Shown here: positions 1 through 64,000 of the stretch, piece after piece
Position numbering within the stretch: the stretch's first letter is position 1
How the letters are laid out: each line of letters starts with the position of its first letter
Assembly (NCBI RefSeq): GCF_003664585.1
Contig: NZ_RCHI01000001.1
Coordinates: forward strand, 62,001 to 126,000
Source: Paenirhodobacter hankyongi
Lineage (GTDB): Bacteria > Pseudomonadota > Alphaproteobacteria > Rhodobacterales > Rhodobacteraceae
DNA: 64,000 nucleotides
Reading direction: 5' to 3'
Program-made: the position numbers and the translations under genes
Notes under the pieces: model-generated
Told to the model about the DNA's origin: nothing
Seen by the model: the letters and a program-made list of their open reading frames with translations, nothing else
Databases searched by the model: none

Positions 1-263
1 CGGTGGCGCGGATGGTCGCGGCCTATGCCGCGGTCACGCCGCTTGATGCGGCCGAGGTCGAGCTGCTGCGCGACCTGATCGTGGCGCGGCTGGTCGCCTC
101 GATCACCATCACCGAGTGGCGCGCGGCGCGCTATCCGGAGAATGCCGAGTATATCTTGCGAAACAACCGCGGCGCGCGGGCCGGGATGGCGGGCTTTGCC
201 GCCCTGCCGCGCGAGGTGGTCACGGCGGCACTGCGGGCCGCGGCTGAGGAGGGCGTGCGATGA
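1..263 (+). CDS. C-terminal end of a phosphotransferase (APH/homoserine kinase II-like), cut by window edge
   Basis: The reading frame is open to the left edge, so only the last 86 or so codons are present and the true start lies outside the window. The segment ITEWRAARYPENAEYILRNN resembles the C-terminus of RdoA/hydroxylysine-kinase-like members of the aminoglycoside phosphotransferase fold, which phosphorylate small alcohols or amino acids. The catalytic part is not visible. The stop codon overlaps the start of the next gene by 4 bp (ATGA), and kinase plus class III aminotransferase is a known pairing in this family (for example hydroxylysine or ethanolamine-type catabolism), which supports the call. 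The exact substrate cannot be told. Confidence 0.6.
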   Translation, partial: VARMVAAYAAVTPLDAAEVELLRDLIVARLVASITITEWRAARYPENAEYILRNNRGARAGMAGFAALPREVVTAALRAAAEEGVR

Positions 264-1576
264 CGCGCGAGACGATGGTGAACGCCTATGTCGAGGGGGC
301 AGCCGACCTCGATGCCGAGACCGCGGCGCTGATCGCGCGGCGGCAGGCGCTGCTCGGGCCCGCCTATCGGCTGTTCTACGAAAAGCCGCTGCATCTGGTG
401 CGGGGCGAGGGCGCATGGCTCTATGATGCCGCGGGCGAGGCCTATCTCGACGCCTACAACAACGTCACTTCGGTCGGGCATTGCCACCCGAAGGTGGTGG
501 CGGCGATTGCCGCGCAGGCGGGGGTTCTGGCGACCCATACCCGCTATCTGCACGCGGGCGTTCTGGACTATGCCGAGCGGCTGCTCGCCACGCTGCCGGA
601 CGAGATCGGGCAGATGATGTTCACCTGCACCGGCTCCGAGGCGAATGACCTTGCGGTGCGGATCGCGCGCGCCTTCACCGGCGGCACCGGCATCATCGTG
701 ACCGAGACTGCCTATCACGGCGTCACCCAGGCGGTGGCGGAGTTCTCGCCCTCGCTCGGCCCCGCGGTCGATCTGGGCGTGCATGTGCGCACCGTGCCCG
801 CCCCCGACAGCTACCGCGAGGCGGATGTGGCAGGCGCCTTCACCGCCTCGGTCGAGGCGGCGATCGCCGATCTGACCCGCCACGGCATCCGCCCGGCGCT
901 CTTCATCTGCGACGGCATCTTCGCCTCGGACGGGGTGTTCGACGGGCCGGCGGGCTTCCTGCAGGGCGCGGTGGCCGCGATCCGTGCCGCGGGCGGGCTT
1001 TACATCGCCGACGAGGTGCAGTCGGGCTTTGGCCGCACCGGCGACGCGATGTGGGGGTTCCAGCGCCACGGCGTCACCCCCGACATCGTGACCATGGGCA
1101 AGCCGATGGGCAATGGCTATCCGGTCGCGGGCGTCGCGCTGCGCCCCGAGGTGGTCGCCGAGTTCGGCCGCAAGGCACGCTATTTCAACACTTTCGGCGG
1201 TAATGCCGTGGCGGTTGCGGCGGCGACCGCGGTGCTGGACGTGATCGAGGGCGAGGGGCTGGTCGCGAACGCCCGCGACGTCGGCGCGCATCTGCGCGAC
1301 GGGCTGCGCGGGCTGGCGGCGCGTCATCCCTGCATTGGCGACGTGCGCGGCGCGGGGCTCTTCATCGGCGTCGAGATCGTCTCGGACCGCGCCGCGAAGA
1401 CCCCAGATCCGGCGCGCACGGCGGCCATCGTCAATGGGCTTCGCGCGGAGCGCGTGCTGATCTCGGCCTGTGCCAAGGGCGCGAATGTGCTGAAGATCCG
1501 CCCGCCGCTGATCTTCACCCGCGAGCAGGCCGACCTGCTGGTGGCGCGGCTTGACCGGGTGCTTGGCGGGCTCTGA
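260..1576 (+). CDS. Class III PLP-dependent aminotransferase (phospho-lyase-like)
   Basis: A 438-residue enzyme of the class III (omega) aminotransferase fold. The PLP-binding aspartate is in ADEVQSGFGR (about D251) and the Schiff-base lysine in TMGKPMGNG (about K281), both at the usual spacing. The N-terminal region carries the family-typical YDAAGEAYLDAYNNVTSVGH. It overlaps the upstream kinase gene by 4 bp, so the two are almost certainly co-translated. Vertebrate and bacterial relatives with a kinase partner act as phospho-lyases on phosphorylated hydroxylysine or ethanolamine rather than as true transaminases; that role is inferred from context only. The gene ends 2 bp before the convergent AraC-type gene. 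Confidence 0.85.
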   Translation: MTRETMVNAYVEGAADLDAETAALIARRQALLGPAYRLFYEKPLHLVRGEGAWLYDAAGEAYLDAYNNVTSVGHCHPKVVAAIAAQAGVLATHTRYLHAGVLDYAERLLATLPDEIGQMMFTCTGSEANDLAVRIARAFTGGTGIIVTETAYHGVTQAVAEFSPSLGPAVDLGVHVRTVPAPDSYREADVAGAFTASVEAAIADLTRHGIRPALFICDGIFASDGVFDGPAGFLQGAVAAIRAAGGLYIADEVQSGFGRTGDAMWGFQRHGVTPDIVTMGKPMGNGYPVAGVALRPEVVAEFGRKARYFNTFGGNAVAVAAATAVLDVIEGEGLVANARDVGAHLRDGLRGLAARHPCIGDVRGAGLFIGVEIVSDRAAKTPDPARTAAIVNGLRAERVLISACAKGANVLKIRPPLIFTREQADLLVARLDRVLGGL

Positions 1577-1578
1577 GC

Positions 1579-2379
1579 CTAACCCATCAGGAAGCTCTGC
1601 GGCGGCCGGCCGAATTGCGCGCGGAAGGCGGCGACGAAGGCGCTCGGGCTGCGATAGCCGAGCGACCAGGCGATCTCGGTGCTGCTTTGCCCGCGCTCGA
1701 GCCGCTCGATCGCCGCCATCAGCCGCAGCCGGCTGCGCCACTGCCGGAAGGTGAGCCCGGTCTCGGCGCGGAACAGCCGTTCCAGCGTGCGCGGGCTCGC
1801 CCCGGCCAGGGCCGCCAGATCGGCGAGCGGGCGCGCCTCGTCGGGGCTCTCGCGCAGGTGCCGCATCAGCCGCACCAGCCGCGCGTCATGCGCGCCGGGC
1901 AGGCTGAAGGGCGCCTCGGCCAGCGCCTCGATCTCGTCGGCGATGACCGCGGCCAGATGCAGCCGCCGCGCGTCGAAGGGAGCGTCGGTCGTCAGCGCGG
2001 CCAGCCGCAGGATCAGCTCGCGCAGCAGCGGCGTCAGCAGCAGCACGGCGCAGCGCGGCACCTGCCGGCGCAGCGGCAACGAGGGGTCGACGTAGAGGTT
2101 GCGGATCTCGACCTCGGTCTCGGTGGTGACGTGGTGGTCGGTGCCGCCCGGGATCCAGACCGCATGGCTGGGCGGCACGATCCAGACGCCGCCGCGGCTT
2201 GTCACCCGCAACACCCCCTGCATCGCCCAGATCAGCTGGCCGCGCGGGTGGCTGTGAGGCTCGACCATCTGCCCGGCCGGCATCTGCCCGCTGTGCACCA
2301 GCACCGGGCGCGCGGGATCGCGCACGAAGCCCGCGCCGCTGGCGGGCCGGGTTGGCGTTTCGGCGACATCCTTTGTCAT
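1579..2379 (-). CDS. AraC-family transcriptional regulator with N-terminal cupin domain
   Basis: A 266-residue protein. The N-terminal 100 residues look like an AraC ligand-binding cupin (HSHPRGQLIWAMQG, then PPSHAVWIPGGTDH). The C-terminal 100 residues hold the two helix-turn-helix motifs of AraC/XylS regulators (LADLAALAGASPRTLERLF and the closing SPSAFVAAFRAQFGRPP). This layout matches the RmlC-type AraC group. It is divergent from the DASS transporter gene, with only about 64 bp between the two starts, so regulation of that gene or of itself is plausible but unproven. The effector is unknown. Confidence 0.88.
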   Translation of the reverse strand: MTKDVAETPTRPASGAGFVRDPARPVLVHSGQMPAGQMVEPHSHPRGQLIWAMQGVLRVTSRGGVWIVPPSHAVWIPGGTDHHVTTETEVEIRNLYVDPSLPLRRQVPRCAVLLLTPLLRELILRLAALTTDAPFDARRLHLAAVIADEIEALAEAPFSLPGAHDARLVRLMRHLRESPDEARPLADLAALAGASPRTLERLFRAETGLTFRQWRSRLRLMAAIERLERGQSSTEIAWSLGYRSPSAFVAAFRAQFGRPPQSFLMG

Positions 2380-2443
2380 GATGATGGTCTAACGCAGGGG
2401 CGCGCGCCGGGCTAGTGTGGCGACGAGTGCGAACGGGGGGCCC

Positions 2444-3850
2444 ATGTCAGTCGCAAGAATTTCGATGAAACCGCTTTTCGTCGCGCTGGTCGTGCTGGCG
2501 GCGCTGGTGCTGGCGTTGCTGCCGCCCGCCGGGCTGACACTCGAGCAGGCGCGCACGCTCGGCATCGTGCTGGTCACGCTGGCGCTCTGGGCGACGGGGG
2601 TGGTGCCGGGCTATCTGGCCAGCCTGATCTTCTTCGCCGTGGTGCTGATCCTCGGCCTCGCGCCGGCCGCCACGGTCTTTGCGGGCTTCGGCTCGACTGC
2701 GGTCTGGCTGATCGTCTCGGGCTTCGTCATCGGCACGGCGATCGGCGTGTCGGGCCTTGGCGGGCGACTGGCCGAAGCGGTGGGGCCGGTGCTCGGCCGC
2801 TCCTATCCCTGGCTCATTGGCGGGCTGATGGGCGTGGCGATGGCGCTCGGCTTCCTGATGCCCTCCTCGGTCGGGCGTGCCGTGGTGCTGGTGCCGATCG
2901 GCATGGCGCTGGCCGACCGGGCGGGCTTTGGCCGCGGCTCGAACGGGCGGATCGGCATTGCCGCGGTGCTGGCGATCGGCTGCAACATGCCGAGCTTTGC
3001 GATCCTGCCCTCGAACATCCCGAACATGGTGCTGTCGGGCGCGGCCGAGACCATCCACCACGTCCATTTCGGCTATACCGAATACCTGCTGCTGCATTAC
3101 CCGGTGCTGGGCATTCTCAAGGCGGCGCTGACCGTCGCGCTGGTGCTGCGCCTGTTCCCGGCCGAGGTCGGTGCGCCGCTGCCGCGCGTGCTCGAGGCAG
3201 AGGCCGCGGCGGGCGCGAACCCCGGCGAGCGCGGCAAGCAGATCCGGGTGGCGGTGATCCTGCTTGCGACGCTCGTGCTGTGGATGACCGACAGCTGGCA
3301 CGGGGTGAACGCGGCCTGGGTCGGGCTGGTCGCGGCGGTGATCCTGCTGATGCCGGGGATCGGCGTGGTGACGCCGCCGGCCTTCAGGCAGGGCGTCGAC
3401 TTCGGCATGCTGCTGTTCGTCGTCGGTGCGCTGGCGCTTGGGGCGATGGTCAATGCCTCGGGGCTCGGTGCGCTGCTGGGCGCGGGGCTGCAAAAGGTGC
3501 TGCCGATGGCGCCCGGCGCCGAGGCGACGAATTTCCTGTCGCTCGTCGCGATGGCGAGCGGCACCGGCCTCTTCGCCACCGTGCCGGGGGTGCCCGCGGT
3601 GCTGACGCCGATGGCGCAGGATCTGGCCACCCTCACCGGTTTCAGCCTGAAGGCGGTGCTGATGACCCAGGTGATCGGCTTCTCGACGGTGTTCTTCCCC
3701 TATCAGGTCGGGCCCCTGGTGGTGGCGATGCAGCTCTCGGGCGAGCGGCTTTCCCACCTCGTCAAGGTGGTGCTGCCGCTCGCGCTGCTCACGCTTCTCG
3801 TGCTCGCCCCGCTCGACTTCCTGTGGTGGAAGCTCCTGGGCTGGATCTGA
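2444..3850 (+). CDS. DASS/SLC13-family anion transporter
   Basis: About 468 residues with 10-12 hydrophobic segments spread along the whole length. The pattern of paired hydrophobic hairpins and small-residue stretches (GFLMPSSVGRAVVLVPIG in the first half; GLFATVPGVPAVLTPMAQ in the second) fits the divalent anion/Na+ symporter superfamily (dicarboxylate, sulfate and related anions). The open frame extends back to a GTG at 2417, but the ATG at 2444 is preferred because a G-rich ribosome site lies just upstream and the protein then begins with a short tail followed by the first membrane segment. Divergent from the AraC regulator. Substrate not determinable. Confidence 0.8.
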   Translation: MSVARISMKPLFVALVVLAALVLALLPPAGLTLEQARTLGIVLVTLALWATGVVPGYLASLIFFAVVLILGLAPAATVFAGFGSTAVWLIVSGFVIGTAIGVSGLGGRLAEAVGPVLGRSYPWLIGGLMGVAMALGFLMPSSVGRAVVLVPIGMALADRAGFGRGSNGRIGIAAVLAIGCNMPSFAILPSNIPNMVLSGAAETIHHVHFGYTEYLLLHYPVLGILKAALTVALVLRLFPAEVGAPLPRVLEAEAAAGANPGERGKQIRVAVILLATLVLWMTDSWHGVNAAWVGLVAAVILLMPGIGVVTPPAFRQGVDFGMLLFVVGALALGAMVNASGLGALLGAGLQKVLPMAPGAEATNFLSLVAMASGTGLFATVPGVPAVLTPMAQDLATLTGFSLKAVLMTQVIGFSTVFFPYQVGPLVVAMQLSGERLSHLVKVVLPLALLTLLVLAPLDFLWWKLLGWI

Positions 3851-3854
3851 CGCG

Positions 3855-4826
3855 TCAGGGGATCAGGACCGTGGTGCCGGTGGTGCGCCGCCCCTCGAGT
3901 GCCGCATGCGCCTCGGCCGCCTCGCTGAGCGGCCGCGTCGCCACCACGTCGGCGCGGACCTCGCCGCGTTCGAGCCGGGCGAACAGATCGGCGGCGCGGC
4001 GTTCGAGGTCTTCGCGCGCATCGACATAATCAAAGAGCATCGGCCGGTTCGCCGACAGCGAGCCCCGGGCCAGGTCGGAGAGCTTGAAATCCTCGATCAT
4101 CCCCGAGGACTGGCCGAAGTTCACGAACATGCCGAAGCGCTTCAGACAGGCGAGCGAGCCGCGCCAGGTGTCGCGCCCGACGCTGTCATAGACCGCGGCG
4201 CAGAGCGCGCCCCGGGTCAGCCGCGCGACCTCGGGGGCGAAGTCGGTGGCGGTGTAGTCGATGACGTCGCTGTAGCCGTGCTGAAGCGCCAGCGCGACCT
4301 TGGCGGGCCCGCCCGCGGTGCCGATCGCCCGCGCCCCGATCGCGCGCAGCCACTGGCCGAGGAGCAGCCCGACGCCGCCCGCCGCCGCATGGACAAGAAC
4401 GGTGTCGCCCGGCTGCACCGCGTAGGACGAGGTGACGAGGTATTGCGCCGTCAGCCCCTTCAGCATGACGCTTGCCGCCACCGTGTCGGGGATCGCGTCG
4501 GGCAGCCGCACCAGCCGGTCCGCGGGCACCACGCGGCGGGTGCGATAGGCGCCGAATTTCAGCACATAGGCCACCCGGTCGCCGGGCCGCACCGTGTCGA
4601 CGCCGGGGCCCACCGCCTCGACCACCCCCGCGGCCTCGGCGCCGGGGATCATCCTGCCCTCGGGCCAGGGGTACAGGCCCGAGCGGTGATAGACGTCGAT
4701 GAAATTCACCCCGATCGCGGTGTGGCGGACCAGCGCCTCGCCGGGGCCGGGGGCGGCGGTCTCGACCGCGCTCCATTCCATCACCTCGGGGCCGCCCGGG
4801 CGGCGGGCGACAAGGGCCATGTCCAT
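3855..4826 (-). CDS. NADPH:quinone oxidoreductase-like, zinc-independent MDR family
   Basis: A 323-residue medium-chain dehydrogenase/reductase of the quinone-oxidoreductase branch. It has the N-terminal GroES-like half (GVNFIDVYHRSGLYP, PGAEAAGVVEAVGPGV) and a Rossmann nucleotide-binding motif VLVHAAAGGVGLLLGQW; the catalytic zinc ligands of alcohol dehydrogenases are absent, as expected for Qor. A strong AAGGAGG site is 7 bp upstream of the ATG. It is the last gene of the minus-strand run that starts with the ABC permease at 12.1 kb, 12 bp after the AhpD-like gene. It meets the anion transporter gene tail to tail with only 4 bp between. A role in detoxifying quinones or enals is inferred. 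Confidence 0.85.
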   Translation of the reverse strand: MDMALVARRPGGPEVMEWSAVETAAPGPGEALVRHTAIGVNFIDVYHRSGLYPWPEGRMIPGAEAAGVVEAVGPGVDTVRPGDRVAYVLKFGAYRTRRVVPADRLVRLPDAIPDTVAASVMLKGLTAQYLVTSSYAVQPGDTVLVHAAAGGVGLLLGQWLRAIGARAIGTAGGPAKVALALQHGYSDVIDYTATDFAPEVARLTRGALCAAVYDSVGRDTWRGSLACLKRFGMFVNFGQSSGMIEDFKLSDLARGSLSANRPMLFDYVDAREDLERRAADLFARLERGEVRADVVATRPLSEAAEAHAALEGRRTTGTTVLIP

Positions 4827-4838
4827 CGCGCGGCCTCC

Positions 4839-5243
4839 TTACAGCTGGAATTCGGGATCGACCGGGATCTGCATCCCGGTGACGAGGTGGTTCGTCTGCG
4901 CCGCGAGCGCGACGATCGACAGAAGCTCGGCGTGCTCGGCCGCGCCCATGCCCTTCGCCTTCGCCTGCGCGGTGTGCGAATGCACGCAATAGCTGCAGCT
5001 GTTGGCGATCGAGACCGCGACATAGATCATCTCGCGCGTCTTCGGGTCGATCTCGCCGGGCACGGTCATCACCGCCTTCAGCCCCTCCCAGGTGCGCGCA
5101 AGAAGCCCCGCGTCGAAGGCGAGCGCGCGCCAGAAGTTGTTGATGAAGTCGGTCTTGCGCGTCGCGCGGATGTCGTCGAACACCGCCTTGACCGCGGGGA
5201 TCGTCTCCGCCTCGGCATCGCTCATCAGTTTCACGGTCGCCAT
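4839..5243 (-). CDS. AhpD-like/carboxymuconolactone decarboxylase-family protein
   Basis: A 134-residue all-helical protein of the CMD/AhpD fold. The redox motif C83-S-Y-C86-V-H88 is intact, followed by the usual SHTAQAKAKG, so it is probably a peroxidase-like thiol protein rather than a decarboxylase. The frame stays open for 13 more codons upstream, but the start at 5243 has an AGGAGGA ribosome site and leaves a clean 22-bp gap after the ABC ATPase stop. It sits between the ABC importer genes and the quinone oxidoreductase, suggesting redox protection linked to metabolism of the imported compound. Confidence 0.85.
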   Translation of the reverse strand: MATVKLMSDAEAETIPAVKAVFDDIRATRKTDFINNFWRALAFDAGLLARTWEGLKAVMTVPGEIDPKTREMIYVAVSIANSCSYCVHSHTAQAKAKGMGAAEHAELLSIVALAAQTNHLVTGMQIPVDPEFQL

Positions 5244-5265
5244 CGCGTCCTCCTTTTTCCGCCGC

Positions 5266-6765
5266 TCAATGCACGGCGGCATACATGATCCTGGCCTCGG
5301 TCGCCTCGCCGGGCGAGAATTCCTCGACGATCCGGCCCTGACGGCACACGAGGATGCGGTCGGAGAGGTTCATCACCTCGGGCAGGTAGGAGGAAATCAC
5401 CACCACCGCGAGCCCCTCGTTCGCGAGCCGGTTGATCAGCGCGTGAATCTCGGCAATCGCGCCGACGTCGACGCCGCGGGTGGGTTCGTCGAAGATGACG
5501 AGCCGCGGTTTCTGCACCAGCCCCTTGCCGATCACCACCTTCTGCTGGTTGCCGCCCGACAGCTCGACCACCCGGGCATTCTCGTTGATCGCGCGGATGT
5601 TCAGGGTCTGCGTCCACTCGGCCGCCACCGCCGCCATCTCGGCGCGCCCGACATACCAGGCGTGATCGTGCCCCGCCGCCAGAAGCCCGGAATAGATGTT
5701 CTCGGCAATCGACATCGTCTCGAAGAAGCCCTCGGCCTTGCGGTCCTCGGTGATGTAGACGATGCCGTCGCGCACCGCCTCGCGCGGGACGGTATAGCGT
5801 ACCGGCCGGCCGTCGAGCGCCACCGCCCCGCCGCGCAGGAAGTCGCGCTTGTAGATCCCCGAGACCACCTTGAAGGTCTCGGTCCGGCCCGAGCCCACCA
5901 GGCCGAAGACCCCGGTGACCTGCCCGGCGAAGATGGAAAACGAGGTGTTGCGCACCATCGCCCCCATCGACAGGTCCTGCACCGACAGCACCTTTTGCCC
6001 GGCCTTGCGGGTGCCCGCGGCCGAGCGGTCGCGGTAGAGCGCATCGGACAGCGTGCGCCCGACCATCGCGGCGACGATCGTCTCGCGGGTGAACCCGGCG
6101 GTCGGGCCCGTCGCCACCAGCTCGCCGTCGCGCAGGATGGTGATGCGGTCGGAGAGGTCGAGCGCCTCCTCGAGCGCGTGCGAGATGAACACGATCGACA
6201 CGCCGCGCGCCTTCAGCCGGCGGATCAGCGCGAAGAAGTGGCGCTTTTCCTCGGGGGTCAGCGTCGCGGTCGGCTCGTCGAAGATGATCACCTCGGCGTT
6301 GTGATGGACGGCGCGGGCGATCTCGACCATCTGCTTCTTGGCGGCGCCCAGCGTCTCGACCATCGCCGCCGGATCGACCGGGAAGTTCAGCGATTGCAGG
6401 AATTGCTGGGCCGAGATGTAGGTGCCGCGCAGCCGGTTCAGGAACTTCTCGGAGCCGAGATAGAGGTTCTGTGCCACCGTCATCGAGGGCACGAGCGAGG
6501 TCTCCTGGAAGACCATCGCGATGCCGGCCTCGAGCGCCGCGTTCGGCGTGGCGAAGACCGTCTCGCGGCCATGGAGCCACATCCGCCCGGAACTGGGCGC
6601 GACGACCCCCGCCATCATCTTCGTCAGCGTCGACTTGCCGGCGCCGTTCTCGCCCAGAAGGGCGTGGATCTCGCCCTTGCGCAGTTCGAAATCGACCTCG
6701 CGCACGGCGGGGACGCCGCGATAGGCCTTGGTGATCTTCTCGAGCCGCAGGATCGCATCGTCCAT
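5266..6765 (-). CDS. Sugar-type ABC transporter ATP-binding protein with two ABC cassettes
   Basis: A 499-residue double-cassette ATPase of the RbsA/MglA/XylG type. The first cassette has Walker A GENGAGKST (about residues 38-46), a degenerate signature KKQMVEIARAV and Walker B VIIFDEPTATL. The second has signature LSGGNQQKVVIGKGL and Walker B LVIFDEPTRGVD, while its Walker A is degenerate, which is normal in this family. The open frame runs upstream to 7437 but that part is a shadow of the SMP-30 gene; the start at 6765 gives the conserved family N-terminus LRLEKITKAYRGVPA and lies 2 bp after the preceding stop. Energises the importer formed with the two permeases and the binding protein upstream. 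Confidence 0.93.
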   Translation of the reverse strand: MDDAILRLEKITKAYRGVPAVREVDFELRKGEIHALLGENGAGKSTLTKMMAGVVAPSSGRMWLHGRETVFATPNAALEAGIAMVFQETSLVPSMTVAQNLYLGSEKFLNRLRGTYISAQQFLQSLNFPVDPAAMVETLGAAKKQMVEIARAVHHNAEVIIFDEPTATLTPEEKRHFFALIRRLKARGVSIVFISHALEEALDLSDRITILRDGELVATGPTAGFTRETIVAAMVGRTLSDALYRDRSAAGTRKAGQKVLSVQDLSMGAMVRNTSFSIFAGQVTGVFGLVGSGRTETFKVVSGIYKRDFLRGGAVALDGRPVRYTVPREAVRDGIVYITEDRKAEGFFETMSIAENIYSGLLAAGHDHAWYVGRAEMAAVAAEWTQTLNIRAINENARVVELSGGNQQKVVIGKGLVQKPRLVIFDEPTRGVDVGAIAEIHALINRLANEGLAVVVISSYLPEVMNLSDRILVCRQGRIVEEFSPGEATEARIMYAAVH

Positions 6766-6767
6766 GC

Positions 6768-7814
6768 TCAGCCCTCCGCCGGCAGGGTGACGAGGACGTC
6801 GCCGCCCTTCGAGGCGACGACAAGCCGGCCCGCATGCACGATCGCCGAGCATACGCCATGGCGGTGGCCGTTGGCGCGGCTGTGCGCGCTCGAGACCGGG
6901 TTCATCTGCCGGTCGAGCCGCACCACAAGGCCCCAGGAGCGCGAGGGCGACCAGGGCTTGTGCACGCCCATGGTGCGGATGCCGCCGCATTGCAGCGGTT
7001 CGAGGAAGCTGCGCCCCGAGGCGAGCGCCGGCGCGATCCAGTAGTCGCGCGGCACCTCGCGGATCATGTCCTCGCGGTAATGGGTTTCGTGCAGCACGAA
7101 TTCGATCAGCCGGTTGCGCGGCGCAAAGACCGCAAGCACCGCACCGCCGTCGGGGGTGGGCGAGATCCGCGCGGGATAGCCCGGGATCATCTCGATCAGC
7201 GGTTTCAGCCCGCCCTCGGCATTCAGTTCCATCACCCGGTGCCGCCAGCTTTCGGAAAAGGCGATGGTGCCGCCCGGGCGCGGGCAGAGCCCGTTCGGCC
7301 AGGCGAGATCCTGTGCCACCTTGTGGAAGGGCTGTCCCTCGGCGCGGCGCACCCAGATCGAGCCGGTGGCGCGCCGCTTCATCAGATCGGCGGCCCAGTC
7401 CGAGGGCGCGTGCTCGGCCGAGCCGTTCGTCAGCCACAGCGCGCCATCGGCGGCAAAGGCAAGGCCGGTGATCGCGCGCACCTCGGGCAGCAGGTGCTGC
7501 GCCACCCCGTCGACCAGCAGCACGCCAGTTTCCAGCGCCACCGCAAGCTGGCCCTCGGCCGAGACGGCGAGCGCGGTCACCGGTGCGTCGAAGCGCTGGA
7601 GAAGCAGGGGCTCGGCGCCCGGCACGAGGCGGTAGAGCGCATTGCCCGAGGAGGCGATGAGGTCGCCACCGAGCACGGCGAGGTTGTCGGGTTCGGCAAG
7701 ACGCGCCAGCACCGGCGCCTCGTCAAGCGCGGTATTCGGCCGGAACGCGCCGTCCATCGGCGGGATCGTCACCGCCTTGCCGCGAAACAGGTCGAGGATC
7801 GGATCGAAGATCAT
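6768..7814 (-). CDS. SMP-30/gluconolactonase/strictosidine-synthase-like beta-propeller protein
   Basis: A 348-residue protein with the repeated six-bladed propeller pattern of the SMP-30/LRE group (LAVLGGDLIASSGNALYRL, LAFAADGALWLTNG, DLAWPNGLCPRPGGTIAFSE, PDGGAVLAVFAPRN). Family members hydrolyse sugar lactones or related esters with a bound divalent metal. There is no signal peptide. Its start overlaps the stop of the permease-SMP-30 fusion by 4 bp (ATGA), and the ABC ATPase follows after 2 bp, so it is translationally embedded in the importer operon. The same fold is found at the C-terminus of the preceding gene, so the operon makes two related propellers. Exact substrate unknown; a lactone or cyclic ester is the natural guess. 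Confidence 0.82.
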   Translation of the reverse strand: MIFDPILDLFRGKAVTIPPMDGAFRPNTALDEAPVLARLAEPDNLAVLGGDLIASSGNALYRLVPGAEPLLLQRFDAPVTALAVSAEGQLAVALETGVLLVDGVAQHLLPEVRAITGLAFAADGALWLTNGSAEHAPSDWAADLMKRRATGSIWVRRAEGQPFHKVAQDLAWPNGLCPRPGGTIAFSESWRHRVMELNAEGGLKPLIEMIPGYPARISPTPDGGAVLAVFAPRNRLIEFVLHETHYREDMIREVPRDYWIAPALASGRSFLEPLQCGGIRTMGVHKPWSPSRSWGLVVRLDRQMNPVSSAHSRANGHRHGVCSAIVHAGRLVVASKGGDVLVTLPAEG

Positions 7815-9934
7815 GCGCGGGTCCCCCAATAGGCGCGCATCCCGGTCCACTCGGGGTCGGCGCCCTCGATCCGGTAGCGGCCGATGCGGTTGTTCAGGAT
7901 GCCGCCGATGAACAGCTCGCCCTTGTGCTCGCGCATCGAGGTGACCATCGGGTGGTTCTCGCCGGTGAGGTCGCCGAAGGTCTGCAGGATGCGGCCGCTG
8001 TCGTCGAATTTCACGATGCCGCCGGTGTTGATGTTCGGGAACAGCCAGTCGTCCTGCGGCAGGCGGCGGGTCATCCGCTTGCGCATCGCCGGATGGCGCA
8101 GGCTGAGATCGAAGCTTGGCGTGCGCATGCCGAGCCAGGCCATCCAGTAGGTGCCGTCCGAGGCGCGGTTGATGTTGTCGGTATAGCCCGGCATGTCCTT
8201 GATCACGCATTCCGCGGTGCCGGCCTTCGGCCCCTCGAGCCAGTAGCGATGGATCCGGCAAGCCCAGCTTTCGGCGAAATAGAGCGACTTGCCGTCATGG
8301 GCCATGCACACGCCGTTGGTGTAGCGATAGCCATCGAGCAGCGTCTTCGTCGAGCCGTCCCGGGGATCATAGACCAGCAGCCGCCCGGTGCCGCGGTTCT
8401 CGATGCTGTCGAGTGTCCAGTCATGCGCGTCATAGCGCTTCGTCGAGTCGGTGAAATAGATCCGCCCGTCCGGCGCGATGTCGAGGTCATTGGGGTCGCG
8501 CAGCCGCGCGTCATCCTGCACCGAGGTGAGCGAACGCCGGGTCTCGGCACTCAGCCGCGTCACGGTGCGGTCGGGCGCGATCTTGTAAAGCCCCATGGCG
8601 CCCACGCAGGAGATCAGGTTGCCGTCGCGGTCGAAGGCGAGGCCGAGGGGGAAGCCGCCGACATGGGCGAAGACCTCGGAACGGGTGTAGTCGGGCGCGA
8701 AATAGCGCACGATCTCGCCATGCCGGGTGCCACAATACAGATGGTCGTCGGCGTCGAGGATCACGTCCTCGGGCCCCTCGAGCTCGCCCAGCCCGATATG
8801 CTCGGCTGCGGCGAGGCGGTTGTTCAGCGCATAGGGCGTGCCCGAATGCGGCTCGGCCGACTGGGGCTCGCCCATCTTCAGATAGACCGGCGCGACATAG
8901 ACCTCGTTCAGCACCTTGTGGCGGTTCTTCAGCCAGCGGATGTCGATGGTGACGGCGACGGCCAGCATGATGCCCAGGACCATCTGGTTGGTGCCGGTGC
9001 CATAGCCCAGGCGAATGAGCCCGTTCGTCATCACCAGCACGATCACCGCGCCCATCAGCCCCTTGACCACCGAGCCGCGCCCGCCGCCGAGGGCATTGCC
9101 GCCGACGACCGCCGCGGTGAGGGCGAGGATCTCGAGCCCGGCGCCGGTGCCCGGGCCCGCGCCCGAGAGCCGGCAGGCGATCAGGAACCCCGCCGCGCCC
9201 GAGCACAGGCCCGAGAAGACATAGGTCAGGAACACCGTGCGCCGGACCTTGATGCCGGCGTTATGCGCCGAGCGGCGCGAGCCGCCGACGGCGAGGATGT
9301 GCCAGCCGATGCGGGCGCGGGTCAGGGTGACGTGGGTGACGAGCGCCAGCAGCCCGGCCGCGATCACCGGCACCGACAGCCCGGCGAAGGTGCCGTCGCC
9401 GATGAAGTCCCACGCATCCGAGCTGGCAAAGGACATCTGGATCGCGGCGCCGAACTGCACCACCAGGATGTCGAAGACGGCGCGGCCGATGATGAAGGTG
9501 ACCAGCGTGGTCAGGAACGCACGCAGCCGCAGGAAGCCGACGAGATAGCCGTTGATCGCGCCGAAAAGCGCGCCGGTCGCCAGCGCCGCCAGGAAGGCCG
9601 CCCAGACCGGCAGGCCGAGGATGAAGAACGAGCCCACCGAGGCGAAGGTCGCCAGCGCGAAGATCGACCCCACCGAGAGGTCGATGCCGCCGCCGAGCAT
9701 CACCACCGTGAGACCGATCACCACGATCGCGAACTCGCCCAGCTGGCGGGTCGATTCCTGCAGGCTGAACGGGTTGAAGAACCCGGGGATCGCCGTGCCG
9801 AAGAGCGCGATCACCGCCACCAGCACGAGGAACGGGATCGCGTTGTCGGTCCAGCGCTTGGTCAGGATCTCGCCGATCAGGTGATCGGGAATGAGGTTGT
9901 AGCGCAGGGCCTGCAGGCGTTCGCGTGACGGCAT
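7811..9934 (-). CDS. ABC sugar permease fused to an SMP-30/gluconolactonase-like domain
   Basis: A 707-residue continuous frame with two parts. Residues 1 to about 335 are an RbsC-type inner-membrane permease with several membrane helices and the family stretch GGGIDLSVGSIFALATFASVG and GGNALGGGRGSVVKGLMGA. After a linker (about 336-375) residues 375-707 form an SMP-30/LRE-type propeller (EGPEDVILDADDHLYCGT, RDPNDLDIAPDGRIYFTD, YTNGVCMAHDGKSLYFAE, PGYTDNINRASDGTYWMA). No stop or frameshift lies at the junction. Ordinary RbsC proteins are about 320-350 residues. If the permease orientation is standard the propeller would lie in the cytoplasm, placing a lactonase-like domain at the exit of the channel. 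It is separated from the binding-protein gene by a 91-bp gap with a hairpin. Confidence 0.88.
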   Translation of the reverse strand: MPSRERLQALRYNLIPDHLIGEILTKRWTDNAIPFLVLVAVIALFGTAIPGFFNPFSLQESTRQLGEFAIVVIGLTVVMLGGGIDLSVGSIFALATFASVGSFFILGLPVWAAFLAALATGALFGAINGYLVGFLRLRAFLTTLVTFIIGRAVFDILVVQFGAAIQMSFASSDAWDFIGDGTFAGLSVPVIAAGLLALVTHVTLTRARIGWHILAVGGSRRSAHNAGIKVRRTVFLTYVFSGLCSGAAGFLIACRLSGAGPGTGAGLEILALTAAVVGGNALGGGRGSVVKGLMGAVIVLVMTNGLIRLGYGTGTNQMVLGIMLAVAVTIDIRWLKNRHKVLNEVYVAPVYLKMGEPQSAEPHSGTPYALNNRLAAAEHIGLGELEGPEDVILDADDHLYCGTRHGEIVRYFAPDYTRSEVFAHVGGFPLGLAFDRDGNLISCVGAMGLYKIAPDRTVTRLSAETRRSLTSVQDDARLRDPNDLDIAPDGRIYFTDSTKRYDAHDWTLDSIENRGTGRLLVYDPRDGSTKTLLDGYRYTNGVCMAHDGKSLYFAESWACRIHRYWLEGPKAGTAECVIKDMPGYTDNINRASDGTYWMAWLGMRTPSFDLSLRHPAMRKRMTRRLPQDDWLFPNINTGGIVKFDDSGRILQTFGDLTGENHPMVTSMREHKGELFIGGILNNRIGRYRIEGADPEWTGMRAYWGTRA

Positions 9935-9963
9935 GTCGGGGATGTCCGGCTCGGGGGAGGGGA

Positions 9964-9987
9964 GGGGCGGCCCCGCAGGGCCGCCCC
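9964..9987 (-). terminator. GC-rich intercistronic hairpin downstream of the binding-protein gene
   Basis: A perfect 10-bp inverted repeat, GGGGCGGCCC, with a CGCA loop and its exact complement. It lies between the substrate-binding-protein stop and the permease-fusion start on the minus strand. There is no T-run. Such hairpins after binding-protein genes usually stabilise the upstream mRNA segment or reduce read-through, giving excess binding protein over membrane components. Confidence 0.6.
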
Positions 9988-10025
9988 GGTTCGCGTGAGT
10001 GGTCGTCGCGTGAGTGGGGAAGGGC

Positions 10026-11060
10026 TTACTTCGCCGCCGCCTGCAGCGCCTGCAGCGCCTGCAGATCCCAGCAGGTGCCGGGGGTCAGGTCGGCCTTGGT
10101 GGTGGCCTTGAGCAGCGTGTAGAGATAGGCAGACGAGGTGCCCGGCGCCTGACCGCTTTGCAGCAGGTACTTGATCATCGCCACCATGTCGCTCGACTCG
10201 TGGGCGAGATCGGTCATCACCACGGCGTCATAGGTGCCATCCTCGAGCCGGTCGCAATCGGCGGTCTTTTCGCCGCCGCCGGTGGTCACGAGGTAGACCT
10301 TGTCCTGCAGCCCCGCATCCCGGATCGCGGCGGCGGCGCCGGTCGCGTCGCCGTCCCAGAAGTCGATGATGCCGCAGATGTCGGGGTTTTGCTGCAGCAT
10401 CGTGGTGGTCACGTTGCGCGAGGTGGTGGCGTCCCAGTTCGAGTCGGGTTTCGCCACGACCTGGAAATCGGGATATTTCGCCAGCACCTCCATGATGCCC
10501 GCATATTGGAACAGGCTGGTGGCGTTGACCTGATCGCCCTGGACAAGGCCGATCTTCTTCGAGCTGCCCTCGCCACAGCCCTTGACCACCGCCTCGGCCT
10601 CGAGCCGGCCAAGCTGGGTCCAGTCCGAGCCGGTGTAGACGTCGGCCTTGAAGTTCGCCGGGTTGTCGACAAGGATCACATAGATCCCGGCCTGCTGCGC
10701 CTTCTTCAGCAGCTTCGAATAGCTGTTCAGGTCGGGCGACATCACGATCAGCACGTCGGGCTTCTCGGCCGAAGAGATCGCTTCGGTGATCGCCTGCGCG
10801 CCGGCCTCGGCCGACCAGTTCGGGTCGCGGGTCTCGAGCGTGCCACCGAAGGCGTCGATCTCGCGCTTGAGGAAGGCGGTCCAGCCCTGCGCCAGGTCGA
10901 AGCCCATCGACAGCGGCACCAGCATCACCTTCTTGCCCTTCAGCGCGGCCGAATAGGCGGCCGGGCCCGGATCGTCGAGGGCGGCGGCGGGCAGCGTCGC
11001 GGCGCCGAGGAACCCCGCGGCCGCGGCGGTCATCAAGGCAGTCTTCAGCAGTGTCTTCAT
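10026..11060 (-). CDS. Periplasmic sugar-type ABC substrate-binding protein
   Basis: A 344-residue protein with a clear Sec signal peptide (MKTLLKTALMTAAAAGFLGA, then AxA-like cleavage near ATLPAAA). The mature part has the peripheral-binding-protein class B fold of ribose/LacI-like receptors: KGKKVMLVPLSMGFDLAQGW at the start, QAGIYVILVDNPANFKADVY, then IVQGDQ-like and CGIIDFWDGDATGAAAAIRDAG. An AGGGG site precedes the ATG. It is the second gene of the importer operon, between the two permease genes. Ligand unknown; the lactonase-like neighbours suggest a sugar, sugar acid or cyclic ester. Confidence 0.9.
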   Translation of the reverse strand: MKTLLKTALMTAAAAGFLGAATLPAAALDDPGPAAYSAALKGKKVMLVPLSMGFDLAQGWTAFLKREIDAFGGTLETRDPNWSAEAGAQAITEAISSAEKPDVLIVMSPDLNSYSKLLKKAQQAGIYVILVDNPANFKADVYTGSDWTQLGRLEAEAVVKGCGEGSSKKIGLVQGDQVNATSLFQYAGIMEVLAKYPDFQVVAKPDSNWDATTSRNVTTTMLQQNPDICGIIDFWDGDATGAAAAIRDAGLQDKVYLVTTGGGEKTADCDRLEDGTYDAVVMTDLAHESSDMVAMIKYLLQSGQAPGTSSAYLYTLLKATTKADLTPGTCWDLQALQALQAAAK

Positions 11061-11121
11061 GTCGTTACCCCTGTTGGAAATGGCCCGCCGCCCGGATCGC
11101 GCGCGGGGGCGGTCGTCGGTC

Positions 11122-12093
11122 TCAGATGTCGCCTTGCTGCGCGGTCTGCTCGTCGCGCGGGTTCAGCACGCCGTCGAAGATGATCGCGGCCAGCAGGATC
11201 GCGGACTTGATCAGGTTCTGATAGAGAAGCGGGATGTCGAGGATGGTCATCGCGTTCAGCATGATGCCGATCAGCGCGGCGCCGATCAGCACGTTGCGCA
11301 CGCCGCCCTTGCCGCCCGCGAGCCCGATGCCGCCGATCACCGTCACCAGAACGATGTCGTAAAGCTGGGGCGAGTTCACCACGCGGGTGTTCATCGACTG
11401 CAGGCTGCCCGCGGTCAGGATCCCGGCGGCGAAGGCGACGAGCGATGAGAGCACGTAACGCAGCACCAGCATCGGGCGCACCGGCATGCCGACATTGCGC
11501 GCCGCCGCCGGGTTGTCGCCCGCGTAATAGACATAGCGCCCCCATTTGGTGAAGCGCAGGAAGACGAAGGCGGCAAGGGCGAGACCGGCGAAGACGAAGA
11601 CCTCGACCGGCACGTCGGCAAGCCGCAGCGCGCCGAGCTCGGCCACCCAGTGCCCGGGCGGCACCGGCACCGCGTCCGAGCCGATCAGCTGCGAGCGCAC
11701 GAGCCCGTAGACGAAGGAGGCCGAGGCGAGGGTGACGAAGATCGCCGGCACCTCGGCATAGGCGACAAGGAAGCCGTTCGCGAAGCCGATCGCCACCACG
11801 CCGGCAAGGGCCAGACCAAGCGCCGCGCCGTCGCTCATGCCGTTGCCCAGCATTTGCAGATACCACGCCACCGACATCGCCATCACCGCCACCATCGACA
11901 GGTCGATGCCACGGCCGATCACGATGATCGCCATGCCGAGCGCGAGGATGCCCAGCACCGAAACCGAGCGCACGATCGCCACCAGATTGTCGGCGGTGAA
12001 GAACCCCGGCAGGGTCAGCGCCGCGACGACGAAGATTGCCACCGCGATCGCGAAGACGATGCGCTCCTGATTGAGGGATCCGAGAAAACCCAT
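11122..12093 (-). CDS. ABC sugar permease (RbsC-like)
   Basis: A 323-residue inner-membrane protein with about ten hydrophobic segments and the conserved loop GRGIDLSMVAVMAMSVA plus GIGLAGGKGGVRNVLIGAAL, as in ribose/galactose-type permeases. The ATG at 12093 has an AGGAAGG site 8 bp upstream; a TTG two codons earlier is less likely. It is the first gene of the minus-strand importer operon and would pair with the permease part of the fusion protein to make a heterodimeric channel. A gap of about 130 bp separates it from the LysR-type gene on the same strand. Confidence 0.9.
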   Translation of the reverse strand: MGFLGSLNQERIVFAIAVAIFVVAALTLPGFFTADNLVAIVRSVSVLGILALGMAIIVIGRGIDLSMVAVMAMSVAWYLQMLGNGMSDGAALGLALAGVVAIGFANGFLVAYAEVPAIFVTLASASFVYGLVRSQLIGSDAVPVPPGHWVAELGALRLADVPVEVFVFAGLALAAFVFLRFTKWGRYVYYAGDNPAAARNVGMPVRPMLVLRYVLSSLVAFAAGILTAGSLQSMNTRVVNSPQLYDIVLVTVIGGIGLAGGKGGVRNVLIGAALIGIMLNAMTILDIPLLYQNLIKSAILLAAIIFDGVLNPRDEQTAQQGDI

Positions 12094-12225
12094 CGGCAAG
12101 ACCTTCCTGTGGCGGCCGTCCTCTTGCGGGGCGGGCCGATCCGGTCAGGCTAGTCGCGCGCGCGCAGCACGGTCCAATGAATAATTTCGACCAAAACCGA
12201 TGCGAAACCGGAATGGATCCGGGGG

Positions 12226-13173
12226 TCAGACCACCTGCAGCCGGCCATAGCGGGCGGCGGGCAGGCGGCCGTCCTCGGGGGCCTGATCGGCGCGGATATG
12301 GGCGCCGAGCTCCTCGATGAAGCGCCGGCCATAGAGCGGCAGCCCGGCCCGCGCGTTCCACATCGCGCAGATGCCGAACTGCACCGGGTCGCCATTCAGT
12401 GCGATCGGCCGGCTCACCAGCCGCTCGACCGGGGGCTTGGCCGAGGAGGGCACCACCGCGATGCCGTTGCCGCCCTCGGCCATGGCGAACAGCGTGTGCG
12501 GCGAATAGCTTTCCAGCACGATGTCGGCGACGGTCCCCGAGACCCGGCAGGCGGCGTCGAACACCTCGCGCGAGGCATGGCGGCGGTTCAGCGTCAGGAT
12601 CGGCCGGTCGAGCAGATCGGCCAGTTCAACCGGCGCATTGCCCTCGGGCAACAGTTCCGGCTCGGCCACGGCGAGAAAGCCGAGCTGGCCGAGCGGCAGG
12701 CTTTCGAGCACGTCGATCGGCGCCGAGGGCGCGGCTGAGAGGGTCAGGTGCAGCTGCCCGTCCTTGAGCTTGCCGGCCAGTTCCGGCCCGCCGCCATCCT
12801 CGAGCCGCAGCTCGATCCCCGGATTGGCCGCGCGCCAGCCGCGCAGGAAGGTGGGCAGATAGCGCTCGATCATCTGCGAGCAGGCGCCGACGCGCAAAAG
12901 CCCGGCGTCGCCCTTCGCCAGATCCTCGGCGCAGGCCAGCAGGCTGCGATCGGCGGCAAGCACCGCACCGACGCGGCCACGCAGCGCCTCGCCCGCGGCG
13001 GTCAGGCGGATGTTGCGCCCGGCCTTCTCGAACAGTGCCACGCCCAGGTGATCCTCGAGCGCCTTGATCTGCCGCGACAGCGCCGATTGCGTCAGGTTCA
13101 GCCGTTCGGCCGCGCGGGTGACGTTCAGTGTCTCGGCGGTGGCGGCGAAGGCGGTGTAGGTGCGGATGTCCAT
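12226..13173 (-). CDS. LysR-family transcriptional regulator
   Basis: A 315-residue LysR regulator. The N-terminal winged helix-turn-helix is intact (TLNVTRAAERLNLTQSALSR, then KALEDHLGVALFEKAGR), followed by the two-lobe effector-binding domain (RVGACSQMIERYLPTFL, ILTLNRRHASREVFDAAC). It is divergent from the Rieske oxygenase genes with about 250 bp between the starts, and it also precedes the ABC importer operon on its own strand, so either could be the target. LysR genes most often control the divergent neighbour. Effector unknown. Confidence 0.9.
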   Translation of the reverse strand: MDIRTYTAFAATAETLNVTRAAERLNLTQSALSRQIKALEDHLGVALFEKAGRNIRLTAAGEALRGRVGAVLAADRSLLACAEDLAKGDAGLLRVGACSQMIERYLPTFLRGWRAANPGIELRLEDGGGPELAGKLKDGQLHLTLSAAPSAPIDVLESLPLGQLGFLAVAEPELLPEGNAPVELADLLDRPILTLNRRHASREVFDAACRVSGTVADIVLESYSPHTLFAMAEGGNGIAVVPSSAKPPVERLVSRPIALNGDPVQFGICAMWNARAGLPLYGRRFIEELGAHIRADQAPEDGRLPAARYGRLQVV

Positions 13174-13422
13174 GGGCGCTCCGGTTTGGCCGGGGAAAGC
13201 CTAGGCGCGGGCAGGGCGATGCGTCAACAATCCTGCTGCATCCGCGGCGGCGCGAAGCGGCAGGTCTTTTTCCGTCGATCCGGTGTCGCAAATGTTGATC
13301 GGCGCCACGAAAACTCTGGCTAGAGTGGGCTCATGCGGCCCCGTCCGCAGCGAGTCACGGCGGCCTGCCGCCCCCCTTCAGCCCGATCCGTGCGCAAGGC
13401 GCGGAGCCAACAGAGGTGCCAC

Positions 13423-14661
13423 ATGCTGGGCAAGACCGAAATCCGCGCGCTTCTCGATGCACGCCGCCCGAACTATGCGCTCGAACGCGATCTCTACTGC
13501 GATCCGGGCGTCTTCGAGGCGGATCTCGAGCAGATCTGGTACAAGGAATGGCTGTTCGCGATTCCGGCGGTGCAGCTGACCAAGACCGGCGCTTATGCGA
13601 CGCTGCAGATCGGCGCCTATCCGGTCGTCATCGTGCGCGGCGCCGACGGCGCGATCCGCGCCTTCCACAACGTCTGCCGCCACCGCGGCCAGCGGCTGTG
13701 CGCGAAGGAAACCGGCTCGGCGCCGAAGATCGTGTGCCCCTATCACCAGTGGACCTACGAGCTGGACGGCCGGCTGCTTTACGCGAAGGACATGCAGCAG
13801 AGCTTCGACCCGGCGGCGCACGGGCTGAAGCCGGTGGCGTGCAAGACCATCGGTGGCATGGTCTTCGTCTGCCTCGCGGACACGCCCCCCGACACCGCGC
13901 TTCTGGAAGAGAAGCTGTCGACCTATCTCGCCCCCTCGGGCATCGCGGAGGCCAAGGTCGCCTTCACCTCGACCATCGTCGAGAAGGGCAACTGGAAGCT
14001 CGTGCTGGAAAACAACCGCGAGTGCTATCACTGCGGCGGCTCGCACCCCTCGCTGTGCCGCACCTATTCCGACAGCCCGACGATGACCGCGATGGAAGGC
14101 CCCGACAGCGCCGCGCCCGAGATCCTCGAGCACTGGAAGCGCTGCGAGGAGGCCGGCCTGCCCTCGCGCTTCACCAACGAGCCGAAGATGCAGTGGCGTC
14201 TGGCCCGCATTCCGCTGCTGAACAACGCCGAGAGCTACACCATGAGCACGAAGCGCGCGGTCAACAAGCTGATGGGGCAGATGCCCTTCTTCGATGCCGG
14301 CTCGCTGCTGTTCTACCACTACCCCAACAGCTGGAACCACTTCCTCGCCGATCACGCGATCGTCTTCCGGGTGCTGCCGGTCAGCGCCACGGAAACCCTC
14401 GTCACCACCACCTGGCTGGTGCCGAAGGATGCGGTCGAGGGCGAGGATTACAACCTCAAGGAACTGACCGAGGTCTGGGAAGCGACGAATGACGAAGACC
14501 GCCGCGTCGTCGAGGAGAACCAGAAGGGCATCCTGTCGCCGGCCTACGAGCCCGGCCCCTATTCGACCGTGGTCGAGGAGGGCGTGATCCAGTTCATCGA
14601 CTGGTATTGCGACCTGATGTCGGCGCGTCTTGCGCCCCGACCCGCGCTGGCGGCGGAGTGA
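13423..14661 (+). CDS. gbcA: Rieske non-heme iron oxygenase alpha subunit, GbcA-like
   Basis: A 412-residue ring-hydroxylating-type oxygenase. The Rieske 2Fe-2S ligands are C85-x-H87 (NVCRHRGQ) and C105-xx-H108 (VCPYHQW); the mononuclear iron site contains H203 and H208 in ENNRECYHCGGSH. That last sequence and the overall length fit the glycine-betaine monooxygenase/stachydrine demethylase branch, which removes a methyl group from a quaternary amine. The frame opens earlier at 13333, but the ATG at 13423 follows an AGAGGTG site and gives the family N-terminus. The reductase gene follows after 4 bp. Betaine versus another methylated amine as substrate cannot be settled from sequence alone. Confidence 0.82.
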   Translation: MLGKTEIRALLDARRPNYALERDLYCDPGVFEADLEQIWYKEWLFAIPAVQLTKTGAYATLQIGAYPVVIVRGADGAIRAFHNVCRHRGQRLCAKETGSAPKIVCPYHQWTYELDGRLLYAKDMQQSFDPAAHGLKPVACKTIGGMVFVCLADTPPDTALLEEKLSTYLAPSGIAEAKVAFTSTIVEKGNWKLVLENNRECYHCGGSHPSLCRTYSDSPTMTAMEGPDSAAPEILEHWKRCEEAGLPSRFTNEPKMQWRLARIPLLNNAESYTMSTKRAVNKLMGQMPFFDAGSLLFYHYPNSWNHFLADHAIVFRVLPVSATETLVTTTWLVPKDAVEGEDYNLKELTEVWEATNDEDRRVVEENQKGILSPAYEPGPYSTVVEEGVIQFIDWYCDLMSARLAPRPALAAE

Positions 14662-14665
14662 TCGG

Positions 14666-15757
14666 ATGGCGAAACCCCGGCTGAACTGGGGCGCCGAGCC
14701 CTGGCAGGATTCGGAGCCGCTTGAATGCGCGATGGTGGTGCCGGAGACCTCCGACACCGCCACCTTCACCTTCCGCGCGCCCTCGGGCGCGTGGTTCGAC
14801 TATCAGCCGGGGCAGTTCGTCACCCTCGACCTGCCGGTCGATCCGGCGAAGGGGGCGGCCGGGAACGTGCAGCGCACCTACACGATCTCGTCGAGCCCGT
14901 CGCGGCCGCTCTCGATCTCGGTCACGGTGAAGGCGCAGAAGGACAGCATCGGCACGCGCTGGATGCTCGATCACCTGAAGCCCGGGATGCGGATCCGCGC
15001 CTTCGGGCCCTCGGGGATCTTCTCCTTCCTGCGCCACCCGGCGAAGAAATACCTGTTCATCTCGGCGGGCTCGGGGATCACCCCGATGATGTCGATGACC
15101 ACCTGGGCCTGGGATTCGGGCGAGATGCCCGACATCGCCTTCGTCCACGCCGCGCGCCGGCCCTCGGACATCATCTTCCGCGAGCGGCTGGAGCAGTTCG
15201 CGAACCGGGTGCCGGGGCTGCAGCTGCGCCTGACCGTCGAGGAGCCGGATCCGTTCCGCTTCTGGCCCGGCTATCACGGCCGGCTGAACCAGATCATGCT
15301 GGGCCTGATGGCACCCGACTATCTGGAGCGCGAGGTGTTCTGCTGCGGGCCCGAGCCCTTCATGCAGGCAGTGCGCGAGATGCTGATCTCGCTCGGCTAT
15401 GACATGGAGCATTACCACCAGGAAAGCTTCGGTGCCCCGGTGGCGACCGAGGCCGAGGCGCCGGTGATCGAGGACGTCACCCCCGAGGAAGGGGTGAAGG
15501 CCGAGGTCACCTTCACCGAAAGCGGCGTCACCGCGCCCTGCGCCGAGACCGACACGATCCTGGCCGTCGCCAAGCGGTCGGGGCTGAACATCCCCTCGGG
15601 CTGCACCTTCGGGCTGTGCGGCACCTGCAAGGTGAAGAAGGTCTCGGGCGAGGTGCACATGGTGCACAACGGCGGGATCTCGGACGAGGATATCGAAGAG
15701 GGCTGGATCCTTGCCTGCTGCTCGAACCCGATGGGCAAGGTCGAGGTCGAGGTCTGA
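14666..15757 (+). CDS. gbcB: FAD/2Fe-2S oxygenase reductase, GbcB-like
   Basis: A 363-residue electron-transfer flavoprotein with domains in the order FAD-binding barrel (QPGQFVTLDLPVD, RTYTISSSPS), NAD-binding (LFISAGSGITPMMSM) and C-terminal plant-type 2Fe-2S ferredoxin (GCTFGLCGTCKV with the fourth cysteine in WILACCSNP). This is the order of GbcB/hybrid-cluster-type reductases. It passes electrons from NAD(P)H to the Rieske partner encoded just upstream. A GGAG site lies 7 bp before the ATG. A strong terminator follows about 40 bp after the stop. Confidence 0.85.
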   Translation: MAKPRLNWGAEPWQDSEPLECAMVVPETSDTATFTFRAPSGAWFDYQPGQFVTLDLPVDPAKGAAGNVQRTYTISSSPSRPLSISVTVKAQKDSIGTRWMLDHLKPGMRIRAFGPSGIFSFLRHPAKKYLFISAGSGITPMMSMTTWAWDSGEMPDIAFVHAARRPSDIIFRERLEQFANRVPGLQLRLTVEEPDPFRFWPGYHGRLNQIMLGLMAPDYLEREVFCCGPEPFMQAVREMLISLGYDMEHYHQESFGAPVATEAEAPVIEDVTPEEGVKAEVTFTESGVTAPCAETDTILAVAKRSGLNIPSGCTFGLCGTCKVKKVSGEVHMVHNGGISDEDIEEGWILACCSNPMGKVEVEV

Positions 15758-15797
15758 CCCGTTCAGGGGCCGGCAAGAGCCACCACTCACAGACTGA

Positions 15798-15825
15798 AAC
15801 GCCCGCCATTTCCGGCGGGCGTTTT
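15798..15825. terminator. Bidirectional rho-independent terminator between gbcB and metH
   Basis: An 11-bp stem, AAACGCCCGCC pairing with GGCGGGCGTTT, with a 6-nt loop. It is followed by TTTT on the plus strand and has AAA on the other side, so it can stop transcription from both the oxygenase operon and the convergent metH genes. Confidence 0.9.
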
Positions 15826-15844
15826 CTTGTCTGCGGAGGAGGGT

Positions 15845-18568
<2,724 letters not shown>

Positions 18569-18577
18569 GGTCGTACC

Positions 18578-19618
<1,041 letters not shown>

Positions 19619-19681
19619 CGGCGTACGGGCCTCCTTGCAAAGCAGCAAAGACCCTACTGCGCCGGCAACCCGCGCGCAAAT

Positions 19682-19705
19682 TCATAATTTTCGTAAAGAT
19701 TATGA
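19682..19705 (-). promoter_or_regulatory. AT-rich inverted repeat upstream of split metH, candidate operator
   Basis: TCATAAT and ATTATGA are separated by 10 bp, forming an AT-rich island in very GC-rich DNA about 64 bp before the metH start and 20 bp after the cbiZ stop. The symmetry and position suggest a regulator site overlapping a promoter. The regulator is not identifiable by eye. Confidence 0.45.
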
Positions 19706-19724
19706 GTGAAATCGAAGTTCGGGG

Positions 19725-20408
19725 TCAGTCGAGCGGCTTGCCCTCCGCCTTCAGGCGCCGCAGCCGGTGGATGTCGATGCGCCAGTCGGCGATGCAGCGG
19801 GCGACGCCCGCGCGTACCGCGGCGCCGATCGCCTCGCCAAGCGCGGTGTGCAGGCCGGCGTGGGGCAGGGCGGGGCCCGCCTCGCGCGCGGCGATCGCGA
19901 TGCAGTCGGTGCCGGTGCCGGTGGCAAGCCCGGTTGGCAGCTCGATCGCCGCCTCGATCACCGCCGCGGTGCGGGCTTCGGTCGCGATGCTGAGCGCCTC
20001 GAAAAGCGCGGGCTCGGTCAGTGCGGCATGGATCTGCACGGCGATGTTGATCGTGCCCCAGTCCATGCCGGCCCAGTCCTGCCGCCGGCCCACGGCCTCG
20101 GCATTCGAGAGGCCCGCGGTGGTCAGCGCCTCGACCGTCACGCCCTCGACCTCGGCGCGGGTCAGGGCATGGGCGCGGATGTCGCGCGAGGTGAGCAGGC
20201 CGACGGCATCGGCCCCGCCCCGCCCCGCCATCTCGCGCGCAAGCCAGGGCGTGACGTCAAGATCGGCGGGCAGGTCGGCATTGCGCACCTCGCGCCACCA
20301 GATCGCCGGGGCGCGGGTGAGCCCGCCGTTGTGCACGGCCCAGCTGAGCACCCGGTGCGGCGCGCCGAGATCGGCGCAAAGCCAGGGCCGGTCGCAGGTG
20401 ACGATCAT
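19725..20408 (-). CDS. cbiZ: Adenosylcobinamide amidohydrolase CbiZ
   Basis: A 227-residue protein of the CbiZ family, which cleaves the aminopropanol side chain of adenosylcobinamide to adenosylcobyric acid so that imported incomplete corrinoids can be remodelled. Recognisable family features are SWAVHNGGLTRAPAIWWREV, the GLLTSRD segment, and TGLATGTGTDCIAIAA. It overlaps the btuD gene by 4 bp (ATGA) and ends the riboswitch-headed btu operon. CbiZ beside a corrinoid importer is well known in Rhodobacter. Confidence 0.92.
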   Translation of the reverse strand: MIVTCDRPWLCADLGAPHRVLSWAVHNGGLTRAPAIWWREVRNADLPADLDVTPWLAREMAGRGGADAVGLLTSRDIRAHALTRAEVEGVTVEALTTAGLSNAEAVGRRQDWAGMDWGTINIAVQIHAALTEPALFEALSIATEARTAAVIEAAIELPTGLATGTGTDCIAIAAREAGPALPHAGLHTALGEAIGAAVRAGVARCIADWRIDIHRLRRLKAEGKPLD

Positions 20409-21142
20409 CGCGCGACCCGGCCGAGCGGCTGGAAGATCAGCCCCTCGGGGCCCTCGGACAGGTGCGCGCGGATGCCGAAGGTGCCGGCCAGCAGCGCCTC
20501 GGTCAGCACCGCGCGGGGGGCGCCGTCGGCAACGATCCGGCCGGTGTCGAGCACGATCAGCCGGGTGCAGTGCCGTGCCGCAAGGCCGAGGTCATGGAGC
20601 GAGGCGAGCACCGTGCCGCCCTCGGCCGCAAGCCCGGCAAAGAGCGTCATCACCGCAAGCTGCTGCTCGGGATCAAGCCCGGCGGTGGGTTCGTCGGCCA
20701 GCAGCAGCGGCGCCTCCTGTGCCAGCGCGCGGGCGAGCAGCACGCGCGCCTGTTCGCCGCCCGAAAGCTCGGTCGCGCGGCGCGGCCGCAGGGGGGCAAG
20801 GCCGAGCCGGTCGATGGCGCGGGCAACGGCGGCGGTATCCTCGGGCCGGCGGCCGGGACGACCGAGTGCGACCAGCGTCTCGACCGGCATCGGCCAGGCG
20901 ATCTCGCGGCCCTGCGGCAGGAAGGCCGCGGCACGGGCGCGGGCGGCGGGCGGCAATGCGGCGATCGACGAGTGTCCCCCGGCCGGCAAGAGCCCAAGCG
21001 CCGCGCGCAGAAGCGTGGTCTTGCCGGCGCCGTTCGGGCCCAGAAGGCCGACGAATTCGCCCTCAGCCAGCGTCAGGGAAATATCATGCAGCACCGGGCA
21101 GGGGCCGCGGCGGACGGTCAGATGATCGAGGACAAGCCGCAT
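20405..21142 (-). CDS. btuD: Cobalamin ABC transporter ATP-binding protein
   Basis: About 245 residues, a FecE/BtuD-type ATPase. Walker A is GLLGPNGAGKTTLLRAALGL, the signature is ATELSGGEQARVLLARALA and Walker B is PLLLADEPTAGLD. The ATG at 21142 has a GGAGGGG site 5 bp upstream; it abuts the permease stop. Operon partners are the B12-type binding protein, permease, TonB receptor and CbiZ, and the operon has a cobalamin riboswitch, so the substrate is a corrinoid rather than a siderophore. Confidence 0.92.
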   Translation of the reverse strand: MRLVLDHLTVRRGPCPVLHDISLTLAEGEFVGLLGPNGAGKTTLLRAALGLLPAGGHSSIAALPPAARARAAAFLPQGREIAWPMPVETLVALGRPGRRPEDTAAVARAIDRLGLAPLRPRRATELSGGEQARVLLARALAQEAPLLLADEPTAGLDPEQQLAVMTLFAGLAAEGGTVLASLHDLGLAARHCTRLIVLDTGRIVADGAPRAVLTEALLAGTFGIRAHLSEGPEGLIFQPLGRVAR

Positions 21143-22137
21143 CACAGCCCCTCCTGCCGGGTGCGCAAGATCAGGTGCAGGAAGAAGGGCGCGCCGACAA
21201 GCGCGGTCAGCACGCCCAGTTTCAGGTCGCGGTCCGGCGCGATCAGGCGCACCGCGACATCGGCCGCCAGCACCACCGCCGCCCCGCCAAGCGCCGAGGC
21301 GGCCAGCAGCCGGCTGGGCCGCGCGTCACAGGCGCGGCGCAGCAGGTGCGGCACGACGAGGCCGACAAAGCCCACGGCACCGGCGACGGCGGTCGCGGCG
21401 CCGACCATCAGCGCGGCGGCCAGCACCGTCAGCAGCCGCAGCCGGCGCAGGTTCACCCCAATCGAGGCCGCCGCATCCTCGCCCAGCGTCAGCGCGTCGA
21501 GGCTGCGCGCGGCGGGGATCGCCAGCAGCGCGCCAAGGCCGAGGAAGGGCAGCGCCAGCTGCACATGCAGCATCGAGCGGTCGGCAAGCGAGCCCATCAT
21601 CCAGAAGATGATCTCGTTCGCGGCAAAGGGGTTGGGCGAGAGGTTCAGGATCAGCGCCGTGGTGGCGGTGGCGAGCGACGAGATCCCGATGCCCGCCAGG
21701 ATCAGCGTCAGCGTCGAGCCGCGCGGGCCCGAGAGCAGCAGCAGCACCGCGACCGAGGCAAGCGCGCCCGCAAGCGCGGCAAGCGGCAGGGCGAGCGCAA
21801 AGGCCGCCGAGACCCCGGTCTGGATCGCCAGCACCGCGCCGAGCGCCGCCGAGGAGGAGGTGCCGATCAGCCCGGGCTCGGCCAGCGGGTTGCGCAACAG
21901 CCCCTGCAGCAGCGCGCCCGACAGCCCGAGCGCCGCGCCGATCGCCGCGCCGAGGATCGCGCGCGGCAGCCGCACCTCGCGCATCACCAGCGTCACCGCC
22001 TCGCCCTGACCATGGATCAGCGCGGCGAGGCTGTCCGACAGCCCGATCGCCGCCGGGCCGACCAGCAGCGAGGCGAGGAACAGCAGGGCGCCGGCAAGGC
22101 CGAGCGCGGCAAGAAGCGCGGGATAGGGCAGGCGCAT
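21142..22137 (-). CDS. btuC: Cobalamin ABC transporter permease
   Basis: A 331-residue FecCD/BtuC-family inner-membrane permease with about ten helices and the conserved stretches REVRLPRAILGAAIGAALG, AEPGLIGTSSSAALGAVL and GAVGFVGLVVPHLLRR. The ATG at 22137 sits 5 bp after GGAG; a GTG two codons earlier overlaps the upstream stop and is less likely. Part of the btu operon. Confidence 0.93.
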   Translation of the reverse strand: MRLPYPALLAALGLAGALLFLASLLVGPAAIGLSDSLAALIHGQGEAVTLVMREVRLPRAILGAAIGAALGLSGALLQGLLRNPLAEPGLIGTSSSAALGAVLAIQTGVSAAFALALPLAALAGALASVAVLLLLSGPRGSTLTLILAGIGISSLATATTALILNLSPNPFAANEIIFWMMGSLADRSMLHVQLALPFLGLGALLAIPAARSLDALTLGEDAAASIGVNLRRLRLLTVLAAALMVGAATAVAGAVGFVGLVVPHLLRRACDARPSRLLAASALGGAAVVLAADVAVRLIAPDRDLKLGVLTALVGAPFFLHLILRTRQEGL

Positions 22138-22139
22138 GG

Positions 22140-22997
22140 TCACTCCGTCAGGCCGTCGCGGGCGGCACGCAGCGCCCGCACGGCGCGCAGAACATAGGGC
22201 GTTCCGCAGATCCAGTCACGATCCGCCATCGCCGCCCGCGCCGAGGCGGTGCCGAGCGCGGCGAGCGCCGGGTGGTCGAGCACCTCTTCCGAGCGCGAGG
22301 CGCCGGGATAGCGCTGCCCCGAGACGATGAGATCGGGATGGGCGAGGATCAGCACCTCGAGCGGCAGGGTGCCGCCGATGCTCAGCCCCGCCTCGGCACC
22401 GACATTGCGGAACCCGGCAGCGGCGAGGATCTGGCCCGAAAGCGTCTTGTCGCCCAGCGAATAGCTGTTGGCATAGTAGAGTGCGGCGCGCGGGCCGGTG
22501 GCGGGATCGGCGCGCAGCGCGGCCAGATCGGCGTCGAACTGCGCCACCATCGCGCGGGCGGCCTCGTCACGGCCGAGGGCGGTGCCCATGGCGAGGATCT
22601 CGGCGCGCACGGCCGCCATGTCGGAGGCGGGGGCGAAGGTCTCGACCCGCACGCCGAGGCGACGCAGCAGGCCCGTCGTCGCGGGGCTGGTATAGGTGCC
22701 CGCCAGCACCAGATCGGGGCGCAGCGCGAAGACCTCTTCGGCAAGGCCGTGGTTCTCGGGATAGGCCGCGGCCTCCTCGGCCATCGCCGAGGCGAGCGGA
22801 TCGCGGGCGAGGTTCGACACCGAGACAAGCTGCCCGGGTGCGGCGAGCAGCATGGCCAGCTGGTCGGTGCACAGGTTGATCGACACCACCCGCTGCGGCA
22901 CCTCGGCCGCGGCGGGGGGCGCCAGCATCAGCGCGGCGGCAAGCGCAAGCGCCCGCCAGCCCTTATGCCGCTCAGAACGACGCACGGAGCCCGACAT
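22140..22997 (-). CDS. btuF: Periplasmic cobalamin-binding protein
   Basis: A protein of about 285 residues with an N-terminal signal peptide (WRALALAAALMLAPPAAAEV). The mature part has the class III helical-backbone binding-protein fold: RVVSINLCTDQLAMLLAA, then FALRPDLVLAGTYTSP and HPDLIVSGQRYPG. The likely ATG at 22997 overlaps the end of btuB by 26 bp, implying translational coupling. It delivers corrinoids from the outer-membrane receptor to the BtuCD importer. Confidence 0.88.
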   Translation of the reverse strand: MSGSVRRSERHKGWRALALAAALMLAPPAAAEVPQRVVSINLCTDQLAMLLAAPGQLVSVSNLARDPLASAMAEEAAAYPENHGLAEEVFALRPDLVLAGTYTSPATTGLLRRLGVRVETFAPASDMAAVRAEILAMGTALGRDEAARAMVAQFDADLAALRADPATGPRAALYYANSYSLGDKTLSGQILAAAGFRNVGAEAGLSIGGTLPLEVLILAHPDLIVSGQRYPGASRSEEVLDHPALAALGTASARAAMADRDWICGTPYVLRAVRALRAARDGLTE

Positions 22998-24783
22998 AGA
23001 AGGCCCGGTCCGAGGTGCCATAGCCCTTGTTCGTCTGGTATTCCTTGTCGAACAGGTTCTCGACCCGCAGATAGCCGGTCCGCCCCTCGCCGAAGTCATA
23101 GTCGAGCGAGGCGTTGACCACCGCATATTCGGGCATCCCGTCGGGCCGGTCGGCGACGTAATGCACCGACATGTCGCCCGACAGTGCCTCGGTGATCGTG
23201 CCGGTGGCGGTGACGGTCAGGTCATGACGCGCGACCGCCGCCCAGCCGGTCGAGACCGAAGTGTCGGTGTAGGTATAGGCCGCGGCCAGATCGAGACGCG
23301 GCGAGACCCGGTAATGGCCGGCCAGTTCCAGCCCAGAGCGGCGCGAATGGCCCGGCACCTGCGCATAGCAGCCCCAGGGCTGACCGCAGGCGGTGGCGGC
23401 GTAATCCCAGCCGATCAGGTTCTTGGCGTCGAGATAGAAGGCCGTGGCGCGCAGGCTCGCCGTCTCGCCCCAGCGTTTCTCGATGCCGATGTCGGCGCTC
23501 TGGCTGTCCTCGCGCTTCAGGTCCGGGTCGCCATAGACGCTGAAAAGCTCATAGAGCGAGGGGGCGCGGAAGCCGTTGCCGAGCGAGGCGCGCAGCAGAA
23601 GGTCGTCCTGCAGCCGGTAGACCGCCGCGATCCGGCCCGAGGTGAAGCCGCCGAAATCGCTGTGGTCGTCATGGCGCAGCGAGAAGGTCAGGTCGAGCTT
23701 TTCGGCCGCGGCCCAGTTCAGCTCGCCGAAGACACCGTTGGTGCGGGTCGAGGCGCCGGCGGATTTCTCCTTGGTGGTGTCGGCGCCGAAGACGAGCCGC
23801 GCCGTCGCCCCCAGATCCGTCGCGCCCTGATAGCCAAGCTTGGTGCGGGTGCCGTCGAACGGGTCGCACCAGCCGTTCGAGCACGACTGCCGGTCGCTGT
23901 CGAACCAGGTCGCGTCGAGCGTGTTGGCGACGGTGCCGGTGACGAAATCGGCAAAGACCCGCGCGCCCTTGGTGTCGCGGGTGGTGAAGTCGTCGCCCGG
24001 CGTGCCGGCGACATCGCCGGTGTAATCGTCGAATTCGCCCCAGCTCTTCTCGGCAAAGCCGTTCGCGCCCAGCGTCAGCCCGTTCGCGAAAGTGTACTGG
24101 CCGAAGAAGCTGAGCCGGTTGGCGCGATAGCCATCGGCCTCGTAATTGCCGTCGTTCTCGTCGCGGGCCGAGAAGCCATGCGTCGAGAGATGCGAATAGG
24201 TCAGCGCGGCCTCGGCGTTCTCGGTCTTGGTGGCGACCGAATAGCTGAACTTGCGGGTGGCATACTGGCCGTATTCGGTGGCGACCGACTGCTCGGTGCC
24301 AGGTTTCGTTGCGCGCTTGGTGGTGATGTTGATCACGCCGGCCACCGCCTGCGAGCCGTAAAGCGCCGAGCTCGAGCCCTCGAGCACCTCGATGCGGCTG
24401 ACATCGGCGGTCGAGAGCGTGCCGAAGTCATAGGCCCCCTGGGGCGAGGCCGGATCGCCCACCTCGATGCCGTCGACCAGCACGGGGATGTATTGCGCCG
24501 GCGCGCCGCGCAGATAGAGCGACGCGGTGGTGCCGATCGGGCCCGAACCGTTCACCGAAATCCCGGGCAGGCGCGCGAGGTAATCGGCAACGCGGGTGTC
24601 GCCGGCCTGGGCCAGCGCGTCGGCGGTGACGACGGTGACGGTGGCGCCGGTGCGATCGGTGCCGGTGGCCTCTAGATTGGCCGAGACGGTGATCTCGTCG
24701 AGCGCGGTGGTGTCCTCGGCGCCGGCGGGCAGCGCGGTGACAAGGGCGGTGGTGAGAAGCAGCGAGATGCGCAGGGTTTGCAT
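22972..24783 (-). CDS. btuB: TonB-dependent cobalamin receptor
   Basis: A 603-residue outer-membrane receptor. A signal peptide (LRISLLLTTALVTALPAGA) is followed by a TonB box (LDEITVSA), a plug domain (DYLARLPGISVNGSGPIGT, VEVLEGSSSALYGSQAVAG-like region) and a beta barrel that ends in aromatic FYVGLRASF, typical for BamA-dependent insertion. The frame is open further upstream to 25050 but the ATG at 24783 gives the signal peptide. The gene is headed by a cobalamin riboswitch, which fixes the substrate class as corrinoid. Confidence 0.94.
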   Translation of the reverse strand: MQTLRISLLLTTALVTALPAGAEDTTALDEITVSANLEATGTDRTGATVTVVTADALAQAGDTRVADYLARLPGISVNGSGPIGTTASLYLRGAPAQYIPVLVDGIEVGDPASPQGAYDFGTLSTADVSRIEVLEGSSSALYGSQAVAGVINITTKRATKPGTEQSVATEYGQYATRKFSYSVATKTENAEAALTYSHLSTHGFSARDENDGNYEADGYRANRLSFFGQYTFANGLTLGANGFAEKSWGEFDDYTGDVAGTPGDDFTTRDTKGARVFADFVTGTVANTLDATWFDSDRQSCSNGWCDPFDGTRTKLGYQGATDLGATARLVFGADTTKEKSAGASTRTNGVFGELNWAAAEKLDLTFSLRHDDHSDFGGFTSGRIAAVYRLQDDLLLRASLGNGFRAPSLYELFSVYGDPDLKREDSQSADIGIEKRWGETASLRATAFYLDAKNLIGWDYAATACGQPWGCYAQVPGHSRRSGLELAGHYRVSPRLDLAAAYTYTDTSVSTGWAAVARHDLTVTATGTITEALSGDMSVHYVADRPDGMPEYAVVNASLDYDFGEGRTGYLRVENLFDKEYQTNKGYGTSDRAFYVGLRASF

Positions 24784-24907
24784 GCGGAACTCCCTCAGGG
24801 CGGGGCAGGGCCCCTCGTGAAACGAAATCTGACGGGAGATCCCGCAGACGGCGACAATCACCACTGCGGATGGCCGCTGAACCGATGCGCCCCGCATCGG
24901 ACAAGGG

Positions 24908-25095
24908 TGAGTGCCGCGGCAGGTCTCCTGGCTTGCGGGTCTGGGCTCGGACGGGCCTTCCCGGGGGATCGCCCCAGTGGCAGTTGCCGTCTTCGCTCGC
25001 CGCTTACAGTTGCGGGGGCAGCTGCGGCATGACCCGAAGGCGCACCGCATTCCCTTTTCATCCGGACTTTGGGCCCGGAACCGAGGCGCGTTCGT
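24908..25095 (-). promoter_or_regulatory. Cobalamin riboswitch upstream of btuB
   Basis: On the minus strand the B12 box AGCCAGGAGACCTGCC (24918-24933) is intact, preceded by GCCACTG and GGGAAGGC and by the CCCCGCAACTGTAA core, all in the right order for the adenosylcobalamin aptamer. The aptamer ends about 125 bp before the btuB start, leaving room for an expression platform. It should turn off btuB-F-C-D-cbiZ when cobalamin is plentiful. Limits are approximate. Confidence 0.97.
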
Positions 25096-25211
25096 CTTGC
25101 GCGATCGGGGGCGGCGCTGTCAAGCGCCCGTGAGCCTGCGCGAGGGCCGCGTGAGCTGGCGATGCGGATTTGCCGCGATGCAGCGACGGGACATGTGGGC
25201 CGGACAGCGAA

Positions 25212-25232
25212 AGGGGCCCCACCGGGGCCCCT
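25212..25232 (-). terminator. Terminator-like hairpin after the acyl-CoA synthetase gene
   Basis: AGGGGCCCC, a 3-nt loop and its exact complement; on the minus strand the stem is followed by TTTC-like pyrimidines. It lies 25 bp beyond the stop of the acyl-CoA synthetase gene and before the btuB riboswitch leader, separating the two units. The gap between 25096 and 25256 holds nothing else that I recognise. Confidence 0.7.
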
Positions 25233-25256
25233 GGTCTGGTTTCGAACCGGTCTGTC

Positions 25257-26897
25257 TCAGGACTGCAGTTCCATCTGCCGCGCCCGGTCGCGCAGCACGA
25301 ATTTCTGCACCTTGCCGGTCGAGGTCTTCGGCAGCTCGCCGAAAACCACGGTCTTCGGCGCCTTGAAATGCGCCATGTTCTGCCGGCAGAAGGCGATGAG
25401 CTCCTTGTCGGTCACTTCCGAGCCCGCGCGCAGCTTGACGAAGGCGCAGGGCGTCTCGCCCCAGCGTTCGTGCGGGCGGGCGACGACGGCCGCCTCCATC
25501 ACCTCGGGGTGCTTGTAGAGCACGTCCTCGACCTCGATCGAGGAGATGTTCTCGCCGCCCGAGATGATGATGTCCTTCGAACGGTCCTTCAGCTCGATAT
25601 AGCCATCGGGGTGCATCACGCCGAGGTCGCCCGAGGCGAACCAGCCGCCGGCAAAGGCCTCGTCGGTGGCGGTGGGGTTCTTGAGGTACCCCTTCATCAC
25701 GTTGTTGCCGCGCATGAAGATCTCGCCCATCGTCACTCCATCGGCCGGCACCGGCTCCTGGGTGTCGGGGTTCGCCACCATGATCTCTTCCATCGCGTGG
25801 TTGCGCACGCCCTGCCGCGCCTTGAGTTTCGCGCGCTCGGGCAGCGACAGCCCGTCCCATTCCTCGTGCCAGGCGCAGGTGACGCCGGGGCCGTAGGTCT
25901 CGGTCAGGCCATAGCCATGGGTGACGTCGAAGCCGAGCGCCTCCATCTTCTCGATGATGATCGCGGGCGGCGGGGCGCCGCCGGTCAGCACCTTGACGCC
26001 CTTCTGCAGGCCGTCCTTCATTTCGGGGGCCGCATGCACCAGCATCGCCAGCACCACCGAGGCGCCGCAGAAATGGGTGACGCCCTCTTCCTTGATGAGG
26101 CGATAGATCGGTTCGTCGCGCACCGCGCGCAGGCAGACCGCGACCCCCGCCGAGGCGGCGATGGTCCAGGGGAAGCACCAGCCGTTGCAATGGAACATCG
26201 GCAGCGTCCACAGGTAGACCGGCCGGTCCCCCATGTGCCACGACACGACATTCGCCAGCGCGTTCAGATGCGCGCCGCGGTGGTGATAGATCACGCCCTT
26301 CGGGTTGCCGGTGGTGCCCGAGGTGTAGTTCAGCGTGATCGCGTCCCATTCGTCGTCGGGGCGGATCCAGCGGAAATCGGCATCGCCCTCGGCCAGCAGC
26401 TCCTCATAGCCGATCTGGCCGATCTTGCGCGCCGCGCCGAAGGCCGGGTCGGTGATGTCGACCACCAGCAGGTCGCGCGGCCGGGCGATGTGCACGGCGC
26501 GGTCGACGATCTCGGCGAATTCCGGGTCAACGAAGATCACCTTGCTTTCGGCATGGCTGAGGATGAACGCCACGGCCTCGGCATCGAGACGGGTGTTGAT
26601 CGCGTTCAGCACCGCGCCGGCCATCGGCACCGAGAAATGCGACTCGAACATCTCGGGGATGTTGGTCGCCATGATCGAGATCGTGTCGCCCTTGCCATAG
26701 CCGCGCTTCGACAGCGCCGAGGCCATCTTCAGGCAGCGCGCATAGGTCTCCCCCCAGGTGCGGCGCACGCCCTCGTAGACCACCGCAAGCCGGTCCGGAT
26801 AGACCTTGGCCGAGCGGTCCATCAGGCTCAGCGGCGTGATCGGCAGATAGTTCGCCGGGGTCTTCTCCACCCCGATGTTGTAGATGTTGTGCTCCAT
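25257..26897 (-). CDS. Acyl-CoA synthetase (AMP-forming, FadD/AlkK-like)
   Basis: A 546-residue ANL-superfamily ligase. It has the P-loop motif NYTSGTTGNPKGVIYHH, the HGYGLTETYGP motif, the FASGDLGVMHPDGYIELKDR hinge and the C-terminal catalytic lysine in KTSTGKVQKF. The N-terminal half (TWGETYARCLKMASALSKRG) matches medium-chain acyl-CoA synthetases. An AAGGGAGG site lies just before the ATG. It follows the FadN-like gene after 51 bp containing a hairpin, so activation of the fatty or aromatic acid and its beta-oxidation are likely co-transcribed. Chain-length preference cannot be told. Confidence 0.9.
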   Translation of the reverse strand: MEHNIYNIGVEKTPANYLPITPLSLMDRSAKVYPDRLAVVYEGVRRTWGETYARCLKMASALSKRGYGKGDTISIMATNIPEMFESHFSVPMAGAVLNAINTRLDAEAVAFILSHAESKVIFVDPEFAEIVDRAVHIARPRDLLVVDITDPAFGAARKIGQIGYEELLAEGDADFRWIRPDDEWDAITLNYTSGTTGNPKGVIYHHRGAHLNALANVVSWHMGDRPVYLWTLPMFHCNGWCFPWTIAASAGVAVCLRAVRDEPIYRLIKEEGVTHFCGASVVLAMLVHAAPEMKDGLQKGVKVLTGGAPPPAIIIEKMEALGFDVTHGYGLTETYGPGVTCAWHEEWDGLSLPERAKLKARQGVRNHAMEEIMVANPDTQEPVPADGVTMGEIFMRGNNVMKGYLKNPTATDEAFAGGWFASGDLGVMHPDGYIELKDRSKDIIISGGENISSIEVEDVLYKHPEVMEAAVVARPHERWGETPCAFVKLRAGSEVTDKELIAFCRQNMAHFKAPKTVVFGELPKTSTGKVQKFVLRDRARQMELQS

Positions 26898-26914
26898 GGG
26901 TCCTCCCTTGGTGT

Positions 26915-26935
26915 GGCCGGGCAGGGCGCCCGGCC
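26915..26935 (-). terminator. Intercistronic hairpin between the beta-oxidation gene and the acyl-CoA synthetase gene
   Basis: An 8-bp stem GGCCGGGC/GCCCGGCC with a 5-nt loop lies in the 51-bp gap. There is no T-run, so it is more likely an mRNA-stability element or partial attenuator than a full stop. Confidence 0.45.
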
Positions 26936-26948
26936 GCAGGTTGTCTGA

Positions 26949-29141
26949 TCAGGTCTTCAGCGGCTTGCCGGTCTCGAGGATGTGCTTGATCCGGGCAAGC
27001 GTCAGCGGCACCTGCATCATCTCGACGAAGGCGCGGGCCTCGAGCGCACGCAGATCCTCCTCGGCCAGCTCGCCGCCAAGCGGGCCGCCGGTGATGACCG
27101 AGGCGATGTGCTCCTGCACCGCGAGATCGGCCGCCGACAGCTTGCCCGCCGCCACCATCTCGCGGCGCGGGGCGAGGATCGCCTCGGCCTCCTCGGCGCC
27201 GCCGGTGGTGATCCGCTCGGGCGCAAGCGCCTCGTAACCGTCGATCATCGCCAGCGCAGTCCGCATCGCCGCGCCGATCCGGTCATCCGCGTGCATCACC
27301 ACCTGCGTCGTCGCGGGGTCGAGGAAGCCAAGCGTCGCCGCCTCGCGCGCCGAGCCCGCCGGGCGCGGCTGGGTCAGTGCCGCGAAGGCCTTCGCCGCGC
27401 CAAGCCGCGCGGTCAGCCGGGTGCAGCCGCCCCAGCCCGGCAGGATGCCAAGCGTGTGCTCGGGCAGGCCGATCTTCGCCTCGAGATGCACGACACGGGC
27501 CGCGCAATGCAGCGTCAGCTCGCAGCCGCCGCCGAGCGTGATCCCCTGCACCGCCGCGACCGAGGGCACCGGCGCCTGCCGCAGCAGCGGGTAAAGCGCA
27601 TGGCCGCGGGCGATGAAGCCACCGATCGCGTCCCAGTTCGCGCTCTCGATCATCTCGACGAAACGGGCGAGGTTGGCGCCGGCCGAGAAGGCGCGCGGGT
27701 CGTGGTTGCCGACCACCAGCGCCTTCACCGCGCCGCCGATCTTGCCCAGCGTCTCCTCGATCATGTCGAAGACGCCGTCGTCGACCGCGTTCATCTTGGT
27801 GGTGAGTTCGAGACAGCCGACGCCGTCGCCCAGATCCCACAGGCTGGCCGAGGCATTGCCGGCAAGCTTCGTGCCTGCCGCCTTCGCCCGGTCGAGCGGG
27901 TCATGCGCCGAGGCGTCCTTCACCACCGCGGGCATCGCCGGCAGGTTCAGCGCGGCGCGGCTGGCGGCGTCGAGGCCCTGGGCGATGGCGAAGGGGCCCT
28001 TGCGCCAGGCAAAGCCGAGCTCGAGCGCCGCATCAAGCGCCGCGGGGCCGGTCGAGATCTCGGCGACATGGGCCGCGGCATAGCGCAACACCTCGCCCAG
28101 CACCTCGCGCGCATAGGCGCCAAGCTTGCCCTGATCGGCCAGAAGCGCGCCCAGGTCCTTGCCGCCGCCGGGCACGGTGACGGGCTGCACCGCGCGGTAT
28201 TCGCCGGTGGCCGGGTCGATCACCTCGCGGCTGCCGTCGGCCGCCTTGCGGTAGAAGCCCGCGCCCGATTTGCGGCCGAAACGACCCTTGGCGATCATGT
28301 CCCTGACCAGCGCGTTCGCCGGCAGGTCGAAGCGGTTGATCGCGTCGTCGCCGGGCAGCTCGCCCATCAGCGAGCCCCAGATGCTCGGGATCATGTCGAC
28401 GCCGACCAGATCCGACAGGCCGAAGACGCCGGTGCGCGGGATGCCGAAGACGGTCTGCACGGCGTCGGCCTCCTCGATCGTCAGGCCAAGGCGCAGCGCC
28501 TCGACCATGGCGATCGACATCCAGGTGCAGCCGATGCGGTTCGCGATGAAGCCGGGGGTGTCGCGGCAGTCGATCACCGTCTTGCCCAGCACTGCGCGCC
28601 CCGCCTTGCGGATGAAGGCCTGCGCCGGCCCGCCGTCCTCGGCGACCAGCTCGAGCAGCGCCATGTGCCGCGGCGGGTTGAAGAAATGCGAGATCGCGAA
28701 GCGCGCGGCGAACTCGGCGCCGAAGCCCTCGGTCAGCAGCTCGCGCAGGATCGTCGAGGTGTTCGAGGACACCACGGCACCCGGCGCCAGAAGCGGCGCG
28801 ACCTTGGCGAAGAGCGCGCGCTTGACCTCGAGGTTCTCGATCACCGCCTCGATGATCCAGTCGGCCTCGGCGATGCGGCCGATGTCATCCTCGACGTTGC
28901 CGGGGCGCACGAGCGCGGCGGGGCCGGGGCCGGCGAAACCGCCCGCCTTCAGCTGCGCGGCGATGCCCGCCTCGGCGCGGGCGTTGCGGTTGCCCTCGGC
29001 CGGGATGTCGAGCAGGTCGACCGGCACGCCGGCGTTGGCGAATTGCGCGGCGATGCCCGCGCCCATCGAGCCCGCCCCGATCACCACGGCGCGGCGGCAT
29101 CCGCTTGTCGTCACGCCCCAGGCCTGCGTCAGTTCCGTCAT
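26949..29141 (-). CDS. Bifunctional 3-hydroxyacyl-CoA dehydrogenase/enoyl-CoA hydratase, FadN-type domain order
   Basis: A 730-residue protein. The dehydrogenase comes first: NAD-binding VVIGAGSMGAGIAAQFANAG near residue 20, catalytic segment ISHFFNPPRHMALLELV, and RNRIGC-like helical domains up to about 480. The hydratase/isomerase (crotonase) module follows from about 495 to 700 with the oxyanion-hole stretches AFSAGANLARFVEM and GITLGGGCELTLHC and the EHTLGILPGWGG loop. This order is the reverse of FadB/FadJ and the same as Bacillus FadN. The start at 29141 has an AAAGG site; the frame opens further upstream in shadow. It carries out two steps of fatty acid beta-oxidation. Confidence 0.9.
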   Translation of the reverse strand: MTELTQAWGVTTSGCRRAVVIGAGSMGAGIAAQFANAGVPVDLLDIPAEGNRNARAEAGIAAQLKAGGFAGPGPAALVRPGNVEDDIGRIAEADWIIEAVIENLEVKRALFAKVAPLLAPGAVVSSNTSTILRELLTEGFGAEFAARFAISHFFNPPRHMALLELVAEDGGPAQAFIRKAGRAVLGKTVIDCRDTPGFIANRIGCTWMSIAMVEALRLGLTIEEADAVQTVFGIPRTGVFGLSDLVGVDMIPSIWGSLMGELPGDDAINRFDLPANALVRDMIAKGRFGRKSGAGFYRKAADGSREVIDPATGEYRAVQPVTVPGGGKDLGALLADQGKLGAYAREVLGEVLRYAAAHVAEISTGPAALDAALELGFAWRKGPFAIAQGLDAASRAALNLPAMPAVVKDASAHDPLDRAKAAGTKLAGNASASLWDLGDGVGCLELTTKMNAVDDGVFDMIEETLGKIGGAVKALVVGNHDPRAFSAGANLARFVEMIESANWDAIGGFIARGHALYPLLRQAPVPSVAAVQGITLGGGCELTLHCAARVVHLEAKIGLPEHTLGILPGWGGCTRLTARLGAAKAFAALTQPRPAGSAREAATLGFLDPATTQVVMHADDRIGAAMRTALAMIDGYEALAPERITTGGAEEAEAILAPRREMVAAGKLSAADLAVQEHIASVITGGPLGGELAEEDLRALEARAFVEMMQVPLTLARIKHILETGKPLKT

Positions 29142-29436
29142 CTTCGTGCCTTTCTCGTCATGCCCCGCGGGGCCGTCGGGACCGGGCAGCGTGCCGCCGC
29201 GGTCGTCTGTCTCGGGGCCGGGGGACGGCCGGCGGCGCCTCGCGCGTGGCGGCCTCCCGCATGGGGGGCTGCCGGGCGCTGGCCCGAAGATCCGGTGACG
29301 GGTCCTCCCGTGCACAGCCCGGGCCCCTCCGACCCCGGCTGCATCCGGCACTAGCTCATGCAGGTGTTGCGCAAGTTTTGTCGAATTGTATCGAAATGTG
29401 ACGTCCGCCGCTTCGGGCTTTTGGAGGGGGCGGGGG

Positions 29437-31461
29437 ATGTTGCATGCTGGCCGCGGTGGAGGAGAACCGATCGGAATCGCGATGCAGAACAGACCCGTGC
29501 GCCCCGGCCTGTCGGTGCCGCTCGAGGAGGCGCTGAACGAGCTCGAGGAGGGCTTTGCCGTCTTCGACGCCGAATTCCGGCTGCTGGCCTGGAACCGGCG
29601 CTTTCTGGAATTGCACGACCTGCCCGCGGCGCTGGCCTTTCCGGGGGCGGACTACGAAAGCTTCGTGCGCTGCTTTGCCGAGCGTGGCGATTACGGCCCG
29701 GGCGACCCCGCGGCGCTGGTGCGCGGGCGGATGGCCGGCGCGCGGCGCGCCGAGCGGATCCAGATCGAACTGGCCAAGCCGATGGATCGGGTGATTGAGG
29801 CGGTGGGGCGGCCGCTCGCCTCGGGCGGCTATCTGTCGACCTGTGCCGATGTCACCGCCCGGCGCAACCGCGCGGTGCAGCTCGAGGCGCAGGTCGAGGA
29901 GCGCACCCGCGCGCTGCGGCTGAGCGAGGAGCGCCTGGCGCTGATCGCCGACGAGGTGCCCGCGGGGATCGCGCATTTCGACAACGAGTTGCGCATCCTC
30001 TATGCCAACCGCCGCTTTGCCCGCGCCTATCACCGCAGCCCGGCGGAGATGATCGGGCTGCACGCGACCGAGGTGCTGTCGGCGCGCACGCTGGGCGAGT
30101 CCGCGCGCTATTTCGAGCAGGCGCGGCGCGGCGCGCTCGTCGATTTCGAGATGCGGGTGGAGCTGCCCGACGGCCGCTTCAAGGACATCCGCACCCTGCT
30201 GCGCCCCGAGCGGCCGTCCTCGGGCGAGGTGATCGGCTTCTATCTGCTGTCGATCGACGTCACCCGGCGCAAGGCGGCGATGGCGGCCTTGATGGGGGCG
30301 CAGAAGATGGATGCGCTTGGCCGCATGGCTTCGGGCATCTCGCATGATTTCAACAACCTGCTGACGGTGATCCTGGGCAACCTGCTGCCGCTTGCCGAGG
30401 AGATCGGCGAGGGCGAGCTGAACCGCGAGTTCCTGGCGCCGGCGATTGCCGCCGCGCGCCGCGGCTCGGCGCTGACGCAGCGGCTTCTGACGCTTGCCCG
30501 GCGCGAGCAGTTCGCGCCCGAGCCCACCGACATCCCGGGCGCGGTGGCCGAGATCTGCACGCTTCTGCGTGCCTCGATGCCCCGCAAGCTGGTGATCGGC
30601 ACCGAAAGCGCGGCCGAGGTGCCGCCGGCGCTGGTCGACCGCTCGCAGCTCGAGATGGCGCTCCTGAACCTTGCGATGAACGCGCGTGACGCGACCGGCG
30701 GGGCGGGGCGGATCGGGATCGCGATCGAGCCCTATGACCTGCCGCCGCAGGAGGCGGACCTGCTCTATCTGCCGGCCGGCCGCTATGTCCGGCTGCGCTT
30801 TTCCGACGACGGCTGCGGCATGTCGCCCGAGCAGGTCGAGCGGATCTTCGAGCCCTTCTTCACCTCGAAGGCGGCGGGCGCCGGTTCGGGGCTTGGCCTC
30901 TCGATGGTCTATGGCTTCGTCAAGCAGTCGAATGGCGCGATCATGGTCGACAGCGCCCCGGGCAAGGGCACGAGCTTCACCATCCTGCTGCCCAGCGTCG
31001 AGCTCGCCGCGCTGCCGCCCACGCCGCTCGCGCTGCCCGCCCCCGAGCCCGCCCCCGAGGAGGAAAGCCCGCCGCTTCTGCTGCTGGTCGAGGATGACCG
31101 CGACGTGCGCCGCACCCTGCGCCGCAAGATCGCCGCGCTTGGCCATCCGCTGATCGAGGCCGACAGCGCCGACGAGGCGAAGCTGCTGATCCAGCGCATC
31201 GGCGCGATCGCGGTGGTGATCTCGGATATCGACATGCCCGGCACGCTCGACGGATTCGGCCTGGCGCGCTGGCTGGCGGCCGAGCGGCCGGGCACCGGCG
31301 TCGTGCTGATGAGCGGCAAGGCGGGGCTTGCCGGTCAGGCGGCGGCCGAACTTCCGGGCCTGCCCATCCTGCGCAAGCCCTTCACCGATGCGGCGCTGGC
31401 CGCCGCACTTGCCACCGCGCGGGCGCAGGCGCGCGCGCCGCAACAGGCCGGGAGAGACTGA
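29437..31461 (+). CDS. PAS-containing hybrid sensor histidine kinase
   Basis: A 674-residue kinase with no obvious membrane segment. Two PAS-like domains (about residues 25-140 and 165-280) are linked by a helical stretch; the dimerisation box GISHDFNNLL has the phosphoacceptor near H303; the ATPase domain shows NLAMNARDATGG, FSDDGCGM and GAGSGLGLSMVYG; a C-terminal receiver has LLLVEDDRDVRR and phosphoacceptor near D597 (SDIDMPG). The start at 29437 is chosen because GGAGG lies 9 bp upstream, whereas the downstream ATG at 29482 has its best site 17 bp away. The response-regulator gene follows with a TGATG overlap. Signal unknown; a cytoplasmic ligand is likely. Confidence 0.88.
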   Translation: MLHAGRGGGEPIGIAMQNRPVRPGLSVPLEEALNELEEGFAVFDAEFRLLAWNRRFLELHDLPAALAFPGADYESFVRCFAERGDYGPGDPAALVRGRMAGARRAERIQIELAKPMDRVIEAVGRPLASGGYLSTCADVTARRNRAVQLEAQVEERTRALRLSEERLALIADEVPAGIAHFDNELRILYANRRFARAYHRSPAEMIGLHATEVLSARTLGESARYFEQARRGALVDFEMRVELPDGRFKDIRTLLRPERPSSGEVIGFYLLSIDVTRRKAAMAALMGAQKMDALGRMASGISHDFNNLLTVILGNLLPLAEEIGEGELNREFLAPAIAAARRGSALTQRLLTLARREQFAPEPTDIPGAVAEICTLLRASMPRKLVIGTESAAEVPPALVDRSQLEMALLNLAMNARDATGGAGRIGIAIEPYDLPPQEADLLYLPAGRYVRLRFSDDGCGMSPEQVERIFEPFFTSKAAGAGSGLGLSMVYGFVKQSNGAIMVDSAPGKGTSFTILLPSVELAALPPTPLALPAPEPAPEEESPPLLLLVEDDRDVRRTLRRKIAALGHPLIEADSADEAKLLIQRIGAIAVVISDIDMPGTLDGFGLARWLAAERPGTGVVLMSGKAGLAGQAAAELPGLPILRKPFTDAALAAALATARAQARAPQQAGRD

Positions 31462-32171
31462 TGCCCCTGATCTACCTGCTCGAGGATGACCTCGACATCG
31501 CCCGGCTGATCGAGCGCACGCTGAGCCAGCAGGGCTATGCGCTGCGCAAGTTCCGCCGTCTGGCCGAGTTCGAGCGCGAGGTGCGCCGGCAATTGCCCGA
31601 CCTGTGCCTGATCGACCTGTCTTTGCCCGATGGCGACGGGCTTGGCCTGCTTGGCTCGGGGCTGTTGCCGCGCTCGGTGCCGAGGGTGGTGGTGACCGGG
31701 CGCGGGTCGGTCACCGACAAGGTGATCGGGCTCGAGATCGGCGCCGATGACTATATCACCAAGCCGTTCGAGCCGCGCGAGCTGGTGGCGCGGGTGCGCG
31801 CCGTGCTGCGCCGTGGCACGCTCGCCCGCGAGGAAAGCGAGGCGGCGGCGCATGCGCAGGCGCGGTTCGGCGGCTGGGTGGCGAACCTGACGGCCTGCAC
31901 GCTTGCCGGCCCGGCGGGGCAGCAGGTGGCGCTCAGCTCCTCGGAAACCAGCCTGCTCGGCGCCTTCCTGAATGCGCCGAACCGGGTGCTGAGCCGGGCG
32001 CAGCTGCTCGATGCCACGCGCGGGCGCGCCGACGAGCCCTTCGACCGCTCGATCGACGCGCGGGTGTGCCGGCTGCGCCGCAAGCTCGAGGATGACAGCC
32101 ACGCGCCCGAGCTGATCCGCACCGTCTATGGCGCGGGCTACATCCTGACGAGCGATGTCGACTGGCTGTGA
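31461..32171 (+). CDS. OmpR/PhoB-type response regulator
   Basis: A 236-residue regulator. The receiver domain has acidic pocket LEDDLD at residues 8-13, phosphoacceptor D52 (CLIDLSLPDGDG) and lysine in DDYITKPFEPREL. The C-terminal winged helix (LSSSETSLLGAFLNAPNRVL, RSIDARVCRLRRKLED, IRTVYGAGYIL) is of the OmpR class. It overlaps the hybrid kinase gene by 1 bp and is surely its partner. Convergent with the flavoprotein gene; only 6 bp separate the two stops and no terminator is visible. Confidence 0.93.
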   Translation: MPLIYLLEDDLDIARLIERTLSQQGYALRKFRRLAEFEREVRRQLPDLCLIDLSLPDGDGLGLLGSGLLPRSVPRVVVTGRGSVTDKVIGLEIGADDYITKPFEPRELVARVRAVLRRGTLAREESEAAAHAQARFGGWVANLTACTLAGPAGQQVALSSSETSLLGAFLNAPNRVLSRAQLLDATRGRADEPFDRSIDARVCRLRRKLEDDSHAPELIRTVYGAGYILTSDVDWL

Positions 32172-32177
32172 CGCGGC

Positions 32178-33305
32178 TCAGCGGTAGGCGCGCAGATAGT
32201 GGTTCTCGAACATCCGCTTGAGCCAGTGCAGCGGCTTGAGCGCGGGCAGCACGATGTTGATCTTGCCGCGGCGGAACACCAGCATGCCGCGGTCGAGGCT
32301 GTCCATGATGCACACGAGCTCGGCCTCGAAGGCGGCCTTCGGTTCCTCGCCCTTCAGCGTCGCGGCGATGTTGGCGGCGGCGGCCTTGGCCTGCAGGTCG
32401 GCCTGATGCGCCTGTTTCGGCATCCAGTCCGGCCCCGGGAAGCTGCCGGCATCGCCCGCGACCCAGATCCCGGGCCGGTCCGCCACCCGGCACAGCCCGT
32501 CGGACAGCACCATGCCGCCCGGCGAGAGCGGCAGATCGGCATTCGCGAGCCACGCCGGCCCGGTCATGCCGGGCTGGAACAGGATCAGGTCGGCCGCGAT
32601 CTCGCCGCCCTCGGTCACCACCTTGGCGGGCTCGATCCGCACCATCTTGTGGCCCAGATGCGTCTCGATGCCGCGCTTCGCCATCTCCTTCAGGATGCCG
32701 TCCACCGCCTTCTCGCCAAGCCGCTGGCCGGGGCGGGACGAGGGGCTGAAGAACACCAGCCGGAACTTGTCGCGCCGGCCCTCGCGGCGCAGCAGCGTGT
32801 CGAGGATGAAGAGATATTCGAACATCGGCCCGCCGCGCATCGCGCCCGGCTCGTTCGGATTCGTCGCCATGCCGATCGCGATGGTGCCGCCCTCCATCGC
32901 CTTCAGTCGCACCGCGATCTGCTCGGCGGCAAGGATGCCCTCGCAGGGGATGATGGCGTTCTCGACGCCGGGCAGCTTGCGGATGAAGCGGCCACCGGTG
33001 GCGATCAGGATCTGGTCGGCCATGATCGGGCCGGCATCGGTCTCGACCACCTTCTCGGCGGCCTTCATGCCGGTGACCGAGGCCTTGACGTGCTTCACCT
33101 GGTGGCGCGCGAAGAAGGCCGCAAGCGGCAGGCGCAGCGCCTCGGCGGTGCGCAGCCCGGCCGGGATCCAGATCGAGGAGGGCAGGTAATGCAGTTCCTC
33201 GCGCGGCGAGACGACGGTGATCTCGGCCTCGACCTTCTGGCGGCGCAGTTCGCGAACGGCGGTGAGGGCGGCAAAGCCCGAGCCGAGAATGGCAATTCTG
33301 GTCAT
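32178..33305 (-). CDS. Sulfide:quinone oxidoreductase-like FAD flavoprotein
   Basis: A 375-residue pyridine-nucleotide-disulfide-type flavoprotein. It opens with the FAD motif IAILGSGFAALTAVREL, and has ILIATGGRFIRKLPG and the second flavin contact GIWVAGDAGSFPGPDWMPKQ. Cysteines are at about C121 (IIPCEGILA), C272 and C332 (LVCIMDS); C121 and C332 fall where SQR/FCSD proteins carry redox cysteines, but the match is loose. The C-terminus has amphipathic segments as in membrane-bound SQRs. The ATG at 33305 is preceded at 33327-33342 by an ATTC-N8-GAAT palindrome like the SqrR/BigR operator. A sulfide or persulfide role is therefore plausible; other quinone-reducing functions remain possible. 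Confidence 0.7.
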   Translation of the reverse strand: MTRIAILGSGFAALTAVRELRRQKVEAEITVVSPREELHYLPSSIWIPAGLRTAEALRLPLAAFFARHQVKHVKASVTGMKAAEKVVETDAGPIMADQILIATGGRFIRKLPGVENAIIPCEGILAAEQIAVRLKAMEGGTIAIGMATNPNEPGAMRGGPMFEYLFILDTLLRREGRRDKFRLVFFSPSSRPGQRLGEKAVDGILKEMAKRGIETHLGHKMVRIEPAKVVTEGGEIAADLILFQPGMTGPAWLANADLPLSPGGMVLSDGLCRVADRPGIWVAGDAGSFPGPDWMPKQAHQADLQAKAAAANIAATLKGEEPKAAFEAELVCIMDSLDRGMLVFRRGKINIVLPALKPLHWLKRMFENHYLRAYR

Positions 33306-33326
33306 GTGCTGGATCCGGGCTGAGAT

Positions 33327-33342
33327 ATTCGATCTCTGGAAT
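33327..33342 (-). promoter_or_regulatory. ATTC-N8-GAAT palindrome, candidate SqrR/BigR-type operator
   Basis: ATTC at 33327 and GAAT at 33339 are separated by exactly 8 bp, with the symmetry extending to ATATTC...GAATGT. This agrees with the binding motif described for the persulfide-sensing ArsR-type repressors SqrR and BigR. It lies 22 bp upstream of the flavoprotein start, a position suited to repression. Confidence 0.55.
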
Positions 33343-33399
33343 GTAACTTTGCCGCAGCGCAGAAGCAAGCGCGGCGTCGTGGCCCAGGGGGCGCGGGGC

Positions 33400-34614
33400 T
33401 CAGCGGCGGCGCAGGGCGCGGGGCGGAATGCCGGCGCGGGCGCGCAGCTTGGCCACCACCCGGCGCGAGACGGTGATGCCCGCCTGCGCCAGTGCCTCGG
33501 CCAGTGCGCCGTCGGTCAGCGGTGCGCTCGGATGCTCGGCGCCGACCAGGGCGCGGATGCGGGCGATGACGGCGGGGCCGGCCTCGGCATTCTCGGCCTG
33601 GGCGACGGCGCGGCCGAAGAAGGCGGCCAGCGGTTCGGTTCCGCGGGGGGTCTCGGCCGAGCCTGCGGCGACCATCCGGCTCACCGTGCTTTCATGCAGC
33701 CCGATCGCCGCGGCGACGGCACGGCGGGTCAGCGGGCGCAGCGCGGCGGGGCCGTCGCGCAGGAAGCCCGGCTGTTCGCGGGCGAGCGCCGTGCCAAGCG
33801 CCAGCAGCGCGGCGTTGCGCCGCTCGACCGCGGCAATCAGCGCCTGCGCGGCACGGCGCTCGCGCGCCGGGCCGGTGATCGCGGCCAGGGCAAGGCGCGG
33901 CGCGGTCTCGCGGTTCAGCCGCACGGTCCAGCCCGCGCCCTCGGGGGCGAAGACGAGATCGGCGATGCGGGCGCGGGCAGGGGGTGTCGAAAAGCCCGCG
34001 GCGGGGCGCGGGGTCAGACCGCGCAGTCGCGCGAGCAGCGGCGCAAGCGTGTCGGGCGCGAGCCCCGTGGCGCGGGCGAGCGCCGCGGGGCCGCCCTCGG
34101 CAAGGGTGGGCAGCGCCTCGAGGACGCGGCGCATCTCGGGCGCGATCGGGCCTTCCTCGGCCAGTTGCAGGGCCAGGCACTCGGCAAGCGAGCGGGCGAA
34201 CAGCCCGCGTGGCTCGATCCGCTGCAGCTGCGCCAGCACCGCCTCGATATGCGCGGGCGGCAGGCCGAGGCGGGCGGCGATCGCCGGCGTCGGCGTTGCC
34301 AGAAACCCCTGCGCATCCAGTGCCTCGGCCAGCGCCAGCGCCACCGCGCGGTCGGCGGGGGCGGGAACAAGACCGGGCAGGCGCTCGAGCACATGGGCGA
34401 TGAGGGATGGCCCCTCATCGGCGATCTCGACATCCTCGAGCGCCGCGGCCCGCGGCAGTTCAAGCCGCAGGAAGGGGTTCTCGGCCGCCGCCTCGCGCAG
34501 GCTCTCGCCCAGATCGAGGTTCGACAGGCCGAGCAGGCCGATCGCGCGCACCAGGTCCTGGCTGAGGGTCAGCCGGGTCTGCTGGCGCAGCGCGATGTCC
34601 TGGCGCAGCTTCAT
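33400..34614 (-). CDS. rpoN: RNA polymerase sigma-54 factor (RpoN paralog)
   Basis: A 404-residue sigma-54. Region I is present (RQQTRLTLSQDLVRAIGLL, LREAAAENPFLRLELP), as are the core-binding middle part (EPRGLFARSLAECLALQLAE) and the DNA-binding helix-turn-helix (LTRRAVAAAIGLHESTVSRM). The C-terminal RpoN box, normally ARRTVAKYRE, reads SRRVVAKLRA here, followed by RAGIPPRALRRR. The protein is somewhat shorter than typical RpoN because the acidic region II is short. It overlaps the amidotransferase gene by 4 bp and is the last gene of the amine-catabolic run, not next to the usual rpoN neighbours (hpf, ptsN), so it is probably a secondary, specialised copy as known in Rhodobacter. Confidence 0.9.
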   Translation of the reverse strand: MKLRQDIALRQQTRLTLSQDLVRAIGLLGLSNLDLGESLREAAAENPFLRLELPRAAALEDVEIADEGPSLIAHVLERLPGLVPAPADRAVALALAEALDAQGFLATPTPAIAARLGLPPAHIEAVLAQLQRIEPRGLFARSLAECLALQLAEEGPIAPEMRRVLEALPTLAEGGPAALARATGLAPDTLAPLLARLRGLTPRPAAGFSTPPARARIADLVFAPEGAGWTVRLNRETAPRLALAAITGPARERRAAQALIAAVERRNAALLALGTALAREQPGFLRDGPAALRPLTRRAVAAAIGLHESTVSRMVAAGSAETPRGTEPLAAFFGRAVAQAENAEAGPAVIARIRALVGAEHPSAPLTDGALAEALAQAGITVSRRVVAKLRARAGIPPRALRRR

Positions 34615-35336
34615 GCGGGCGCGATCTCCTCGCCGCGCAGCACGCGGGCAAAGCCGCGGGCGATGCGCTGCTGATCGAGCGGGCCGGCGAGCGAGGCCAT
34701 CGCCTCGGCATGCAGATCCTCGGCCAGCCGCACCCCGTCGGGCGGGGTGATCAGCGCGCGCAGGAAGTCGAGGGTGAACTCCGGGTGGGCCTGCGACGAG
34801 ATCGCCGGGAAGTCGGTGTAGAGAAAGCCGCCGTTCGGCGAGGCGGCGGTCGAGAACAGCCGCTCGGCCCGCGGCGGCGGCACCATGACCTGATCCTGAT
34901 GGATCGAGAGCGCGGGCAGCGCGCCCGGCCCGAAGACCGCCGCGCCGGTGGCGCTCAGGTCGTGGTCATGCCGGCCCACCACCCAGCCGTCGGGCGACTT
35001 GCGCACCTCGCCGCCGAAGGCCTGCGCCATCACCTGATGACCGAAGCAGACACCGGCGAGCGGCACCCGCGCCGCGGCGATGCGCTGCAGCCCGGCGATC
35101 AGCGGCGCGATCCACGGCCGGTCCTCGTAGACGCCGGCGCGCGAGCCGGTGACGAGGAAGGCGTCGAAGGCGGTCAGATCCTCGGGCACCGTCTCGCCCT
35201 CGGCGATGAAGACACGGGTGAAACGCGCCTCGGGCAGCACGGGGGCAAGCCAGCGCGAGAACATGTCGGCATAGCTGCCATGGACGGGCTCGAAGGCGGG
35301 GCCGGTGGTGTCGGTCTCGAGAATGCAGATCTTCAT
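34611..35336 (-). CDS. Class I glutamine amidotransferase-like protein
   Basis: A 241-residue triad-type GATase domain: nucleophile C97 in LAGVCFGHQVMAQAF and the H184-x-E186 pair in SQAHPEFTLDF. No synthetase domain is attached. Relatives are annotated as GMP-synthase-like amidotransferases, and some hydrolyse gamma-glutamyl amide bonds. In this context, after two gamma-glutamyl ligases and an aldehyde dehydrogenase, it could release glutamate from a gamma-glutamylated product, the job done by PuuD in the E. coli putrescine pathway, although PuuD belongs to a different C26 subfamily. It is co-translated with the downstream rpoN and separated from the aldehyde dehydrogenase gene by a hairpin. 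Confidence 0.82.
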   Translation of the reverse strand: MKICILETDTTGPAFEPVHGSYADMFSRWLAPVLPEARFTRVFIAEGETVPEDLTAFDAFLVTGSRAGVYEDRPWIAPLIAGLQRIAAARVPLAGVCFGHQVMAQAFGGEVRKSPDGWVVGRHDHDLSATGAAVFGPGALPALSIHQDQVMVPPPRAERLFSTAASPNGGFLYTDFPAISSQAHPEFTLDFLRALITPPDGVRLAEDLHAEAMASLAGPLDQQRIARGFARVLRGEEIAPA

Positions 35337-35350
35337 GGGGTCCTCGGAAG

Positions 35351-35373
35351 GGGCGGGGGGAGGCCCCCCGCCC
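35351..35373 (-). terminator. GC-rich hairpin between the aldehyde dehydrogenase and amidotransferase genes
   Basis: A perfect 10-bp inverted repeat GGGCGGGGGG/CCCCCCGCCC with a 3-nt loop fills the 44-bp gap. No T-run follows. It may lower expression of the amidotransferase and rpoN genes relative to the genes upstream. Confidence 0.55.
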
Positions 35374-35380
35374 GTTGCTC

Positions 35381-36877
35381 TCAGCTCAGTTCGATCCAGA
35401 CGGATTTCGTCTGGGTGTATTGGGTCAGCGCCTCGAGGCACTTGTCGCGGCCGTTGCCCGATTGCTTGAAGCCGCCCCAGGGGGTGGTGGCATCGCCCGC
35501 CTCGTAGGCGTTGACCCAGACGATGCCGGCCTCGATCTCCTGCGCGAAGCGATGCGCGCTTTTCAGATTCGAGGTCCAGATCGCCGAGGCGAGGCCGTAG
35601 ATCGTGTCGTTCGCGGTGGCAATCGCATGGTCGAGGTCGTCGACCGGGATGATCGAGGCGACCGGGCCGAAGATTTCCTCCTGCGCGATGGTCATCTTGT
35701 TCGACACCTCGGTGAAGAGCGTCGGTTCGACATAGCAGCCGGCGTTGAACCCCGCCGGCACGCCGCCGCCGAAGGCAAGCTTCGCCCCCTCGGCCTTGCC
35801 CTTCTCGATATAGCCGAGCACCCGCGATTGCTGTTCGGGGGTGACGAGCGGGCCCATGGTGGTCGCGGGGTCGAGCGGGTTGCCCGGCACATGCATGCCC
35901 TTCGCGGCCTCGGTGAAAAGCGCGACATAGTCGTCATAGACCTTGCGCTCGACGAGGATGCGTGAGCCGGCCGAGCAGACCTCGCCCTGGTTGCCATAGA
36001 TGCCGGCGACGCCGAAGGTCGCGGCCTTCTCGAGATCGTCGCAATCGGCCAGCACGATCTGCGGCGACTTGCCGCCGCATTCGGTGGTGACGCGCTTCAT
36101 GTTCGACTGGCCGGCATAGACCATCATCAGCTTGCCGACCTCGCCCGAGCCGGTGAAGCCGATCTTGTCGACATCCATGTGCAGCGCGAGCGGCTTGCCG
36201 GTTTCCTCGCCAAAGCCGGTGACGACGTTGAAGACGCCGGCGGGGCCGCCCGCCTCGCAAAAGAGCCTGGCGAGCAGAAGCGCCGAGAGCGGCGACTGTT
36301 CGGCCGGTTTCAGCACCACCGAGTTGCCGCACGACAGCGCCGGGGCCAGCTTCCACGCCGCCATCATCAGCGGGTAGTTCCACGGCACCACGATGCCGCA
36401 CACGCCGAGCGGCTGGCGCAGGATGTAATGCAGCGCATCGGCCCTGGTCGAGGTGACGACGCCCTCCATCTTGTCGATGGTCTCGGCAAAGAAGCGGATC
36501 GTCATCAGCGAGCCGGGGATGTCGATGTTGAGCATGTCCGAGATCGGCTTGCCCATGTCGAGCGTGTCGAGAAGCGCGAAATCCTCGGCGTGCGCCTCGA
36601 TCAGATCGGCGAAGCGGCGCATCACCGCCATCCGGTCCGAGGGCGCCATGCGCGACCACACGCCCGACTTGAACGCCTTCTTCGCGCTCGCGACGGCGCG
36701 GTCGACATCCTCGGCGGTGCCGCGGGCGACTTCGGCCACGACCTCGCCGGTGGCGGGGTTCACGGTCTCGAACTTGCCGCCCTTCGCGGCATCGACGAAG
36801 GCGCCGTCGATGAACAGGCGGGTGTCGGGTTTCAGCGCGGCGGCGCGCGCCTGCCAGTCCTTCAGGGTCATGGTCAT
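35381..36877 (-). CDS. puuC: NAD(P)-dependent aldehyde dehydrogenase, PuuC-like
   Basis: A 498-residue aldehyde dehydrogenase. It has the cofactor/oxyanion motif GIVVPWNYPLMMAAWKLAPAL, the general base in VTTECGGKSPQIVL, the nucleophile cysteine in YGNQGEVCSAGSRILVE and the QEEIFGPVASIIP motif. Overall similarity is to gamma-glutamyl-gamma-aminobutyraldehyde dehydrogenase (PuuC/AldH). The ATG at 36877 follows an AGGAGGTT site; the frame runs open far upstream as a shadow of the permease gene. Lying 14 bp after the polyamine-type permeases, it likely oxidises the aldehyde formed when an amine is oxidised. Confidence 0.9.
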   Translation of the reverse strand: MTMTLKDWQARAAALKPDTRLFIDGAFVDAAKGGKFETVNPATGEVVAEVARGTAEDVDRAVASAKKAFKSGVWSRMAPSDRMAVMRRFADLIEAHAEDFALLDTLDMGKPISDMLNIDIPGSLMTIRFFAETIDKMEGVVTSTRADALHYILRQPLGVCGIVVPWNYPLMMAAWKLAPALSCGNSVVLKPAEQSPLSALLLARLFCEAGGPAGVFNVVTGFGEETGKPLALHMDVDKIGFTGSGEVGKLMMVYAGQSNMKRVTTECGGKSPQIVLADCDDLEKAATFGVAGIYGNQGEVCSAGSRILVERKVYDDYVALFTEAAKGMHVPGNPLDPATTMGPLVTPEQQSRVLGYIEKGKAEGAKLAFGGGVPAGFNAGCYVEPTLFTEVSNKMTIAQEEIFGPVASIIPVDDLDHAIATANDTIYGLASAIWTSNLKSAHRFAQEIEAGIVWVNAYEAGDATTPWGGFKQSGNGRDKCLEALTQYTQTKSVWIELS

Positions 36878-36891
36878 GGGGGAACCTCCTG

Positions 36892-37710
36892 TCATTTCTG
36901 TTTTGTGTCGCGGGTCGAGACCACCGAGACGACGATCAGCACCAGCGACAGCAGCACGATGATCGTGCCGACGGCGTTGATCTCGGGCGTCACGCCGCGG
37001 CGCAGGGTGGAATAGATGTACATCGGCAAGGTATTGTCGCGGCCGGTCAGGAAGAAGGTGACCGGGATCTCGTCGAAGCTCAGCACGAAGCTCAGCATGC
37101 CGGCGCCGACGATGGCGGTGCGGATGTTGGGGAGCGTGATGTCGACGAAGCTGCGCCAGGGCGAGGCGCCCAGATCGAAGGCCGCCTCCTCGAGCGATTT
37201 CGGCAGCCGCTGCAGCCGGGCATAGACCTGGGTCACGACGACGCCCAGAAGCGCCGTGGCATGGCCGAGGATCACCGTTTCCAGGCTGAGCGGGAAGCCG
37301 ATCAGCTTGAACATGTTCAGCATCGAGATGCCGGTGACGATGCCGGGCAGGGTGATCGGCAGCAGGATCAGGCGGCGGAACACCGTCTTTCCGGGGAAGT
37401 TGACCTTGTGCAGCGCGAGTGCCGCGGGCACGCCCACGCACAGCGTCAGGATCGTCGCCCCGGTCGCCACGTAGAAGCTGTTGCGGATCGCGGCGAGCAG
37501 GTCGCCGTTCGAGGCAAGCTTGACATACCAGTCGAGGGTGAAGCCCGACAGCGGCCAGGTCAGCGAGCGCGAGTCGTTGAACGAGAAGGCGATCAGCACC
37601 CAGATCGGGATGTAGAGGAACGCCATCAGCGCCGCGACGAAGGTCATGAAGGCGGTGTCGGCGCCATAGCGGGACACGAGGCCCGGGGCGCGGTTCGGTG
37701 ATTGTGCCAT
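36892..37710 (-). CDS. potI: Polyamine-type ABC permease, PotC/PotI-like
   Basis: A 272-residue inner-membrane permease with six helices and the cytoplasmic EAA loop EEAAFDLGASPWRSFVDITLP. The N-terminal FLYIPIWVLIAFSFNDSRS is typical for PotC/PotI. It follows its partner permease with a 1-bp gap, and precedes the aldehyde dehydrogenase gene. Confidence 0.9.
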   Translation of the reverse strand: MAQSPNRAPGLVSRYGADTAFMTFVAALMAFLYIPIWVLIAFSFNDSRSLTWPLSGFTLDWYVKLASNGDLLAAIRNSFYVATGATILTLCVGVPAALALHKVNFPGKTVFRRLILLPITLPGIVTGISMLNMFKLIGFPLSLETVILGHATALLGVVVTQVYARLQRLPKSLEEAAFDLGASPWRSFVDITLPNIRTAIVGAGMLSFVLSFDEIPVTFFLTGRDNTLPMYIYSTLRRGVTPEINAVGTIIVLLSLVLIVVSVVSTRDTKQK

Positions 37711-37711
37711 G

Positions 37712-38578
37712 TCAGATCCCTCCCGTGGCGCCCTTGCGCTCCATCCGGTCGCTGAGCGAGACGATGGTCAGCACGACGACCAGCATCACGATGGCGAGTG
37801 CGGAGCCGAGCGGCCAGTTCAGTGCGGCGCCGAATTGCGTGGCGATGACGTTGGCGATCAGGTTGCCGTCCGGCCCGCCCACCAGGAAGGGCGCGATGAA
37901 GTCGCCGAACGACAGGCAGAAGGTCAGCGTCGCCCCCGCCGCGATGCCCGGTGCCGAGAGCGGCAGCGTCACCGTCCAGAAGCTGCGCCACGGGCCCATG
38001 CCCAGATCCGCCGCCGCCTCGGTCAGGTTCGCGGGGATCTTCTCGAGCGCGGTATAGATCGGCATCACCATGAAGGGGATGAAGATATAGGTCAGCGTCA
38101 CCACCATCGCGAACTGGTTGTAGAGGAAGATCGAGGAGGGCTCGTCGATCAGGCCGATCGATTTCAGGAACGAGTTCAGCACCCCCTCGGTGCCAAGGAT
38201 GGTCTTCCAGACATAGGCGCGCAGCAGATAGCTGACCCAAAGCGGCGCGATCACCGCCATGTAGAGCCAGGTGCGCAGCTTGGCCGAGCGGCAGCGGAAC
38301 ACCAGCCAATAGGCGAAGGGATAGGCCAGCAGCAGCGAGGCCACCGACACCAGCACCGAGATCTTCAGCGTGCGCAGCAGCACCAGCACATATTGCGGGT
38401 CGGTGAAGAGGGTGACGTAATTGCCGAACTGGAAGGCCGGCACGAAGGTCGGGTATTTCTTCACCCAGAACGAGAAGGTGACGATGATCCCGTAGGGGAG
38501 CAGCATGAAGAGGGCGATCCAGAGCAGCGGAATGCCCAGCACCATCACCCCCGAGAGGTTGCGGCGGGCGTGGCTCAC
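37712..38578 (-). CDS. potH: Polyamine-type ABC permease, PotB/PotH-like
   Basis: A 288-residue permease with six membrane helices, the EAA loop TEAAADLGMGPWRSFWTVTLP and the PotH-type first loop FSFWVKKYPTFVPAFQFGN. The start overlaps the ATPase stop by 4 bp. Forms the channel with the next gene product. Confidence 0.9.
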   Translation of the reverse strand: MSHARRNLSGVMVLGIPLLWIALFMLLPYGIIVTFSFWVKKYPTFVPAFQFGNYVTLFTDPQYVLVLLRTLKISVLVSVASLLLAYPFAYWLVFRCRSAKLRTWLYMAVIAPLWVSYLLRAYVWKTILGTEGVLNSFLKSIGLIDEPSSIFLYNQFAMVVTLTYIFIPFMVMPIYTALEKIPANLTEAAADLGMGPWRSFWTVTLPLSAPGIAAGATLTFCLSFGDFIAPFLVGGPDGNLIANVIATQFGAALNWPLGSALAIVMLVVVLTIVSLSDRMERKGATGGI

Positions 38579-39672
38579 GGCGTGACCTCCCCCTCGAAGA
38601 CGAAGACGTTGTGCGGCTCGACGGCAAGGCGCAGGCTTTGTCCGAGCGGCGGCACCGGGCTGAGCGCGAGGCGGTCGGGAAGCAGGCTGTCGGTATAGAC
38701 GCGGCTGCCGTCCGCGAGCTCGACCGCAAGCCGCAGCCCGAGCCCGTAATAGATCACCTCGGCGACCCGGCCCTCGAGCACGTTTTCCGCGGTTTCGCCC
38801 TCGGCGAGCAGGCGCACCTTCTCGGGGCGGCAGCCGGCGGTGACGGTGCTGCCCGCGACCAGCGGCGCATCGACGATCGCGCTCAGCCGGCCGCCGCCGA
38901 TCTCGATCTCGGCGCGCTCGCCCGTGCAGCGGATGACGCGGCCGGGCAGGAAGTTGGTGGTGCCGATGAAATTCGCGACATAGGGCGAGGCGGGGTGGTC
39001 ATAAAGCTCCTGCGGGCGGCCCTGCTGGGCGATGCGGCCCTTCTCCATCACCACGACGCGGTCCGACATGACGAGCGCCTCGGTCTGGTCATGGGTGACC
39101 ATGACGAAGGTGATGCCGACCTTCTCGTGCAGGTGCTTCATCTCGATCTGCATCTGCTCGCGCAGCTTCGCATCGAGCGCCGAGAGCGGCTCGTCGAGCA
39201 GCAGCACCTTCGGTTCGCGCACGATGGCGCGGGCCAGGGCGATGCGCTGGCGCTGACCGCCCGAGAGCTGCTGGGGACGCAGCTTCACCTTGTCGAAGAG
39301 ACCGACGAGCTTGAGCGCATCATGCACCTTGGTCTCGATCTCGAGCCGGCCGAGGCCCTTGACCTTGAGCCCATAGCCGACGTTCTCGCCCACGGTCATG
39401 TGCGGGAAGAGGGCATAGTCCTGGAACACCATGTTGACCTCGCGCTTGTAGGGCGGGTCCCAGGTGACGTCCTTGTCGGCCAGGCGGATGGTGCCGTGGG
39501 TGGGCGTCTCGAAGCCGCCGATCATCCGCAGGAGCGTGGATTTCCCGCAGCCCGAGGGGCCGAGCAGCGTGACGAATTCGCCGTCCTCGACCGTCAGCGA
39601 GACATTGTCCACGCCGATGATCGTCGGGCTGTAGTGTTTGGAGATGTTCTCCAGTTCGATGATTGCGGCCAT
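38575..39672 (-). CDS. potG: Polyamine-type ABC transporter ATP-binding protein, PotA/PotG-like
   Basis: A 365-residue ATPase with Walker A LLGPSGCGKSTLLRMIGG, signature QQLSGGQRQRIALARAIV, Walker B KVLLLDEPLSALDAKL and a C-terminal TOBE regulatory domain (about residues 245-360, including PEKVRLLAEG). The ATG at 39672 gives the family start; longer frames upstream are not supported by a ribosome site. The CUT1/PotA-like size and TOBE domain, with PotF-like and PotH/I-like neighbours, mark a putrescine/spermidine-type importer. Confidence 0.92.
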   Translation of the reverse strand: MAAIIELENISKHYSPTIIGVDNVSLTVEDGEFVTLLGPSGCGKSTLLRMIGGFETPTHGTIRLADKDVTWDPPYKREVNMVFQDYALFPHMTVGENVGYGLKVKGLGRLEIETKVHDALKLVGLFDKVKLRPQQLSGGQRQRIALARAIVREPKVLLLDEPLSALDAKLREQMQIEMKHLHEKVGITFVMVTHDQTEALVMSDRVVVMEKGRIAQQGRPQELYDHPASPYVANFIGTTNFLPGRVIRCTGERAEIEIGGGRLSAIVDAPLVAGSTVTAGCRPEKVRLLAEGETAENVLEGRVAEVIYYGLGLRLAVELADGSRVYTDSLLPDRLALSPVPPLGQSLRLAVEPHNVFVFEGEVTP

Positions 39673-39748
39673 GTCGCCTTTCCCTGAAACGTGGCGCCCG
39701 GGCTCTCCTCCCCCGAAAACCCGGCGCCCTTTTGATTGGTGGCCCGGC

Positions 39749-39772
39749 CCGGGATGCCGCGCGGCATCCCGG
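39749..39772 (-). terminator. Intercistronic hairpin after the polyamine-type binding-protein gene
   Basis: A perfect 10-bp repeat, CCGGGATGCC and GGCATCCCGG around a GCGC loop, lies in the 113-bp gap between binding-protein and ATPase genes. No T-run. Its position matches the hairpin at 9964-9987 after the other binding-protein gene. Confidence 0.6.
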
Positions 39773-39785
39773 ATCGGGCGGGTCG

Positions 39786-40832
39786 TCATTGCGCCTTCAC
39801 GGCGTTCCAGGCGTTGGTGTAGGCCTCGAAGCGGTCACCGAGCGGCTGCCAGACCATCAGGCTGTCGAGATAGGCCGGGTCGTCCTGATGCAGCGAGGTG
39901 AACTGTTCGGGCGTCATGCAGGCCTTGGCCGAGACCGGGTCGGCCACCGAATAGCCGTTGATGTTGGCGACACCGCACTGACCGAGCGGCGACAGCTGCA
40001 TGTTCAGGAACTTGTAGGCGCATTCCTTGTTCGGCGTGCCCTTGACCACCATCCAGCTGTCCATCCAGCCCTCGGCGCCTTCCTTCGGGATGAACTCGGT
40101 GACCTTGATGCCCTCGGCCTTCAGCATCCCCGACTGGTAGCCCGCCCAGGTGTTCGAGATCACCACTTCGCCGGCCTTGTAGAGGTCGACGAGCTCGCCC
40201 GCGGTGGCCCAGTACTTGCGGATCAGCGGCTTCTGCTCGAGCAGCTTCTTCTGCGCGGCGGCGATCTGCTCGTCGGTCAGGTTGTAGATGTCCATGTCGC
40301 CGTTCAGCCGCGCCGCGACATAGATCGAGGACTTGTCGTCCCACAGCGCGACCTTGCCCTTCAGCGCGGGGTTCCACAGGTCGGCGATCGAGGTCGGCGG
40401 CGTGGTGAAGGCGTCGTCGCGATACATGAAGGCGATCGCGCCCCAGACATAGGGCATGCCGTAATATTCGCCGTCCTTCTGGATCCCGTCGAGGTCGCGG
40501 AATTTCTTGTAGATGTTGTTCCACTCGCTGATCTTCGCGGTGTCGAGCGGCTCGACGAAGTCGAGGTCGATCATCAGCTTGGTGGTGTCGATCGAGGGGG
40601 TGATGAGGTCATAGACGCCACCGCCCGACATCAGCTTGGGCGCGAAGTCGTCGTTCGAACCGACATAGGTCGCGTTCACCTTGCAGCCCGACTCTTCCTC
40701 GAACTTCGAGATGAAGGAGGAGTCGGCATAGCCTTCCCAGGTCAGCACGTTGAGCGTGCCTTCGGCAAGCGCCGGGGCGGCGGTGGTCAGGGCGAGGGCG
40801 CCAAGCGCGCCGAGCAGGATCTTCCGGGTCAT
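39786..40832 (-). CDS. potF: Polyamine-type periplasmic binding protein, PotD/PotF-like
   Basis: A 348-residue protein with a signal peptide (KILLGALGALALTTAAPALA) followed by GTLNVLTWEGYADSSFISKF, the hallmark start of PotD/PotF proteins. Further family stretches are GGGVYDLITPSIDTTKLMID, GMPYVWGAIAFMYRDDAF and the C-terminal VWQPLGDRFEAYTNAWNAVK. The tryptophan and acidic residues that cage the amine groups in PotF are likely but not assigned here. It follows the sigma-54 activator gene after 31 bp containing a 14-bp palindrome. Ligand could be putrescine, another diamine or a related amine. Confidence 0.88.
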   Translation of the reverse strand: MTRKILLGALGALALTTAAPALAEGTLNVLTWEGYADSSFISKFEEESGCKVNATYVGSNDDFAPKLMSGGGVYDLITPSIDTTKLMIDLDFVEPLDTAKISEWNNIYKKFRDLDGIQKDGEYYGMPYVWGAIAFMYRDDAFTTPPTSIADLWNPALKGKVALWDDKSSIYVAARLNGDMDIYNLTDEQIAAAQKKLLEQKPLIRKYWATAGELVDLYKAGEVVISNTWAGYQSGMLKAEGIKVTEFIPKEGAEGWMDSWMVVKGTPNKECAYKFLNMQLSPLGQCGVANINGYSVADPVSAKACMTPEQFTSLHQDDPAYLDSLMVWQPLGDRFEAYTNAWNAVKAQ

Positions 40833-40852
40833 TTCGTGTCTCCACTGTTGGT

Positions 40853-40863
40853 TGAACGGCCGT

Positions 40864-40866
<3 letters not shown>
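40853..40866. repeat. 14-bp perfect palindrome at the activator stop codon
   Basis: TGAACGGCCGTTCA is fully self-complementary and overlaps the stop codon of the sigma-54 activator gene, 21 bp before the binding-protein start. As DNA it could be a dimeric protein site; as RNA the loop would be too tight for a good terminator. Function unknown. Confidence 0.4.
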
Positions 40867-42246
<1,380 letters not shown>

Positions 42247-42264
42247 CGCGTCACCTCCCATCCC

Positions 42265-43455
42265 TCAGCGCTCCGCCCGGAAGCGCGCGATGCGCCCCGC
42301 CGGGGCGCCCGCGAGCGCCGGGCCGCGCTTCAGCCGCAGGCTGAGGACCAGGCACTCGGTTTCGCGCAGGCGCAGCGGCCGGGCCTGCATCTCGGCCCGC
42401 CCCCCGGTTTCCGAGCGCAGCGGCACCACCGTCCAGGTCCGGTCGGGATGGCCCGGCAGCCGCCCCGCCGCGGCCTCGAACAGCGTCTCGAGCGGCAGGG
42501 GCAGCTCGATGTAGTCGCCCAGTTCGCGCGTCGCATAGGCGTCGGTTGCCAGCGACAGCAGCTCCTCGGCCGCAAGGTTCGTGCGCAGCAGGTGCCCGGC
42601 GCGGTCGATCACCAGCACCGCATCGGGCAGCGCCGTCAGCACCGCCTCGAGCGCCTCGATCTCGTCGCGCAGCACCGCGGCGCGGCGGGCGTGTTTCGAG
42701 ACGTCGCGCACCGTGCCCCACATCCGGGTCAGCCGGTTGCCGCGGATATGGCCGCGCACGTCGTTCTCGACCTCGATCCAGACCCCGTCATAGCGTAGAT
42801 CGCGCGAGGGCGAGGCGGTGACGTCGAAGCTCGCGCGCACCAGACGGCGGACGAAATCCTCGTTTTCCGGCGTGCGCGGGAAGGTCTCGTGCACCGGCAG
42901 TTCGTTGAAGTCATGGCTAGGCGGGGCGCGGTAGAGCCGCGCCATCGCCTCGTTGCAGAAACGCCAGCGCGGGCCGTTCTCGAAGACCTGGCGGATCGTC
43001 TCCTGCTCGGGCGCGGACAGGTCGACGGGTTCCGCCCATTCCATGCACCAGCCCGCATCGTCCGAGGTGGCGAGGATCGAGGCGATCACCTCGTTCTCCT
43101 CGGCCAGCCGCTCGACCGCGTCGATCATCCCGCCGCGCGGCCATTTGAAGAGCCGCAGGCAGGGGCCCGCGAGCGGGTCCTCGACCCGCTCGATCACCGC
43201 CGTCACCGGCAGCGTCGAGGCGCCCGCACAGCGCAGCTCGAGCGCCAGCACCTGCGGCCAGGGGCCGGTGAGGGCAAACAGCGTCTCCAGCCGCTCGCGC
43301 GCGGCCAGCGGATAGATCAGTGACCACGGACGGCCGGCGGCCGCGCCCGGGTCAAGCCCGAGCGCGGCATCCTGCAGGGGACTCGCGCGCAGGATCGTCC
43401 CGTCGCGCGCGAGCCAGTCTTCCAGCATCGAACCTTGCGGTTCCCGTGCTCCCAT
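42265..43455 (-). CDS. PAS-domain protein without recognisable output domain
   Basis: A 396-residue soluble protein. I see at least two PAS-like modules: one around residues 145-265 (a window with RWRFCNEAMARLYRAP, then IWVEVENDVRG-like and MWGTVRDVSKHARR) and one around 280-370 (LTALPDAVLVIDRAGHLL). The N-terminal 100 residues may be a third. No kinase, GGDEF, EAL or DNA-binding motif follows. The last segment resembles the PAS domain of the activator encoded 18 bp downstream, suggesting duplication or heterodimer formation. A ligand sensor that modulates the activator is a reasonable guess. The ATG at 43455 has GGGGAG upstream. Confidence 0.7.
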   Translation of the reverse strand: MGAREPQGSMLEDWLARDGTILRASPLQDAALGLDPGAAAGRPWSLIYPLAARERLETLFALTGPWPQVLALELRCAGASTLPVTAVIERVEDPLAGPCLRLFKWPRGGMIDAVERLAEENEVIASILATSDDAGWCMEWAEPVDLSAPEQETIRQVFENGPRWRFCNEAMARLYRAPPSHDFNELPVHETFPRTPENEDFVRRLVRASFDVTASPSRDLRYDGVWIEVENDVRGHIRGNRLTRMWGTVRDVSKHARRAAVLRDEIEALEAVLTALPDAVLVIDRAGHLLRTNLAAEELLSLATDAYATRELGDYIELPLPLETLFEAAAGRLPGHPDRTWTVVPLRSETGGRAEMQARPLRLRETECLVLSLRLKRGPALAGAPAGRIARFRAER

Positions 43456-43480
43456 CAAGTGATCTCCCCGTCGGCCCCGC

Positions 43481-44962
43481 TCAGGGCACGCAATGCAAGT
43501 AGCGTTCCACATCCCAATTGGTGACCTCGCGCAGGAAGCGCGTCCACTCATCCTGCTTGTATTCGTCGAAGACGTCGTAGAGACGCCCCGGCAGTGCCGA
43601 GCGAATGACCTCGTCCTTTTCCAAAGCGGTCAATGCATCGCGCAGATTGAGAGGGATGAGCTTGACCGGCTCGCCCGACTGCCAGACCTCGGTGACGTTA
43701 CGCGATTCGGGGGCGCCCGGGTCGATCTTGTTGCGGATGCCGTCGTCCATCGCCTTCAGCAGCGCGCCGCAGAAGAGATGCGGGTTCACCATGCTGTCGA
43801 CGGCGCGGAACTCGAACCGGTCGGGGGACGAGATGCGGATCGTGCAGGAGCGGTTCTGCAGACCCCAGTTCGCCCCGATCGGCGCCCAGAGGCCGAAGTC
43901 GTTGAAGCGGCGATAGGAGTTCACCGTCGAGGCGCCGATGCAGGTGAGCGCGTCGATGTGCTTGAGCGAGCCGCCGAGAATGTGGTGGCCAAGTTCCGTC
44001 GGCAGCCAGCCGCCGTCCTTGTTCTCGAACTCGTTCACCCCACCCTTCGAGTAGTGCCACAGCTCTTCCATGCCCGGAAGCTCGCCCGGGATCAGCTGCT
44101 GCAGCTCGCGCGAGCCGCCGGTCCAGACCGAACAGTTGTGGTGGCAGCCGTTCGCGGCATAGCCCATGAAGGGTTTCGCCATGAAGCAGGCAATCAGCCC
44201 GTTCTGCCGCGCCACCTCGGCGCAGATCTGGCGATAGGTGGTCATCCGGTCGCAGGTCGGCAGCGCGTCGTCGAACTGATAGTTCAGCTCGATCTGGCCG
44301 GGGGCGTCCTCGCAATCGCCCTGGATCATGTCGAGACCCATGGCGCGGGCGTAATCCGACACCTGCATCCAGATGTTGCGGGCGCTCTCGAACTGGCCGA
44401 TGTGATAGGCATAGGCCTCGGTGATGCCCTCATAGGGGCGGACCTCGCCATCCTTCGGCTTCAGCCACAGCATCTCGGGCTCGAGGCCGACGCGCAGCGT
44501 GAGGCCGTTATGCGCCTCGCGGAACTCGCGGTCGAAGCGCTTGAGGTTGCCGCGGGTGTCGTATTCGTAATGCTGGCCCGGGAAGTTCGGGTCTTCGAGG
44601 CTGTAATAGAGCGTGCAGAAGACGCGCGCGACGCGCTTGTCCCAGGGCAGCTGGCAGAAGGTGTCGGGATCGGGCAGCGCGATGCATTCCATCGCGTTGC
44701 TGTCGAACCCGATCAGGTTGCCCTTGAAGTTCGGGGTGACGTCGGCGACGCCGCCCATCCAGGTCTGTACGCCCTTGCGCGCCTGGGTCTCCCAGTGCCG
44801 CGCCGGGGCGGCCTTGCCCATCACGCGGCCGGTGATCGAGATGTATTGGTAATAGATGTAATCGACGCCAAGCGCGTCGATCTTGCGGCGCACGCGCTCG
44901 ACCAGCGCGGCGCGGCCGGGCGCCTCGATCTCGCGGTGATAGTCGGTGTCAGTGGTGGTCAT
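43481..44962 (-). CDS. Glutamine-synthetase-family gamma-glutamyl amine ligase (493 aa)
   Basis: A 493-residue member of the GS fold. Metal and ATP-site motifs are visible: GLEPEMLWLKP, GQIELNYQF, AANGCHHNCSVWTGG, and the arginine-rich NRSCTIRISSPDRFEFR. The N-terminal 60 residues (YIYYQYISITGRVMGKAAPA) are longer than in GlnA and fit the branch that ligates glutamate to amines. It lies beside another GS-like gene and a P450 system, as in amine-degradation operons of actinobacteria (morpholine, piperidine type). Likely reaction: ATP-dependent formation of a gamma-glutamyl amide from glutamate and an amine. True ammonia assimilation is less likely. Confidence 0.85.
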   Translation of the reverse strand: MTTTDTDYHREIEAPGRAALVERVRRKIDALGVDYIYYQYISITGRVMGKAAPARHWETQARKGVQTWMGGVADVTPNFKGNLIGFDSNAMECIALPDPDTFCQLPWDKRVARVFCTLYYSLEDPNFPGQHYEYDTRGNLKRFDREFREAHNGLTLRVGLEPEMLWLKPKDGEVRPYEGITEAYAYHIGQFESARNIWMQVSDYARAMGLDMIQGDCEDAPGQIELNYQFDDALPTCDRMTTYRQICAEVARQNGLIACFMAKPFMGYAANGCHHNCSVWTGGSRELQQLIPGELPGMEELWHYSKGGVNEFENKDGGWLPTELGHHILGGSLKHIDALTCIGASTVNSYRRFNDFGLWAPIGANWGLQNRSCTIRISSPDRFEFRAVDSMVNPHLFCGALLKAMDDGIRNKIDPGAPESRNVTEVWQSGEPVKLIPLNLRDALTALEKDEVIRSALPGRLYDVFDEYKQDEWTRFLREVTNWDVERYLHCVP

Positions 44963-44988
44963 GGTCGTCTCCCTGTTGTTCTGACCAC

Positions 44989-46305
44989 TCAGCCTTCGAG
45001 ATAGCGGGCGCGTTCTTCGGCGCTGACCGCTTTCGCGAGGCTGGCGTATTCGGCGCGGCAGGCGGCCGCGAAATTCTGGCAGAAGGCCTGCCCGAAGATG
45101 CGCGCGGCATCGGGCGAGGCGGCGAGGCGGTCGGCCGCCTCGGCAAGGTCGCGCGGAAAGCGTTGGGCACCCTCGGGCACGACATCGGGATGCGTGGCGG
45201 TGGCGGGGGCGGGGGTGTCAAGCTGCCGCTCGATCCCGTCGAGCCCCGCGCCCAGCATCAGCGCAAGCGTGAGATAGGGGTTGCAGTCGGCCGGCGGCAC
45301 CCGGAATTCGAGCCGCGCGCGGTCGCCCGCATGGGGGGCCGAGCGCACCGCAACGGTGAACGGGTATTCGGCCCAGGTCAGCGATTTCGGCGCCCAGCTG
45401 CCCGGCGCAAGCCGGCGATAGGCGTTCACCGTCGAGGTGCACATCGCGAAGGCCTGCGGCACGATCTGCATCATGCCGGCGATGAACGAGCCCGCAAGCG
45501 CCGAGGTCTTCGCCTCGGGGTCCGAGAATAGGTTCTTGCCCGTCGCCTTGTCGCGCAGCGAGACGGTGCAGTGCCCGCCGATGCCGGGGTATTCGGCGCC
45601 GAGATAGGGCATGAAGCTCGCCGTCTTGCCCATCTTGCGGGCATAGGACCGCGCCGCCATGCGGAAGAAGGCGGCGTCATCGGCCGCGCGCAGCCCCTCG
45701 GTCGCGCCGAGCGTCGCCTCGAGGCAGCCCGGCCCGAGCTCGACGCCCAGACCGTAGAGCGCGACGTCATGGCCGAGGATCTCGGCCTCCATCCCGGCGA
45801 TGAACGCGGCATGGGTGTTTGCCGTGGCGCCCGACCAGCACTTGTTGTCGGGGGCGAATTTCGCAAGGCCGGTGAAACCCTTCTCGCGCACCGAGGTGTC
45901 GGTCTCGTCGAGCACGATCACCTCGAATTCGAAGGCCGCGTCGACGGTGAAGCCCATGGCGGCGGCGCGGTCGATCTGCCGGCGCAGCACCTCGCGCGGC
46001 ATCAGCTCCTTCGCGGCACCCGAGAGCTCGGCGATCACCGTGACGGCGCCGGGCTCGGACGGGTTGCGGCGCATCGAGCTTGGGTCGATCTCGACCGTCT
46101 CGGTGTAGAAGGCATCGCCGCCATAGAGGTTGTCGGCGCTGTCCCAATAGGCGAGGACGTTGGCAAAGCGCGCGTCCGTCGCCCAGTCGAGGAATTGCGG
46201 GCGGCGCAGCCGGCGTTCGCGGAACACCGAGGCATAGTCGAACTGGCCGACATGGACGATCTCGGCATTCAGGGCGTCAAGGGCGGCGGTCAGGTCGTGG
46301 GTCAT
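44989..46305 (-). CDS. Glutamine-synthetase-family gamma-glutamyl amine ligase (438 aa), PuuA-like
   Basis: A 438-residue GS-fold protein in the PuuA size range. The catalytic half shows AAFEFEVIVLDETD, GLGVELGPGCLEATLG, GGHCTVSLRDKATG and RLEFRVPPADCNPYLTLALM. The N-terminal beta-grasp region is divergent (HVGQFDYASVFRERRLRR). The tyrosine adenylylation site of GlnA is not evident. It is 7 bp after the ferredoxin reductase gene and 26 bp before the other GS-like gene. Two paralogous ligases may use different amines or form a mixed oligomer. Confidence 0.83.
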   Translation of the reverse strand: MTHDLTAALDALNAEIVHVGQFDYASVFRERRLRRPQFLDWATDARFANVLAYWDSADNLYGGDAFYTETVEIDPSSMRRNPSEPGAVTVIAELSGAAKELMPREVLRRQIDRAAAMGFTVDAAFEFEVIVLDETDTSVREKGFTGLAKFAPDNKCWSGATANTHAAFIAGMEAEILGHDVALYGLGVELGPGCLEATLGATEGLRAADDAAFFRMAARSYARKMGKTASFMPYLGAEYPGIGGHCTVSLRDKATGKNLFSDPEAKTSALAGSFIAGMMQIVPQAFAMCTSTVNAYRRLAPGSWAPKSLTWAEYPFTVAVRSAPHAGDRARLEFRVPPADCNPYLTLALMLGAGLDGIERQLDTPAPATATHPDVVPEGAQRFPRDLAEAADRLAASPDAARIFGQAFCQNFAAACRAEYASLAKAVSAEERARYLEG

Positions 46306-46312
46306 CGGGGCC

Positions 46313-47530
46313 TCAGGCGGTAAGCGTTTCGGTCAGCGCCGCGTCAAGACGGGCGCGGGCCCTGGCGAGGGCGGCAGGGTTCGCACCGAGGCCGAGCACG
46401 CCGACCGGCTCGCCCCCGCGCAGGTATTCGACGATCACCGGTGCGCGGCCGACGAGCGACAGCTCGCCTTCCAGCACCCGGCAGGCGTCGGCGAGATAGG
46501 GCGCGCCGAAGGCCTGCAGCCGCATCCCGTGCTGGTCCGACCAGAACGAGGGCATCGGCGCGAAGCGGGTGGCAAGGGCCGTGCCCGTGGCTTCGGCGGC
46601 AAGCGTCTCGCCCACCCGTTTCGCGGTCTGGCCGGGCACGCACCAATGCTCGGTGCGGCGTGCCTCGGGGCCGAAGAGCGGGTTGACGAAGCGGGCGACG
46701 TCGCCCACCGCCATCAGCCCCTCGGCGCCGGGGGCGATCATCCGGTCGTCGACCAGCACGCCGTCGCGCAGATCGGCGCCCGATCCCGCAAGCCATTCGA
46801 CATTCGGGTGCGAGCCGAGCGCCTCGACGATCACCTCGGCGGCAAGTGCCTGACCGTCGTCGAGGATCACGCCCTCGTCCGAGAAGCCCGCGACCGAGCG
46901 GCCGGTGAGCAGCACGACGCCATGGGCGCGGTGCAGCGCCGCCATCGCCGCGGCGACGCGCGGGCCGAGGGCGCGCAGCATCGGTTGCGGCGAGGGCTCG
47001 ACGATCGTCGCCTCGAGGCCGAGCTTGCGGCCGGTCGCGGCGATCTCGCAGCCGATGAAGCCACCGCCGATCACCACCATCCGCGCGCCGGGGCGCAGGC
47101 TCGGGGCCAGGCGGACGAGGTCGTCGAAGCTGCGCAGCACGTGGCGGCGGGCCTCGGCGCCCGGCAGGGGCAGGCGGCGCGGGCGCAGCCCGGTTGCCGC
47201 GATCACCCGCTCGCCCGGCACCAGCGCGCCATCGGCGAGCCGCACGCCGCCCGGTTCGAGCGCCACCGCGCCCGACCCGAGACGCAGGCTCAGCGCCGCG
47301 GGCGAAAGCTTCGAGCGCAGCAGCAGCTTGCCGAACACCGCCTCGCGCGCCGCGGTGTCGCGGGCCAGCGTCTCGGCCGCCTCCTTCGACAGCGGCGGGC
47401 GGTTGTAGGGGGCGAGCGGTTCGTCGCCCACAAGGGTGATCCGCGCCGCGGGCAGGGCGGCGTGAACCGCCTCTGCCGTGCGCAGGCCCGCAAGCGAAGC
47501 CCCGACGATGGTGATGCGCGGCGCGGTCAT
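46313..47530 (-). CDS. FAD-dependent ferredoxin reductase for the P450 system
   Basis: A 405-residue oxygenase-coupled NAD(P)H:ferredoxin reductase. It has the FAD motif ITIVGASLAGLRTAEAVHAA, the loop YNRPPLSKE that is characteristic of putidaredoxin-reductase-like proteins, the NAD motif VVIGGGFIGCEIAATGRKLG and the flavin contact LMAVGDVARF. It begins 4 bp after the ferredoxin stop. It hands electrons from NAD(P)H to the 3Fe-4S ferredoxin and so to the P450. The frame continues upstream, but the 47530 start is the one consistent with the ferredoxin gene boundary. Confidence 0.92.
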   Translation of the reverse strand: MTAPRITIVGASLAGLRTAEAVHAALPAARITLVGDEPLAPYNRPPLSKEAAETLARDTAAREAVFGKLLLRSKLSPAALSLRLGSGAVALEPGGVRLADGALVPGERVIAATGLRPRRLPLPGAEARRHVLRSFDDLVRLAPSLRPGARMVVIGGGFIGCEIAATGRKLGLEATIVEPSPQPMLRALGPRVAAAMAALHRAHGVVLLTGRSVAGFSDEGVILDDGQALAAEVIVEALGSHPNVEWLAGSGADLRDGVLVDDRMIAPGAEGLMAVGDVARFVNPLFGPEARRTEHWCVPGQTAKRVGETLAAEATGTALATRFAPMPSFWSDQHGMRLQAFGAPYLADACRVLEGELSLVGRAPVIVEYLRGGEPVGVLGLGANPAALARARARLDAALTETLTA

Positions 47531-47534
47531 GGCG

Positions 47535-47720
47535 TCAGCCGAGAAGGATCGCCTGCTCGGGGCAGGCATCGGCGGCGGCTTCGACATCGGCGCGCTGCGC
47601 CTCGTCCACTTCGGCGACCCAGACGAGCCCGCCGTCGTCGTCGAAGGAGAACACCTCCGGCGCGGCGATCACGCATTGGCCGTGCAGCAGGCAGATCGAC
47701 ATGTCGACATCAACTTTCAT
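47535..47720 (-). CDS. 3Fe-4S ferredoxin of the P450-associated type
   Basis: A 61-residue ferredoxin. Cysteines C10 and C16 (SICLLHGQC) and C53 (ACPEQAI) are present, while the usual second cysteine position is H13. This CxxHGxC...CP pattern is that of the single-cluster ferredoxins that serve actinobacterial and alphaproteobacterial P450s. The segment APEVFSFDDDGGLVW is also typical. It lies between the P450 and the reductase genes, so the three make a class I electron chain. Confidence 0.92.
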   Translation of the reverse strand: MKVDVDMSICLLHGQCVIAAPEVFSFDDDGGLVWVAEVDEAQRADVEAAADACPEQAILLG

Positions 47721-47760
47721 TTTCGCTTCCCTGTGTCTGATGGGGTCTGGGTGGCTTGGA

Positions 47761-48960
47761 TCAGGCCGGATCGAAGGCGATCGGCAGGGTGATGGCGCCG
47801 GTGTTGCCGCTGTCGGCGAGCCATTTCACCTCGCCGTTGAAGCGCGGGTTCTTCAGCCGCTGGGCGAGCAGCTTCAGCGCCTCGGTCATGTCGCCGCGGG
47901 CGATGAAATGGCCGAGGCAATGGTGCGCGCCGCCGCCAAAGCCGAAATGCGGCTTGCGTTCGGCGGTGATGTCGAAGCCGGGCTCGGGGAAGACCGCGGG
48001 GTCCGAGGTCGCCGATTGCGAGAACAGGTGGATCGTCGTGCCGGCCTTGATCGGCAGGTCGTTGTAGGTGAAATCCTCGGTCGCCTCGCGGGTGACCCAG
48101 GTCACCGTCGGACGCACGCGCATCACCTCCTCGACCGCGGCGCGGGCGAGATCGGGCTGTTCGGCCAGCAGTGCCCATTGCTCGGGGTGCTCGATGAAGG
48201 TCGCCATCGCCAGGCCGAGCTGGTTGCGGGTGGTGTCGATGCCGCCGAAGATCGCCAGAACGATCATGTCGAGCAGCTCCTGGTCCGAGAGCTGCGACTT
48301 GTCGGCATTGGCCTGCACCAGCATGCCGACGAAATCGTCGGACGGATTGGCGCGCTTCAGTGCCACCAGATCCTCGGCGTATTTCAGCAGTCGGGCGGTT
48401 GCCGCCTCGACCGTGGCGAGGTCCTGCTTGAAGGTCACGCCAAGCGCGAGGCCCATCTCGGCGGCGATGTCGGCGAGCTCGCGCCAGGTCTCGAAGGGCA
48501 GGCCGAGCAGGTCGCAGATCACGCCGGTGGCATAGGGTTCGGTGAACTCGGCGATGAAGTCGCATTCGCCCTTCGCGGCGAAGCCGTCGATCAGCTTGTT
48601 GGCGAGCGCCTGGAACTTCGGCCGCAGCTCGGTGATGAGCTTGGGCGAGAAGGCGGGGTTCGCCATCCGGCGCAGGCGCGAATGGGTCTCGCCCTCCTGC
48701 GACAGCAGCATCGCGCCCCACCAGCGGGCAAACAGACCGCCGTGCACGTCGCTCAGCTCGGGCCAGCGATAGGAGCCCTGGCGCAGCTTCGGATGGCGCA
48801 GCAGCTTCATCACGTCGTCATAGCGCAGCACCGCGATGCCGTAGTTGGTGCGGGCATACCAGCTCGCCTCGCGGGCATCGAGGACCGCCTGCGAGCGGAT
48901 CGAGAAGGTGGGGGCGGCAACGTCCAGATAGGGCGCTTCGGCGAGGGTTTCTTGCGTCAT
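47761..48960 (-). CDS. Cytochrome P450
   Basis: A 399-residue soluble bacterial P450. The heme-binding loop is FGFGGGAHHCLGHFIARGD with the cysteine ligand; the I-helix oxygen-activation motif is AIFGGIDTTRNQ, with D-T in place of the more common E/D-T; the K-helix ExxR is EEVMR; and the C-terminus is MTEALKLLAQRLKN-like. It is the first gene after the -24/-12 promoter and carries its own ferredoxin and reductase genes downstream. With two GS-like amine ligases, an amine importer and an aldehyde dehydrogenase in the same run, oxidation of an amine C-N bond (N-dealkylation or ring opening) is the best guess. GGAG lies 9 bp before the ATG. Confidence 0.94.
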   Translation of the reverse strand: MTQETLAEAPYLDVAAPTFSIRSQAVLDAREASWYARTNYGIAVLRYDDVMKLLRHPKLRQGSYRWPELSDVHGGLFARWWGAMLLSQEGETHSRLRRMANPAFSPKLITELRPKFQALANKLIDGFAAKGECDFIAEFTEPYATGVICDLLGLPFETWRELADIAAEMGLALGVTFKQDLATVEAATARLLKYAEDLVALKRANPSDDFVGMLVQANADKSQLSDQELLDMIVLAIFGGIDTTRNQLGLAMATFIEHPEQWALLAEQPDLARAAVEEVMRVRPTVTWVTREATEDFTYNDLPIKAGTTIHLFSQSATSDPAVFPEPGFDITAERKPHFGFGGGAHHCLGHFIARGDMTEALKLLAQRLKNPRFNGEVKWLADSGNTGAITLPIAFDPA

Positions 48961-49004
48961 CGGCTCAGGCTCCGGTCAGGGGTGCGCGGTTCACTAGGCC
49001 ATGA

Positions 49005-49020
49005 TGCAAGTTCCGTTCCA
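49005..49020 (-). promoter_or_regulatory. Sigma-54 -24/-12 promoter upstream of the P450 operon
   Basis: On the minus strand the sequence is TGGAACG, 4 bp, TTGCA, preceded by T; the consensus is TGGCACG-N4-TTGCW. Only one base of the -24 block differs. The -12 block ends 45 bp before the P450 start, so the transcript would have a leader of about 35 nt. A sigma-54 factor and a sigma-54 activator are encoded within the same run. Confidence 0.8.
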
Positions 49021-49135
49021 AAATATTCCATGGCAGCGAAGAAAAACGCATCATTCGGAAAAACAAGGAAAAGAAATTTCTCGGCGCGGAGGGGGGCGGG
49101 GTTTCTTCCGCCTGACATGGCGGCGCCGGCCGCGG

Positions 49136-49180
49136 GCGATGCGTCGTTGCATCGCTGCATCGGGGCATCTGCGCATCACC
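49136..49180. repeat. Four 8-bp direct repeats GCATCNNN with an inverted copy, candidate enhancer site
   Basis: GCATC occurs at 49149, 49157, 49165 and 49173, exactly every 8 bp. The first copy also forms GCGATGC-N6-GCATCGC (49136-49155), a perfect 7-bp dyad. The cluster is about 120-160 bp upstream of the -24/-12 promoter, the normal distance for an enhancer-binding-protein site. The rest of the 365-bp gap between the P450 gene and the LpxR-like gene contains an AT-rich stretch near 49021-49080 but nothing else I can name. Confidence 0.5.
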
Positions 49181-49325
49181 TGCGGCGGTGCAGCCGGGGC
49201 ACGTCGGGCAAAAAATCACGGATCCGTCCGCATTTTGGCCTGATTTTAGGTGAATGAGGCCTTAAGACTTTTGCCAAACACCAAGGCCCGCCGGCAAAGC
49301 GCGGGTGCCAGAGCAGGACAGACCG

Positions 49326-50267
49326 ATGACGAACCGCCCGAAAGCCGCCCTGCGTGGCCTTCTCCTTCTTGCCGCGCTGCTCGTGCCCGCCGTGGCCCGG
49401 GCCGAGATCGACTTTTCCGGGCGCTCGACGCTCGGCGTGGGGCGGTTCTTCAACAACGATTACCTGGGCGATGGCAAGGACCGCTGGCAGACCGGCAGCT
49501 ACAACATCTCGGTGGTGCGCGGCGTGAGCTGGGACGGGGCGCTGCCCTCGCGCCCGTTCGAGATCATGGAATACCGCTTTGGCGCCTCGATCATCGCGCC
49601 CTCGGTGCTGAGCCACCCGCCGGCCGGCGATCGCCGCTATGCGGGCGTGCTGCATTTCGCTGCCAAGACCCAGTTCGAGCTGGCGCCGAAGGTCGAGACC
49701 GGGCTCGGCTTCGGCCTTGTCGCCGTCGGCCCCTCGACCGGCGTCGCGAATTTCCACGAATCCGTGCACCGGATCTTTTCGGCGCCGACCCCGAAGGTGG
49801 CGAAGGATCAGCTCGAGGATCACCTCTATCCGGTGATCGACGGCGAGATGGGCCGCAGCTTCGCTCTCGGCGCGCTCGATGCGCGGCCCTTCGTCGAGGC
49901 GCGGGCGGGCGACGAGACCCTGGTGCGCGCGGGCTTCGACCTGGCCTTCGGCATGCGCGAGCAGGGCGCACTGTGGCTGCGCGACGAGATCACCGGGCAG
50001 CGCTATGTCGGCATCTCGGGCCAGTCCGAGCCGTTGGCGCCGAGCTTCGTGCTGGGTGCCGATGTCGCCCATGTCTTCGACAGCGGCTATTTCCCTGCGG
50101 AAGACGGGGTCGATTTCGAGGGCACCCGCACCCGGCTGCGCGCGGGCGTCAGCCTGCGCTCCGAGACCTTCGGGCTGTTCTACGGCGTCACCTGGCTGTC
50201 GAAGGAATTCGAGGGCCAGCCCGAGGGCCAGCTCCTGGGCAGCCTGCGCGCGCGCGTCAACTTCTGA
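49326..50267 (+). CDS. LpxR-family (DUF2219) outer-membrane lipid A deacylase-like protein
   Basis: A 313-residue exported protein with a signal peptide (ALRGLLLLAALLVPAVARAE). The mature part starts with STLGVGRFFNNDYLGDGKDR and continues as alternating strands ending in ARVNF, as expected for a 12-stranded barrel. The NND...GDGKDRWQTGSYN segment matches the conserved start of LpxR, which removes the 3'-acyloxyacyl chain of lipid A. Catalytic residues of Salmonella LpxR were not mapped, so activity is uncertain. Divergent from the P450 operon. The ATG at 49326 is preferred over one 7 codons earlier because it gives a normal signal peptide. Confidence 0.75.
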   Translation: MTNRPKAALRGLLLLAALLVPAVARAEIDFSGRSTLGVGRFFNNDYLGDGKDRWQTGSYNISVVRGVSWDGALPSRPFEIMEYRFGASIIAPSVLSHPPAGDRRYAGVLHFAAKTQFELAPKVETGLGFGLVAVGPSTGVANFHESVHRIFSAPTPKVAKDQLEDHLYPVIDGEMGRSFALGALDARPFVEARAGDETLVRAGFDLAFGMREQGALWLRDEITGQRYVGISGQSEPLAPSFVLGADVAHVFDSGYFPAEDGVDFEGTRTRLRAGVSLRSETFGLFYGVTWLSKEFEGQPEGQLLGSLRARVNF

Positions 50268-50410
50268 CGCAGAGGAAGGCGAGGGGGCGGCTGCGGCACG
50301 CTGCCACAACCGTTAACAAAAAGGATTCCCAAGAGAATTTCCCCATGTTAGCGTGTCCTCCAATCAAGGGCCAAAAGGCCCGTATAAAACGAGCGCGGGA
50401 CATACAGGCA

Positions 50411-51481
50411 ATGAAAACGGGCTATCAGGGCACGTTTGTCATTTCATGGGCACAGACGGAGATCGACGGCGCGGCCGCTGCGCCGGCGTCGGCACTTGCC
50501 ATCGGCTCCTGCTGGCGCTGGGGCGGCGAGGCGGTCTGCGTGGACGGCCCGCGCGGTCTTCTGCTGCTCGGTCGGGCCGAGGGCGAGGCCGAGGTGCGGC
50601 TGCGTGCGGCGAAGATGGTGCGCCGGCTGCTGGGCGCGGCCCTCGAGGAGGTGCCGCTGCCCGAAGACCCGCTGCTGGCCACGCTGCCCGAGCTTCCCGA
50701 TCAGAGCTTCACCGTGACCGACGGCCACGCCGCCTGGGTGGTGACGCTGGTCGAGGTGGCGACGGGGGGCGCACGGCTGCTGATGTTCTCGGGCGGAGTG
50801 CCGCCGCGCGGGGCCGATCTGTGGGTCGTCGAGGTCGGGCTCGACACCCGGCCCGAACCGGCGCGGCTGCCGCCGCCCGGCGTGATCTGCTTCACCCCCG
50901 GCACGCTGATCGACACGCCGGACGGGCCGCGCCCGGTCGAGGCGCTGCGCCCGGGCGACCGGGTGCTGACCCGCGACGACGGCGCGCAGGAGCTGCTGTG
51001 GATCGGCTCGCGGCGGATGACCGGGGCCCGGCTGCATGCGCTGCCGCATCTGTGCCCGGTGCGGATCTGTGCTGGCGCCTTCGGCATCGGCCGGCCGACC
51101 GGCGACCTGATCGTCTCGCCGCAGCACCGCATGCTGATCCGCGGCCCGCAGGCGCGGGCGCTGTTCAACGAGGCCGAGGTGCTGGTGCGGGCCTGTGACC
51201 TGGTCAACGGCGGCTCGGTGCGGGTCGAGCAGGGGCTGGCGGGGCTGCACTATATCCATCTGCTGTTCGCCCGCCATCAGGTGATCCGCGCGAACGGGAT
51301 GGAGAGTGAGAGCTTCCACCCGGCCTCGACCGCGCTCGAGATGATCTCCGAGCCGCAGCGGGCGGGGCTGCTGGCGCTGCTGCCCGAGATCGCCACCGAT
51401 CCGCTGGGCTATGGCGCCTTCGCGCGGCGCGCGCTGAGCGGCTCCGAGGCGGCGATCCTGCGCCACGATCTGGCTGCCTGA
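50411..51481 (+). CDS. Free-standing Hint (hedgehog/intein)-domain protein
   Basis: A protein of about 356 residues. Residues about 160-310 form a Hint module: CFTPGTLIDTPDGPRPVEAL, PGDRVLTRDDGAQELLWIGS, SPQHRMLIRG and the LFARHQVIRANGMESESFHP end. The first cysteine and the TxxH-like SPQH are those of Hint domains, but there is no C-extein. The N-terminal 150 residues (SWAQTEIDGAAAAPASALA) match no family I know. No signal peptide is seen; relatives in Rhodobacteraceae are often linked to type I secreted proteins. The frame is open back to 49250, but that part is a shadow of the LpxR-like gene. The upstream 143 bp contain a TTAAC-rich stretch that may hold the promoter. Confidence 0.72.
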   Translation: MKTGYQGTFVISWAQTEIDGAAAAPASALAIGSCWRWGGEAVCVDGPRGLLLLGRAEGEAEVRLRAAKMVRRLLGAALEEVPLPEDPLLATLPELPDQSFTVTDGHAAWVVTLVEVATGGARLLMFSGGVPPRGADLWVVEVGLDTRPEPARLPPPGVICFTPGTLIDTPDGPRPVEALRPGDRVLTRDDGAQELLWIGSRRMTGARLHALPHLCPVRICAGAFGIGRPTGDLIVSPQHRMLIRGPQARALFNEAEVLVRACDLVNGGSVRVEQGLAGLHYIHLLFARHQVIRANGMESESFHPASTALEMISEPQRAGLLALLPEIATDPLGYGAFARRALSGSEAAILRHDLAA

Positions 51482-51486
51482 GGGCG

Positions 51487-51553
51487 GGCCGGGCAGGGGG
51501 CGCTGCCCCCTCCGGCGCCGCGGGCGCCGTCACCCCCGAGGTATTTTCGGCAA
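51487..51553. repeat. Dispersed GC-hairpin repeat, copy A
   Basis: A 24-bp core (51487-51510) containing AGGGGGC-GCT-GCCCCC is identical to 59631-59654. A second tail, cccccgaggtattttcggca, resembles 59672-59693. It begins 6 bp after the Hint gene stop and can fold as a terminator-like hairpin. Similar sequences are common at gene ends in Rhodobacteraceae genomes. Confidence 0.65.
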
Positions 51554-51591
51554 GGAGAAAGCCGGGCGAAGGGGACGGGGCATTCGGGGCA

Positions 51592-51619
51592 TTGACTCCG
51601 GTCAGGCGGGCTGTATAAG
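51592..51619 (+). promoter_or_regulatory. Sigma-70 promoter for rpsD
   Basis: TTGACT and TATAAG with a 16-bp spacer. The start of transcription would be near 51626, leaving a GC-rich leader of about 137 nt before the rpsD start. The leader can form hairpins and might be an S4 autoregulatory site; that is not demonstrated. Confidence 0.65.
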
Positions 51620-51762
51620 CCCCGCCAGTCCGGATGGCTGCGGTCTTCCGGATTTCATTGGTGTTGGTGGACCCCGCGAGGGGAAACCTGTCGCCCGAGG
51701 CCTCGCGGATGGGGCCGAGGGAGGAGGACAACGCCCTTCGGAACACATGAAGGAGATCAGCC

Positions 51763-52383
51763 GTGACCAAACGCACGTCTGCCAAGTACAAAATCGATCG
51801 CCGCATGGGCGAGAACATCTGGGGCCGCGCCAAGTCGCCGCTGAACAAGCGCGAATACGGCCCGGGCCAGCACGGTCAGCGCCGCAAGGGCAAGCTGTCG
51901 GACTTCGGTACCCAGCTGCGCGCCAAGCAGAAGCTCAAGGGCTACTACGGCGACCTGACCGAGAAGCAGTTCCGCCGCATCTATGCGGAAGCCGAACGCG
52001 TCAAGGGTGACACCGGCGAGAACCTGATCGGCCTGCTCGAGCGCCGTCTGGACGCGATCGTCTATCGCGCCAAGTTCGTGCCGACCGTCTTCGCCGCCCG
52101 TCAGTTCGTCAACCACGGCCACGTGACCGTGAACGGTCAGCGCGTGAACATCGCTTCCTACCGTGTGAAGGAAGGCGACGTGGTCGCGGTGCGCGACAAG
52201 TCGCGTCAACTCGCGCTGGTGCTCGAGGCCGTGCAGTCGGGCGAGCGTGACGTTCCGGATTACCTGGAAGTCGACCACAACAAGATGACCGCGACCTTCG
52301 TGCGCACCCCGGCTCTGGGCGACGTGCCCTACCCGGTGCAGATGGAACCGAACCTGGTCGTCGAATTCTACGCGAAGAACTGA
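51763..52383 (+). CDS. rpsD: 30S ribosomal protein S4
   Basis: A 206-residue S4 protein, a primary 16S rRNA binder. The N-terminal rRNA-binding part ([20 protein letters not shown]) and the S4 RNA-binding domain ([35 protein letters not shown]) are intact. Zinc-binding cysteines are absent, as in most proteobacteria. Start codon is GTG, preceded by AAGGAG. Monocistronic between its own promoter and terminator. Confidence 0.98.
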
Positions 52384-52408
52384 TCTCTCGGTCTTCGCCG
52401 ATCTTGCG

Positions 52409-52430
52409 GGGCCGTCCTTCGGGGCGGCCC
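52409..52430 (+). terminator. Rho-independent terminator of rpsD
   Basis: GGGCCGTCC, a TTCG tetraloop and GGGCGGCCC (one G-T pair), followed by TTGCCTTTT. Confidence 0.85.
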
Positions 52431-52539
52431 TTGCCTTTTGCGCGCCCGCAGTGGCGCGGCGGGCGGGCTGCGACGCAAGTAGCCCTTCCCATGTGCCCCC
52501 GCCCCGGCTAATACGGCGGCGAGAGCAAGGAACCCCGCC

Positions 52540-53631
52540 ATGAACGACCTGATCCGCCCGAAGCCCGGCATCCTCGACATCGCCCTTTACGAGGGTGGCG
52601 CGGCGCATGTCGCGGGGCTCAGCGATGCGATCAAGCTGAGCTCGAACGAGAACCCGTTCGGCCCTTCCGACAAGGCGAAGGAGGCGTTCTCGCGCGCCGT
52701 GCACAAGCTCAACCGCTATCCCTCGACCGATCATGCCGGGCTGCGCCAGGCGATCGGCGATGTGCACGGGCTCGACCCGGCGCAGATCATCTGCGGCGTC
52801 GGCTCGGACGAGCTGATCCGGATGATCGTCAATGCCTATGCCGGACCGAAGGACGAGGTGCTGTTCACCGAGCACGGTTTCCTGATGTATCGCATCGCGG
52901 CGCTTGGCGCGGGGGCGACCCCGGTCGCGGTGGCCGAGCGCGAGCGCACCACCGATGTCGACGCGCTGCTGAAGGCCTGCAACAAGAAGACGAAGCTCGT
53001 CTTCCTGGCGAACCCGAACAACCCGACCGGCACGATGATCGGTCTGGCCGAGCTCGAGCGTCTGGCCATGGGGCTGCCGAAACAGGCGATCCTGGTCATC
53101 GACGGCGCCTATGCGGAATATGTCGAGGGGTATGATGGCGGGGCGGGACTGGCGACGCGGCTGCCCAACGTGTTCATGACCCGCACCTTCTCGAAGATCT
53201 ACGGGCTCGGCGGGCTGCGCATCGGCTGGGGCTATGGCCCGCGCCACATCATCGACGTGCTGAACCGCATCCGCGACCCGTTCAACCTGTCGACCGCGCA
53301 GCTCGAGACCGCCGAGGCGGCGATGCGCGATCAGGACTGGATCGCGCGCTGCCGCGATGACAACACCCGGCTGCGCGGCTGGCTGGCCGAGGCGCTGGCC
53401 GAGAGAGGCGTGCCGTCGGACACCTCGACCGCGAACTTCATCCTCGCCCGTTTCGGCTCGGAAGAAGAGGCGACGGCCTGTGACGAGTTCCTGAAGAAGG
53501 ACGGGCTGATCGTGCGCCGTGTCGGTGGCTATGGCCTGCCGAACTGCCTGCGCATCACCGTGGGCGACGAACCCTCGTGCCGGCGCGTGGCGCATATGAT
53601 CGGCCAGTTCAAGGCGGGTGCGACGGCATGA
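52540..53631 (+). CDS. hisC: Histidinol-phosphate/aromatic aminotransferase
   Basis: A 363-residue class I/II PLP aminotransferase of the HisC type. Visible motifs are [40 protein letters not shown], the PLP lysine in [20 protein letters not shown] and the C-terminal arginine region [12 protein letters not shown]. The downstream tyrC gene overlaps by 4 bp; this hisC-tyrC arrangement means the enzyme probably also transaminates phenylpyruvate-type or prephenate-type substrates in tyrosine and phenylalanine synthesis. Confidence 0.92.
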
Positions 53632-54557
53632 CGGAATACAGGCGCGTCGCGCTGATCGGCCTTGGGCTGATCGCCTCCTCGATGGCGCATGCGATGCGCG
53701 AGAAGGGGCTGGCCGGAGAGATCGTCGGCCATGCCCGCTCGGCCGAGACGCGGGCGACGGCGCGCGAGATCGGTCTGGTCGACCGGGTCTGCGACACCGC
53801 GGCCGAGGCGGTGCAGGGCGCCGACCTTGTCGTGCTGGCGGTGCCGGTGGGCGCCATGGGCGCGATCGCGGCCGAGATCGCCCCGCATCTGGCCGAGGGC
53901 GCGACCATCACCGATGTCGGCTCGGTCAAGCAGGCGGTGATCGAGGCGGTGGCGCCGCATCTGCCGGGCCATGTGCATTTCATCCCCGGCCACCCGCTTG
54001 CCGGCACCGAGCATTCGGGGCCGCGTTCGGGCTTTGCCACGCTCTTCGTCAACCGCTGGTGGCTGCTTACGCCGCTCGAGGCGACGGAGCCCGCGGCGCT
54101 TGCGCGGCTGCGCGGCTTCCTGACCGGTCTTGGCGCCAATGTCGACGAGATGGACGTGCATCGCCACGATCTGGTGCTGGCCGTCGTGTCGCACACGCCG
54201 CACCTCATCGCCTACACCATGGTGGGGGTCGCCGATCACCTGCGCCGCGTAACGCATGAAGAGGTGATCAAGTATTCCGCCTCGGGCTTTCGCGACTTCA
54301 CCCGCATCGCGGCCTCGGACCCGACGATGTGGCGTGACGTGTTCCTGACCAACCGCGAGGCGACGCTCGACATCCTCGGCCGGTTCACCGAGGAGCTGTT
54401 CATGCTCCAGCGCGCGATCCGGATGGGCGACGGCGACATGCTGTTCGACTATTTCACCCGCACCCGCGAGATCCGCCGCGGCATCATCGAGGCCGGTCAG
54501 GACACCGCCGCCCCCGACTTCGGCCGTGGCGCGCCGGTGCCGGAGAAGAAGGCATGA
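53628..54557 (+). CDS. tyrC: Prephenate/arogenate (cyclohexadienyl) dehydrogenase
   Basis: A 309-residue TyrA/TyrC-type dehydrogenase. The NAD motif is [19 protein letters not shown]; catalytic-site stretches are [19 protein letters not shown] and [14 protein letters not shown] (catalytic histidine), with [20 protein letters not shown] near the substrate site. There is no ACT or chorismate-mutase domain. Start overlaps the hisC stop. Converts prephenate or arogenate toward tyrosine. Confidence 0.93.
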
Positions 54558-55474
54558 TGCGGCGGGCGGCGGGCGTTTTCGCGCTGCTCGCAAGCCTGAC
54601 AGCAGGCCTGGCCCATGCCGAGGCGCCCGGCGCCTCGCCGCGCCCCGTGGCGCGCCCGGCCGATGCCGCCCCCGCGCCCGACGCTCCGCTTCTGCTGGCG
54701 GCGGCCGTGCCGGTGCGGCCGCAGGCCCGTCCGGCGGCACTGGTGCCCGAGGCCGGACCGGCCGCCGGGGCCAGCCTTGCCGCGGGGGCGCTTGCCCCCG
54801 AACCCGAACCCGAGACCGCCTCGCTGGCGTTCGCCGCCTTGCGGCCGCTGCCGAAGCCCGCGGTGGCGCGGGCCGCGACGGCCGCCGCCCCGCGGGAACA
54901 ACTGATCCAGGTCTCGGGGGCCGGTCCGGCCAAGCGTCTTGCCGCGCCCGGGCGCAGCGGCGCGCTGTGTGGCGTGCCGGGGCTGACGGGTCATCCGATC
55001 GCGCCCATTGCCTCGCGCGTGCAGGGCTGCGGCCTGCCCGACGGGGTAGAGGTCACGGCGATCTCGGGGATTCCGCTGTCGCTGCCGATCCAGGTCGATT
55101 GCGGCACCGCGGTGGCCTTCAAGCGCTGGATCGACCGCGGCATCGTGCCGGCCGTGGGCAACCGCGGTGGCGGGCTTGCGCGGATCGAGGTGGCGGGCTC
55201 CTACATGTGCCGGCCGCGCAACAACCAGCGCGGGGCGAAAGTGTCCGAGCATGGCCGCGGCCACGCCGTCGACCTGGCGGGGCTGCGTCTGCGCAACGGC
55301 CAGACGATCACCGTGCTCGCCGGCTGGAAGAGCGACGCGCGGCTGCTGAAGGCGGTGCATGCCTCGGCCTGCGGCACCTTCGGCACGGTGCTCGGCCCGA
55401 AGTCGGACCGCTTCCATCAGGACCATATCCACGTCGACACCGCGGCGAACCGCGGCGGGCCCTACTGCCGCTGA
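54554..55474 (+). CDS. Extensin-like family secreted protein
   Basis: A 306-residue exported protein. A signal peptide (AAGVFALLASLTAGLAHA) leads into a long Ala/Pro-rich linker (about residues 22-130). The C-terminal 170 residues form the extensin-like domain with conserved cysteines (CGVPGLTGHPI, VQGCGLPDG, DCGTAVAF, MCRPRNNQRG) and metal-type residues EHGRGHAVDLAG and HQDHIHVD, suggesting a D-Ala-D-Ala-peptidase-like fold related to cell-wall binding. Overlaps tyrC by 4 bp and overlaps the convergent DUF2125 gene by 13 bp at the 3' ends. Confidence 0.85.
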   Translation: MMRRAAGVFALLASLTAGLAHAEAPGASPRPVARPADAAPAPDAPLLLAAAVPVRPQARPAALVPEAGPAAGASLAAGALAPEPEPETASLAFAALRPLPKPAVARAATAAAPREQLIQVSGAGPAKRLAAPGRSGALCGVPGLTGHPIAPIASRVQGCGLPDGVEVTAISGIPLSLPIQVDCGTAVAFKRWIDRGIVPAVGNRGGGLARIEVAGSYMCRPRNNQRGAKVSEHGRGHAVDLAGLRLRNGQTITVLAGWKSDARLLKAVHASACGTFGTVLGPKSDRFHQDHIHVDTAANRGGPYCR

Positions 55475-56451
55475 ACCAGCACCGGCGCGCGGCCAAGCGG
55501 CACCGGGCCGAGGCTCATCCGCCCCTGCGCGAAGGCGAGCGGCACTTCGACGGCGCCGTCCTTTGACTGCTGCGCCAGATAGGCGCCGAGCGTGGTCAGC
55601 ATCGGCACCCGTTTCGCCTCGACCAGCCCCGCCGCCACCGCGACCTTCAGCCAGGCGGCCCAGTCCCTGGTCGAGAGCGTGATCGTGCCCTCGGGCCGGC
55701 CCTTGGCGTCGATGGTGAGCGCGCCGCGGGCATCCAGCGCCCGCCCGCCCCAGGTCAGATGCGCGTCGGTCAGATCGAGCGCGGTCAGCTCGGGCATCCG
55801 CTCGGCCACCAGCGCGGGCGGGGTATCAAGGCTTGCCGTCGCATCGACCGTCACCGTCTCGATCACGTCGGGCAGGCCCGCGCCGGGGGCGAGGCTGTCG
55901 GTCAGCCCCTCGGGCAACGCCAGCGCCGTGGCCCCGGCGACGATCTGCCAGCGCCCGTCTCCGGCCCGCGTCGCGGTGGCGGTCACGTCCTGTGCCGCCA
56001 GCGCGGGCGTGCTGGCGTCCTCGGCGCTCAGCCGCGGCGCGTCGAGGGTCAGCGTCGCGCGGCGCAGCGGCAGCGCGGCGCCCAGCCCGAGGCCCAGCGT
56101 CGCGACGCTGTCGGTGGCGGCAAGGGTGAAGCGCTGCCCGGCAAGCGTCAGCTTTTGCGGCGCGGTCGCGGCGATGCGCCAGTCGAGCGGCGCCCAGAGC
56201 GGCGCGGCGAGTTCGGCCGAAGGCGCCTGCCAGCGCCCGCCCGCCTCTGGGAAATCGAGTGCGGGCGCCGTGACCTCGGCGCCGATGCGCAGCGGAAAGC
56301 CCGCCGCGCTGACCGAGGCCGCGCCACCGCGCCCCTCGGCCGCAAGGCGGGCAAAGCCTTCGGCCGTCTGCCGGGCGAGCAACGTGCCGCCACCCCAGCT
56401 TGCCGCCGCACCAAGGGCCGCGAGGGCCGTGATTGCTCCGAGCCAGCGCAT
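55462..56451 (-). CDS. DUF2125-family protein with N-terminal membrane anchor
   Basis: A 329-residue protein: an N-terminal hydrophobic segment (AITALAALGAAASWGGGTLL) and a repetitive beta-rich remainder (AAGFPLRIGAEVTAPALDF, LTLDAPRLSAED, GTITLSTRDWAAWLKVAV). This matches the DUF2125 family, widespread in alphaproteobacteria and of unknown function, likely periplasmic and inner-membrane anchored. Confidence 0.78.
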   Translation of the reverse strand: MRWLGAITALAALGAAASWGGGTLLARQTAEGFARLAAEGRGGAASVSAAGFPLRIGAEVTAPALDFPEAGGRWQAPSAELAAPLWAPLDWRIAATAPQKLTLAGQRFTLAATDSVATLGLGLGAALPLRRATLTLDAPRLSAEDASTPALAAQDVTATATRAGDGRWQIVAGATALALPEGLTDSLAPGAGLPDVIETVTVDATASLDTPPALVAERMPELTALDLTDAHLTWGGRALDARGALTIDAKGRPEGTITLSTRDWAAWLKVAVAAGLVEAKRVPMLTTLGAYLAQQSKDGAVEVPLAFAQGRMSLGPVPLGRAPVLVQRQ

Positions 56452-56514
56452 CGCCGCCCCCTTCCCAAAGACCTGCCTCCCATGTAACCACGCCCCCGCA
56501 GGAGGGCCAGCGCA

Positions 56515-57048
56515 ATGACCGAAACGTTATGGATCTTCGGCTACGGCTCGCTGATCTGGGACCCGGGATTTGCGCCCGCCGAGGTCCGGCGCGCGCGGCT
56601 TGACGGCTGGGCACGCAGCTTCTGCATGCGCTCGATCCATTTTCGCGGCACCCACGCGGCGCCGGGCCTCGTCCTTGCCCTCGACGCCGCCGAGGGGGCC
56701 AGCTGCACCGGTCTTGCGCTGCGCGTGCCCGAGGCGGAGGCCGCCGAGATCCTCGCCGCGATCCGGGCGCGCGAGCTGATCTCGGACGCCTATCTCGAGC
56801 GGCGGCTGACGGTGACCTGCGAACAGGGCGAGCAGGTGTCGGTGCTGGCCTATGTGATCGACCGCGCCGGGCCGCAATATTGTGCGCTTCCCCCCGAGGA
56901 ACAGGCGCAGATCATCGCCCGGGCGGCGGGCGCGCGCGGGCCGAACCGCGACTATCTGTGGAACACTGCTCAACATTTGCGCGCGCTTGGCATTCCCGAC
57001 CCGGAACTCGAGGCGCTTGCCGCACGGGTGCGCGACCTCGCCGGTTAA
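56515..57048 (+). CDS. Gamma-glutamylcyclotransferase, ChaC-like
   Basis: A 177-residue ChaC-type enzyme. The glycine-rich start WIFGYGSLIWDPGF and the ERRLTVTCEQGE-region with the later YCALPPEEQAQIIARAAGAR and GPNRDYLWNTAQHLRALGI are characteristic. Family members break gamma-glutamyl peptides such as glutathione to 5-oxoproline. GGAGGG precedes the ATG. Separated from the downstream channel gene by 60 bp. Confidence 0.9.
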   Translation: MTETLWIFGYGSLIWDPGFAPAEVRRARLDGWARSFCMRSIHFRGTHAAPGLVLALDAAEGASCTGLALRVPEAEAAEILAAIRARELISDAYLERRLTVTCEQGEQVSVLAYVIDRAGPQYCALPPEEQAQIIARAAGARGPNRDYLWNTAQHLRALGIPDPELEALAARVRDLAG

Positions 57049-57108
57049 GTCTTGGCACTGTCGCGCCCGCCGCCTATCCTCGCGCCAAGAACAAGCGAGA
57101 GGCAGACC

Positions 57109-58302
57109 ATGCGCGCCCCTGTCCGGCGGCCCGAACCGCATTTTTCCCAGCCCGTCCGGCAGGTCACGCTGATGCTGATGGCGCTTGCGCTGGTCGGCGC
57201 GGGCGGCTGGTTCGCCTATGCCCGGATCTTCCCGGTCTTCCTCGCCAACCCCTGGCTGAACGGGCTGATCGGCACGGTCTTCGTGCTGGGCATCCTGACC
57301 TGCTTCTGGCAGGTGGCGCAGCTGGTCGCGGCGGTGAGCTGGATCGAGAGCTTTGCCGCCGACCGCCCCGGCCGGCCGCAGCTGCAGGCGCCGCAGATGC
57401 TCGCGCCGCTGGCCGCGCTGCTGGGCAGCCGCGGCGCCACCCGCTCGATCGCCACCACGGCCGGCCGCTCGATCCTCGAATCCGTCGCCACCCGGATCGA
57501 AGAGGCGCGCGACATCACGCGCTATCTGACCAACCTGCTGATCTTCCTCGGTCTTCTGGGCACTTTCTACGGGCTGGCGACGACCGTGCCGGCGGTGGTC
57601 GACACCATCCGCGCGCTCGCCCCGCAACCCGGCGAGACCGCGACGGCGGTCTTCGACCGGCTGATGTCGGGGCTTGAATCGCAGCTTGGCGGCATGGGCA
57701 CGGCGTTTTCCTCCTCGCTTCTGGGGCTTGCCGGATCGCTGGTCGTCGGCCTGCTCGAGCTGTTCGTGACGCATGGCCAGAACCGCTTCTATCGCGAGCT
57801 CGAGGAATGGATCTCCTCGATCACCCGGCTCAGCTTTGCCGCCGCCGAGGGCGATGGCGAGGCCTCGGCGGTGGTCGAGATCCTCGACCACATGGCCGAG
57901 CAGATGGACGCGCTGCAGACGCTTTTCGTCCGATCCGAACATGCGCGCGGGCAGACCGAGACGCAGCTGGCGCAGCTGACCGACGCCTTTGCGGGGCTGG
58001 CGCAGAACCTCGGTGCCGACCTGTCGACCCGCGCCGAGCAAAGCGCCTCGCTCGCCAAGATGGCGGGCGGGCAGGACCGGTTGGTGACCGCGCTCGAGGC
58101 GCTGACGCAGCGTGCGGCGGCCGCGCAGGACAGCGAGGTCGATGCCGAGATGCGGATGCGGCTGCGCTCGATCGACCTGCAGATGCTGCGCCTGCTCGAG
58201 GAGCTGTCGGCCGGCCGGCAGGAAAGCATGGCCGAGCTGCGCAACGATTTCGCCGCGCTGACCCGCGCGATCCTGACCCGCCCGCGCGGGCAGGAGGGCT
58301 GA
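57109..58302 (+). CDS. MotA/TolQ/ExbB-like proton-channel protein
   Basis: A 397-residue inner-membrane protein. Two N-terminal helices (LMLMALALVGAGGWFAYARI and IGTVFVLGILTCFWQVAQLV) and a further helical pair (TNLLIFLGLLGTFYGLATTV and MGTAFSSSLLGLAGSLVVGL) carry the TolQ/MotA-type signature. The C-terminal 200 residues are helical and coiled-coil-like. The start at 57109 has GAGAGG upstream. The OmpA-like gene begins 1 bp after its stop, so the two form a stator-like pair. Energy-coupled envelope function; partners unknown. Confidence 0.82.
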   Translation: MRAPVRRPEPHFSQPVRQVTLMLMALALVGAGGWFAYARIFPVFLANPWLNGLIGTVFVLGILTCFWQVAQLVAAVSWIESFAADRPGRPQLQAPQMLAPLAALLGSRGATRSIATTAGRSILESVATRIEEARDITRYLTNLLIFLGLLGTFYGLATTVPAVVDTIRALAPQPGETATAVFDRLMSGLESQLGGMGTAFSSSLLGLAGSLVVGLLELFVTHGQNRFYRELEEWISSITRLSFAAAEGDGEASAVVEILDHMAEQMDALQTLFVRSEHARGQTETQLAQLTDAFAGLAQNLGADLSTRAEQSASLAKMAGGQDRLVTALEALTQRAAAAQDSEVDAEMRMRLRSIDLQMLRLLEELSAGRQESMAELRNDFAALTRAILTRPRGQEG

Positions 58303-58303
58303 G

Positions 58304-59611
58304 ATGGCACTCCCCCGGCGCGGCGGCGCGCGGTTCTCGACCAATGTCTGGCCGGGCTTCGTCGATGCCATGGGCGCGCTGCTGATGGTGCTGATCTTCG
58401 TGCTGTCGATCTTCATGATCGTGCAGTCGATGTTGCGCGACACGATCACCAGCAAGGAAAACGAGCTGACCGCACTGACCCAGCAGGTCGACGGGCTGTC
58501 GCAGGCGCTGTCGCTGGAGCGGGCGCGGGCGAAGGATCTGGCCGGGCAGCTGGATGCGGCGGGACAGAAGATCACCGATTTCGAGGCGCAGGTGGCCAGT
58601 CTGATCGCCGCGCGCGATGCGGCGAAGGCCGATGCCGATGCCAGCGCCGCGGCGCTCAAGCTTGACAAGGCGACGATCGAGGAGCTGCGGGCCAAGCTGA
58701 AATCCTCGGGCGACGAGGTCGCGGCGATGACCCTCGCGCTCGAGGCCGAACGGCAGAAGGCGGCCGAGACGCTGACCCTGCTGGCCGCGGCGGAGGCCTC
58801 CGAGGCGGAGCTGAAGCAGCAGCTGGCGACGCAGATGACCGAGGCCGAGAAGGCCGCGGCGCTGCGCGCGGTGGCGGAGAAGGCGCTGGCCGATCAGACC
58901 CAGCTCAGCGACCGCAATGCCGAGAAGGTGGCGTTGCTGAACGCGCAGATCGCGGCGCTGCGCAATCAGCTCGGAGAGCTGCAATCGGTGCTCGATGCCG
59001 CGCAGGCGCGCGATGCGGCGTCAAAAGTGCAGGTCGAGACGCTGGGTGCGCAGCTCAATGCGGCGCTTGCCCAGACCGCGGCCGAGCAGAAGCGCCGCGC
59101 CGAGCTCGAGGCCGAGGCGCGCAAGAAGGCCGAGGCCGAGGCGCAGGATCTGGCGAAGTATCGCTCGGAATTCTTCGGCCGGATGTCGCAGCTCTTGCAG
59201 GGCCGCGAGGGCGTGCGCATCGTCGGCGACCGTTTCGTCTTTTCCTCGGAAGTGCTGTTCCAGCTCGGCTCGGCGGATCTGTCGGAAGAGGGCAAGGCGC
59301 AGATCGCGCGGGTGGCCGAGACCTTCCGCGAGCTGGCCTCGGACATCCCGCCGACGATCTCCTGGATCCTCGAGGTCGACGGTTTCACCGACGACACGCC
59401 GCTCTCGGGGCAGGGGGCGTTTCGCGACAACTGGGAGCTGAGCCAGGCGCGGGCGCTGTCGGTGGTGCGCTACCTCATCGACGATCTGGGCTTTCCGCCG
59501 CGGCGGCTGGCGGCGACGGGCTTTGGCCAGTACCAGCCGGTGGTCGGCGGCACGAGCGAGAGCGCGCGGGCGCAGAACCGGCGCATCGAGCTGAAGCTGA
59601 CCGAGCGCTGA
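58304..59611 (+). CDS. Membrane-anchored coiled-coil protein with OmpA/MotB peptidoglycan-binding domain
   Basis: A 435-residue protein. One N-terminal membrane helix (AMGALLMVLIFVLSIFMIVQ) is followed by a long Ala/Glu-rich coiled coil (about 45-290) and a C-terminal OmpA-like domain (FSSEVLFQLGSADLSEEGKA, ILEVDGFTDDTPLSGQG, NWELSQARALSVVRYLI, ATGFGQYQPV, NRRIELKLTER). The topology matches MotB/PomB/TolR-type stator partners that bind peptidoglycan. Coupled to the upstream channel gene. No further genes of a motor or defence system lie next to it. Confidence 0.83.
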   Translation: MALPRRGGARFSTNVWPGFVDAMGALLMVLIFVLSIFMIVQSMLRDTITSKENELTALTQQVDGLSQALSLERARAKDLAGQLDAAGQKITDFEAQVASLIAARDAAKADADASAAALKLDKATIEELRAKLKSSGDEVAAMTLALEAERQKAAETLTLLAAAEASEAELKQQLATQMTEAEKAAALRAVAEKALADQTQLSDRNAEKVALLNAQIAALRNQLGELQSVLDAAQARDAASKVQVETLGAQLNAALAQTAAEQKRRAELEAEARKKAEAEAQDLAKYRSEFFGRMSQLLQGREGVRIVGDRFVFSSEVLFQLGSADLSEEGKAQIARVAETFRELASDIPPTISWILEVDGFTDDTPLSGQGAFRDNWELSQARALSVVRYLIDDLGFPPRRLAATGFGQYQPVVGGTSESARAQNRRIELKLTER

Positions 59612-59630
59612 GGCGGCGGTCTGCGAGGGC

Positions 59631-59693
59631 GGCCGGGCAGGGGGCGCTGCCCCCCGTGGCCTGCGGCCCCTCCCCCCGGGATATTTGCGGCAA
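59631..59693. repeat. Dispersed GC-hairpin repeat, copy B
   Basis: The core 59631-59654 is identical over 24 bp to copy A at 51487-51510, and the tail ccccccgggatatttgcggc resembles copy A. It starts 20 bp after the stop of the OmpA-like gene. The remaining bases to 59862 show no gene; TTGACG at 59745 may belong to a weak promoter of the next gene. Confidence 0.65.
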
Positions 59694-59862
59694 TTGGAAG
59701 CGGGGTGTGGTTTTTCACGAAATCACGAGGGCGCGCGCGGGGGCTTGACGGGTACCGTGTGGCGCGGCATCTGGCGCTGTCCCCTGCACTGGAAAATCAT
59801 GCGTCAGCCCCTGTCGTGACCCCTGTTCCTGGCCTCTTCCCCGAATGTTCAGGAGCCTTGCG

Positions 59863-60798
59863 ATGACCCCCCTCCAGTTTTCTTCCGGCGACCTGATCGC
59901 CGATCGCCGCGCCGATTATGCCGAGGGCCTGCTGGCGGCGGGCGAAGCGGCGGCGGCGGCCGATCTTTACCGCCAGGCGCTCGAGGTCGCGCCGGGTTGG
60001 GTCGCGGGCTGGTACCGGCTGGGCGAGATCCGCGCCGAGCAGGATCTGCCCGGCGCCGCCGAGGCCTTTGCCGAGGCGCTGCGGCTCGACCCCGCCGATG
60101 TGATGGGGGCGGCGCTGCGCCTTGATCTGTTGCGCCCGCGGCCGGCGGCCGAGACCATGCCCTCCGCCTTTGTCGAAACGCTCTTCGACCAGTATGCGAG
60201 CCATTTCGATGCGGCGCTGGTCGGGTCGCTCGACTATTGCGCGCCGCAGCTGATCCGGGCGGGGCTGAGCGGGGGGCACGGCCGGGTGCTGGATCTCGGC
60301 TGTGGCACCGGGCTGATGGGGGCCGAGCTGCGCCCGCTTGCGGATTGGCTCGAGGGCTGGGACATCTCGGCCGAGATGCTGCGCGAGGCCGAGGCGAAGG
60401 GGATCTATGACCGGCTCGGGAAGGCGGATCTCTCGGCGCTGCCGGTGCCGGCCGAACGCTGGGATCTGGTGACGGCGGCAGATGTCTTTGCCTATCTCGG
60501 GGCGCTCGAGCGGATCGTCGGCTGGGTGGCGCTGGCGCTGGTGCCGGGGGGCAGTTTCGCCTTCACCACCGAGGCGCATGACGGGCCCGAGCCGCTGATC
60601 CTGCGCGAAAGCCGCCGCTATGCCCATTCCGAGACCTATCTGCGTGGACTTCTGGCCGAAGCGGGCTTTGGCGAGGTGACGGTGCGGCGTGCGACCCTGC
60701 GCCGCGACCGCGGCGCGGAAATCGCGGGCTTCGTGGTTCTGTCCCGGCGCAATCCGGATATGATGGCCGCGGTCGGAGAGGCGGTCGTCACCGCCTGA
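59863..60798 (+). CDS. TPR-containing SAM-dependent methyltransferase
   Basis: A 311-residue protein. The first 85 residues contain about two TPR-like helical repeats (AAAADLYRQALEVAPGWVAG, GAAEAFAEALRLDPAD). The rest is a class I methyltransferase with motif I VLDLGCGTGLMGAELRPLAD, followed by GWDISAEMLREAEAKGIYD and LVTAADVFAYLGAL. An AGGAG site lies before the ATG at 59863. Substrate unknown. Confidence 0.85.
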   Translation: MTPLQFSSGDLIADRRADYAEGLLAAGEAAAAADLYRQALEVAPGWVAGWYRLGEIRAEQDLPGAAEAFAEALRLDPADVMGAALRLDLLRPRPAAETMPSAFVETLFDQYASHFDAALVGSLDYCAPQLIRAGLSGGHGRVLDLGCGTGLMGAELRPLADWLEGWDISAEMLREAEAKGIYDRLGKADLSALPVPAERWDLVTAADVFAYLGALERIVGWVALALVPGGSFAFTTEAHDGPEPLILRESRRYAHSETYLRGLLAEAGFGEVTVRRATLRRDRGAEIAGFVVLSRRNPDMMAAVGEAVVTA

Positions 60799-60809
60799 GA
60801 GGAGGCGGG

Positions 60810-61574
60810 ATGAACGCGCTGGCTTACGAGCATTATGGCTATGCCGCGGTGGCGGTGATCGGAACGCTGGCGGCGGTCTGGGCGGTCGATCATCTGCTCG
60901 GCCGCCCGGCGGTCGCGGCGCGACTGGAGCCCTGGCGCGGCGTGGTGGCGCCCTTCATCAACGTCAATGCGATGCTCTTCGGCCTGACGCTCGCCTTCAT
61001 CGCCAATGACACCTGGTCGGCGCGCGACCGGGCGATGGATGCGGTCTTTCGCGAGGCGGACAGCCTGCGCAGCCTCTTGGTGCTGGCCTCGGCGCTGCCC
61101 GAGCCTGCGCGGGGCGCGATGGCGGGGGCGGTGCGCGACTATGGCACCGCGGCGGCGGGCGAATTTACGAACCTTCGGACGCGCGACGTGGCGCCCGCGG
61201 CGGCGGTGGCCGCCGATGCGCTGTTGCGCCGGGTCGCGGGGGTCAGTGCCACGGCCGCGGGCGAGGTGGTGCAGGCCGAGATGCTGCGCCAGGTGATGCG
61301 GCTGCGCGATGATCGCGACCTGCGCGTGTCTCTGTCGCGCACCCATCTGAATCCGCTGAAATGGCTGGGCATGGCGGCGCTTGGCTTCCTCACCATCCTG
61401 TCGATCGCGGCGGTGCATCTGGGCGCGCCGAAGGCCGGGATGCTGGCGACCGCGCTCTTCGCGCTGGCCGCCGCGCCCTCGGCCGCGATCGTGCTGGTGC
61501 AGGGCAATCCGTTTCAGGAGCCCGCCGCGATCAGCGCCGCGCCGATCCTTGCGGCGATCGCGGGCGAGCCCTGA
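60810..61574 (+). CDS. DUF4239-family membrane protein (bestrophin-like)
   Basis: A 254-residue protein with membrane segments at the N-terminus (YAAVAVIGTLAAVWAVDHLL), around INVNAMLFGLTLAFIANDTW, and a C-terminal pair (WLGMAALGFLTILSIAAVHL, ATALFALAAAPSAAIVLVQG). Central helices lie in the cytoplasm or periplasm. Matches the DUF4239/bestrophin-like group. GAGGAGG site; 11 bp after the methyltransferase. Function unknown. Confidence 0.75.
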   Translation: MNALAYEHYGYAAVAVIGTLAAVWAVDHLLGRPAVAARLEPWRGVVAPFINVNAMLFGLTLAFIANDTWSARDRAMDAVFREADSLRSLLVLASALPEPARGAMAGAVRDYGTAAAGEFTNLRTRDVAPAAAVAADALLRRVAGVSATAAGEVVQAEMLRQVMRLRDDRDLRVSLSRTHLNPLKWLGMAALGFLTILSIAAVHLGAPKAGMLATALFALAAAPSAAIVLVQGNPFQEPAAISAAPILAAIAGEP

Positions 61575-61580
61575 TCGCGC

Positions 61581-62150
61581 CTATTTGTCATAGGCGGGCA
61601 GGCGCGCGAAATCGAGCGTGGCGAGCACCGGCAGCATCGCGGCGCTCTCCATTCCCTGCGCCTGCACCAGCACCCGCCCGCCGGCCAGCGCGGAAAGCGA
61701 GCCGTCCTGTTCCAGCATGTCCTGCGACCCGGCCTTCACGATCTTGCCCATCATCGCCATCATCTGCGGAGTGCCGAGCATCCCGGCCATCGAGGCGACG
61801 ATCGGGCTGTCGGCGGTGAGGGTCAGGGTGAAGCTGTCGCCCGCGGCGCTGGTATAGCGCCCCTCGACCATGTTGCCGGACATGCCCATCATCGCCATGC
61901 CTTGTGCGCCATCGGTGTTGACCTCGCGGCTCCAGCCCTCGGGGGCCTCTGGCAGCATCGCGGCGAGCTTGGCGCTTTGCAGCGCCTGCACCTCTTTCCC
62001 GGCCACGGTGATCTGCGCCGCGGTGGTGGACAGATCGCCTGCGGCATGGGCCGCAAGCGCCGCGTTGAGCGCATCGTCCACCGCATCGGCATGAAGCGGC
62101 GCGGCGAGCAGGCCGGCAACGAGGAGGGGGGTGGCAAACGTCTGTTTCAT
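61581..62150 (-). CDS. Small secreted protein of unknown function
   Basis: A 189-residue protein with a signal peptide (FATPLLVAGLLAAPLHADA). The mature part contains a repeated Met/Gly-rich stretch (GAQGMAMMGMSGNMVEGRY) and SIVASMAGMLGTPQMMAMMG-like segments. No enzymatic motif is recognised. Convergent with the DUF4239 gene, 6 bp apart. Confidence 0.7.
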   Translation of the reverse strand: MKQTFATPLLVAGLLAAPLHADAVDDALNAALAAHAAGDLSTTAAQITVAGKEVQALQSAKLAAMLPEAPEGWSREVNTDGAQGMAMMGMSGNMVEGRYTSAAGDSFTLTLTADSPIVASMAGMLGTPQMMAMMGKIVKAGSQDMLEQDGSLSALAGGRVLVQAQGMESAAMLPVLATLDFARLPAYDK

Positions 62151-62420
62151 CGTCGTCTTTCCCTGGGTTCAGTCGGTGGGGCGCGCCCGGGGCGCGCGGG
62201 TGAAACTGCGGTCCGTCGCGCCTTCCGCGTGCCGCGGGCCGCGCGGGCGCGGCACGAAAGCGGAAGGGGGCAGGCTCGCGCTCGACCGGCCGGAAACCCG
62301 GTGCCGGGCGCCCGGATCTGCTGTCCTGAAGCTGAAATGGCTCATGTCAAAATCCGGTGGGCTGCGAGGCGCACCGGAGCATTGCACATGGAAAATGACG
62401 TCAGGTCAATCGCCGAGAGC

Positions 62421-62442
62421 GGGGCGCGGCGAGCCGCGCCCC
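62421..62442 (-). terminator. Hairpin downstream of the decarboxylase gene
   Basis: GGGGCGCGGC, a 2-nt gap and the exact complement GCCGCGCCCC, 7 bp beyond the decarboxylase stop on the minus strand, without a T-run. The 299-bp gap (62151-62449) holds no gene that I can recognise. Confidence 0.55.
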
Positions 62443-62449
62443 GGCCGGC

Positions 62450-64000
62450 TCAGCCCTGTGCGTCCCCGGCAGCGACGCAATCGGCGTAGTAATGCACCGT
62501 GCCATCCGCCTCGGTCTCCTGCACGAGGCCGTGGATGTCGGTCTCGAAGCCCGGGCATTCGCGCGCGAATTCGCGGTTGAACTTGAGGTATTCGACGATG
62601 CGCGGGTTGAACACCTCGCCCGGGATCAGCAGCGGGATGCCGGGCGGATAGGGGGTGACGAGCGAGGTGGTGATGCGCCCCTCGAGATCGTCGATCGCCA
62701 CCCGCTCGGTGGTGCGGCGCGCGATATGGGCGAAGGCGTCCGAGGGTTTCATCGCCGGGGTCAGGTCGCTCAGATAGATCTCGGTGGTCAGCCGCGCGAC
62801 GTCATACTTGGCGTAAAGCGCGTGCACATGGGCGCAGAGGTCGCGCAGGCCCATGTGTTCATAGCGCGGTTGCTTGGCGCAGAACTCGGGCATGATGCGC
62901 CACATCGGGTGGTTCTTCTCGTAATCATCCTTGAACTGCTGCAGCGCGGTCAGCAGCGTGTTCCAGCGGCCCTTGGTGATGCCGATGGTGAACATGATGA
63001 AGAAGGAATAGAGCCCGGTCTTTTCCACCACCACGCCATGCTCGGCGAGGTATTTCGTCACGATCGAGGCGGGGATGCCCCAGTCCTCGAAGCGGCCGTC
63101 GAGGTTCAGGCCGGGGGTGATGATCGTCGCCTTGATCGGGTCGAGCATGTTGAACCCCGGCGCCATGTCGCCAAAGCCGTGCCAGCTGTCCTCGCCGTCC
63201 GAGGGGTGCACGCCATCGGCATCGGTGCGGCGCAGCACCCAGTCCTTGGTGCGGCCGATGCCTTCCTCGGCCAGCTCCTCGGGGCCCCAGACCTTGAACC
63301 ACCAGTCGTCGTCGCCGTATTCGTCGTCGACCTTGCGCATCGCGCGGCGGAAATCGAGCGCCTCCATGATGCTCTCCTCCACCAGCGCCTCGCCGCCCGG
63401 CGGCTCCATCATCGCCGCGGCGACGTCGCAGCTCGCGATGATCGAGTATTGCGGGCTGGTCGAGGTGTGCATCAGGTAGGATTCATTGAAGAGATGGCGG
63501 TCGAGCTTGGTCTCTTCGCTGTCTTGCACCAGCACATGGCTCGCCTGGCTGATGCCGGCCAGCAGCTTGTGGATCGACTGCGTCGCATAGACGACCGAGG
63601 CGCGGGTGCGCGGCCGCTTGCGGCCCATCGAGTGATACTGGCCGTAGAACGGGTGGAAGGCGGCATGCGGCAGCCAGGCCTCGTCGAAATGCAGGTTCTC
63701 GACCCAGCCGTCGAGCAGGCCCTTGATGACCTCGGTGTTGTAAAGGACGCCGTCATAGGTCGATTGCGTCAGCGTCATGATCCGCGGCTTCACCCGGTCG
63801 GCGTCATAGTCCTTGAGCAGCGGGTTCGCCCGGATCTTGGCGCGGATCGTCTCGGGCTCGAATTCCGAGCGCTGGATCGGGCCGATGATGCCCCAGTGGT
63901 TGCGCGTGGGCTTCAGAAACACCGGGATCGCGCCGGTCATGATGATCGAGTGCAGGATCGACTTGTGGCAGTTGCGGTCCACCACCACCACATCGCCCGG
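62450..64000 (-). CDS. Ornithine/lysine/arginine decarboxylase, C-terminal part (cut by window edge)
   Basis: About 516 residues of a PLP-dependent class III fold decarboxylase are present; the N-terminal part of the usual 750-780 residues lies beyond the right edge, so the visible first ATG is not the start. The PLP lysine is in YATQSIHKLLAG, with the cofactor-site stretch NLHFDEAWLPHAAFHPFYG and PGFNMLDPIKATIITPGLN downstream. The C-terminal domain (VARLTTEIYLSDLTPAM, TPYPPGIPLLIPGEVFN) is that of the inducible-type amino acid decarboxylases. Product is a polyamine such as putrescine, cadaverine or agmatine; specificity is uncertain. Confidence 0.9.
   Translation of the reverse strand, partial: PGDVVVVDRNCHKSILHSIIMTGAIPVFLKPTRNHWGIIGPIQRSEFEPETIRAKIRANPLLKDYDADRVKPRIMTLTQSTYDGVLYNTEVIKGLLDGWVENLHFDEAWLPHAAFHPFYGQYHSMGRKRPRTRASVVYATQSIHKLLAGISQASHVLVQDSEETKLDRHLFNESYLMHTSTSPQYSIIASCDVAAAMMEPPGGEALVEESIMEALDFRRAMRKVDDEYGDDDWWFKVWGPEELAEEGIGRTKDWVLRRTDADGVHPSDGEDSWHGFGDMAPGFNMLDPIKATIITPGLNLDGRFEDWGIPASIVTKYLAEHGVVVEKTGLYSFFIMFTIGITKGRWNTLLTALQQFKDDYEKNHPMWRIMPEFCAKQPRYEHMGLRDLCAHVHALYAKYDVARLTTEIYLSDLTPAMKPSDAFAHIARRTTERVAIDDLEGRITTSLVTPYPPGIPLLIPGEVFNPRIVEYLKFNREFARECPGFETDIHGLVQETEADGTVHYYADCVAAGDAQG

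What the first reader, a model, noticed from the sequence alone, without database searches (positions are those of the whole stretch)
33400..48960. A 14-gene amine-catabolic run combining P450, two gamma-glutamyl ligases, a polyamine importer and its own sigma-54
Fourteen minus-strand genes follow each other with gaps of mostly under 45 bp (largest 113 bp): P450, 3Fe-4S ferredoxin, ferredoxin reductase, two GS-like ligases, PAS protein, sigma-54 activator, PotF/G/H/I-like importer, PuuC-like dehydrogenase, class I amidotransferase, RpoN. The E. coli Puu pathway uses a gamma-glutamyl ligase, an FAD oxidase (PuuB), PuuC and PuuD. Here ligases and PuuC-like enzyme are present, the FAD oxidase is absent and a complete P450 chain is present instead; P450 plus GS-like genes are known from morpholine/piperidine degradation in mycobacteria. 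I infer a P450-based variant of gamma-glutamyl amine catabolism with dedicated transcription machinery.
Basis: partly seen in the sequence, partly recalled or inferred. Interest (0 to 1): 0.9.

Follow-up and report, generated by a model that had tools for sequence, protein, structure and literature searches.

The report
Amine-degradation operon with private sigma-54
A 14-gene bacterial operon, probably for eating a small ring-shaped amine, carries its own transcription factor of the sigma-54 type, and in several relatives that factor is the only one of its kind found in the genome sequence.

Summary
The 14-gene minus-strand run (48960 to 33400) is real, and its order recurs across Rhodobacterales and in Pacificispira; parts recur in rhizobia, Pseudomonas and actinobacteria (GS-like gene within 10 kb of 70 of 80 P450 homologs). 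The chemistry looks like a P450 variant of gamma-glutamyl amine catabolism, related to piperidine/morpholine (PipA/MorA) clusters; PuuA, PuuC and PuuD criteria are not met. The substrate is inferred.

The stronger finding is regulatory. Both exact TGGMACRN4TTGCW sites of the genome lie in this operon, before P450 and before PAS-activator. A dyad lies upstream in 32 of 34 activator-bearing loci. RpoN is the last mapped operon gene in 16 genomes, whose RpoNs group together. In seven draft genomes it is the only RpoN found, and the operon's activator the only GAFTGA-bearing one found. The RpoN box, identical in 14 housekeeping RpoNs compared, is changed here, and the promoter differs in step (TGGCAC to TGGAAC). 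I read this as a dedicated, partly portable sigma-54 circuit for one catabolic operon. RpoNs dedicated to nif or flagella are known; a private catabolic one did not show in the ten paper searches made.

The parts
49138..49169 (.). Two adjacent 16-bp dyads (GMTGC-N6-GCAKC), probable enhancer sites of the sigma-54 activator
   Evidence: Exact matches at 49138-49153 and 49154-49169 (in the window alone 5 hits vs 2.0 expected, not significant). The weight comes from relatives: 32 of 34 loci with the activator (window included) have it with <=1 mismatch, shuffles mean 1.4, max 5; without activator 5 of 45, shuffles mean 2.8. The motif was found on 26 of these same loci, so the count is partly circular
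49005..49020 (-). Sigma-54 -24/-12 promoter TGGAACGGAACTTGCA before P450
   Evidence: 2 matches to TGGMACRN4TTGCW in 64 kb, shuffles mean 0.01; the pattern was widened to allow A after this site was seen. Whole genome: 2 matches, both here; the reversed-pattern control gave 4, so it is the placing, not the number, that counts
47761..48960 (-). Cytochrome P450 (399 aa), heme Cys348, D242-T243 pair
   Evidence: Pfam p450; alignment A1; best solved structure 3p3l, 37% identical, 147 of 394
47535..47720 (-). [3Fe-4S]-type ferredoxin, 61 aa (CxxHxxC...CP)
   Evidence: Sequence; found next to the P450 in relatives. Cluster type read from the motif, recalled; no NCBIfam match
46313..47530 (-). NAD(P)H ferredoxin reductase
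   Evidence: Pyr_redox_2 and Reductase_C
44989..46305 (-). GS1: GS-like, probable gamma-glutamyl ligase, 438 aa
   Evidence: Gln-synt_C; best PDB match glutamate-methylamine ligase 9qur; metal ligands kept, E327 to W, R339 to F
43481..44962 (-). GS2: GS-like, probable gamma-glutamyl ligase, 493 aa
   Evidence: Gln-synt_C; PDB best 8ool glutamine synthetase, then 9qur; metal ligands kept, D50 to W, E327 to W, Tyr397 absent
43494..43509 (-). Second sigma-54 promoter TGGAACGCTACTTGCA, inside the GS2 3' end, before PAS-activator
   Evidence: Found also in the near-identical S. ferrireducens operon, not at a like place in the more distant same-order operons scanned
42265..43455 (-). PAS-domain protein, possible sensor partner of the activator
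   Evidence: Pfam PAS; 33 of the 34 loci with the activator within 10 kb of the P450 also have it
40864..42246 (-). Sigma-54 activator: PAS, AAA+ with GAFTGA, HTH
   Evidence: Pfam; GAFTGA
39786..40832 (-). Polyamine-type solute-binding protein (YdcS/PotD/PotF-like)
38575..39672 (-). PotA-type ABC ATPase
   Evidence: TIGR01187 potA 365 bits, over its cut-off 355.6
37712..38578 (-). PotB/PotH-type permease
36892..37710 (-). PotC/PotI-type permease
35381..36877 (-). PuuC-like aldehyde dehydrogenase
   Evidence: Aldedh; NCBIfam PuuC 582 bits, cut-off 850
34611..35336 (-). Class-I glutamine amidotransferase, probable gamma-glutamyl-amide hydrolase
   Evidence: GATase; best solved match gamma-glutamyl peptidase 1, 9k7i, E 5e-13
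33400..34614 (-). Dedicated sigma-54 (RpoN), RpoN box SRRVVAKLRA
   Evidence: Sigma54_AID, CBD, DBD; groups with 15 other in-operon RpoNs; box table

Best explanation
It is a self-contained sigma-54 catabolic operon for a small, probably cyclic secondary, amine. Proposed chemistry (inferred): an ABC importer brings the amine in; P450 with its ferredoxin and reductase hydroxylates the carbon next to nitrogen; the ring opens to an amino-aldehyde; a GS-like ligase caps the freed amine with glutamate so that it cannot re-close; the PuuC-like dehydrogenase oxidises the aldehyde; the amidotransferase-fold hydrolase frees glutamate and an omega-amino acid (GABA from pyrrolidine, 5-aminovalerate from piperidine). 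Proposed regulation (anatomy shown, action inferred): the PAS protein and the PAS-bearing activator sense the amine or a product; the activator binds dyads about 120-150 bp upstream of a -24/-12 promoter; and the operon's own RpoN, from the last gene, supplies the sigma factor, so induction feeds itself. The operon RpoN differs in its DNA-reading box together with its promoter and is probably devoted mainly to this operon.
For: Chemistry: GS-like gene within 10 kb of 70 of 80 P450 homologs, ALDH of 36, amidotransferase of 28 (loci end 10 kb away or at contig ends, so lower bounds). Both GS keep the metal ligands but lose the ammonium-site residues D50 and E327. Streptomyces loci have P450-ferredoxin-reductase-GS-PuuC-like, and many actinobacterial loci a C26-family hydrolase. 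PMC9477822 (passages seen) reports that mycobacterial PipA is induced by piperidine and that recombinant MorA with its partners oxidises morpholine. Rhizobial loci split the genes into units, and strong or near-strong sigma-54 sites stand before the P450 unit and the divergent amidotransferase-PAS-activator unit in 7 of 7 scanned, and also before the importer in 5 of 7 (one lacks the importer in the DNA held, one has no such site); this ties importer and P450 together. Regulation: both exact promoter matches of the 3.8-Mb genome are in the operon; the variant-promoter search finds the site before P450 in 10 of the 14 genomes of the main operon-RpoN subclade; dyad in 32 of 34 activator loci; RpoN last mapped gene in 16 genomes, separated from the 29 other rows with support 100/99; in 7 draft genomes the sole PF04552 hit, and none of the 27 other PF00158 hits of 95 bits or more there carries GAFTGA or GSFTGA; promoter base 4 is A in 13 of 14 subclade operons and C in 16 of 16 comparison loci.
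Against: No expression, growth or enzyme data. 10 of 80 P450 homologs have no GS within the DNA held, 6 of these on contigs under 11 kb. Of 8 other family genomes with a P450 homolog of 42-61%, only G083 has GS genes beside it; two have a weaker or distant GS hit 9-15 kb off. GS1 lacks R339 and may not be catalytic. Only one of 80 loci (P. oleovorans) has the glutarate-route genes, with another ORF between them and the P450. Some operons lack ALDH (G171, G172, G174, G176) or the amidotransferase (G170). RpoN absence rests on draft genomes and MAGs. The window's own genome has a second RpoN, itself with an altered box, and a second GAFTGA activator (contig C52), so an altered box is not unique to this operon. 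The number of genome-wide promoter matches is below the reversed control (2 vs 4). A circuit that makes its own sigma factor needs a seed; no sigma-70-type promoter was found by a simple scan.
Confidence: 0.68

Rival explanations
1. Glutamate is attached first: a primary di- or polyamine is gamma-glutamylated on import, and the P450 then hydroxylates the gamma-glutamyl amine in the place of PuuB.
For: Importer is polyamine-type; ligases and PuuC-like enzyme as in Puu; in the same genome the GS1 paralog sits behind a FAD oxidase, as if oxidase and P450 were exchangeable partners.
Against: The nearest characterised P450s that I know of, PipA and MorA, are reported to act in cyclic-amine use (PMC9477822 passages). 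Ammonium-site changes fit either order.
Confidence: 0.25
2. The operon RpoN is an ordinary redundant copy; the other RpoN of the genome, or both, drive the operon, and its place at the end is incidental.
For: The window genome has a second RpoN; other lineages have the same enzymes and activator with only an RpoN elsewhere (rhizobia, Caenispirillum, Tabrizicola MAG).
Against: Sole RpoN found in seven genomes; last mapped gene in 16 genomes and beside the module in Oricola and on the TOH plasmid; box and promoter differ in step.
Confidence: 0.15
3. The RpoN also serves unseen targets, so it is not dedicated to this operon.
For: Extra variant-promoter sites: G176 three, G167 one, G155 one (reversed control 5 over all 19 genomes against 18 matches); canonical sites exist, e.g. 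three each in G169 and G176.
Against: In the seven sole-RpoN genomes canonical sites hardly differ from the reversed control (9 vs 8), and no second GAFTGA activator was found.
Confidence: 0.3

Closest known systems
Mycobacterial pip/mor clusters (PipA, MorA; CYP151 family by recall) and Gulosibacter pipA/bioI
   Same: P450 with ferredoxin, reductase and a GS-like gene; actinobacterial homologs here have that order; Gulosibacter P450s lie by glutamine synthetase genes that are overexpressed with molinate (PMC9477822 passages; gene numbers suggest adjacency)
   Different: No activator, binding-protein or RpoN hit in the mapped actinobacterial loci; C26-family hydrolase instead of the amidotransferase. 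Identity to PipA/MorA not computed (no sequence held)
E. coli Puu pathway
   Same: Logic: gamma-glutamyl capping, PuuC-like dehydrogenase, hydrolase
   Different: P450 for PuuB, other ligase and hydrolase families, ABC importer, sigma-54 control instead of PuuR (Puu details recalled)
Specialised RpoN paralogs of Cereibacter sphaeroides (RpoN1 nif, RpoN2 flagella, RpoN3 xrpA)
   Same: One RpoN per function with a cognate activator (PMC11999139, passages seen)
   Different: There the genome keeps four RpoNs; here RpoN ends the catabolic operon itself and can be the sole RpoN found. The four-RpoN genome G051 (that it is C. sphaeroides is my inference) has no P450 of 42% or more, and its three RpoNs read correctly fall outside the operon group
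Gordonia KTR9 plasmid pGKT2 P450 (cyp151C and glnA-xplB by recall)
   Same: P450 57% identical, followed by a GS-like stretch 41% identical to GS2
   Different: GS-like stretch runs up to an annotated FAD-dependent oxidoreductase (that they are fused is recalled); no importer, activator or RpoN hit

Membership tests
Puu pathway | PuuA gamma-glutamylputrescine synthetase (NF045547, cut-off 650) | tested here: not met
   GS1 141 bits, GS2 191 bits
Puu pathway | PuuB FAD oxidase in the cluster | tested here: not met
   No oxidase of the DAO family among the 14 genes; one beside a GS1 paralog on another contig
Puu pathway | PuuC (NF007352, cut-off 850) | tested here: not met
   582 bits; best family but under cut-off
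Puu pathway | PuuD, Peptidase_C26 | tested here: not met
   Window gene is GATase PF00117, no C26 match; C26-family genes occur in actinobacterial loci and a PuuD-like one under cut-off in TOH
PipA/MorA (CYP151) P450 | Over 40% identity to a named CYP151 | tested here: inconclusive
   37% to 3p3l, 147 of 394 (that this is AurH/CYP151A is recalled); 57% to the pGKT2 P450 (the name CYP151C is recalled)
PipA/MorA (CYP151) P450 | P450 next to ferredoxin, reductase and GS-like gene | tested here: met
   Window and Streptomyces/Arthrobacter loci
PipA/MorA (CYP151) P450 | Oxidises cyclic secondary amines | not testable with these tools
   Needs enzyme assay
Gamma-glutamyl amine ligase | GS fold with metal ligands but changed ammonium site | tested here: met
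   (residue roles recalled)
Sigma-54 (RpoN) | AID, core-binding and DNA-binding domains | tested here: met
   all three over cut-off
Sigma-54 (RpoN) | TIGR02395 cut-off 277.35 bits | tested here: not met
   232.8 bits: a divergent member
Sigma-54 (RpoN) | RpoN box ARRTVAKYRE | tested here: not met
   SRRVVAKLRA; the nine residues ARRTVAKYR are the same in all 14 housekeeping rows, while some other non-operon RpoNs also differ
Sigma-54-dependent operon | -24/-12 promoter, upstream enhancer, GAFTGA activator | tested here: met
   (sequence only)

The most novel reading that the evidence does not exclude
A catabolic operon has captured sigma-54 and turned it into a private, partly insulated transcription system: sigma factor, activator, sensor, enhancer and promoter form one unit, RpoN box and promoter have coevolved away from the canonical pair, the whole sigma-54 regulon of several cells has shrunk to this operon, and a related module travels on a plasmid (Paracoccus sp. 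TOH) in a family of which most sampled members have no sigma-54 at all.
Probability: 0.5. Interest if true: 0.85.

Novelty: new variant of a known kind. Interest (0 to 1): 0.74.

Why it matters
Sigma-54 is usually treated as a global factor with one near-invariant DNA-reading box (recalled). Here are natural variants of that box whose promoters differ in step, so how sigma-54 specificity evolves can be tested directly; they are also candidate insulated sigma/promoter pairs for synthetic biology. The module suggests how a sigma-54-dependent pathway can enter hosts without sigma-54: RpoN was over cut-off in only 45 of 149 sampled genomes of the family. It also gives a gene set to test for degradation of cyclic amines in proteobacteria.

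Tried and rejected
Rejected: the Puu pathway as family (four criteria fail). Rejected: the 15th gene (32178-33305) as part of the module (found only in the genome matching S. ferrireducens). Rejected: co-inheritance throughout the family; of 149 family genomes 10 (own included) carry a P450 homolog of 42% or more, the next listed being 35% or less, and two of the 10 have the whole operon; within the genus GS1 is strong in 7 of 18 genomes.

Led nowhere: paper searches for piperidine, pyrrolidine and morpholine pathways gave only the Gulosibacter paper as directly relevant in the listings; no paper on Paracoccus sp. TOH among the ten rows listed (122 papers matched, mostly 'strain Tohama'); PipA's original paper is not held; two other papers looked at by passage were of no help (PMC10820124; PMC10301208); PMC8197338 (passages) lists two CYP151C members in Alphaproteobacteria. 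The dyad search in the window alone is not significant. Rfam found nothing at 31000-50500; the terminator scan is at chance level.

Rows left out of the promoter/RpoN count (14 vs 16 loci): L072, L073, L081 (A at base 4, their RpoN not examined), L085, L087 (Gemmobacter, TGGCCC, operon RpoN basal), L088 (TGGCCC; none of its genome's RpoNs was placed by the operon, and the one stretch read, L262, lacks it), L091 (TGGCAT, no activator in the locus), L108 and L142 (no site near -60), and loci without activator. The RpoN of L106's genome was not searched. Fisher p = 1.2e-7 treats related loci as independent, so it is too strong. In one search two loci with under 350 bp upstream (L073, L115) dropped out; its shuffles keep base composition only. 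In one search one RpoN of G051 (L266) was read in the wrong frame and drew the root; that row should be ignored.

Full report
OBSERVATION. The window lies in a 3.8-Mb draft genome; genome G046 of the same genus, which matches the S. ferrireducens contig, carries the same operon at 97-100% identity.

DISTRIBUTION. A scan of one genome per species with a P450 alignment found 254 relatives, of which the tool kept the best 80. Mapping the operon's genes on these 80 gave, within 10 kb of the P450, GS2-type genes in 70, GS1 in 38, ALDH in 36, activator in 34, PAS in 34, amidotransferase in 28. Loci end 10 kb from the P450 or at contig ends, so later genes are undercounted; labels follow the best window query, at about 40% identity in actinobacteria. 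In the stretches fetched the order P450-Fdx-FdR-GS1-GS2-PAS-activator-importer-ALDH-amidotransferase-RpoN was followed to RpoN, in part joined by eye with the loci; Salipiger, Defluviimonas, Salinihabitans and MAG CG17 lack ALDH, Pacificispira lacks the amidotransferase, and the Tabrizicola MAG lacks ALDH and RpoN there. Other lineages reshuffle: Oricola has PAS-activator-importer-RpoN before P450-GS1-GS2-ALDH-amidotransferase; in Rhizobium alvei the P450 is fused to a diflavin reductase (965 aa), with a like stretch behind the P450 in six other rhizobial loci, and a divergent amidotransferase-PAS-activator unit; Streptomyces and Arthrobacter loci have P450-Fdx-FdR-GS, with PuuC-like ALDH in Streptomyces and C26-family hydrolases; Pseudomonas loci have P450, a gene of unclear reductase type, amidotransferase and a GS gene. 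In P. oleovorans GlaH and LhgO (both over cut-off) and an aminotransferase lie upstream, with one EAL-type ORF between; a five-carbon product would fit, but this is one of 80 loci. Plasmids: 13 of 72,556 records had a P450 match at E 1e-60. Paracoccus sp. TOH plasmid p2 has the enzymes and MFS-PAS-activator-RpoN; a Ruegeria plasmid has P450, GS1, GS2, importer and amidotransferase beside an Lrp-type regulator, with no activator.

Negative side: 10 of 80 loci show no GS gene, and of 8 further family genomes with a P450 homolog of 42-61% only G083 (GS1-GS2-P450) has GS genes beside it.

CHEMISTRY. GS1 and GS2 keep E129, E131, E212, E220, H269, R344, E357 and R359 (E. coli numbering), but E327 is Trp in both, D50 is gone and Tyr397 is absent; GS1 also has Phe for R339. 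Solved matches include a glutamate-methylamine ligase. The amidotransferase's best solved match is a gamma-glutamyl peptidase. The binding protein matches polyamine-type proteins. P450 features are intact. Order of steps and substrate are inference; PMC9477822 (passages) supplies the PipA/MorA link.

REGULATION. TGGMACRN4TTGCW occurs twice in the window (shuffles mean 0.01; the pattern was widened after the first site was seen) and twice in the whole genome, where the reversed control gives 4: before P450 (49005-49020) and before PAS-activator (43494-43509). The variant TGGAACNNAACTTGCA with one mismatch allowed was sought in 19 genomes (18 matches, reversed control 5): in G158, G165, G166, G168, G169 and G174 the site before P450 is the only hit; G000 has its two operon sites; G155 and G167 have that site and one extra, G176 that site and three extra; G046 has only the internal site; G170, G171, G172, G173, G175, G191 and G193 have none, and G177 one elsewhere. 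A dyad GMTGC-N6-GCAKC lies mostly 180-215 bp (range about 140-243) before the P450 start in 32 of 34 loci with an activator against 5 of 45 without; it was derived on 26 of these loci, where the commonest 4-base dyad was in 9 against at most 3 in shuffles.

DEDICATED SIGMA-54. I searched 37 genomes of my choice (most from the 80 loci) for RpoN. In 16 it is the last mapped operon gene (in G168 on a separate contig that begins with permease-ALDH-amidotransferase-RpoN), and in Oricola it lies just before the P450; 2 of 37 have none; in the rest it was not found by the operon. The 16 are split from the other 29 rows with support 100/99, and Oricola and the TOH plasmid pair at 100/96 (midpoint root). 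Seven genomes (Thioclava pacifica, Antarcticimicrobium luteum, MAG SZUA-611, Thioclava sp. JE_KL1, Defluviimonas sp. WL0075, Salinihabitans flavidus, MAG CG17) show no other PF04552 hit. In these seven the GAFTGA/GSFTGA DNA pattern meets a PF00158 hit only at the operon activator; four other pattern hits are not activators, and 27 further PF00158 hits of 95 bits or more all lack the motif (weaker hits were not read, Ser codons AGY are not in the pattern). Two Roseovarius genomes have no RpoN and no activator in the locus.

COEVOLUTION. All 14 housekeeping RpoNs have ARRTVAKYR. Window type: SRRVVAKLR with promoter TGGAAC; Salipiger SRRTVARLR with TGGACA; Defluviimonas PRRMVTRIR with TGGTCA; Gemmobacter (two) (P/T)RRRIAKYR with TGGCCC; Oricola and TOH ARRTVAKYR with TGGCAT and TGGCAC. 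Base 4 is A in 13 of 14 main-subclade operons and C in 16 of 16 comparison loci. Against a simple reading, other non-operon RpoNs also have altered boxes (own contig C52 SRRAVANHR, G180 and G181 SRRT..NRR, G175 C10 ARRTVTKFR). That the RpoN box reads the -24 element is recalled.

WHY CARRY IT. RpoN is over cut-off in 45 of 149 genomes of the family, so a sigma-54-dependent operon moving in this family will often land in a cell without sigma-54.

LITERATURE. RpoN1-3 of C. sphaeroides each serve one function (PMC11999139, passages). No paper on an amine operon with its own RpoN appeared in ten listings; only open-licence PMC papers were searched.

VERDICT. Real, conserved, probably a cyclic-amine pathway, with an unusually self-contained sigma-54 system. 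How the loop is seeded is unexplained.

Noticed in passing
G000 contig C52:1-6500 (L255); related L260 (G180:C16:78001-96000): Second RpoN of the genome with an odd box (SRRAVANHR) near a sigma-54 activator with a GAF domain; in G180 a sister RpoN sits between CobW and CoA-transferase genes, near a like activator. Possibly another catabolic cluster with its own sigma-54.
   Followed up: partly
G000 contig C8, L069:7715-10230: GS1 paralog (68%) directly behind a FAD oxidase of the DAO family, with a GntR-type regulator upstream: the oxidase-ligase pairing in the same genome.
   Followed up: partly
L100:9965-12862; like stretches in L092, L093, L098, L101, L102, L106: Natural fusion of this P450 to a diflavin (CPR-like) reductase, 965 aa; on the Paracoccus sp. 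TOH plasmid a diflavin reductase is a separate gene behind the P450.
   Followed up: partly
window 32178-33305, minus: FAD/NAD reductase (weakly sulfide quinone reductase-like) 94 bp after RpoN, seen only in the closest relative.
   Followed up: yes
window 49250-51481, plus: 743-aa ORF with a Hint_2 domain, divergent from the operon and next to its upstream region.
   Followed up: no
window 29386-32171, plus: PAS hybrid histidine kinase and response regulator pair, convergent with the operon's 3' end.
   Followed up: no
L270, L277, L281, L290, L293, L301 and others: Several PF00158 proteins in these genomes have GAFPGA or a deleted loop instead of GAFTGA, so are probably sigma-54-independent.
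   Followed up: yes
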